Positions 1 through 30,358 of a DNA stretch of 30,358 nucleotides are shown here, one piece after another. The DNA is from a virus. The stretch is taken from the IMG/VR virus record IMGVR_UViG_3300006752_000136, positions 1 to 30,358 of that record; one strand, written 5' to 3'. Positions within the stretch are counted from its first letter, which is position 1, and the number at the start of each line of letters is the position of its first letter. The position numbers were made by a program, and so were the translations under genes. The notes under the pieces were generated by a model. It ran no database searches. It was given only the letters and a program-made list of their open reading frames with translations, and was not told the DNA's origin.

Positions 1-90
1 GTGGTCGTCAGGTGCGCCCATTACGTGAGAGGCAGAGAAGCCCTTGGTTTGCAGTGCTTTGACTGCACGTTCGCATTGTTTTTGTGTCAT
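1..90 (-). CDS. Small phage protein, C-terminus outside window
   Basis: This is the N-terminal 30 codons of a leftward gene that continues beyond the window edge. It starts MTQKQCERAVKALQTKGF and contains a basic, helix-like stretch. Its ATG overlaps the TGA of the preceding gene (87-224) as ATGA, the usual sign of translational coupling in a phage operon. I do not recognise a family. It is the last visible member of the leftward operon that begins at 1331. Confidence 0.6.
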   Translation of the reverse strand, partial: MTQKQCERAVKALQTKGFSASHVMGAPDDH

Positions 91-224
91 AGGTCAATGA
101 TTACGCCCTTCTCTTCGAGGGCTGTGATGATGTAGTCAGGGAGTTCGAAGCTGTGTGTGAATTTTATTGCTCTTTGGATTTCAGGAAGTTGGGGTGAGCC
201 ATAGCTTCCTCGATAGTTGTGCAT
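87..224 (-). CDS. Small hypothetical protein, 45 aa
   Basis: A 45-codon frame beginning MHNYRGSYGSPQ and ending EEKGVIIDL. Its stop overlaps the next start (ATGA), which supports a real reading frame at least for the C-terminal half. The only in-frame ATG lies inside the gene at 164-319 and would give an unusually long 61-nt out-of-frame overlap, so the true start may be a non-ATG codon nearer 160. The C-terminal part (roughly residues 20-45) looks like a short amphipathic helix followed by a strand. No function is recognised. Confidence 0.45.
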   Translation of the reverse strand: MHNYRGSYGSPQLPEIQRAIKFTHSFELPDYIITALEEKGVIIDL

Positions 225-319
225 TGTGGAGTGCTGATTTCTGTCCCGTCAGTCATATGCAGGCAGTTGAGTTCAGGGGCGTACCTGTGTCGCTCCAATC
301 CGTGTACTTGAATCTTCAT
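164..319 (-). CDS. Small hypothetical protein, 51 aa
   Basis: A 51-codon gene starting MKIQVHGLERHRY and ending LKSKEQ. It lies 11 nt downstream of the gene at 331-516 in the same leftward operon. The composition is ordinary for a folded small phage protein (balanced charge, a beta-like N-terminus, a helical end). No family is recognised. Its 3' end overlaps the weaker frame at 87-224, and of the two this one is more convincing because it has its own ATG at the expected place. Confidence 0.6.
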   Translation of the reverse strand: MKIQVHGLERHRYAPELNCLHMTDGTEISTPQCTTIEEAMAHPNFLKSKEQ

Positions 320-330
320 TGTTCTTGCGT

Positions 331-516
331 TTAGAATTCTTGTTGAATGATGGTGTTCAGTTCTAGTTGTAACTTGACGTCTTTTGCCACTTCGTACTTG
401 CTGTTGTGTGGGTGAATCGATCGTTTGAGCAGGGCACGGACTCGTTCGTTTTCGAGTGCGATGTCAGGTGATACTGCGTTGCTGCTGCAAATGAAGTTGA
501 AGTCGTTTCGTGTCAT
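331..516 (-). CDS. Small hypothetical protein, 61 aa
   Basis: A 61-aa leftward gene (MTRNDFNFICSSN...). Its start codon overlaps the TGA of the upstream gene at 513-746 as ATGA, so the two are probably translationally coupled. The C-terminal half is rich in charged residues and appears alpha-helical (VAKDVKLQLELNTIIQQEF). There is no recognisable catalytic or DNA-binding motif. Its position in a string of short leftward genes suggests an early or accessory role, but that is inference only. Confidence 0.65.
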   Translation of the reverse strand: MTRNDFNFICSSNAVSPDIALENERVRALLKRSIHPHNSKYEVAKDVKLQLELNTIIQQEF

Positions 517-746
517 GACTGCAAAAGGGTTGAGGCGATTGGACGCGCTTTCAAGGTGGCGTATGTGACCTGTTGGTACATTGTCCCCGCACGCTGAGGT
601 GAAGGGAGGTCGGCACGGATGTACTCTACGACCTTGTCGAGTTCTTCGTCGTACTCGTACAATGAATAGTATCTGTCTCCGCGCATAATTGCGTTGGCAA
701 TCTTGCGTGTCAGTTCCTCGATAGCGAGGTGAAGGTTGTTTTGCAT
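513..746 (-). CDS. Small hypothetical protein, 77 aa
   Basis: A 77-aa protein starting MQNNLHLAIEELTRKIAN. I chose the ATG at 744-746 and not the longer frame beginning at 854: the added N-terminus reads like non-coding sequence, it would cover a tRNA-like structure at 771-869, and the chosen start has the same leader element (TCACTCAAATC) as the gene at 1331. The protein is mostly helical, with an acidic-aromatic patch (RYYSLYEYDEELDKVVEYI). Function is unknown. It is coupled to the next gene by an ATGA overlap. Confidence 0.65.
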   Translation of the reverse strand: MQNNLHLAIEELTRKIANAIMRGDRYYSLYEYDEELDKVVEYIRADLPSPQRAGTMYQQVTYATLKARPIASTLLQS

Positions 747-770
747 GGTGTTGATTTGAGTGAATGAATA

Positions 771-869
771 GAAGGGGGGTTGGGATTCGAACACAACCGC
801 CGTCCGACCTTCTCGTAAAGTGCCAAGAAAGGTCTTGGGAGTGGACGTGCGCACCGACTGCGCCCCCTT
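771..869 (-). ncRNA. tRNA-like structured element, possibly degenerate tRNA
   Basis: On the minus strand the 7-nt AAGGGGG at 869-863 can pair with CCCCCTT at 778-772. Within this closing stem lie a perfect 5-bp hairpin (GCGCA, loop GTCGG, TGCGC), a perfect 6-bp hairpin (CCAAGA, loop CCTT, TCTTGG) and a T-arm-like hairpin with the canonical loop TTCGAAT. The T-stem has one mismatch, the anticodon-like loop is too short, and there is no normal position-8 U. It therefore resembles a cloverleaf but is not a standard tRNA. It may be a degenerate tRNA, a structured RNA or a chance fold. Confidence 0.3.
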
Positions 870-878
870 GAAAGTGAA

Positions 879-1331
879 TTACGCCACCAGTTCAGCGACG
901 GCTTCGCCTGCGATGACGTCCTCCAATCCCGCAATGACATCATCGATGTCCACGACCTCAGGGGTCTCCAACAGGAACTCAACGATAGCCTTGACACGCA
1001 ACGCGAAAGCGCGCTTGGACTTGGCCGCGTGACCAACCTTCAAACGTGCCTGCAACGTCTCGTCGATTGAGCCGAGGTCAATGGTGGATTTGCCCACGTT
1101 GAAGCGCATCAGCAACGGGTGTGACAAGTTGGCGAAACGTGCCCCCGTGTCCTGTTGCAGTTGCAAGTGACGAAACAACCGATTGATGAACGTGCCCACA
1201 ACCTTGTTGCGCTCTGACTTGTTGTTGTTGTCCAAGTTCACGCTGAACGTGAATTCCTGATTAATGTCCACGATGTCGTTTCCACGTGTCGTGGTGAATG
1301 CTTGGTAAGCAGTAGCCTTGAATGTGCCCAT
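879..1331 (-). CDS. Hypothetical phage protein, 150 aa
   Basis: A 150-aa leftward gene and the first of its operon. The N-terminal half (about residues 1-60) is beta-like (TAYQAFTTTRGNDIVDINQEFTF is not a recognised motif and is mentioned only for composition), the middle is basic, and the C-terminus is a hydrophobic-acidic tail (VIAGLEDVIAGEAVAELVA). No domain is recognised. GC content is visibly higher than in the structural genes to the right. No clear TAnnTTTG element precedes it; a TCACTCAAATC element lies 10 nt upstream of the ATG and is repeated before the gene at 746. Confidence 0.7.
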   Translation of the reverse strand: MGTFKATAYQAFTTTRGNDIVDINQEFTFSVNLDNNNKSERNKVVGTFINRLFRHLQLQQDTGARFANLSHPLLMRFNVGKSTIDLGSIDETLQARLKVGHAAKSKRAFALRVKAIVEFLLETPEVVDIDDVIAGLEDVIAGEAVAELVA

Positions 1332-1898
1332 AATTGAAATAGATTTGAGTGATTAACGCAATAGCGCGTTGAGAGAAGCGGACGGCGCGAACGTCCCGAC
1401 AAGGCAAACCTTGGTGCTTCCCTGATATAGATTCAGACGCGGCGGGTGGACCTCCCCGCAACCCTCGGATGGCCGATTTCACGTCTGTGGTATTCACTTG
1501 TTGTTGCACCTAATTCTTCCTCCATCCCATCGCGCTGTGTCGGCTACGTTGGTAGGTAGTTTCAATAAGTCAAAGAACGTCAACCACAAGGTGGCCGAAT
1601 GTGTCAACGTGGCTACTGCTTCTCACGTTGTAGTTTCTCCTTCCGCGATAGTGTCTTATGCGATATGCGTGCCGCACGTCAGAAGGAAGGGGTTTAGTCA
1701 GTCCCCAACACATACGTCATTGGTCCTCGGTGGAGGGCACTCTCGTTTGAATGCGTTTGCAAGTAACGACACGAATTTGGTTCTCACAAGCCCTTTCACA
1801 TCTGTTAACATTTTTCGGTGCTTCCCCCTATGCGTATAAGGAATCCCGCACGCACGTCTACACTACGATGGGCATACGAGTCAAGAGGCGTTAACATC

Positions 1899-1918
1899 TT
1901 TTTTGTGTGTACACATAA
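1899..1918 (+). repeat. TTTTTTGTGT-N3-CACATAA repeat, copy 1
   Basis: A 20-bp element with a T6 run and an inner dyad GTGTGTACAC. A second copy is at 2341-2360, with the same first ten bases and the same CACATAA end, differing in the central three. Being paired in an otherwise gene-free region, it may be an operator or another protein-binding site; this is inference. Confidence 0.35.
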
Positions 1919-2340
1919 TGTGGTGGATATAATTGGTTGTATAATTTGGGATAAGGTTTGTCCCGTGTCCCCCAATGACATTCACATTTTTTCACAGTCT
2001 TCCCTTGACATTCTCCCTTCTATTGCTTATGCCGATGTCAGACACGACAAAAAGCTAAAATATGTGCGCAGTTGCCAACAAATGTTAAGGGGGGTGGGTC
2101 GGCAAAGTCACTTCGGGTGCGGCAAGCTGACGCTCACGTACATATATAATCCCCCAGGTACTTATTTCTGACGTTTTTTTTTGATCGGCTCTTCCCCATC
2201 AACTTCACCTAACCGAATCTAACTACTCTCTAATCAGTCAATTAGGCTATTTCACTTAAACTGTTGCTTGAGGGTTGACTTTTAAAAAAAAAAGTTATAA
2301 CTTCGTAACTCTATTGAATGATTTTTAGAGCTATTGATAG

Positions 2341-2360
2341 TTTTTTGTGTAGGCACATAA
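2341..2360 (+). repeat. TTTTTTGTGT-N3-CACATAA repeat, copy 2
   Basis: Second copy of the element at 1899-1918, about 60 bp upstream of the short gene at 2420. Its centre is AGG instead of GTA, so the dyad is reduced to GTGT and CACA arms. Confidence 0.35.
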
Positions 2361-2419
2361 AGCTGATGAGCGAAATTCACTGATAAGACAATAGAAGTTC
2401 AATACGGGTTAGCTATATC

Positions 2420-2551
2420 ATGATCGTAAAGCGCAAAGAAGGCTATTTTGTACGCTCAACAGAGGGGAAGAACCTGGGCGGACCTTACAAGAGCAGGCTG
2501 GAGGCTATGCGTAGATTGCGGCAGGTAGAATTCTTCAAGGACAAGAAATAG
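2420..2551 (+). CDS. Small KEGYFVRSxEGKNLGGPYKSRxEA-type phage protein, 43 aa
   Basis: A 43-aa gene beginning MIVKRKEGYFVRSTEGK. It has the pattern of a common short phage protein: a beta-hairpin with a Lys-Asn-Leu-Gly turn, then YKSRLEAMRRLRQVEFFK, a basic amphipathic helix. Such proteins occur in many marine phages and have no established function; assignment to that group is from memory of the pattern. It is the first rightward gene after the non-coding region, and a promoter for the next gene follows its stop within 8 nt. Confidence 0.65.
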   Translation: MIVKRKEGYFVRSTEGKNLGGPYKSRLEAMRRLRQVEFFKDKK

Positions 2552-2558
2552 ATTCTCG

Positions 2559-2566
2559 TATCTTTG
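2559..2566 (+). promoter_or_regulatory. Bacteroidota-type promoter -7 element (TATCTTTG)
   Basis: TATCTTTGC matches the TAnnTTTG consensus. Exactly 4 nt separate it from the ATG at 2571, so transcription should start at or next to the start codon and give a leaderless mRNA for the 1097-aa gene. No clear -33 TTG element is seen. Confidence 0.65.
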
Positions 2567-2570
2567 CTTT

Positions 2571-5500
2571 ATGCATAGTCGTAAACGAAGAAAGGCAGGT
2601 TTTGCACCTGTAAAGAGGTATGTTGACGGTGGTGTTATGGATTGTCCAAACCCACCTTGCCCACCACCTTCTCCAGATAGAGTAAAATCACTTATAGATA
2701 GCGGTATGTGGAAGCTCGGACCTAAAGGTGAGCTTTTGAGGCTATCTGCAGAGGAGATCAACCAAAAGAACTTTGAGACTTCTAAGGCTACGGCCATGGA
2801 GGAGCTTGCTGTAGAGGAACCAGCTACGTTTGCCCCTACAGAAGTTGGGTTTATGACCCCTGAAAGGAAGGATTACTTGGAGACCAGGGCTGGTGAGCTT
2901 ACCCCAGAGGAGGCTAGGGAGTATGCAACTACGTCTTTTGACCCATTTGAGGGTCCAAACGTTGTATTCGGTATGGCTGCGGGGGCTACCCCAGTAGATC
3001 CTGTTGGCCAGTTACTTGGTAGAGGACTTAAAGCAGCTGGTGATGCATATAGGGTACTGAAAACACCTATTGTCCCTGTTATGGATGAGGCTAGGATACA
3101 GGCTCAGATGGCTGTAATCAGAGATCAGTACAATATCCCATACGCAGACATTGTAGACGGGACCCCAAACACCCTTGAGAGATACAGACAGCAAGCTGTT
3201 GAGCAGCTCGTAGGTAAGAATGCAAGCTCTGAGGCTATTGCTCGTGCCGAGTCTCAGATCGATGCAGCTGTAGAGGGCTATATGCCTAAGGCTATCGAAG
3301 AGATCATGAAGAACTCAGAGGGGAACATCTTGAATGTCCCTAATGATACAAGAAGGCCAGAACTAGATAGAGTCAGAATGAGGTTCCTCAACCCGAACTC
3401 TAAGATTTGGCAGCAAGCTAACAAGGAGGGGATGATCCCCACAAACAACCTGGTTCAGCTCATGAAATCTGATGGCATGTCTGAGCTTGAGAGGGGAGTT
3501 CTTGAAGAAGCTGTCTTTGGATCACCTATCTACGACAAGTCTGGTAACCTTCTTGGTGGTGATGAAGCTATAAAGGCTCAAGAAGCAGTCATGTCTGCTA
3601 TACTGAGGGCAGGTGGTACAGAAACAAAAGAGTTTGCCAGCGGAGATATCTCTAAGTATAGAATCAATCTCAATCAGCTGAAGGGGTTGTCTGAGATGAC
3701 TAGCATGACCTCGTCACCTATCAGGTCATTTGCCTTGAACACTGACTCTCAAGATCATTTCGGATCTAGAATAGGTGTTCAAAAAGATATATATATGGGA
3801 AACATGTATTCAAACTATGGTTTGAATAGAATAGGATACAATAATGCTGATTCAAAGACTTTCGTTGTTGGTAGTGATGACTTTTCTTCTGGTGTAAACC
3901 ACTTTGATAGGGGTGAGCTTTCTCACTTTAGGGTATTTACCAACGACAGTCCCCCTCTTTTGAATAGAAATTTCCCAGGAACTAAAATAGATGTACCGAC
4001 TGAGTTTGCATCGATTAGAGTGGGACGTAACGTAGGTGCCCAGGGAGCTAATTTGAACTGGTTCCAAGATGCGAGCAGTTTTCCTGGTGGTATGGGATAT
4101 AGAAGAGGAGGCAATATGATTATGCCTAGCGGAGATGAGGGGATAAGTGAAAGTGTTTCTAATCTACTATCTGGACAGGGTTTCTTGGAGGGTGTTATTA
4201 GAAACGTTAGAAGTGGTATGAACAGTCTAAGCGACATCACCACGAGTGCATCTGGAATAGTAAGAAACATAAAAAACGTTCAAAACAGGGCCGCCGACGT
4301 TAGTGCTGGCAGAGGCTCCCTTGTTGGACCATCTGGTGACAGTTCTATCAGGCAACTACTTGAGTTTGCCAATCTACCAAATAGAAGAGAGCTTGTAAAC
4401 AATGCCATGCGAGGCGTAGAAACCTTTGCTACGGAGATCAATTCACGGTTAGATAATTTAGTTGAAAGCGTATCTAAGGAGCAAGAAGCTTTGGCTAGAC
4501 TGGGTGAAGCTCCTGTTTATAAAGATGCGCCAGGTAATAAATTGGCTGGCCTTGACGAGGCTAATAAGTACTTGTCCCTGAATAGTGACATTTATTTTGA
4601 CCTTCGTCAATCCACCCCATTTCACAGAGTAAAAGATAACTTCAGGGGTTACGATTTAATGATTGATCGTGCCAACAGCGATTTCTCATCTGGGTCATGG
4701 GCTGATAATGATTTAACGGAGTCACTAGGTACTTTGGAGGGAGATGTAATCCCTACAGCAAAGAACCGTTTTGTTGATAAACTTGAAAATCAAATAGCTG
4801 ATCTCAGCACTATTGTTCTCAAACCAAACACCCCTCCACAAGTAGTGGATGCGGCCCATAATCTGAGGCTTAAACTCAATGAAGTTAAGAACAGGGGCCA
4901 AGAATCTTTTGAGAGTATGCAGAATCTTGCTGGGGAGATATTTGATCTTCAGGACTACTTGATGATTGAATATAATTCAGCTTTTCAACGCGCTGCTAAA
5001 AGAGGAGTTCCAGACAACATTAGAAGGAAGACTGCTTTTGAGGAAGTGGAGGCTAAATATCAAGATTCTATTGATGATCTTAAGAGGCTTGTTTTGGAGC
5101 TTGAGGCTAATAGAACCAATGCTACATTGGCTCTAATGGACGCTGCTGAATCTATTAATAGCATGAATGATGACGTTGTAAGATCAGTACCAGATTTGTA
5201 TGAATCAGCTAAAGGTGAGCTGAAGAATCGAATTGACAATGCTCTTCAGGATCAGACAGCTCTAGACTATTACGATATACTTCAATCTCAAACCCGCATT
5301 CAAACAGAGGCGGGTAAAGTTAGAGAGTATGTTATGTCGGGAGATATAAACAATCCAACTCTTAATAAAATATTCCTTGAAACACCTGATGCAGATAGGT
5401 TCTACGTTTCAGAGATTCAATCTGACTTTGTTCAAAGGTCTAAAGGATCTAAATCAGGAGAGATGAATGTTAGATCTTCTGTTATTGACTCGAAGGCTAC

Positions 5501-5864
5501 GACCCAAAAGGGTGCTCGTATGGAGCTAGACTCCTTTCAAAAGAACTGGAGAACAAAAACCATTCAGCAAGCTGTCCTTCAAGGGCGTAAGGCTGGTAAG
5601 AATGAGATCCTATTCCCTACGTACAAAACAGCAGATAATATTCAGGCATGGAGCGGTTCTAAAGACACTGGTGAAGCTGGTGCTGGAAATAGAATTACAT
5701 ATCAGGGTATGGATAAGCACATCCGAAAGGCTACTGGTGTAAAACCATACAAGGTTGTTGATCCTCAGGGTAATGAGTGGTGGGCTATCAAGCTCGATCC
5801 AAACCAGAAGTATGAGTTCCCAGACTTCAGGGATGGTGGACGATTCCGTTTGAGGAAAAGATGA
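2571..5864 (+). CDS. Large polyvalent virion-associated protein, 1097 aa
   Basis: The longest gene in the window. The N-terminus is basic (MHSRKRRKAGF) and followed by a YVDGG motif and a Cys/Pro-rich segment (about residues 24-34). Much of the rest is helical, with long charged stretches at about 600-900. A HFR motif at 452-454 and an EIQSDF motif at 948-953, followed by a Gln/Arg-rich helix and an NEILFPTYKTAD segment, resemble the EIQSDW module seen in large polyvalent proteins of phages, some of which are injected with DNA. The C-terminus ends in FRDGGRFRLRKR. Such proteins are usually internal virion or ejected proteins; this role is inferred. It is probably translated from a leaderless mRNA. 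The next promoter begins at the base after its stop. Confidence 0.7.
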   Translation: MHSRKRRKAGFAPVKRYVDGGVMDCPNPPCPPPSPDRVKSLIDSGMWKLGPKGELLRLSAEEINQKNFETSKATAMEELAVEEPATFAPTEVGFMTPERKDYLETRAGELTPEEAREYATTSFDPFEGPNVVFGMAAGATPVDPVGQLLGRGLKAAGDAYRVLKTPIVPVMDEARIQAQMAVIRDQYNIPYADIVDGTPNTLERYRQQAVEQLVGKNASSEAIARAESQIDAAVEGYMPKAIEEIMKNSEGNILNVPNDTRRPELDRVRMRFLNPNSKIWQQANKEGMIPTNNLVQLMKSDGMSELERGVLEEAVFGSPIYDKSGNLLGGDEAIKAQEAVMSAILRAGGTETKEFASGDISKYRINLNQLKGLSEMTSMTSSPIRSFALNTDSQDHFGSRIGVQKDIYMGNMYSNYGLNRIGYNNADSKTFVVGSDDFSSGVNHFDRGELSHFRVFTNDSPPLLNRNFPGTKIDVPTEFASIRVGRNVGAQGANLNWFQDASSFPGGMGYRRGGNMIMPSGDEGISESVSNLLSGQGFLEGVIRNVRSGMNSLSDITTSASGIVRNIKNVQNRAADVSAGRGSLVGPSGDSSIRQLLEFANLPNRRELVNNAMRGVETFATEINSRLDNLVESVSKEQEALARLGEAPVYKDAPGNKLAGLDEANKYLSLNSDIYFDLRQSTPFHRVKDNFRGYDLMIDRANSDFSSGSWADNDLTESLGTLEGDVIPTAKNRFVDKLENQIADLSTIVLKPNTPPQVVDAAHNLRLKLNEVKNRGQESFESMQNLAGEIFDLQDYLMIEYNSAFQRAAKRGVPDNIRRKTAFEEVEAKYQDSIDDLKRLVLELEANRTNATLALMDAAESINSMNDDVVRSVPDLYESAKGELKNRIDNALQDQTALDYYDILQSQTRIQTEAGKVREYVMSGDINNPTLNKIFLETPDADRFYVSEIQSDFVQRSKGSKSGEMNVRSSVIDSKATTQKGARMELDSFQKNWRTKTIQQAVLQGRKAGKNEILFPTYKTADNIQAWSGSKDTGEAGAGNRITYQGMDKHIRKATGVKPYKVVDPQGNEWWAIKLDPNQKYEFPDFRDGGRFRLRKR

Positions 5865-5872
5865 TATATTTG
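5865..5872 (+). promoter_or_regulatory. Promoter -7 element (TATATTTG)
   Basis: TATATTTGC starts at the base after the TGA of the preceding gene and ends 4 nt before the ATG at 5877. The whole intergenic space of 12 nt is therefore promoter plus spacer, and the mRNA should be leaderless. Confidence 0.75.
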
Positions 5873-5876
5873 CAAT

Positions 5877-6326
5877 ATGGCTACACTTACGGTATCGATT
5901 CAAGAAGAGATTACCATTAACGGTAAGGATAGGGGGAATACAAACAGCATTAGTATTACCTCTGTAACCGAAACCTTCAATAGAGTTCTCACGGCTTCAG
6001 CCACAGAACAAAACATTATTGAGTTTCAGGCTACCAATCCATCGGGTGGTGCTCTTGCTAACGGTACTTGTCAGTACTTGAGAGTCACCAACCTTGATTC
6101 TTCTAACAACGTTGACTTGAGGGTTCAAACTTCTACAGATACAAAAGAGTATCTGGTTAGAATTGGTGCTCTCGAATCATTCATCTTGTTCAATGACACG
6201 ATGGATGTAAACGCCACAACAGCAAATCTGGATGGTGTTATCGATCTTAATCAGATTGAAGTGATTAAAGCCAAAGTACCAACAGCTTCTACAGCTGACA
6301 TTGAAATCTTCGCAGTAGCAACATGA
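5877..6326 (+). CDS. Small beta-rich virion protein, 149 aa
   Basis: A 149-aa protein, rich in Thr, Val, Asn and Asp and poor in Lys, with alternating hydrophobic patterns that suggest a beta-sandwich. The segment CQYLRVTNLDSSNNVDLRV, then an ESFILFND turn and a VEV-like end, matches the layout of two other small proteins in this window (21023 and 21424), so these look like diverged paralogs. Related small proteins of marine phages are virion components, perhaps decoration or fibre-base proteins; the exact role is unknown. It is expressed from its own promoter and coupled by ATGA to the next gene. Confidence 0.6.
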   Translation: MATLTVSIQEEITINGKDRGNTNSISITSVTETFNRVLTASATEQNIIEFQATNPSGGALANGTCQYLRVTNLDSSNNVDLRVQTSTDTKEYLVRIGALESFILFNDTMDVNATTANLDGVIDLNQIEVIKAKVPTASTADIEIFAVAT

Positions 6327-7390
6327 GAACTAGATTTAGAGACGGAGGCCTTTATTACAACATGGGTGGTAAGTACGGGACGGGTGGTATGTACCCATCT
6401 TTCCAAGGTGCTGGCCAGTTTAATGGTAACGGTGACGGTGACCCCAAAAAGATTAAGAGCGCTAACACCAACAATGTTGACTTCAACTCTGGAGACGACA
6501 CTGTAAAGAGTACTCGAACTTACACCGATGGTCCAACTACTGGTGAATTCACTGACTTTGCTTCAGTCCCTGCTTACAGAAAAGCCATGAAGCAGGGAAA
6601 GGAAATATCGGCTACAGAGGCACTTCTCGACAGACTCAGCCAGGGTAAGGTTCAAACTCGACTTGTTGACGAGAAAGGAAGGGAGATTAAAGATGAAAGT
6701 GACTACACTAGATTTATCGAAAGGAAAAAAGAGGCTCTAAAAAAAGGTCTCCTCTCAGGAGATATTGATAGGAAGACATTTGAAAAACAATATGAGACCC
6801 TCAAGGGTGAGGCATCTGCATTCCCAGAGTACGTTCAGGCACAAGGTGAAAATGAAGCTACTAGGAATATATATGGGCGTGTCTCTGAATCGAAAGACCC
6901 TGAAGCTGTAGTAGGAAAGCGTCTTGAGGGAGAGTCTCATTGGTTTAATAAAAATGACGCTAAGTTTGGTCCAGGCGGATTTAACGTTCACAACCCAGGC
7001 CACGTCATGGAGTATCAAATGATGTATAACCAGCTAGCTGCTCCTGGTGAAGAGATTACGGTTGACGGAAAGTGGGGTGAGCAAACTCAGTCGGCAACAG
7101 TCCCAATTAGAGAGTCTGAAAGAGAGGAGCTCGCTGGCGGCGTTGATCCCAACCTCGAAATGAGGCTTTATCAAGAAAAGCCTTCAGGTGGCTGGGATCA
7201 AGAGGAGACTGGCGGTGGTGACTATCGTGGTGGATACGGCAGTCAACGGCGGCGGCGCAGAAAAGGCGGCGGTGGCGGTGGTGGTGGTGGTTGCATCCCT
7301 GGCAGACCATGTGCCGCCTACAATGAAAATGGTGGTATCCCAAAAATGAGAACCACATTTAAGGACGGTGGTGTCTATTACATGAGATAA
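6323..7390 (+). CDS. GG-motif protein with peptidoglycan-binding-like segment, 355 aa
   Basis: Starts with MRTRFRDGGLYY and ends with MRTTFKDGGVYYMR, so nearly the same motif marks both ends. The N-terminus carries further GG motifs (NMGGKYGTGGMY, 13-24). A segment around residues 225-258 ending VDGKWGEQT (from 247) resembles the repeat of PG_binding_1 domains (helix, then V-D-G-x-W/F-G-x-x-T). Near the C-terminus is an Arg run followed by nine Gly residues and a CIPGRPC loop. A virion or lysis-related protein that contacts the cell wall is plausible, because the M15 endolysin follows closely. Start overlaps the preceding stop as ATGA. Confidence 0.6.
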   Translation: MRTRFRDGGLYYNMGGKYGTGGMYPSFQGAGQFNGNGDGDPKKIKSANTNNVDFNSGDDTVKSTRTYTDGPTTGEFTDFASVPAYRKAMKQGKEISATEALLDRLSQGKVQTRLVDEKGREIKDESDYTRFIERKKEALKKGLLSGDIDRKTFEKQYETLKGEASAFPEYVQAQGENEATRNIYGRVSESKDPEAVVGKRLEGESHWFNKNDAKFGPGGFNVHNPGHVMEYQMMYNQLAAPGEEITVDGKWGEQTQSATVPIRESEREELAGGVDPNLEMRLYQEKPSGGWDQEETGGGDYRGGYGSQRRRRRKGGGGGGGGGCIPGRPCAAYNENGGIPKMRTTFKDGGVYYMR

Positions 7391-7392
7391 TT

Positions 7393-7554
7393 ATGCAAGT
7401 AAGGAAGAAGACATCCATGTCCTTTGAAGGCGGAGGTAAGTACCCAGGCTGGCGCAAGGACAAAAGAAAAGCTAGACAAGCTAAGCGTAAAAGAAGACGA
7501 CTTGCAAGAAAGTTGAGTAAGGGTTGTAGCGGTGGCAAATGCTTCGCTAACTGA
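7393..7554 (+). CDS. Small highly basic protein, 53 aa
   Basis: A 53-aa gene two bases after the previous stop. It starts MQVRKKTSMSFEGGGKYPG, then has a dense Arg/Lys helix (KRKARQAKRKRRRLARK) and ends with a Cys-Gly pair motif, GCSGGKCFAN. About 40 percent of residues are Lys or Arg. It shares the FEGGGKY-type motif with its neighbours. Such proteins could bind nucleic acid or polyanionic partners in the head; this is inference. No homologous family with known function is recognised. Confidence 0.65.
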   Translation: MQVRKKTSMSFEGGGKYPGWRKDKRKARQAKRKRRRLARKLSKGCSGGKCFAN

Positions 7555-7556
7555 TA

Positions 7557-7688
7557 ATGAATAAACACTACTTCAACCCTATCCGTAAAAGGAAAGACCC
7601 TGGAGTAGAAAACGAAAAAAGACGCTTAAACAATGAAGCTGTCAAAAAATCTGTCACTCGTCGAGGTGACAAAAAGCATCACGGCTAA
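7557..7688 (+). CDS. Small basic protein overlapping endolysin start, 43 aa
   Basis: A 43-aa frame starting MNKHYFNPIRKRKDPG, two bases after the previous stop, and rich in Lys, Arg and His. It overlaps the endolysin gene by 56 nt in another frame, more than is usual for this phage, so either it is a genuine overlapping gene or the frame is fortuitous. Its position and basic composition resemble the other small basic genes, which is the main support. Confidence 0.4.
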   Translation: MNKHYFNPIRKRKDPGVENEKRRLNNEAVKKSVTRRGDKKHHG

Positions 7689-8115
7689 GCGATTAGGGAT
7701 AAACAACACACCAGACGATGAGTGGATTATCGAGAATCTCAAAGCGACTGCAGAGCATGTATTTCAGCCTGTTAGGGACGCTTTCGGGTGCCCTATATAC
7801 GTGTCGTCAGGCTATCGTGGACCTGAGCTCAACAGTGCTATCGGTGGGAGTAAGCGCAGCCAGCACATGGAGGGAAGAGCACTTGATCTGGACGCAGACG
7901 TATTCGGACGCTGTACAAACAGTCAGATCTTCAACTGGCTACGAGAGAACGTTGAGTTTGATCAAATGGTGTGGGAATTTGGTGATGACGATAATCCTGA
8001 TTGGGTTCACGTCTCTTTCGTTTATGATGGGGTTAATCGTAAAAGGTGTCTCCGCGCTCGTCGTGATGATGAGGGAAAAGTTTACTACGAAGTAATGTTT
8101 GGAAAATCGCTCTGA
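7633..8115 (+). CDS. Endolysin, M15-family D-Ala-D-Ala carboxypeptidase type, 160 aa
   Basis: A zinc peptidase that would cut D,D or L,D peptide links in peptidoglycan at lysis. Family features seen: N-terminal MKLSKNLSLVEVTKS, typical of phage M15A (Peptidase_M15_3) proteins; ISSGYR-like motif (VSSGYRGPELN, 57-67); the zinc motif SxHxxGxAxD at 76-85 with H78 and D85 as ligands; and a C-terminal WVHVSF with H126 as third ligand. E115 in the WEFG motif may be the catalytic base. Length is normal for the family. There is no signal peptide, so release would need a holin or another route, not identified here. Confidence 0.9.
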   Translation: MKLSKNLSLVEVTKSITAKRLGINNTPDDEWIIENLKATAEHVFQPVRDAFGCPIYVSSGYRGPELNSAIGGSKRSQHMEGRALDLDADVFGRCTNSQIFNWLRENVEFDQMVWEFGDDDNPDWVHVSFVYDGVNRKRCLRARRDDEGKVYYEVMFGKSL

Positions 8116-8116
8116 T

Positions 8117-9016
8117 ATGCTTGGGATACACAACGACTTAGTTCACCACGACCATATTGACTTGTACACTGGGGTTGTCGATCTTCCAGAAGGGTCCACC
8201 GCCGCATATGGTCTTAGAAGGCTTTCTTCTACTTATTTTGGATACGCCTGCAATATCGTAAACCCAACAACTTTGGAGTCCCTTGACGTAAAATTTTTGC
8301 CCAGCGGAGTTATAGATTCAGTTGCTGTAGAGGAGTTTTGCAATGGTACAGATGATGCTTACATCAAAACTTGGTATGACCAAACGGGTCAGGGAAATCA
8401 CCTTGTGCAATCTGACCAATCTCTTCGACCACAGTTAGTAGATAGTGGCACAGTTATTACAAACCCCGATAACGGTAAATTTTCTGCAAAATTTCAGGGT
8501 GATAGCATGGAGACTGCTTCTGCTTTGTCGTTGTTAAACGGGACAATTACAATCGCAAGTTCCGTTATTTGTGTGGCTAAGGCAGACAGTGGTCTTTCTT
8601 CAGACAATCGATTATATACTGTGGCACTTCCAAGTTCTTCTCTTGAGCACAACGCTAGCTTTTTAACTCCAAGCGGAGCAAGTGCTGGATGGAAGGTTGA
8701 TAATTCAGTGATGGGCAACCCTCCTACTAACTATATATCTAGTGACCTTACAGATACATACATACACATGACGTCTCATGTGGTAGTAGCAGTTAAAGCT
8801 GGTTTTAATGACGGCCCAATTTCCACTATTTCTGGGTCGGCCTTGATGGGCGCCGCACCAGACTCATTGTTTTTGGGTAGCACCTCTGACAGCTCTAATC
8901 CAGACAGGTTTAATGGTCTTATTCAAGAGTTTATTATGTATAACAGTGCAAATATTCTAGATGTAGACTTGTTAAATATATCAGCTCAGATAAACTCATT
9001 CTACGGGGTATACTAA
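8117..9016 (+). CDS. Arabinofuranosidase-B-like tail adhesin, 299 aa
   Basis: The N-terminal half has the AbfB catalytic-domain-like pattern (AlfB/GH54, a concanavalin-type fold): AAYGLRRLSSTYFGYA, then an EEFCNGTDDAYIKTWYDQ and a GQGNHLVQ motif. This set is frequent in phage and bacterial adhesins where it serves as a sugar-binding module. The C-terminal half looks like a LamG/ConA jelly-roll, ending LIQEFIMYNSAN. No GH54 activity can be claimed. I chose the ATG at 8117, one base after the endolysin stop, over an in-frame TTG at 8099. Likely a receptor-binding tail fibre or spike. Confidence 0.65.
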   Translation: MLGIHNDLVHHDHIDLYTGVVDLPEGSTAAYGLRRLSSTYFGYACNIVNPTTLESLDVKFLPSGVIDSVAVEEFCNGTDDAYIKTWYDQTGQGNHLVQSDQSLRPQLVDSGTVITNPDNGKFSAKFQGDSMETASALSLLNGTITIASSVICVAKADSGLSSDNRLYTVALPSSSLEHNASFLTPSGASAGWKVDNSVMGNPPTNYISSDLTDTYIHMTSHVVVAVKAGFNDGPISTISGSALMGAAPDSLFLGSTSDSSNPDRFNGLIQEFIMYNSANILDVDLLNISAQINSFYGVY

Positions 9017-9021
9017 AAACT

Positions 9022-9153
9022 ATGGAGGAAGAATTTGACGACATCAGCTTCTTGGATCAAGACAAGCTCAAGAAGCAAGAAGAAAAGATTGAGAAAGGTG
9101 AGATCACCTGCAACACTGATAACCCCGAAGACTGCGAGAGCTGTAGCGGGTAA
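9022..9153 (+). CDS. Small acidic cysteine-containing protein, 43 aa
   Basis: A 43-aa gene (MEEEFDDISFLDQDKLKKQ...) with an acidic N-terminus, a charged helix and a C-terminal cysteine cluster (C30, C38, C41), which could bind a metal or form disulphides. It has an A-rich leader (taaaaact). Its TAA is immediately followed by the stop of the leftward gene at 9154. No family is recognised. Confidence 0.6.
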   Translation: MEEEFDDISFLDQDKLKKQEEKIEKGEITCNTDNPEDCESCSG

Positions 9154-9576
9154 TTACTTCTCTAGCCTATTGTAAAAAGCCTGAACAAACATTCGGGCTT
9201 TTTGCGTTATAGCATACCTCACCCTGTAGTTGTATTTCGTCTCCTCTCTGAATAGGTGGTCTTCTCTGGTTTGAGACGGGGTCATCTTATCAAAGTGTTT
9301 GTAGATATACCCTTCTTTCATAAGTGGATATACGATACGCTCACCTATTTTTCCAGGGGAGTACCCAAACTCTTCTGCTGCGTACTTCAAAGTCCAGAAC
9401 TCTAGATCATACGCCCATAGCAGGAAGTATATCTCAGTCTGGAACAGGATGCCTTTCTCTTTTTCCTTAACTAACTCTTTCCTAAGGTTTTTGAGGTAGT
9501 TCTTGTTTACGTATCTTTGGTTAAGACGTGAGCTCTCACGGAAGAGCTTCTTTTTGGAAACCTCACTTTTAGGCAT
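9154..9576 (-). CDS. Winged-helix transcription regulator candidate, 140 aa
   Basis: The only leftward gene inside the structural region. The N-terminus is highly basic (MPKSEVSKKKLFRESSR), then a helical core: ILFQTEIYFLLWAYDLEFWT, AAEEFGYSPGKIGERIVYPLMKEGYI (recognition-helix region) and a beta-wing followed by YAITQKARMFVQAF, the layout of MarR/PadR-like winged-helix proteins. A DNA-binding regulator of phage transcription is likely; the target is unknown. A TATCTTTG element at 9605-9598 lies 21 nt upstream, inside the opposite gene. Its start is 4 bp from the rightward ATG at 9581. Confidence 0.65.
   Translation of the reverse strand: MPKSEVSKKKLFRESSRLNQRYVNKNYLKNLRKELVKEKEKGILFQTEIYFLLWAYDLEFWTLKYAAEEFGYSPGKIGERIVYPLMKEGYIYKHFDKMTPSQTREDHLFREETKYNYRVRYAITQKARMFVQAFYNRLEK
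9174..9203 (+). terminator. Bidirectional intrinsic terminator
   Basis: A 12-bp stem (AAAAAGCCTGAA pairing with TTCGGGCTTTTT, one T-G wobble) with a 6-nt loop. It ends in a T run on the plus strand and an A run that becomes a T run on the minus strand. It lies inside the 3' end of the leftward gene, 20 nt after the stop of the rightward gene at 9153, so it should end rightward transcripts and perhaps also act on leftward ones. Confidence 0.75.
9512..9519 (+). promoter_or_regulatory. Candidate promoter -7 element (TATCTTTG) for the 9581 gene
   Basis: Matches TAnnTTTG and lies inside the leftward winged-helix gene, 61 nt before the ATG at 9581. This would give a leader of about 55-60 nt. It is identical to the elements at 2559 and 9598. 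Confidence 0.45.
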
Positions 9577-9580
9577 TGAA

Positions 9581-9883
9581 ATGGATTTAGATAACTACAA
9601 AGATATGGAGAGAGAAGGCTTTTTGTTTGAAATTCAAAGATTGGCACTTGAGATTGAACATGTCATCGACAAGTACGGTGTTCGCGGTGAGGTGATGTCT
9701 TTGATGATCATTGGCCTTATCGATGAGCTACCAGAAGGGCATCAGTTGAAGGCTGTTTATGGTTACAATCTGAACAGCAGGGACGAATTGGATGAATTGG
9801 TTAACTTTGCACAAGAATCCTACGAGCCCGACGAACCAGACATTGATGGTCTAATTGAAGGGCTTGGTATAAGCCTAAATTAA
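9581..9883 (+). CDS. Small acidic hypothetical protein, 100 aa
   Basis: A 100-aa acidic protein (MDLDNYKDMEREGF...) with a helical N-terminal half and an acidic C-terminal half. I chose the ATG at 9581: an upstream in-frame ATG at 9503 would add 26 residues of unlikely composition read through the opposite gene. No known domain. It opens the rightward module after the terminator and is followed without gap by the gene at 9884. Its divergent partner is the winged-helix gene, which may regulate it. Confidence 0.65.
   Translation: MDLDNYKDMEREGFLFEIQRLALEIEHVIDKYGVRGEVMSLMIIGLIDELPEGHQLKAVYGYNLNSRDELDELVNFAQESYEPDEPDIDGLIEGLGISLN
9598..9605 (-). promoter_or_regulatory. Candidate promoter -7 element (TATCTTTG) for the winged-helix gene
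   Basis: On the minus strand TATCTTTG lies 21 nt before the ATG of the leftward gene (start at 9576), within the first codons of the rightward gene. Same sequence as the elements at 2559 and 9512. Confidence 0.45.
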
Positions 9884-10123
9884 ATGGAAGGAGTTATTAG
9901 AAAAATTATCATTGGGAGAGATCCCAAGGATGCTATGGCGTACTACGTCGGCATGAGGGCAGGTAAGAATACTGTCAGCGCTATTGTAAATGACGAAGCT
10001 TTTCTCTACAGACACGGGAAGAATAGATACCTCGTTTATCTCGAAGAAGAGGATGGTGGTAACGTTCTTTGGAAGTCTGTTGATGACATGCCCTGTATTA
10101 TTGAATTTGATTTAAATTTTTAA
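9884..10123 (+). CDS. Hypothetical phage protein, 79 aa
   Basis: A 79-aa gene starting at the base after the previous TAA. It has a compact alpha/beta look: VIRKIIIGRDPKDAMAYYVG, then VSAIVNDEAF, NRYLVYLEEEDG and a DMPCIIEFDLNF end. I recall similar small proteins from flavobacterial phages but know no function for them. No catalytic motif is evident. Confidence 0.65.
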   Translation: MEGVIRKIIIGRDPKDAMAYYVGMRAGKNTVSAIVNDEAFLYRHGKNRYLVYLEEEDGGNVLWKSVDDMPCIIEFDLNF

Positions 10124-10124
10124 G

Positions 10125-10274
10125 ATGAGCAAGAAGTCAAAGGGTTTGGGTGACACCGTAGAAAAGATCACCACAGCAACTGGATTGAAGAAACTTGTAG
10201 ATCGCATGTCTGAGGACTGCGGCTGCGATGAGAGAAAAGAGTACTTGAACGAGAAGTTCCCGTACAAGAAATGA
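10125..10274 (+). CDS. Small phage protein with DCGCD motif, 49 aa
   Basis: A 49-aa gene starting MSKKSKGLGDTVEKITTATG, with a DCGCDERKEYLNEKFPYKK end. The pattern GLGDTVEKIT..TG and DCGCD is common in small proteins of Bacteroidota phages; no function is known to me. The CxC pair could bind a metal. It is coupled to the GroES-like gene by an ATGA overlap. Confidence 0.6.
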   Translation: MSKKSKGLGDTVEKITTATGLKKLVDRMSEDCGCDERKEYLNEKFPYKK

Positions 10275-10873
10275 GGTCCCTAAATATGTTTATCGTTGAG
10301 CTGGACAAACCAATCAACGATACAATCTCCACTAAGAGTGGGATTGAGCTGTACATCAACACTGATTATGAAGGTGGTGAGTTTAAGTACAGAGTTACTG
10401 ACGGACCAGTTGTAGCCACACCAGCTAAGTATAAGACTCCTGTAAAGGTGGGTGATACATTGTACTTCCACCACCTGGTTGTTATGCAGGGGGGGCAAAA
10501 GCTTACTGGGGTTGAGGATAGCTACTTCGTGAAGTTTGACCCAGAGTTCGCTGTGAACAATCAAGCCATAGCCTACAAAAACAAAAAGGGTAAGATCACT
10601 CCGCTTGATGGCTGGAGCTTGTTGCTTCCTGTAGAAGAGGAGGACGTAGTATCATCTGATACTATCGAAATTGTAAGTCTTAAAGAGACGCTCCCTACAA
10701 AAGGACGTGTTGCATTCGATTCAAAGCACCTGAAGGCCCATGGGGTCAAAAAGGGTGATATTGTTTGTTTCAAGCAGAACAGAGACTATCGTATCAAAAT
10801 CGACGGGAAAGAGTACTACAGAACCCGTGTTGAAGACTTGATGTATGTCGAGGAAGAAGTTCACGACGATTGA
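10271..10873 (+). CDS. Tandem GroES-like co-chaperonin, 200 aa
   Basis: Both halves show the Cpn10/GroES pattern. Half 1: FIVELDKPINDT..TKSGIELYI (7-29), then VVATP and VKVGDTLYF (58-66). Half 2: GWSLLLP (114-120), GRVAF, then GVKKGDIVCF (158-167) and IDGKEYYRTRVEDLMYV (177-193), the usual GroES end. The protein is twice the length of GroES and has two GD turns, like the double-domain Cpn20 of chloroplasts. It probably works with the host GroEL to fold the capsid protein, as T4 gp31 does; this role is known for gp31 and inferred here. The start at 10271 is preferred because of the ATGA coupling. Confidence 0.75.
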   Translation: MRSLNMFIVELDKPINDTISTKSGIELYINTDYEGGEFKYRVTDGPVVATPAKYKTPVKVGDTLYFHHLVVMQGGQKLTGVEDSYFVKFDPEFAVNNQAIAYKNKKGKITPLDGWSLLLPVEEEDVVSSDTIEIVSLKETLPTKGRVAFDSKHLKAHGVKKGDIVCFKQNRDYRIKIDGKEYYRTRVEDLMYVEEEVHDD

Positions 10874-11135
10874 GGCTGCCAAGAGGCTTATGTCCTCGAT
10901 GGAAGTGGCCATCAACAATATGATTGACGAGGTTAAGAAGCCAGTCGATCCAGAAGCTGGTGGTGCTGCGCGTAAGGCTGAGTTGCAGTCAATTAAGCAG
11001 ACAGCCACTGATTGTAAAGAGCTGCTGATAGAGCGTCAGCGTCTAGAACAAATGATTAAAGACCTACAAGACAATGGAGGGATCGAAGAAGCCAAAGACT
11101 ACAGCGGAGGTTTCGCTGAAAGATTCTCTAAGTAA
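10845..11135 (+). CDS. Coiled-coil protein, possible terminase small subunit, 96 aa
   Basis: A 96-aa helical protein overlapping the co-chaperonin by 29 nt. Residues 1-75 are mostly heptad-like helix (AAKRLMSSMEVAINNMIDEVKK; LLIERQRLEQMIKDLQ), ending in a YSGGFAERFSK tail. Its position upstream of TerL and its small helical nature would suit a terminase small subunit, but no DNA-binding motif is evident and three genes plus a tRNA lie between. Otherwise unknown. Confidence 0.6.
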   Translation: MSRKKFTTIEAAKRLMSSMEVAINNMIDEVKKPVDPEAGGAARKAELQSIKQTATDCKELLIERQRLEQMIKDLQDNGGIEEAKDYSGGFAERFSK

Positions 11136-11220
11136 CTGGCAGGAGCTTGTTGCTAGATTTGAAGAGTCCAGAATAAAGAGGGATTACATGTTCTGGGATG
11201 ACATGTGGAACGAGGGCTAG
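11074..11220 (+). CDS. Small overlapping hypothetical protein, 48 aa
   Basis: A 48-aa frame starting MEGSKKPKTTAEVSLKDS, 62 nt of which overlap the previous gene in another frame. The non-overlapping part (SNWQELVARFEESRIKRDYMFWDDM) is amphipathic and aromatic, looks like real coding sequence, and fills what would otherwise be an unusual gap. The start is uncertain because no other ATG fits. No function recognised. Confidence 0.5.
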   Translation: MEGSKKPKTTAEVSLKDSLSNWQELVARFEESRIKRDYMFWDDMWNEG

Positions 11221-11248
11221 GGGAGGGGCTATATATGTGTCCACTTTT

Positions 11249-11325
11249 CGGCGAGTATCTCCTCAAGCTTATACCTTGTAGAAAGAGTAACTGGTCACAT
11301 GTGGGTTCAAGTCCCACCTCGCCGA
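11249..11325 (+). tRNA. tRNA-like gene with atypical D/anticodon region
   Basis: A perfect 7-bp acceptor stem (CGGCGAG with CTCGCCG), U8-A9, and a perfect 5-bp T-arm GTGGG, loop TTCAAGT, CCCAC, with discriminator A and no encoded CCA. The inner 43 nt do not give a normal D-arm and 5-bp/7-nt anticodon arm. The best alternative is a 4-bp stem CAAG/CTTG with the 7-nt loop CTTATAC (anticodon would be UAU, Ile, at 11270-11272), leaving no D-arm and a 22-nt variable region. It is either a degenerate tRNA or an unusual functional one. A promoter for the next gene begins 6 nt downstream. Confidence 0.5.
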
Positions 11326-11331
11326 CTTTAG

Positions 11332-11339
11332 TATATTTG
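11332..11339 (+). promoter_or_regulatory. Promoter -7 element (TATATTTG)
   Basis: TATATTTGC followed by ATT and the ATG at 11344, 4 nt from the element: a likely leaderless start. The sequence around it (TATATTTGCATTATGGCC) is identical to that at 19584-19601. Confidence 0.75.
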
Positions 11340-11343
11340 CATT

Positions 11344-11574
11344 ATGGCCAGAGTTAAAAAGCGGGACTACAAAAAAGAGTATGCTAAGTACGGAAGTGGC
11401 GGTAAAGCCAAAAGATACAGAGCAACACTTAATCGCATTGCTAGAAGACTCGGTGTTTATGGAAATGGAGACGGTCTAGACAATGCTCATGTAGGCACCT
11501 CTGATAGAACAACACCTCAGCCAGAATCTCAAAACAGAGCAAATAACAGACCCAGAAGACGTAGAAGCCGATGA
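11344..11574 (+). CDS. Small basic phage protein, 76 aa
   Basis: A 76-aa, Arg/Lys-rich protein. It begins MARVKKRDYKKEYAKYGSGGK, has a helix KRYRATLNRIARRLGVYGNGDGLD, a polar centre with a HVGTSD motif, and an NRANNRPRRRRSR end. This order (SGGKAKxYRAxLN...G.YGNGDGxD.xH...xxNRxxNR) matches a widespread small protein of marine phages with no assigned function. It shares the first six residues MARVKK and the promoter with the gene at 19596. Likely a virion-linked or nucleic-acid-binding protein, by composition only. Confidence 0.65.
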   Translation: MARVKKRDYKKEYAKYGSGGKAKRYRATLNRIARRLGVYGNGDGLDNAHVGTSDRTTPQPESQNRANNRPRRRRSR

Positions 11575-12194
11575 TACTTAGAAAGACACCAGAAGAAAGA
11601 AGGGCTCGTCGTGCTGAAAGAAGAGGCCGTCGTGCTGAAAGAAGGCGCGGTAGGGTTACCGCCCGCCAAGGCACACAGCAGGAAGCTGATGAGGTGGCTG
11701 AGGCCGTTGGTTATCCTGTATCTGGCATTTACACGCCTACGAAGAAAGATATCGCCCTGTTCCCTGGGGCTGACGATTCTGTTCGAGAACATGAGTTTGT
11801 TCATTCAGAACAGTATGGCCCTCTTAGGGCTCTTTTTAATGCCCCAAGAATTCAGGACCCACAAACTAGAAGATCTATTAGAGATATTACAAGATCGATT
11901 TCTCAGGATGTTTACGATTCTCTTGGTCAGGGTGAATTTAGTCCTCTTAAGTATATGATAGATAGACCTGTTGAGTTTGAGGCAATCCTGCGAGCTGGTG
12001 TCAACTCACCTAATTCCGAAGGTATTGACTTTGGTCAAGATTTTGACAGTATTCTAAATGATTTGAATGCTTTGCCTGAGGGCAAAACAGATAATAATGT
12101 TAGGCTTTTGAGGTCTGCTATGGGTGAGGGGGACTTGAGTCCAGATCAAAAAGATTTGTTTTTGAGTGCAATTCGATCTAACTTGCGGTTATGA
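11571..12194 (+). CDS. HExxH zinc-metallopeptidase-like protein, 207 aa
   Basis: The N-terminus is a run of Arg-rich repeats (about 9-29, pattern RRAERRGRRAERRRGR). A zincin-like motif HEFVH is at 74-78, preceded by a strand-like segment (YTPTKKDIALFPG), and PVEFEA (133-138) could supply the third zinc ligand, as in families with HExxH followed by PxExEA. The catalytic glutamate would be E75. It could be a virion or maturation protease, but the fold is inferred. The Arg-rich tail could bind DNA. Start overlaps the upstream stop as ATGA, and the next gene is coupled the same way. Confidence 0.55.
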   Translation: MILRKTPEERRARRAERRGRRAERRRGRVTARQGTQQEADEVAEAVGYPVSGIYTPTKKDIALFPGADDSVREHEFVHSEQYGPLRALFNAPRIQDPQTRRSIRDITRSISQDVYDSLGQGEFSPLKYMIDRPVEFEAILRAGVNSPNSEGIDFGQDFDSILNDLNALPEGKTDNNVRLLRSAMGEGDLSPDQKDLFLSAIRSNLRL

Positions 12195-12364
12195 AGTATA
12201 TCGCTATTTTAATTTCAATTTCATTTTTGTTCGCTAGCTGTGCCCCTCATTCAAACATCAGCAAGCACAAGAGATATCACAACTGGAAACAAGAAGGTCC
12301 AGAATTCCCTTCTATTGGGAACCTCGGTTGCAACGATAGTTGCGAGGATCTAAACAACTGCTGA
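12191..12364 (+). CDS. Small phage lipoprotein, 57 aa
   Basis: A 57-aa gene starting MKYIAILISISFLFASC, a classical lipoprotein signal: one positive residue, a hydrophobic core and an FASC lipobox with C17. The mature part has 41 residues, with a Cys-rich end (C47, C51, C57). It may be a spanin-like lysis protein or a superinfection-exclusion lipoprotein placed in the inner or outer membrane; the sequence does not decide. The lysis gene is about 4 kb upstream, not adjacent. ATGA overlap with the previous gene. Confidence 0.65.
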   Translation: MKYIAILISISFLFASCAPHSNISKHKRYHNWKQEGPEFPSIGNLGCNDSCEDLNNC

Positions 12365-12374
12365 TATTCAGCCT

Positions 12375-12448
12375 GCGCTCGTAGCTCAGTTGGATAGAGC
12401 ATCTGCCTTCTAAGCAGACGGTCACAGGTTCGAATCCTGTCGGGCGTA
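12375..12448 (+). tRNA. tRNA-Arg(UCU)
   Basis: A standard 74-nt cloverleaf: acceptor GCGCTCG with CGGGCGT (G-U and U-G wobbles included), U8-A9, D-arm GCTC/GAGC with loop AGTTGGATA, anticodon arm TCTGC/GCAGA with loop CTTCTAA (anticodon TCT), T-arm ACAGG/CCTGT with loop TTCGAAT. CCA is not encoded. It reads AGA, a codon very frequent in the structural genes here. It sits 10 nt after the lipoprotein stop and 11 nt before TerL, so it is likely cut from a longer transcript. Confidence 0.95.
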
Positions 12449-12459
12449 CAATTTAATTT

Positions 12460-14580
12460 ATGAGCAACTTAATAGACATAGAGGAGTATGAACACCCAGC
12501 GATTGCCATTTGTCCCAAGGGTACGGAAGGTGAGAATGTCGAGCTTGGTGGGTTGGTCGTTGTTCTTCCCTCTAAGCCTCCCAAGAAGCAGATTTCAGGA
12601 CATAACCTCCCAAAGCGTATGCAAATGTGGGAGAAGAAGCCTATGCCTGCAGAGCTGTCTAGGATTAAGTCTATGGATGAGTGGCTCGAAATGCCGAGGG
12701 AGTTTAGACAGAAGTTTCGTCCGTATATCGAAGAGGAGTTTAGGCGTCGGCGTGAGGGCTTTTGGTTTTATAACAACGGTACACCTACATATATTACGGG
12801 GCGTCACTACATGATGCTTCAGTGGACGAAGTTCGATATAGGAAATCCTTCGTATCTTGCGTTTCAGCGGGACATTTTTTTACACATGGCTGCGTGTGAG
12901 GCTGACGCCCGCTGCATAGGCCAACTTTACACAAAATGCCGTCGTTCAGGATACACCAATATCTGTGCATCAGTATTGGTAGATGAGGCCACACAGGTCA
13001 AAGATAAGCTTTTAGGTATCCAGTCTAAGACGGGTAAAGACGCGCAGGAAAATATATTCATGAAGAAGGTTGTGCAGATGTTTAGGCACTACCCTTTCTT
13101 CTTTAAACCCATTCAAGATGGTACCACAAACCCACGCATGGAGCTGGCTTTTCGCGAGCCGAGTAAGAGAATCACGAAGAACAATAAGACTTCGCAGAAG
13201 GGCGAGGCTCTTAATACGGTAATCAACTGGAAGAACACCACGAACAACGCTTACGATGGTGAAAAACTTCATATATTGTACCTCGATGAGGCTGGAAAAT
13301 GGGAAAAACCTACAGACATAAGAGACGCCTGGAGGATTCAGAGGACCTGTTTGATCGTAGGTCGAAAAATCGTAGGAAAGGCTCTGGTGGGAAGCACCGT
13401 AAACCCCATGGACAAAGGGGGGAAAGAGTACAAGGATTTATGGAGGGACTCGGACCCAAACGAAAGAAACGCAAATGGGAGGACGAGGACTGGACTATAT
13501 AGACTCTTTATCCCAGCCTACGAATCTCTAGAGGGGTTTTTTGATCCATACGGTAACCCTGTAGTCGAAGATCCAGAAAAGCCAATCGATGGCCTTGACG
13601 GAGAGTCTATTCATCAGGGGGCTAAAACTTATCTCAAAAACGAGCGTCAGGCTCTTATTGAGGATGCCTCTGAACTCAATGAGGTGGTTAGGCAGTTCCC
13701 ATTTACAACGGATGAGGCCTTTAGAGACAGTATTGAAAGCACTCTGTTCAACATATCTAAAATATACGAACAGATTCAGTACAATGACGATCTATACCCA
13801 AATCCAGTAGTCGTAGGCAACTTTGTTTGGAAGAACGGGGAAAAGGATACAGAGGTTGTATTCAAACCAGATCCCAACGGAAGGTTTCATGTTGCCTGGA
13901 TGCCACCAGATGAACTGAGAAACAAGAAGAGAGAGGAAAGGGGTAAACGTGTCCCGCCAAATTCCAGTATTGGAGTTGGGGGTGTTGACTCGTATGACTT
14001 GGATGCAACTGTAGATGGTAGGGGATCAAAGGGTGCCCTGCACATGTACAATAGATTCAACATGCAGCACCCGTCTAATATGTTTGTTGTTGAGTATGCC
14101 TCACGTCCTCCTCTGGCAAAGATCTTCTACGAAGACGTTCTTATGTGCGCTTTCTTTTATGGTTATCCAATACTAATTGAGAACAACAAGTACGGAATCG
14201 CAAGGTACTTTGAATCAAGGGGTTATGACGGGTATCTGCTTGACAGACCAAGACATCTTGTTGCTGGTAGTAGCCAGATAAAAACAAAAACAAAAGGTAT
14301 TCCATCTAACTCTCAAGATGTCATTCAGGCTCACGCCCATGCTATTGAAGCATACATTCACGACCATGTTGGTGTAAACTACGAGACAGGTGAGTATGGG
14401 AATATGTATTTGAATAGAACCCTTGAAGATTGGATCGGATTTAAGATTGACAACAGAACAAAGTTTGACCTTACAATTAGTTCTGGTTTGTGTCTTTTGG
14501 CTTCTCAAAAAGAAAAGCCTAAGCCCAAAAGCAACTTCTCTGAGCGCAAATTCTTTAGGCGATATAAAGTAATCGGGTAA
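12460..14580 (+). CDS. terL: Terminase large subunit, 706 aa
   Basis: The ATPase and nuclease that packages DNA into the head. ATPase domain: adenine-binding region near 115-150; Walker A-like TKCRRSGYTN (158-167), a deviant form; Walker B LHILYLDEA (270-278) with D276 and E277; a coupling motif GSTVNP (311-316). Nuclease domain from about 500: GVGGVDSYDLDAT (506-517) with D510, VVEYASRP (543-550), ILIENNKYG (571-579) with E574, and a late QAHAHAIEAY segment. The N-terminal 110 residues are family-specific. Its product would dock on the portal encoded next. Start is the ATG after an A/T-rich leader. Confidence 0.9.
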   Translation: MSNLIDIEEYEHPAIAICPKGTEGENVELGGLVVVLPSKPPKKQISGHNLPKRMQMWEKKPMPAELSRIKSMDEWLEMPREFRQKFRPYIEEEFRRRREGFWFYNNGTPTYITGRHYMMLQWTKFDIGNPSYLAFQRDIFLHMAACEADARCIGQLYTKCRRSGYTNICASVLVDEATQVKDKLLGIQSKTGKDAQENIFMKKVVQMFRHYPFFFKPIQDGTTNPRMELAFREPSKRITKNNKTSQKGEALNTVINWKNTTNNAYDGEKLHILYLDEAGKWEKPTDIRDAWRIQRTCLIVGRKIVGKALVGSTVNPMDKGGKEYKDLWRDSDPNERNANGRTRTGLYRLFIPAYESLEGFFDPYGNPVVEDPEKPIDGLDGESIHQGAKTYLKNERQALIEDASELNEVVRQFPFTTDEAFRDSIESTLFNISKIYEQIQYNDDLYPNPVVVGNFVWKNGEKDTEVVFKPDPNGRFHVAWMPPDELRNKKREERGKRVPPNSSIGVGGVDSYDLDATVDGRGSKGALHMYNRFNMQHPSNMFVVEYASRPPLAKIFYEDVLMCAFFYGYPILIENNKYGIARYFESRGYDGYLLDRPRHLVAGSSQIKTKTKGIPSNSQDVIQAHAHAIEAYIHDHVGVNYETGEYGNMYLNRTLEDWIGFKIDNRTKFDLTISSGLCLLASQKEKPKPKSNFSERKFFRRYKVIG

Positions 14581-14584
14581 TTCC

Positions 14585-14592
14585 TATATTTG
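14585..14592 (+). promoter_or_regulatory. Promoter -7 element (TATATTTG)
   Basis: TATATTTGC lies 4 nt after the terL stop and 22 nt before the ATG of the portal gene, giving a short leader that contains AAAAGGAA-like purines. Confidence 0.75.
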
Positions 14593-14614
14593 CAGATATA
14601 AAAGGAATTCCCAA

Positions 14615-17053
14615 ATGCAAGACAACAAAGGTACCAAGAACGGGTTTCCCGATCCGCTTGCTACCCCCGAAGATAAGTCAAAGAAGGCTTATGGCATTCA
14701 ATATGCCAAAGCTATTGACTCTCAGTGGGGGCGAATGACGGATGTAAGCAGCTTGGTTGGTAAGAGGAACAGGATTTTTGAGAGGAGTAGAGACTATGCC
14801 ACAGGCACACAGGATACAAACATCTACAAGAAACTTCTGAACAGCCTTGATCCGAACAGCGGTGATGGTAGTTTGATGAATCTTGACTTTACTCCCGTCC
14901 CCATTCTACCAAAGTTTGTCAGGATTGTAGTCAACAAAATCCTTTCTCGCAGTCTATATCCAAACCTTGAGGCCGTAGACCCTCTCTCCACTTCTGAAAA
15001 GAACAACGAGAAGAGAATGCTTGAGGTGCAGGTCGAAAACAAAGAGATGGCCATGAAGGTCAAAGAGGAGACTGGGATTGTTTTGGGGGCAGATCCAGAG
15101 ACCCTTCCTGACACAAAGGAGGAGGTTGAGATCTTGTATGGGTTGAATATAAAGACCGCAGGAGAAGTTGCTGCTCAGCTGGCTACAGAGCTCACGCTGA
15201 AGTGGAACAACTTTGAAGACGCCATCTTTAGGCGTTGCGTTAATGATCTTGTGACGCTTGGGATGGCTGTGGTCAAAAGATCAAATGACCCCAATGAGGG
15301 CATTAAGACTAGCTATGTGGACCCAGTCATGTTCATTCATAGCTACACAGAAGACCCAGGCTTTGAAGAGCTTAACTACGCTGGGCATATTAAAAAAGTG
15401 AGCATTGCAGAGCTGCGCCGACTTGCTGGTGACGAGCTATCTGAAGAAGACCTTGATAAGATTGCATCAAAGGTCAAGGGTAAAGATGGTAATGATTCCA
15501 GCAAGTATTCAAAAAAGCGTTTTGACCAAACGCTAAACAAAATGACTTACGGGTATGACGAGTACACCGTAAGCATCCTTGACTTTGAGTTCTTGTCTAT
15601 TGATGAGATGTTCTTTGAGGAGAAGGAGAATCGTCACGGAAACACGAACTTCTTCTATAAGGGTCACAAGTACAAGCCTAAGAATGGTTCTGTTTACGAT
15701 AGAACCCCTCATTCTATGGCCGTCAAAGTAGTCTACGGTGGTAGCTACATTCTTGACTGCGGTACTCTATTCGATTACGGAAAGAAGAAGAATATCCCAA
15801 AGAACGTTCATGACCTTTCTAAGGCCACCCTTTCTTACTCTGTAGTTGCCACAAACCTTAGGGATATGATTCCTAAGTCTATGGTTGACAGCTGCACTGG
15901 TTTTGCGGATATGCTTCAGCTTACCCACCTGAAGATCCAGCAAGCCTTGGCTAAGGCTAAGCCTGATGGCTTGATAATTGACATTGAGGGATTGGAGAAT
16001 GTACAGCTCGGTAAGGGAGGGGAACTTCAGCCTCTTGATCTGCATGATATCTACGAACAGACTGGTGTCTTCTACTACAGAAGTAAAAACCCAGAGGGTG
16101 GATTCCAAAACCCACCAGTTCGAGAGATTGGCAATAGCATCAGAAACATCAACGAGTTGATTGGGTTGTACAATCATTACCTAAGAATGATTCGTGATAC
16201 AACTGGTATTAACGAAGTTGTTGATGCTTCTACTCCTAAGGGTGACGCTCTTGTAGGGGTTAGGGAGCAGGCGATTGCGGCAAGCAACAATGCCACGTAT
16301 GACATCACCAATGCTTCTATGATTTTGTTCAAGAAGACCTGTGATGACATCGTAAAGTGCTTGCAAATTATGCCTGCTGAGAGTGTTATTCATAAGGCTT
16401 ATCAAAATGCCATCGGTAAGGAGAATATGGATGCTCTTAGCGGATTCATTGATCTACCTATGTTCAACTTCGGTGTTCTTGTTCAAAGAGACATGGAGGA
16501 TAAGGATAAGGCATTTTTGGAGCAGAACATCCAGATCGCCCTCCAGCAGAATCAAATCGATCTTGAGGATGCTATGGCGGTTAGAAACTTGAAGGACGTG
16601 AATCAGGCTGAGAGACTCCTTATGGTGAGGAGAAAGAAGAGAATGCAAGCTAACTCTCAATCTGCACAGCAGAACGCTGAGATGCAAAAGCAACAAGCTA
16701 TGCAGGCTGCTCAGATGTCGTCTCAGATGAAACTTCAAGAGAAGCAAGCTGAAGCTCAGCTGGAGATGGAGAAGATGAAGATGAAGGCTGAGATTGATTC
16801 TCAGCTTGAGATGATGCGTCACGAGTTCAAGAAAGAGATTGAGATCATTAAGGCTAAGGCAACCCTTGGATTCAAAGAAGACGATCAGGCCTTTAAGGAA
16901 AAGCTTGAAGTCCTCAAGGAGGATAGAAAGGATGAAAGAATCGGGAAGCAAACTGCCGATCAAAGTAAATTGATCTCTCAGCGCCAGGGAAAGATAGATA
17001 GAGTCCCTGAGCCTAATGATGATCTAATCGAACAAATTCTTAACGAACAATAA
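14615..17053 (+). CDS. Portal protein, 812 aa
   Basis: The dodecameric head vertex through which DNA enters. It follows terL directly and is of portal size. A helical N-terminus (DSQWGRMTDVSSLVGKRN), a KFVRIVVNKI segment near 100-110, a long mixed alpha/beta core, a run of DTTGINEVVDAS and EQAIAASNNATYD near 530-565 typical of portal stem/crown regions, and a 120-residue Gln/Met/Lys-rich coiled coil (about 660-780). The assignment rests on order, size and this layout and is firm; the family is that of Bacteroidota podophages. Its stop overlaps the next start (TAATG). Confidence 0.85.
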   Translation: MQDNKGTKNGFPDPLATPEDKSKKAYGIQYAKAIDSQWGRMTDVSSLVGKRNRIFERSRDYATGTQDTNIYKKLLNSLDPNSGDGSLMNLDFTPVPILPKFVRIVVNKILSRSLYPNLEAVDPLSTSEKNNEKRMLEVQVENKEMAMKVKEETGIVLGADPETLPDTKEEVEILYGLNIKTAGEVAAQLATELTLKWNNFEDAIFRRCVNDLVTLGMAVVKRSNDPNEGIKTSYVDPVMFIHSYTEDPGFEELNYAGHIKKVSIAELRRLAGDELSEEDLDKIASKVKGKDGNDSSKYSKKRFDQTLNKMTYGYDEYTVSILDFEFLSIDEMFFEEKENRHGNTNFFYKGHKYKPKNGSVYDRTPHSMAVKVVYGGSYILDCGTLFDYGKKKNIPKNVHDLSKATLSYSVVATNLRDMIPKSMVDSCTGFADMLQLTHLKIQQALAKAKPDGLIIDIEGLENVQLGKGGELQPLDLHDIYEQTGVFYYRSKNPEGGFQNPPVREIGNSIRNINELIGLYNHYLRMIRDTTGINEVVDASTPKGDALVGVREQAIAASNNATYDITNASMILFKKTCDDIVKCLQIMPAESVIHKAYQNAIGKENMDALSGFIDLPMFNFGVLVQRDMEDKDKAFLEQNIQIALQQNQIDLEDAMAVRNLKDVNQAERLLMVRRKKRMQANSQSAQQNAEMQKQQAMQAAQMSSQMKLQEKQAEAQLEMEKMKMKAEIDSQLEMMRHEFKKEIEIIKAKATLGFKEDDQAFKEKLEVLKEDRKDERIGKQTADQSKLISQRQGKIDRVPEPNDDLIEQILNEQ

Positions 17054-17502
17054 TGGCTTCATCAGTAAACTTTGATACTACCGAGGTCCTGAACATAACA
17101 TGCCGAGAAGGTGATACTTTCTCTATGACTGTTACACTCAAGGACTCAACTGGTACTGGCTTGACTTTCGTGACTGACAATTATGTCTTTTACATGCAGG
17201 TAAAGTCCGTAATTCAGTCTGGCAATATAAGAGCTGCCAGGACTTCTGAGAGAGCCGTATTGCAAACCCCAAGCCTGCCTACCGATGAAAAATCCACTGC
17301 ACTTCTGTTTGAATCTCCAATTATTGACGATAGTGGAAATGTTACAATCGAGGCCTCAGCAGAAACAATGAGCAAGCTCAAGCCAGGGGGTTACATCTAC
17401 GATCTAAAGTATGTAAAACCTAGCTCCACTGGACTTGATACTCACAAGACTGTAATTAGAGGTAATTTTACAGTGAACTCACAGGTAACTGATGTATTCT
17501 AA
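17053..17502 (+). CDS. BppU-like baseplate/tail protein, 149 aa
   Basis: A 149-aa beta-rich protein. The order [26 protein letters not shown], then [24 protein letters not shown] and a [11 protein letters not shown] end matches the N-terminal domain of BppU-type baseplate proteins, an Ig-like fold used to fix fibres. It stands just before the collagen-like fibre, with TAATG overlaps on both sides, so it probably anchors or caps that fibre. The link to BppU is by pattern only. Confidence 0.6.
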
Positions 17503-19274
17503 TGTCGGTATCTGTAAGCACAACTGCGGGGACTCAGGTAACTGTAACCGTTGACGGAGCTACAAGGCTATCCTTTGCTACAGAGGAATCCTCTATCAGT
17601 GTTTTTGATGGGGGTGTATCTTCTATCTCTGTAACGAATCAAGGTCCTAAGGGTGACACTGGAGCCACTGGTGCTACTGGTCCTGCTGGTGACACTGGAG
17701 CCACTGGTCCTGCTGGTGACACTGGCGCTACTGGTGCTACTGGTGCTACTGGCGCCACAGGCCCTCAGGGACCAGCTGGCGCTGACGGTGCTGACGGCGC
17801 TGACGGCGCTGACGGCGCTGACGGTGCTGACGGTGCTGACGGTGCTGACGGTGCTGACGGTGCTGACGGACAAGGTGTGCCTGCGGGTGGGGATCAGTAT
17901 CAGATACTTAGAAAAGCAAGCGGAACTGACTACGACACAGAGTGGGATTACGCAGATAGAGTTACTCTTGAAGTAAGATTCGACGAGGCAGTTTCAAAGG
18001 GTGATCCCCTCTATGTGACTGGCTACAGCAACGGTCAAAACAGAATAACTGTAGCGAAGGCCGATGCAGCTGACTCATCTAAGATGCCGTCTATCGGATT
18101 GGCTTTCTCTGATTACTCTCAGAACGACAATGGTCAAGTGACTACTATTGGTAGTATAGAAGACATAGATACTCAGGTCACTAATGACTTCCAAGAAGGC
18201 GACGTTGTTTATGTAGCCTCTGGGGGAGGACTGACTAATGTCAAGCCTACTGGAACAAACCTCATTCAGAATGTAGGCAAGGTAGGTAGACGTCAGCAGA
18301 ATAACGGAGAGATTGTTGTTATGGCTATCGGTCGATCTAACGACGTCCCTAACATCCCTAATGGTCAAGCTTGGATTGGTAACGCTTCTGGCGTAGCCAC
18401 ACCTACGACATTAGCTACTGTGGCTACTAGCGGCAGTTATAACGATCTTTTAGATCAACCAACTATTCCTACAGACACTAACCTTGGAAATACAGACCAA
18501 ACCCTGTCTGCGGAGAGAGCAGTAGAGATGGGAGGTAATAACCTCATCTTTGAAAACTCGTCAGCTGAGGTGGCTAAGATCTTCCCTCAAGGATACGTAC
18601 AGGCAACGGGAAGGACCATAGTCAATGGTAACGGTTCGATTGGTGGTCTTATCAACCTCAAGGACGCAGACAGTTCTAATGGGGTTACACTTCGGTGTCC
18701 TACAACTGTAAGCTCAGATTTAACTCTTATACTACCAGATTCTGACGGAAGTTCAGGTCAGGTTCTAAAGACTGACGGTAGCGGAAATCTTTCGTTCGGT
18801 AACGCTGTATCTAGAGGCGGTACATACTCATGGTCTGGGTATGCCACAGATGTAGCTAAAACATCTACGTTCTATTATCAGTTCCCATCAGCGACAGCTA
18901 CATCTTCATCAACAGACATGATTAGCGGATTTGTTGGTCAAGGTATTTCCAACGGTACTTATGGGTCCAATGGAGCACTTACACTTGATGGTTTGTCCTC
19001 CACTGACTCCGCTACGTATTCTATGACAATAAAGGTCACCACAAACGCCACCATTGCAATTCAGACGGTCTCGCCAGCGGCAGGCCAGTTTGTTCCTGCA
19101 ACTCAATTTGCCTTTAGCAATCCAAGTGAGCAGACGTTTACCTTAACTCAAACGTCACCAACAGCATGCTTGAGCTCAGCTGGAAAGCAGTGGATACTTG
19201 GGGTGTATGTTACATTCTTTGCTGCTGGCAGTATTGATTTTAGAGTTGAAGACTTAAGCATTACAGTTTCATGA
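17502..19274 (+). CDS. Collagen-like tail fibre protein, 590 aa
   Basis: A trimeric fibre, probably for host attachment. A beta-rich N-terminal domain (1-47) is followed by 26 uninterrupted Gly-X-Y triplets (48-125), of which ten are ADG. Residues about 150-280 form a domain often seen in phage fibres ([12 protein letters not shown]..., [29 protein letters not shown]), then a [18 protein letters not shown] linker, a beta-helix-like part and a C-terminal jelly-roll-like part (about 430-590). Repeat number may vary between strains. Start overlaps the previous stop (TAATG), and the next gene is coupled by ATGA. Confidence 0.8.
17781..17870 (+). repeat. Ten 9-bp tandem repeats coding ADG
   Basis: Ten copies of GCTGACGG followed by T, C or A, coding Ala-Asp-Gly in the fibre. 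The third base of the Gly codon changes in blocks (T, C, C, C, then T five times, then A), which suggests recent unit duplication by slippage. Confidence 0.9.
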
Positions 19275-19582
19275 TTCAGTCAAATCGAATAACTCTATAC
19301 TTGGACGATGTAGCTACCCCTATGCACGAACCAGCGTTTGGGATTGGGCATACTGGAAATCCTGGCGATTCTTTCGAAGATGTTCTCAGTGCTGGGCAGC
19401 TATCCACAATCACCGTCACTGCTGTAGACTCTGGTTCCACAAGAGCGAACATAGATTCTGCATCTAAAGTGAAGTTTGTTGTAAACACCTCTTCTGGTGA
19501 TGTCAATATCAATGGAACTGTGCAAGAGATAAGTGATGCTTTTGGTGGGAGTCACTATTCTGTAGTGTTCTTGGTGTCTTGA
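19271..19582 (+). CDS. Small virion-associated protein after fibre, 103 aa
   Basis: A 103-aa beta-like protein ([20 protein letters not shown]...) with many Ser, Thr and Val residues and a [17 protein letters not shown] segment. It overlaps the fibre stop as ATGA and so is made with it; an assembly helper, tip or accessory part of the fibre is possible. No known family. A promoter for the next gene begins 1 nt after its stop. Confidence 0.6.
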
Positions 19583-19583
19583 T

Positions 19584-19591
19584 TATATTTG
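19584..19591 (+). promoter_or_regulatory. Promoter -7 element (TATATTTG)
   Basis: TATATTTGC lies 1 nt after the TGA at 19582 and 4 nt before the ATG at 19596. The mRNA of the basic gene cluster should begin at its start codon. Confidence 0.75.
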
Positions 19592-19595
19592 CATT

Positions 19596-19892
19596 ATGGC
19601 CAGGGTAAAGAAGAGAAAAGGTAAAATGCCTAAGATGAAGATGGGGGTTCACAAGAGCAGATCTGGTGGACTCACAGCTAAGGGCGTTGCCGCATACAGA
19701 AAGGCCAACCCTGGTAGTAAGTTGAAGATGGCTGTAACTGAGTCTAAGCCCACGGGCAAAAGAGCTGCAAGAAGAAAGTCATTTTGCGCTCGTATGTGCG
19801 GGATGAAGAAGAGATTAACCAGTGCAAAAACTAAAAACGATCCTAATTCACGTATCAACAAAGCGTTGAGAAAGTGGAAATGCCGTTGCTAA
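19596..19892 (+). CDS. Small basic phage protein, SGGLTAKGVAAY type, 98 aa
   Basis: A 98-aa Lys/Arg-rich protein. It contains KSRSGGLTAKGVAAYRKANPG (about 25-45), RAARRKSFCARMCG (about 57-70) and an INKALRKWKC end. I recognise this order from a small protein common in marine phages (I recall a DUF6321-type name, not checked), with no known function. The four cysteines late in the sequence (C65, C69, C96, C98) could bind a metal. It shares its first six residues with 11344 and is the first gene of a cluster of five small basic genes. Confidence 0.7.
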   Translation: MARVKKRKGKMPKMKMGVHKSRSGGLTAKGVAAYRKANPGSKLKMAVTESKPTGKRAARRKSFCARMCGMKKRLTSAKTKNDPNSRINKALRKWKCRC

Positions 19893-20161
19893 AAAAACAA
19901 ACAATGCCACAAGGGAAAGGTACATACGGAAATCAAGTAGGAAGGCCCCCAAAAGCCCAAGAGGGCATGAAGGTTCTTAAGAAAGGATCAAAAGCTTCAA
20001 AGCTTGACATTTTGAACAAATCAATTATGGTGGACCCCCCCAAGGGATTTCACTGGATGGAAGAGCAGGGTAGATACTATCTTATGAAAGGTGATTACAA
20101 GCCACATCCAGGTGCCGTTAAACAGGCTAAGTTTAAGCAGGCTAACCATCCTAAGTCGTAA
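19880..20161 (+). CDS. Small basic phage protein, GKGTYGxxVGRPPK type, 93 aa
   Basis: A 93-aa protein with the conserved-looking MPQGKGTYGNQVGRPPK (from residue 9) and a C-terminal GFHWMEEQGRYYLMKGDYKPH. I chose the ATG at 19880, 13 nt inside the preceding gene; an ATG at 19904 would start the protein exactly at MPQGKGTYG and is nearly as good, and a GTG at 19874 is possible. Similar N-termini occur in unknown small phage proteins. The VGRPPK end is AT-hook-like. Confidence 0.6.
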   Translation: MPLLKKQTMPQGKGTYGNQVGRPPKAQEGMKVLKKGSKASKLDILNKSIMVDPPKGFHWMEEQGRYYLMKGDYKPHPGAVKQAKFKQANHPKS

Positions 20162-20183
20162 ATAACAACTAAAACAATAGATT

Positions 20184-20582
20184 ATGCCCAACACACCACC
20201 TAGTCGAAGGACAGAAAGAAAAGAAAGAAGAGCGCTTAGAAAGCTTGCCAGGAATAAAAGCGCTGATAAATTTTTGGAAGAACTTTCCGAGAAAAAATTT
20301 CAGCCAGGAAAGAACCTCGTCTCAAACAGGACCCCTCAGACTGATGTAATTGGGCGTCCAATTCCGAAAGCAAAGTCTGGAGAGCCTCAGATGCGTGATT
20401 CTGAAGGTAATCTTATGACTCCTGGAGAGCAAAGAAGAGCTATTAGGAGAGTTCGAAGGGCTGAAACAAAGGCAGAGAAAGCCAAAGAAAAGGCTAAAAA
20501 GAAAGCAGAAAAAGAAAAGAGGAAGGCCTCTAAGCCAAACAGGACTCCTCAGACTGATGTAATTGGGCGTCGGATAGGATAA
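20184..20582 (+). CDS. Lys/Arg-rich protein with internal repeat, 132 aa
   Basis: A 132-aa protein, mostly Lys, Arg, Glu and Ala. It has an Arg-rich start (RRTERKERRALRK), a long charged helix at about 83-117 (AETKAEKAKEKAKKKAEK) and the motif NRTPQTDVIGR at 48-58 and again at 119-129. The leader AACTAAAACAATAGATT is A-rich. A histone- or scaffold-like nucleic-acid role is plausible from composition only. Stop (TAATG) overlaps the next start. Confidence 0.6.
   Translation: MPNTPPSRRTERKERRALRKLARNKSADKFLEELSEKKFQPGKNLVSNRTPQTDVIGRPIPKAKSGEPQMRDSEGNLMTPGEQRRAIRRVRRAETKAEKAKEKAKKKAEKEKRKASKPNRTPQTDVIGRRIG
20325..20357 (+). repeat. 33-bp direct repeat, copy 1
   Basis: Codes NRTPQTDVIGR. It is identical to 20538-20570 except at one third-codon position (ACC against ACT), so the two were duplicated recently or are homogenised. 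Confidence 0.85.
20538..20570 (+). repeat. 33-bp direct repeat, copy 2
   Basis: Second copy of the repeat at 20325-20357, near the end of the same gene. The copies flank 180 nt of the coding sequence. Confidence 0.85.
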
Positions 20583-20734
20583 TGAGTAAGAGCAAGGTAA
20601 AAGTCAAAAAAGACGCTTGCTATCACAAGGTGAAGGCGAGGTACAAGGTGTGGCCATCAGCCTACGCCTCTGGTGCTCTCGTGCGCTGCAGAAAAGTAGG
20701 GGCTAAGAACTGGGGTAACAAGTCTGAGAAATGA
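20582..20734 (+). CDS. Small phage protein, VWPSAYASGALVxCRKVG type, 50 aa
   Basis: A 50-aa basic protein. KVWPSAYASGALVRCRKVGA, with DACYHKVKARY before it and NWGNKSE after it, is a strikingly conserved pattern among small proteins of very diverse marine phages (DUF5872-like as I recall, not checked). No function is known. C13 and C37 could pair. It overlaps the preceding stop and is coupled by ATGA to the following gene, which has a related cysteine-basic layout. Confidence 0.75.
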   Translation: MSKSKVKVKKDACYHKVKARYKVWPSAYASGALVRCRKVGAKNWGNKSEK

Positions 20735-20988
20735 AGGACGAAGGCCTGCGTAAATGGTTTGGTAGAAACCAGGGCCGAGGATGGGTCGACTGCAAGGCTT
20801 CAAAGCGAGCTGGCAAGTTCGTCCCATGCGGTAGGAAGAAGGCTGGGGAGAAGCGTGGTACAGGTTACCCTGCATGCCGCCCCACACTTGCTCAGTGCAA
20901 CCAAACTGGCATGAAAAAGAAGAAAAGTTCCAAGAGAGTTTCTTGGGAAAAGGCCGAGAATGGCATGCGAGTAGTGAAAAGTTGTTAA
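20731..20988 (+). CDS. Small basic phage protein, WVDCKxSKRxGKFxPCGR type, 85 aa
   Basis: An 85-aa basic protein with LRKWFGRNQGRGWVDCKAS, GKFVPCGRKKAGEKRGTGYPACRPT and a KKKKSSKRVSW segment. Similar small proteins are widespread in marine phages and usually sit beside the VWPSAYASGAL protein, as here. The cysteines (positions near 21, 33, 49, 56 and 85) may form a zinc or disulphide core. No function known. A promoter for the next module starts 4 nt after its stop. Confidence 0.7.
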   Translation: MKDEGLRKWFGRNQGRGWVDCKASKRAGKFVPCGRKKAGEKRGTGYPACRPTLAQCNQTGMKKKKSSKRVSWEKAENGMRVVKSC

Positions 20989-20992
20989 TCAC

Positions 20993-21000
20993 TATATTTG
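20993..21000 (+). promoter_or_regulatory. Promoter -7 element (TATATTTG)
   Basis: TATATTTGC lies 4 nt after the previous stop and 22 nt before the ATG at 21023, with an A-rich leader (CTAAAAACAAAAATG). Confidence 0.75.
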
Positions 21001-21022
21001 CACTAAATAACTAAAAACAAAA

Positions 21023-21424
21023 ATGGCTACTACTACTGCATCTATTACCATCTCTAGTGGGGATCTCACTGGAGATGCTTTGTCATTGAGCTCAACAGCT
21101 ACTCTTACTAAGGCTGACAAGTCTACTGGCTTGGACCAAACCACGGGCGTTGCTCGTAAGTTTTTCGCAAGCATTACATCAGCTGAAACGCTTGTTTCTG
21201 CTTCTGAATATACTGCGGACAGGGCTCACAAGGTTTACATCAAGAACACATCAACCAGCAACTCTGAGTACATTAACGTTGAGCTTGGAGCGTCTAATAT
21301 CACCATTGGTAGGCTTTACGGAGGGGACTGGATGTTCATCCCGTATAACGGAGATCAAGACATTGATATTGACACGTCTGCCGTCAACATGACGGTTGAA
21401 TATCTCGTTATTTACGAAGCGTAA
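21023..21424 (+). CDS. Small beta-rich virion protein, 133 aa
   Basis: A 133-aa Thr/Ser-rich protein. The C-terminal half reads HKVYIKNTSTSNSEYINVEL, then GGDWMFIPYNGDQDIDI and VEYLVIYEA, a beta-sandwich pattern found in small virion proteins of marine phages. The same pattern, with different wording, is in the next gene and at 5877. A decoration, neck or fibre-base protein is likely, unproven. Starts a module with scaffold and capsid. Stop overlaps the next start (TAATG). Confidence 0.65.
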   Translation: MATTTASITISSGDLTGDALSLSSTATLTKADKSTGLDQTTGVARKFFASITSAETLVSASEYTADRAHKVYIKNTSTSNSEYINVELGASNITIGRLYGGDWMFIPYNGDQDIDIDTSAVNMTVEYLVIYEA

Positions 21425-21828
21425 TGGCTAGCGTTCGCGTCACACTTGGGATTTCAAGTGCAGACGTTCTGAGCACAGCCCTTGGCCTCAACGTGGCCAC
21501 GACGCTTGTCGCAGACTCTGGCACTATGATCCGCGCTAAGGTAGCAGCTACCTCTGGCGCAGGAAGCGGAATCACTGTATACAAAGCAGACGACAAGGAT
21601 ACGTCAGCCTACGTGTATGTCAACAATCTCGCTACCGAACACGAAGATTACATTTACGTCTATAACGACACCGACTCTGATGCATCTGTTGCTAAAATTG
21701 CTGGCGGTCAGTTTGCTTTTATTCCTATTGCGGTAGATAAGACCTTTAAGGCTTTCGGCACCAAAGTGAATCAGATCATTGAGTACGGTGTGTTCGGACA
21801 AGACAACCCAGCTAATACACTCGGATAA
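21424..21828 (+). CDS. Small beta-rich virion protein, 134 aa, paralog of preceding gene
   Basis: A 134-aa protein of the same size and order as its neighbour: AYVYVNNLATEHEDYIYVYN, then GGQFAFIPIAVDKTFKAFG and IIEYGVFGQ. The match of hydrophobic, NNL/KNT and FIP positions indicates a tandem duplication followed by divergence. A virion role is inferred. TAATG overlaps on both sides. Confidence 0.65.
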   Translation: MASVRVTLGISSADVLSTALGLNVATTLVADSGTMIRAKVAATSGAGSGITVYKADDKDTSAYVYVNNLATEHEDYIYVYNDTDSDASVAKIAGGQFAFIPIAVDKTFKAFGTKVNQIIEYGVFGQDNPANTLG

Positions 21829-22427
21829 TGGCTAAACTTTCAAATACAGCTACAGCAAACCAGGCAGCTTTTGGGCAGCTTGGTTCTGCTTTTATGGATG
21901 AATTAGGACATACAATACATGCGCCTGAAGGCATGGCTATTGTTGCTATTACTTTTCTGGCGGATGCGGTTCTTAGTGAGCTTATTGCAGAAGATCCAGA
22001 AAGAACAATCAACACTGCTCAGGCGGCTAACAGCAAAGGATTCTTTACGACTGTTGTAAATGGAGCTGTAAGTTCCGCTGCAAACATTGTGGTAGATGAC
22101 ACTGTTGTTGCTGCACTGGGACTCCAGCTTGGAGATGAAGTGTATGACGAAGACGGCCTGCTTCTGGGTACCGTCATTACATTGGAAACTGGTAGTGACG
22201 CCAACACATTTACAATTAGCGCAAACTGCACTCTGGCAAATGATGAGGTAATTTCATTCCTCCGTCCTGGAGTAAGCTCTGGTGGCCGAGGGGTTGGTGG
22301 TATGCAGATTGCGACTGGCGGTAGTGACAATTCATTCCCTAGAGGTCTTACGATTTACGGGAGATGGTTGTCTGTGTCTCTGCAGGCAAACGCCCCACAG
22401 GGAGGTCTTATCGCCTACTTCGGATAA
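21828..22427 (+). CDS. Virion protein, possible head decoration protein, 199 aa
   Basis: A 199-aa Ala/Gly/Val-rich, acidic protein. It has HAPEGMAIVAITFLADAVL (about 30-48), a LGDEVYDEDGLLLGTV loop and a FPRGLTIYGRWLSVSLQ segment near the end, a layout common to marine-phage proteins found next to scaffold and capsid genes. No enzymatic motif. It probably decorates or reinforces the head; this is by context. Confidence 0.55.
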   Translation: MAKLSNTATANQAAFGQLGSAFMDELGHTIHAPEGMAIVAITFLADAVLSELIAEDPERTINTAQAANSKGFFTTVVNGAVSSAANIVVDDTVVAALGLQLGDEVYDEDGLLLGTVITLETGSDANTFTISANCTLANDEVISFLRPGVSSGGRGVGGMQIATGGSDNSFPRGLTIYGRWLSVSLQANAPQGGLIAYFG

Positions 22428-22454
22428 TTAAATCAAAACAAATAATTTAATACA

Positions 22455-23615
22455 ATGGAGAATACAATCCAACCCCAAGAAGAGCAGTTTCAGAAAGCAG
22501 AGATCTTTGATACGCCAGAGCAGCTTGCAGCTAGCATGGCACAAGATGATCAGCCACAAGTGGAGTCTCAGCCAGAACAACCTGCAGATACCCCATATGT
22601 AGATCCTGAGCCTGCTCCCGCTGAGGAGCCTTCTACGCTTGAGCAAATTGCTCAGCCAGAGGGGAATCAACAAGAAGAATACATCCGAAACAGAGAGTAC
22701 AATCAAAACAACTCTAGTAACGGATATGAAGAAGATTATAGCGACGAAGAAATTGAGGCAGCGGTCTACACGTATCTCAGCGAAAGGCTGGGTAGAGAGA
22801 TCAATAGCTTCGACGAACTAAGTCAAAATAATAGTGTTGACGAACGTGTTCAGGCTATTGCCGATTTCGTTCAAGAGACTGGGAGAAACCCAGAGGACTG
22901 GTTTACGTATCAATCAATGAATACGTCCGAAATGGACGATCTCACAGCGATACGAGTTCAGATGTCTCAGGACTACCCCAATCTGTCTTTTGAAGAGATC
23001 AACATGTTGGTCGGCAGCAAATACAAGTTGGACACTAACGTCTATGACGCTCAGGATGTCCAGCTGTCTACGCTTCAACTCAAGATTGACGCCGAAGATG
23101 CTCGTGGAGGTATCGAAAAGATCCGAGAGCAATTCAAGGCGCCAGCACCACGAGAAGAGCAAGGACAAAATCGTGATGAAGATGCTATGTACATCGACGA
23201 TGCTTGGATGCAGAATATGGCAACCGAAACGGATGCTATGGAGGCACTTGAGTTTGACCTCGGTGGAGATAAAACCTTCACATACTCTTTGGGTGACGAC
23301 CACAGACGTCGACTCATTCAGAGAAACTCTCAACTAGACAACTTCTTTGACAACTATGTCTATGAAGATGGCTCATGGGATTACGACAAACTTAACTCTC
23401 ACTTTGCCGTGATTGATAACATTGACACCATTGTGTCTTCGGCTTATCGTCAGGGTCTCGGTGATGGTCAAAAGACTGTTGTGAGCAACGCGGCGAATGT
23501 ATCTATGGATACTTCTCCGTCTTCATCCCAAAATCTTAATCAAGAGAATCCTTTGGCCTCGCAGGTCAGAGATCTCATTAGAGGTAACTCCTCTAAAATG
23601 ACTTTTAAAATCTAA
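22455..23615 (+). CDS. Scaffolding protein candidate, 386 aa
   Basis: A 386-aa acidic protein just upstream of the capsid gene. The first ~85 residues are disordered and rich in Gln, Pro, Glu and Asp; the centre is helical with DYPNLSFEEINMLVGSKY and a charged helix AEDARGGIEKIREQF (about 195-225); the end (AYRQGLGDGQKTVVSNAANV and a short RDLIRGNSSKMTFKI tail) is basic. Position, acidity, helix content and a basic C-terminus that can bind capsid suit a head scaffold. A-rich leader (CAAATAATTTAATACAATG). Confidence 0.75.
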   Translation: MENTIQPQEEQFQKAEIFDTPEQLAASMAQDDQPQVESQPEQPADTPYVDPEPAPAEEPSTLEQIAQPEGNQQEEYIRNREYNQNNSSNGYEEDYSDEEIEAAVYTYLSERLGREINSFDELSQNNSVDERVQAIADFVQETGRNPEDWFTYQSMNTSEMDDLTAIRVQMSQDYPNLSFEEINMLVGSKYKLDTNVYDAQDVQLSTLQLKIDAEDARGGIEKIREQFKAPAPREEQGQNRDEDAMYIDDAWMQNMATETDAMEALEFDLGGDKTFTYSLGDDHRRRLIQRNSQLDNFFDNYVYEDGSWDYDKLNSHFAVIDNIDTIVSSAYRQGLGDGQKTVVSNAANVSMDTSPSSSQNLNQENPLASQVRDLIRGNSSKMTFKI

Positions 23616-23629
23616 AAAACTAAGCTAAA

Positions 23630-25051
23630 ATGGCTAATATTCTTTCAGGGCAGCCAGCTGTTGACGGTGCAGCAGCAGGTTCAAACCCAGGGGCGTTTAG
23701 AGTAGACCCCCAAACCTACACCACTCTTGATGCTCTCATCAAGACCACTAAGGACCACGTCCTTCCAGACCTCGTAGAGACCTACGGTGACCAAGGTATC
23801 ACTGGCTTTTTGAAGCTCACTGGAGCTATCAACGCTGGTGGAACTTCTGACCAGTTCGACTGGTGGGAATTGGGCCGTCGTCACGCTACGTTGGCTTACA
23901 CTGGCGCAACAATTAACGCGAACTCTGCAGAGGACGTAGCTCTTGCTGATGAAGATGCCACTAAGACTAAGTTGCAGGAAAACGATGTCGTAATGGACTC
24001 TGTCTCTGGAACTCGTTTTATCGTTCAAACTGGAGATGGCTTGGCTTCTAACGGAACAACCGCTCAGGTTACACTTTTGAAGCTTGATGGAGATGATGTT
24101 GATGCCGCTGACATTGATGCTTCTGGTGGTGGTACTTTGATTAAGTTGGGCAACATGTACGCTCAGGGTACTGAGCAGCCTCACGCTTTCGAAGACATCG
24201 GTTTGCGCAAGTACAGCAACTCTTACATGATCGTTAAGGGTCGTTACGAAGTCAACGGTTCTCAAGCCACTAACATTGGCTGGGTGAACGTTGGTGGTGG
24301 CGAATACCGCTGGTTCATGAAGGGTGAGCAAGAGGCTCGCGCTAAGTTTGAAGATCAGAGAGAGATGATGTTGCTCTTTGGTGAGAAGAGACCAGCTGGT
24401 AATGGTACTGACATCACAAGCGGCGAGCTCGCTGGTTCTGAGGGCTACTTCTCTGCTATTGAAGACAGAGGTATCGTTGTCCAGAACGCTAACGCTAACC
24501 CATTGGATAGCTTCGCTGAGTTTGACGACTTGATCTTGGAGTTGGATAAGCAGGGTGCTCCTTCTGAGTACGCTATGTACTTGAACAGAAAGCAAGACTT
24601 GGCTATCGACGACATGCTCGCGTCAGGTATCGCTACTTCTGTCACTGCAGGCTTGCCTGGTCAGTTCGGAGCGTTCCAGAACGATGCTGACATGGCCGTC
24701 AAGTTGGGCTTTAAGTCCTTCACTCGCGGTGGTTACACGTTCCACAAGCACGACTGGAAGTTGTTGAACGATCCAACCTTGTTGGGTGCTTCTAACTTCG
24801 TTCAGGGCGCTATGGTTCCTTTGATGAATGTTACTGACGCTCGTTCAGGCGTAAGAGTTCCTGCTCTCTCCATGTTCTACAAGGAGGCAAACGGATACTC
24901 TCGTGAGATGGAGCACTGGGTAACTGGTGGTGGTGTCTTGGGTCACACGAACAACGGTGACACTGGTAAGGACACTGCGACGTTCCACTACCGTTCTGAG
25001 ATCGGTTTGTGCGTCCGCGCTGCCAACCAGCACGTAATGATCAAGGGATAA
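23630..25051 (+). CDS. Major capsid protein, 473 aa
   Basis: A 473-aa protein 14 nt downstream of the scaffold gene. It has typical capsid-family features of this phage group: an N-terminal flexible stretch with PQTYTTLDALIK, a FDWWELGRRHATLAY segment, EYRWFMKGEQEARAKFED (about 223-241) and an internal EFDDLILELDKQGAPSEY helix. Its codon use differs from the other genes (many C-ended codons such as AAC, TTC, GAC; Leu as TTG or CTC; Arg as CGT or CGC), as expected for the most abundant product. No cleavage site is evident. HK97 fold is expected but not visible. A hairpin follows its stop. Confidence 0.85.
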   Translation: MANILSGQPAVDGAAAGSNPGAFRVDPQTYTTLDALIKTTKDHVLPDLVETYGDQGITGFLKLTGAINAGGTSDQFDWWELGRRHATLAYTGATINANSAEDVALADEDATKTKLQENDVVMDSVSGTRFIVQTGDGLASNGTTAQVTLLKLDGDDVDAADIDASGGGTLIKLGNMYAQGTEQPHAFEDIGLRKYSNSYMIVKGRYEVNGSQATNIGWVNVGGGEYRWFMKGEQEARAKFEDQREMMLLFGEKRPAGNGTDITSGELAGSEGYFSAIEDRGIVVQNANANPLDSFAEFDDLILELDKQGAPSEYAMYLNRKQDLAIDDMLASGIATSVTAGLPGQFGAFQNDADMAVKLGFKSFTRGGYTFHKHDWKLLNDPTLLGASNFVQGAMVPLMNVTDARSGVRVPALSMFYKEANGYSREMEHWVTGGGVLGHTNNGDTGKDTATFHYRSEIGLCVRAANQHVMIKG

Positions 25052-25066
25052 TTAACCTGAAGTAAA

Positions 25067-25090
25067 GGGACGGGGCTTCGGCCCTGTCCT
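25067..25090 (+). terminator. Stable TTCG hairpin after the capsid gene
   Basis: A 10-bp stem with a TTCG tetraloop (GGGACGGGGC, TTCG, GCCCTGTCCT). There is no T-run after it, so it is not a classic intrinsic terminator. It may slow exonuclease decay or partly terminate, reducing the following gene relative to capsid. Confidence 0.5.
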
Positions 25091-25112
25091 AATCTTCATA
25101 AACGACAACATT

Positions 25113-25598
25113 ATGGTAAAAACATTCCCAGGACCACAAGTGGTTTCTAAAAGAGTTGTTACAGATGAAGCTTTGCCCTTGGCGGGTGCTTCAGGCGCAG
25201 GCTCTCAGCACGGCTTGATTCAACCAGCAAATAGTATCATTGAGAAGATTTATGTAAGAGTTTTGGAGGCCCCTGTAATCGCATCAGGAGACCTCGGAAT
25301 TGAAGTTGGAACTGAAACTTCTGCTCCGTTTGACAACATCATTGTTAATGCAACAGGAGATGACAACTTAATTGATGAAGGAACCACTCTTCCTGTAAAT
25401 ACTATCTTTGAGCTTACATCAGGAACTGCTGACACTACGTGGGTTGGTCAGGGACTGGCTACTGGTGACGCTGCTTCTGAAACAGCTTCTAAAATTGTAA
25501 CAGACGAAACAGCTGTAAACTTTCAGTTTACAACTTCTACTGCGGTAACTACTCGCGGTAAGTTTGAAGTTTCTTTTGTCTTTAGAGTATTTGAGTAA
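25113..25598 (+). CDS. Virion protein, 161 aa
   Basis: A 161-aa protein, Thr/Ala/Val-rich, with an N-terminal PGPQVVSKRVVTDEALPL and a beta-sandwich-like rest ending in GKFEVSFVFRVFE. No known domain. Its place between capsid and a strong terminator, with no own promoter, indicates a head accessory protein, perhaps a decoration protein or head-fibre base. Start: ATG after an A-rich sequence. Confidence 0.6.
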   Translation: MVKTFPGPQVVSKRVVTDEALPLAGASGAGSQHGLIQPANSIIEKIYVRVLEAPVIASGDLGIEVGTETSAPFDNIIVNATGDDNLIDEGTTLPVNTIFELTSGTADTTWVGQGLATGDAASETASKIVTDETAVNFQFTTSTAVTTRGKFEVSFVFRVFE

Positions 25599-25620
25599 TA
25601 CTGAAGTGTTACATTGAAAT

Positions 25621-25647
25621 AGGCCCTGCGGGGCCTTTTTCTTTTTT
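25621..25647 (+). terminator. Intrinsic terminator
   Basis: AGGCCC, loop TGCG, GGGCCT, then a T-rich tract to 25647. The next promoter begins at 25650, so one unit ends and the next begins within 3 nt. Confidence 0.9.
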
Positions 25648-25649
25648 AG

Positions 25650-25657
25650 TATATTTG
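25650..25657 (+). promoter_or_regulatory. Promoter -7 element (TATATTTG)
   Basis: TATATTTGC directly after the terminator tract and 16 nt before the ATG at 25674. Predicts a short leader of about 10 nt. Confidence 0.75.
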
Positions 25658-25673
25658 CAGTACTTTTAATGCA

Positions 25674-26924
25674 ATGAAAAAATTCTTCCTATTCAAGCGA
25701 AAAGACGTCGACGTATCGTCCGTCGAAGCCTCTGATAATGGAGAGGGACTTGACCTCTTTGCGGTATCTGCGGATCTGCTTGCGTTCATGACGGCCTCTC
25801 TTGGTAGAGTTAACATTGTATTTAATGACGCCACCCTTTATGAAGAGAGTAATCTTTTGGATGGCGAATCTTTCAAAAAGACTTCTGTATCTGTCGCGTG
25901 TGAGGCTGGAGGCGAAGCTAACCTGATAGAATCTATCATGAACTTCGTCTCCTCTGACCTCGTAAAGACAAGGGTCATGAGGTTTGATGCCGTTACAGGT
26001 AAGACCAATGTCAAGGAGGCTAATATTCAGTCTTTTGATGATGTGGTTAGTGAGTTGAAAACCCTCCCAGTTAGAAGAACCACAAAAGAGACCAGCTCTA
26101 AAACATTTATCGGTGGAACATCTGGCACAGCATTCGGAACTGGAAATTTGATCGGAGACATTGATTTTGGAGAAGGAAACAAACCAGACATAGACTTCAC
26201 CGAGGAGAACATCACATCTAGCGGAGGCAATGTTACTGGCTGGACCAATGGAGGGTCTCTTGGGGCCGCATATGATATAGGCACTATTGTAGGAACAATA
26301 CCTCTTCAAACAGGCGGGACTAAGGATAGCGGAGGATTGGCAACAGATTGTGCTGTGTTAGACTCTGGCGACGCTCTTACTCTTGATGCTCCATATGTTA
26401 GGTCTGGTGAGTTCACTCTGTTCGCTGTTGTCGGTAAAACACCCGCAGAAATTGAAGACAACCCTAAGATTGGGTTCTTGTTCCAGGGGTCGTCATCGGT
26501 TTCTGGAAATCAAGGCTTGACGCTAGGGTATTCAGACCCATACAAGACAGACGCCTACTACTTTAAGTTTGCAACCGAGAAAGGAGAGTTTGTGAAGGCT
26601 GCGACTCTTTTCCCGATCATAGATATCACATCTCCGACCTCAGATAAAAAGACATCTTATGTCTTCTTGCTAAGAAGAGATGCACAGAATAACTTGTTTA
26701 TTTATGACAATGAACAGATAGTTGCAAGTGTGCAAGCTAAAACAACAGGTAACTCAGCAAGGACTGATGGGAACCTTGTTGTTAGGCATTTAGGAAACGG
26801 AAATGCTGCAGAAAAGTTTGTGGGCAATGTAGGCCGATTTGGGGTTATCCCTAGAGACATTGGCGCATCTGCAGCTAAGAAGCTTATAACAGATCTTTCA
26901 AAGAAATACACACCTTTAAGATAA
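25674..26924 (+). CDS. Lectin-like virion protein, 416 aa
   Basis: A 416-aa protein in two parts. The N-terminal ~125 residues (MKKFFLFKRKDVDV...) are a mixed alpha/beta domain of unknown function. From about 200 to the end a LamG/concanavalin jelly-roll-like pattern appears: SGEFTLFAVVGKT, FLFQGSSS, YYFKFAT, SYVFLLRRDAQNNLFIYDNEQ, NVGRFGVIPRDIG and LITDLSKKYTPL. Similar C-terminal domains bind sugars on phage tail or head fibres. It starts a new module and may be a head- or tail-bound adhesin. A long antisense frame (25689-26309) is judged spurious. Confidence 0.6.
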   Translation: MKKFFLFKRKDVDVSSVEASDNGEGLDLFAVSADLLAFMTASLGRVNIVFNDATLYEESNLLDGESFKKTSVSVACEAGGEANLIESIMNFVSSDLVKTRVMRFDAVTGKTNVKEANIQSFDDVVSELKTLPVRRTTKETSSKTFIGGTSGTAFGTGNLIGDIDFGEGNKPDIDFTEENITSSGGNVTGWTNGGSLGAAYDIGTIVGTIPLQTGGTKDSGGLATDCAVLDSGDALTLDAPYVRSGEFTLFAVVGKTPAEIEDNPKIGFLFQGSSSVSGNQGLTLGYSDPYKTDAYYFKFATEKGEFVKAATLFPIIDITSPTSDKKTSYVFLLRRDAQNNLFIYDNEQIVASVQAKTTGNSARTDGNLVVRHLGNGNAAEKFVGNVGRFGVIPRDIGASAAKKLITDLSKKYTPLR

Positions 26925-26934
26925 TTTAATTTAA

Positions 26935-27768
26935 ATGGAACAAACCAAAAAGCGCCCTGGGCGGCCCAAAGCCCAACCAAAAGTTGAAGAAACCGCTGTT
27001 GCGGAATCACCTTTGACTAAGAAGACTTTGCCCATCAAGCGCAAAGAAGTTGTAAACCAGAACTCAGAGTACGAGCTTCTTAGAAAGACTGGCATTGTAT
27101 ACATGCTTCCTCAGAAGGGAGTCACTGTATATGACGAAGAAAACGACACTGTTCGTGAGCTTAGATACTGCCCTAACGAACCCTCTGTATGGAGAGATGA
27201 GCAATCAGAGAATGCTACACGTCAGTCTGTAATTTTCAGGGAAGGAAGAATCTTTGTCCCTAAGTCTCAGCCCAACCTTCGTGTATTCCTTGAGAAGCAC
27301 CCTCTGAACACTGCAAATGGCGGTAAGATGTTCAGGTTGGTTGATAAGAAGCGCGATGCTGAGGTTCAGCTCAAAAAGGAGTTTGCCCTCACTGATGCTA
27401 TTGCAATGGTTAGAGATAAGGACATTCAGGAATTGCTTCCTGTAGCGATGTACTTTGGTGTAAACATCAATGCATCTGTCTCTGACATCCGTTACAACTT
27501 GCTTCAGATTGCTAAGAAGAAGACCGCCGAGTTTGTAGAATCATTTGATTCGCCTCAGGTTCGTACTAGATCTTTGCTTCAGCAGGCTGCTGACTACCAG
27601 ATGGTCAAGATGACCAAGGATTCTGTCAAGTGGTTTGACACAAATCAGATGATTGTATCCGTGCCTGTTGGCCAGGAACCGATCGACGTTTTCACTCGAT
27701 TCTGTCTGACAGAAAAAGGAGCTTCGGTTCTATCGACCCTAGAGGAGCGGTTAGAGCGACTCGCTTAA
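26935..27768 (+). CDS. Conserved phage protein with AT-hook-like N-terminus, 277 aa
   Basis: Residues 5-15 (KKRPGRPKAQP) look like an AT-hook (core RPGRP), then a Pro/Lys-rich linker to about 40. The rest is a compact domain with VYMLPQKGVTVYDEENDTVRE (about 56-76), RYCPNEPSVW, a LTDAIAMVRDKDIQELLPVAMYFGVN segment and an FTRFCLTEKGASVLSTL end. This whole pattern recurs in Bacteroidota phages next to structural genes, as I recall; no function is known to me. A DNA-binding virion or head protein is plausible. Strong terminator 5 nt after the stop. Confidence 0.6.
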   Translation: MEQTKKRPGRPKAQPKVEETAVAESPLTKKTLPIKRKEVVNQNSEYELLRKTGIVYMLPQKGVTVYDEENDTVRELRYCPNEPSVWRDEQSENATRQSVIFREGRIFVPKSQPNLRVFLEKHPLNTANGGKMFRLVDKKRDAEVQLKKEFALTDAIAMVRDKDIQELLPVAMYFGVNINASVSDIRYNLLQIAKKKTAEFVESFDSPQVRTRSLLQQAADYQMVKMTKDSVKWFDTNQMIVSVPVGQEPIDVFTRFCLTEKGASVLSTLEERLERLA

Positions 27769-27772
27769 AGAG

Positions 27773-27799
27773 AGGGCCCTTCGGGGCCCTTTTTCTTTT
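27773..27799 (+). terminator. Intrinsic terminator
   Basis: AGGGCCC, loop TTCG, GGGCCCT, then T-rich. A 7-bp GC stem. The next promoter starts 2-3 nt after the T tract. Confidence 0.9.
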
Positions 27800-27801
27800 C
27801 G

Positions 27802-27809
27802 TATATTTG
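27802..27809 (+). promoter_or_regulatory. Promoter -7 element (TATATTTG)
   Basis: TATATTTGC exactly 4 nt before the ATG at 27814, hence a likely leaderless mRNA for the connector module. Confidence 0.75.
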
Positions 27810-27813
27810 CTGT

Positions 27814-28548
27814 ATGGCAAGTATTGATAGAGTATACAGAACGGTAAAGAACCTAGCTAATAAAGAGCAGAAGGGTTTTATCACTCCGTCGGTGTTCAAC
27901 CGATTTGCCGTCATTGCTCAGCAGAACATCTACAACGAGCTGTTTACTGAGCTGGTAGAGGCTAAAAAGCTCAGCAGGCAGAACGTTGATCCAGGAAGAG
28001 ATAAGTCCCCAAGGAAGAGGACGCTAGAGGATCTTTCTAACTTCGTGGTTAGGCTGAACAACTACAACCCTTCATCTTCAGGTTCTAATGTTTTCTTGAA
28101 GCCCATTAACTTCTCACGCTTGATCTCAATAAGTAAGGGTGGAGATAGGTACAGCATTGACAAGACAAACATTGAGGTTGTATATGATGTAGAGAAGATG
28201 GATAGAATCCTGGGTAGTAATCTTTCTACCCCAACGAATTCCTTTCCAGTGGCTCTCATCTCAGACGAGATCGAGGTGTTTCCAGATACAGTTCAAACTA
28301 TTGACATCACGTACTACAGAACACCAGGTGGTATGCAGAACGGGGCTCTTGTTGATTCTCCACCACAGTGGGTTGCTGAAGATCTAGCCGTCGGTAACAT
28401 CGAGATTGCCAGCCCCTTAAGCATAGATTTCATGCTCCCTGAGCACTTTAGCTCTGAGATAGTCTATGAGATATGTAAAATGATTGGCATCAGCATCAAC
28501 GACGGTGGTATGGTACAGGTGTCAGCACAAGAAGAAGCTAGACGATGA
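27814..28548 (+). CDS. Connector/neck-type protein, 244 aa
   Basis: A 244-aa protein starting MASIDRVYRTVKNLANKEQKGF with an FNRFAVIAQQNIYNELF helix: a beginning common to an unknown-function protein of Bacteroidota podophages that lies just before the adaptor gene. The centre is beta-rich (SNVFLKPINF; ITYYRTPGGM) and the end is helical (FSSEIVYEICKMIG). A head-tail connector or ring protein is likely from order. Coupled by ATGA to the next gene. Confidence 0.6.
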   Translation: MASIDRVYRTVKNLANKEQKGFITPSVFNRFAVIAQQNIYNELFTELVEAKKLSRQNVDPGRDKSPRKRTLEDLSNFVVRLNNYNPSSSGSNVFLKPINFSRLISISKGGDRYSIDKTNIEVVYDVEKMDRILGSNLSTPTNSFPVALISDEIEVFPDTVQTIDITYYRTPGGMQNGALVDSPPQWVAEDLAVGNIEIASPLSIDFMLPEHFSSEIVYEICKMIGISINDGGMVQVSAQEEARR

Positions 28549-29459
28549 GCCATAACAAAGTAAAACTTAGCGACATTATCAGGGACTTCATCATTACTTC
28601 TGATGGGGATGACTATGCAAACAATGTTTCAGACAGCGCACTGAGAAACTTTGCGCTCAGAGGTATAAGGGAGATTGGTTTTGACCTCGGCAAGAAGATC
28701 AAGTCTTTGAAGCTTAGCGTCAACTCAAGCAACAATACTGTTTCATTGCCAGACGATTATGTTGACATGGTAAAGCTTGGTGTTGTCGGAGGAGATGGTG
28801 TTGTGTACGTTTTCGGTCAGAATAAGAACTTGAATATGTCTCGCAGGATGCAGACATCTACTGATACCAAGACTGATGATAGTGGAAAGTACGGGGGGAC
28901 TCTGCCTGACGGCGTGACAGACGTAGACCTTACTGGTACTCTATCCGACGTGTTTGACGGTGATCCACTGAACATCGAAGGAAACTCTATCGGGGACAGG
29001 GTTGATGACAAGACTGCGACTGCTGGTGCGGGTATCAATCAAGACGCAGGAGATAGAGACTTTTACATCTTTGAAAACTACCTCTACGACGGTGGGCTTG
29101 GAAGACTCTACGGTGTCGGCGGTGGTCACCTCCACGGGGAGTACAGAATCAACCTCGACCAAAATAGAATCGAGATTGACACAGATAGCGCATATACCGA
29201 AGTGGTTATGGAGTACGTGGCTGACGAAGCCCGTGCGAGCGATCCTGAGGTCCATGTGTACGTTGAAGAGGCTCTGAGGTCATACATCTACTACAAGATC
29301 ATTGAGCGCAAATCTAGCGTCCCCATGGGGGAGAAGCAGAGAGCCAGATCTGAATACTACAACGAGAGAAGAAAAGCTAACGCTCGCCTCAGCGGATTCA
29401 CAAAAGAAGAGGCCTTGAAGACTATTCGCAAGAACTTTAAGCAAGCACCTAAGTACTGA
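28545..29459 (+). CDS. Head-to-tail adaptor-like protein, 304 aa
   Basis: A 304-aa protein. N-terminal helices DYANNVSDSALRNFALRGIREIGFDL (about 23-48), a beta part (LPDDYVDMVKLGVVGGDGVVYVF), a variable middle with Gly-rich loops, and C-terminal helices VHVYVEEALRSYIYYKIIERKSSVPMG and ARSEYYNERRKANARL. This order fits podoviral adaptor or tail tubular protein A-type connectors that bind under the portal. It overlaps the next start (TGATG) and lies upstream of a nozzle-like gene, as in podoviruses. Confidence 0.7.
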   Translation: MSHNKVKLSDIIRDFIITSDGDDYANNVSDSALRNFALRGIREIGFDLGKKIKSLKLSVNSSNNTVSLPDDYVDMVKLGVVGGDGVVYVFGQNKNLNMSRRMQTSTDTKTDDSGKYGGTLPDGVTDVDLTGTLSDVFDGDPLNIEGNSIGDRVDDKTATAGAGINQDAGDRDFYIFENYLYDGGLGRLYGVGGGHLHGEYRINLDQNRIEIDTDSAYTEVVMEYVADEARASDPEVHVYVEEALRSYIYYKIIERKSSVPMGEKQRARSEYYNERRKANARLSGFTKEEALKTIRKNFKQAPKY

Positions 29460-30358
29460 TGGCAATAAATAAAATTACACCCCGTGCTCTTAATAAGTCC
29501 ACGGACTATAAACTTGTACCTGCTACTGCATTTATCGATGCAGTAAACGTTGTACTGAGCGAAGACGAGTCTAGCGGCTCAGGTGATGACGGGGGTGATA
29601 ACGGTGTAATAAAGAACGTAAAGGGTAATAGCCCAATCTCATTTCACAGAGCTGATGATGCTATCGCTCCTGGTGAATACAAGGTAATCGGGACAACGGT
29701 TGACAGGAAGCTCAAGCTGGTCTTTATCTATGTGTTTCACGAGAACGCAGCTGAGTCTGGTGTTTGGGTGTACGACAAGGAAGGGGTTTTGTCGCTTCCA
29801 ACAAAGTTGGGGATTTATCAAGGTCTTATTTCAGATGACCCTTCTGCTAAGAACAAACTCAAGTGCGTAGTTAAGGGTAGCTTTTTCCATTTCGATCAGA
29901 ACTCTGTTGTTCAAGGTAATATCGTATATGGAAATGCTCAGAACATTCCGACACAAGTGTATGACTCTATCATAGGAGAGGCTGGATTTGTGTCAGTAAC
30001 CACGTCAGAAAGAGACATCTTTGAAAAGAACATTCATCTTTACTTCACAGACAATGTGAACGAGCCAAAGAAGATCGATGTTACTGCAAGTTTGTTTTCA
30101 AGGGTAATCATGCTTAACGCATCCAATCCAAGAGGGAGATTTGCTTCCTCAAATGGAGGTTTGTTTGCTTTCCCAGATCCAGCCATCCCTAAGTCTGTGG
30201 AGATGTATTCTCACGCATGTAAGCCAGTACCTCTTCAGAGGCCTACGTTTACATGGGATCGAGACGAGGGGAACAACACGAATAACTTTGAGTACAGCGA
30301 AGGATTTAAGTTCGCATATCAGCTGGTTTTCAACGACGGAAGTGTATCTACAATTTCA
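29459..30358 (+). CDS. Tail nozzle / tail tubular protein B-like, incomplete at window end
   Basis: The first 300 codons; the gene continues past the window. It begins MAINKITPRALNKSTDYKLV, then VPATAFIDAVNVVLSED, a KNVKGNSPISFH segment, IGTTVDRKLKLVFIYVFHEN, VWVYDKEG, GSFFHFDQNSVVQGNIVYGN and IHLYFTDNVNEPKKIDV. The blade-like repeats and the YFTDNxNEPKKIDV motif are typical of the large podoviral protein that forms the nozzle (stabilisation) part of a short tail. It is the best evidence in the window for a short tail. Confidence 0.75.
   Translation, partial: MAINKITPRALNKSTDYKLVPATAFIDAVNVVLSEDESSGSGDDGGDNGVIKNVKGNSPISFHRADDAIAPGEYKVIGTTVDRKLKLVFIYVFHENAAESGVWVYDKEGVLSLPTKLGIYQGLISDDPSAKNKLKCVVKGSFFHFDQNSVVQGNIVYGNAQNIPTQVYDSIIGEAGFVSVTTSERDIFEKNIHLYFTDNVNEPKKIDVTASLFSRVIMLNASNPRGRFASSNGGLFAFPDPAIPKSVEMYSHACKPVPLQRPTFTWDRDEGNNTNNFEYSEGFKFAYQLVFNDGSVSTIS

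Follow-up and report, generated by a model that had tools for sequence, protein, structure and literature searches.

Translation in Bacteroidota makes no use of Shine-Dalgarno sequences, and only a small minority of their mRNAs are leaderless. In Flavobacterium johnsoniae the -7 promoter element, TAHHTTTG, spans positions -12 to -5, and 4 or 5 nt separate it from the start site (PMC6847099); the box lies likewise at -12 to -5 in F. psychrophilum (PMC9723704). The leaderless share is 5.5% in F. psychrophilum (PMC9723704), while 3.7% of the leaders in B. thetaiotaomicron are under 10 nt (PMC7366714) and 87% of those in F. johnsoniae are over 10 nt (PMC6847099). Outside the phylum, the cI mRNA of phage lambda is naturally leaderless and begins at its AUG (PMC4965119), and in Deinococcus-Thermus and Actinobacteria a promoter box about 10-12 bp upstream of the start gives rise to leaderless mRNA; a 2011 survey cited with these sources counts Bacteroidetes among the clades rich in 'atypical' signals (PMC3160421, PMC12340547). 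The precedent among phages is phiYS40 of Thermus thermophilus, which is known to have leaderless middle and late transcripts (PMC3594737).

The -7 element of the phage clade described here is the same as that of the Bacteroidota sigma-A (sigma-ABfr) promoter, with almost no G at -10/-9 and no visible -33 element, and a T/A-rich stretch near -16 to -18 is also shared, whereas the published host leaders are mostly longer than those in the clade. A start-adjacent promoter box is common to Deinococcus-Thermus, Actinobacteria and the clade, but in the former two it is a TANNNT box of cellular genes, and lambda cI is one regulatory gene as opposed to a set of structural genes. As in phiYS40, the genes concerned are structural, and probably late, in the present clade too; phylum and promoter type differ, and only about 40% of the clade's detectable promoters are of the leaderless kind, coexisting with leadered ones. 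During infection, phiYS40 is reported to shift host initiation factors (IF2 up, IF3 down). Leaderless phage and bacterial mRNAs are already known, but the open-licence literature searched yielded no counterpart from a Bacteroidota phage with TAnnTTTG promoters, and no description of leaderless transcription or of mapped TAnnTTTG promoters for such phages.

The window, i.e. the whole stretch of DNA analyzed, covers the whole of an IMG/VR virus record (30,358 bases), which is probably a genome fragment. It carries a tailed-phage structural cassette, with terminase (phrog_6681), portal (phrog_6547), the virion structural proteins phrog_13704, phrog_14543 and phrog_13977, a GroES-like protein and an endolysin. 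The hosts of cultured relatives are Flavobacterium, Maribacter, Cellulophaga and Tenacibaculum. No relative of the portal protein was found in the bacterial genome collection, and consequently no provirus or host was assigned.

The -7 element TAnnTTTG of the Bacteroidota sigma-A promoter is present at genes in the window, and likewise in the relatives. Twelve TAnnTTTGC sites were found in the window against 4.6 expected, and the form TATATTTGC occurs at seven sites, all on the plus strand, against 0.18 expected from shuffles. Three TAnnTTTGC sites, at 2825, 9802 and 26564, are intragenic, look like background and were set aside. The promoter-like sites upstream of genes comprise the seven TATATTTGC and one TATCTTTGC (Table 1). 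Measured from the first T of the motif to the A of the ATG, the distance is exactly 12 nt at five sites (2559, 5865, 11332, 19584 and 27802), which leaves 4 nt between TAnnTTTG and the ATG. At all five, this ATG is the earliest ATG, GTG or TTG of its reading frame. If distances were uniform over 8-37, the probability of at least five of the eight sites sharing one distance would be about 6e-5.

Much of the initial annotation of this DNA stood up to recounting. The assignment to a Bacteroidota phage agrees with the promoter type and with relatives infecting Flavobacterium, Maribacter and Cellulophaga; the five sites with exactly 4 nt to the ATG were all recovered, and the view that such constant spacing is not due to chance is borne out by the probability above. 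Of the eight rightward TAnnTTTGC sites that it listed, seven as TATATTTGC, the latter number was right, but the former is 11. The three remaining leaders, given as 16-22 nt, were recomputed with +1 set 12 nt past the first T as 18 (14585), 18 (20993) and 12 nt (25650). A clear -33 element had been found missing, and no -33 TTTG element was visible in the pooled sites either. Such an element was not treated as required, since it is not evident in F. johnsoniae either (PMC6847099). Scanning for sigma-70 promoters says little about Bacteroidota sequences.

Table 1. Promoter and terminator-like features in the window, with the genes they precede and the distances (nt) or hairpins found in orthologs.
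Feature	Position	Strand	Target and spacing	Product	Orthologs
TATCTTTGC -7 element with 3-nt spacer, leaderless-type promoter	2559..2570	+	ATG of gene 2571, distance 12	1097 aa	Single ortholog with comparable start found, distance 12
TATATTTGC -7 element, leaderless-type promoter	5865..5876	+	ATG of gene 5877, distance 12	149 aa	12 in 8/25
TATATTTGC -7 element, leaderless-type promoter	11332..11343	+	ATG of gene 11344, distance 12	Small basic protein, phrog_6437	12 in 20/28, 13 in one
TATATTTGC promoter, leadered	14585..14614	+	Gene 14615, distance 30, leader about 18 nt	Portal	25-37 in 61/70, 12 in none, 13 in five
TATATTTGC -7 element, leaderless-type promoter	19584..19595	+	ATG of gene 19596, distance 12	Small basic protein, phrog_727/4689	12 in 19/22, 13 in one
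TATATTTGC promoter, leadered	20993..21022	+	Gene 21023, distance 30, leader about 18 nt		23-39 in 47/53, 12 in none
Terminator-like hairpin just 5' of 25650 promoter	25621..25636	+			Hairpin in 21/35 promoter-bearing gene 25674 orthologs
TATATTTGC promoter, leadered here	25650..25673	+	Gene 25674, distance 24, leader about 12 nt		Both modes: 15 at 12, 11 at 24
Terminator-like hairpin, T tract runs into 27802 promoter	27769..27794	+			Hairpin directly 5' of promoter in 48/67 gene 27814 orthologs
TATATTTGC -7 element, leaderless-type promoter	27802..27813	+	ATG of gene 27814, distance 12	Virion structural protein, phrog_14543	12 in 42/67, 13 in 7; 28-65% protein identity

By combining a terminase-relative scan with a scan for the 28545 protein, 160 viral loci were obtained, which were extended with longer stretches of 11 contigs to a total of about 3 Mb. 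Gene starts were taken from ORFs and homology, and distances were counted to the first ATG that begins an open frame of 40 or more codons. The histogram of motif positions relative to the ATG, which had been proposed as a check, gave sharp peaks at 12 and 13 in these relatives. After deduplication, 79 of the 275 TATATTTGC sites are at distance 12 and 17 at 13, only four fall at 14-23, and the rest are found mainly in a broad mode at 24-37. The distribution is consequently bimodal, with sharp peaks separated from a broad hump by a near-empty zone, and the reversed motif gave no distance peak in the same relatives. Distance 11 is almost empty, as expected if the A of the AUG has to be transcribed. 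At distance 12, 196 of 198 TAnnTTTG sites are TAHHTTTG, i.e. have no G at the two middle positions; forms other than TATATTTGC fill the 14-22 zone weakly (65 sites vs 236 at 12/13). With the published gap of 4 or 5 nt between element and start site, +1 would fall on the A of the ATG at just these two distances, 12 and 13. Leaderless transcription is the best explanation of the fixed spacing and, in our judgment, very probably the right one.

Among orthologs located by tblastn, whether a promoter is leaderless or leadered in type is a property of the gene, and the spacing is conserved gene by gene even where protein identity is as low as 28%. A distance of 12/13 is retained in most orthologs of 27814, 19596 and 11344, whereas the leaders of the portal gene and 21023 drift in length. 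With near-duplicates removed, the leaderless type was found in 15/20, 8/10 and 10/17 orthologs of 27814, 19596 and 11344, respectively, against 2/38 for the portal gene and 0/20 for 21023; related sequences are not independent, and these non-redundant counts address kinship only partly. Genes within operons (terminase, 28545, 29459 and 17053) are essentially without such a promoter in their orthologs. Two further elements were considered and rejected, namely a 2-codon ORF (ATGCAATGA) upstream of gene 25674 as a general mechanism, as only few relatives have it, and a tRNA-like RNA upstream of 11344 as part of the mechanism, as such a promoter does not follow most of its copies elsewhere.

A signal linked to the start codon, e.g. 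for translation or for binding of a regulator, would also give fixed ATG spacing at many genes, and TATATTTGC at -12 could then be such a site, with ordinary leaders originating from promoters farther upstream. We regard this as very improbable, as the same motif is found 23-37 nt upstream of other genes with nothing between, the gene 25674 family switches between 12 and 24, and the motif is exactly the -7 promoter element of the phylum. Furthermore, the terminator runs directly into the 27814 motif and leaves no room for an upstream leader; with a hairpin directly before this promoter, the upstream transcript should end there.

The context of the start codons also sets the two promoter types apart. 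Among 110 leaderless ortholog starts, 98% have a C or T at position -1 and 0% an A, whereas A is the commonest base there in 162 leadered starts (60%) and 627 internal starts (55%). The usual upstream translation signal is thus absent before the leaderless starts, which do without the A-rich surroundings of other starts in these phages. A pyrimidine at -1 would favour starting exactly on the A, and it is missing from the five portal orthologs (of 70) at distance 13. Transcription from these promoters would still yield leadered mRNAs if translation began at later internal starts, as might be imagined for gene 19596 with its internal Met at residue 11. No internal Met lies near the start of genes 11344, 5877 and 27814, however, and in 27814 orthologs codon conservation at the N-terminus sets in with the first residues and is weaker at third positions, i.e. 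shows coding periodicity immediately past the ATG, making internal starts an extremely improbable explanation.

Comparison with bacterial genes, likewise proposed in the initial annotation, separated the clade from the Bacteroidota controls, in which the peak is absent. Across 30 genomes from Flavobacteriaceae and related marine Bacteroidota, 1,252 TATATTTGC sites were found 12-37 nt before an ATG, of which 46 at distance 12, a near-uniform distribution. The corresponding share in the clade is 80/315 (Fisher p about 4e-32). In 28 further Bacteroidota genomes, the count at distance 12 exceeds that per position over 14-23 by a factor of about 1.5, as compared to about 20 in the clade. No clear distance-12 peak was seen in the 58 genomes, although these control bacteria may be the wrong ones for this clade. 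With an ORF filter, the leaderless type makes up about 40% of detectable promoters in the clade versus 5.8% in host loci, although the latter are loci around EF-Tu and not a random sample, and such fractions vary with the motif chosen. The host figure agrees with the published 5.5% (PMC9723704). Among other phages, Polaribacter phage P12002L has some leaderless sites (4/10), and phi38:1, phi19:3, crAss001 and B40-8 have almost none. Two sets of cultured relatives, the Flavobacterium elemo phages and Maribacter phage Panino, have a small number of genes whose annotated starts lie at distance 12.

The leaderless ortholog sites are more uniform than the host consensus, with T at -10 in 98%, A at -9 in 85% and T at -16/-15, as would suit a phage-encoded sigma factor or polymerase reading the promoters instead of the host enzyme. 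The leaderless outcome would be unchanged by this. The core is, however, exactly the host sigma-A element, leadered genes are served by the same motif, and the window showed no recognisable factor of this kind, though the record is probably a fragment; we consider a phage factor improbable.

All but one of the 36 leaderless sites in 11 longer relatives are situated on the terminase strand, the loci having been collected around structural genes and overlapping stretches of uncultured phage contigs having been joined solely to place the sites relative to terminase. The leaderless type is found mainly in the families of a virion structural protein and of small basic proteins, and in others without an assigned function. 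The initial annotation had attributed this mode to late genes. Their position agrees, and the timing is read from position; on this basis the leaderless genes are probably late. Some of them directly follow another gene, and longer transcripts could also cover these.

The leaderless interpretation itself is supported, bimodality, ortholog spacing, -1 pyrimidine and host controls all being consistent with it. Promoters of the Bacteroidota housekeeping type (TAHHTTTG as -7, no -33), most likely read by the host RNA polymerase, would start transcription on the A of the ATG or one base earlier at five genes in the window, and the same placement is predicted for the corresponding genes in many relatives. 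Ribosomes would then have to initiate at the 5'-AUG of a leaderless mRNA. The remaining promoters of these phages would give leaders of roughly 11-25 nt, with 2-10 nt avoided. The likely use is to provide chosen structural and small basic proteins with their own transcript from a minimal promoter, which in two gene families usually appears directly past a terminator. Translation would thereby become independent of the A-rich start context employed elsewhere in the phage.

A clade with about 40% of its detectable promoters placed on the start codon, gene by gene and conserved over deep divergence, offers natural pairs of leaderless and leadered orthologs, as in the gene 25674 family, which allow testing how Bacteroidota ribosomes choose starts and why leaders of 2-10 nt are avoided, and which bear on how phages compete for translation. 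The distance rule is also usable for correcting gene starts in these genomes. It is possible, but in our view unlikely, that the clade has a late programme dedicated to leaderless expression and, during infection, shifts host translation to favour 5'-AUG over leadered host mRNAs; if so, leaderlessness would be a take-over device in a phylum without Shine-Dalgarno signals. Many structural genes in a large group of uncultured marine Bacteroidota phages appear to have a host-type promoter fused to the start codon, an arrangement pointing to a mode of expression that is rare in the bacteria which the clade appears to infect.

A conserved RNA with tRNA-like features lies in the window and in many other viral contigs (Table). 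At least 119 viral contigs carry its core, TATCYCCTCAAGCTTATACCTTGTAGAAAGRGTAA, and among 59 distinct copies six of the seven acceptor stem positions are paired in every one (59 of 59), with several pair types represented. Covariation was seen in these copies also at the T-stem and at one Y-R pair. The anticodon-like loop reads CUUAUAC (UAU), a normal D-arm is absent, and ARAGORN made no call on this RNA. Since a canonical tRNA-Ile(UAU) occupies the same place in some relatives, the element may be an unusual tRNA-Ile. The string TATATGTGTCCACTTTT occurs upstream of genes, at about 11231 in the window and again in several relatives (loci L016, L019 and L024).

A tRNA-Arg adjoins the terminase gene, a position kept in the relatives checked. 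The small ORF preceding gene 25674 is common to a few relatives.

Features on the plus strand of the window
Feature	Position	Strand	Remark
tRNA-like RNA, conserved	11249-11325	+	also in many IMG/VR contigs (L292-L365)
tRNA-Arg (TCT)	12375-12449	+	directly 5' of the terminase gene
ATGCAATGA, 2-codon ORF	25668-25676	+	in the leader of gene 25674, overlaps its start codon

Positions 1-2400 differ from the remainder of the window in their higher G+C and in strand composition. No long plus-strand ORFs were found in this region, which probably holds minus-strand genes (513-854 and 879-1331).

Regarding promoter spacing, i.e. the distance from the first T of the motif to the A of the ATG, a small subgroup of portal genes has distance 13 with GCAAAAATG, e.g. 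L071 7231, L072 11358, L076 3937 and L064 4728 (viral locus and position). The -1 pyrimidine is absent in this subgroup, in which the transcripts perhaps carry a 1-nt leader, or perhaps a different start is used. Lastly, the cultured Polaribacter phage P12002L (L291) shows distance 12 or 13 in four out of ten scored promoters. As this phage belongs to a separate lineage, leaderless-type spacing may have had more than one origin, or may be more widely spread among marine flavobacterial phages.
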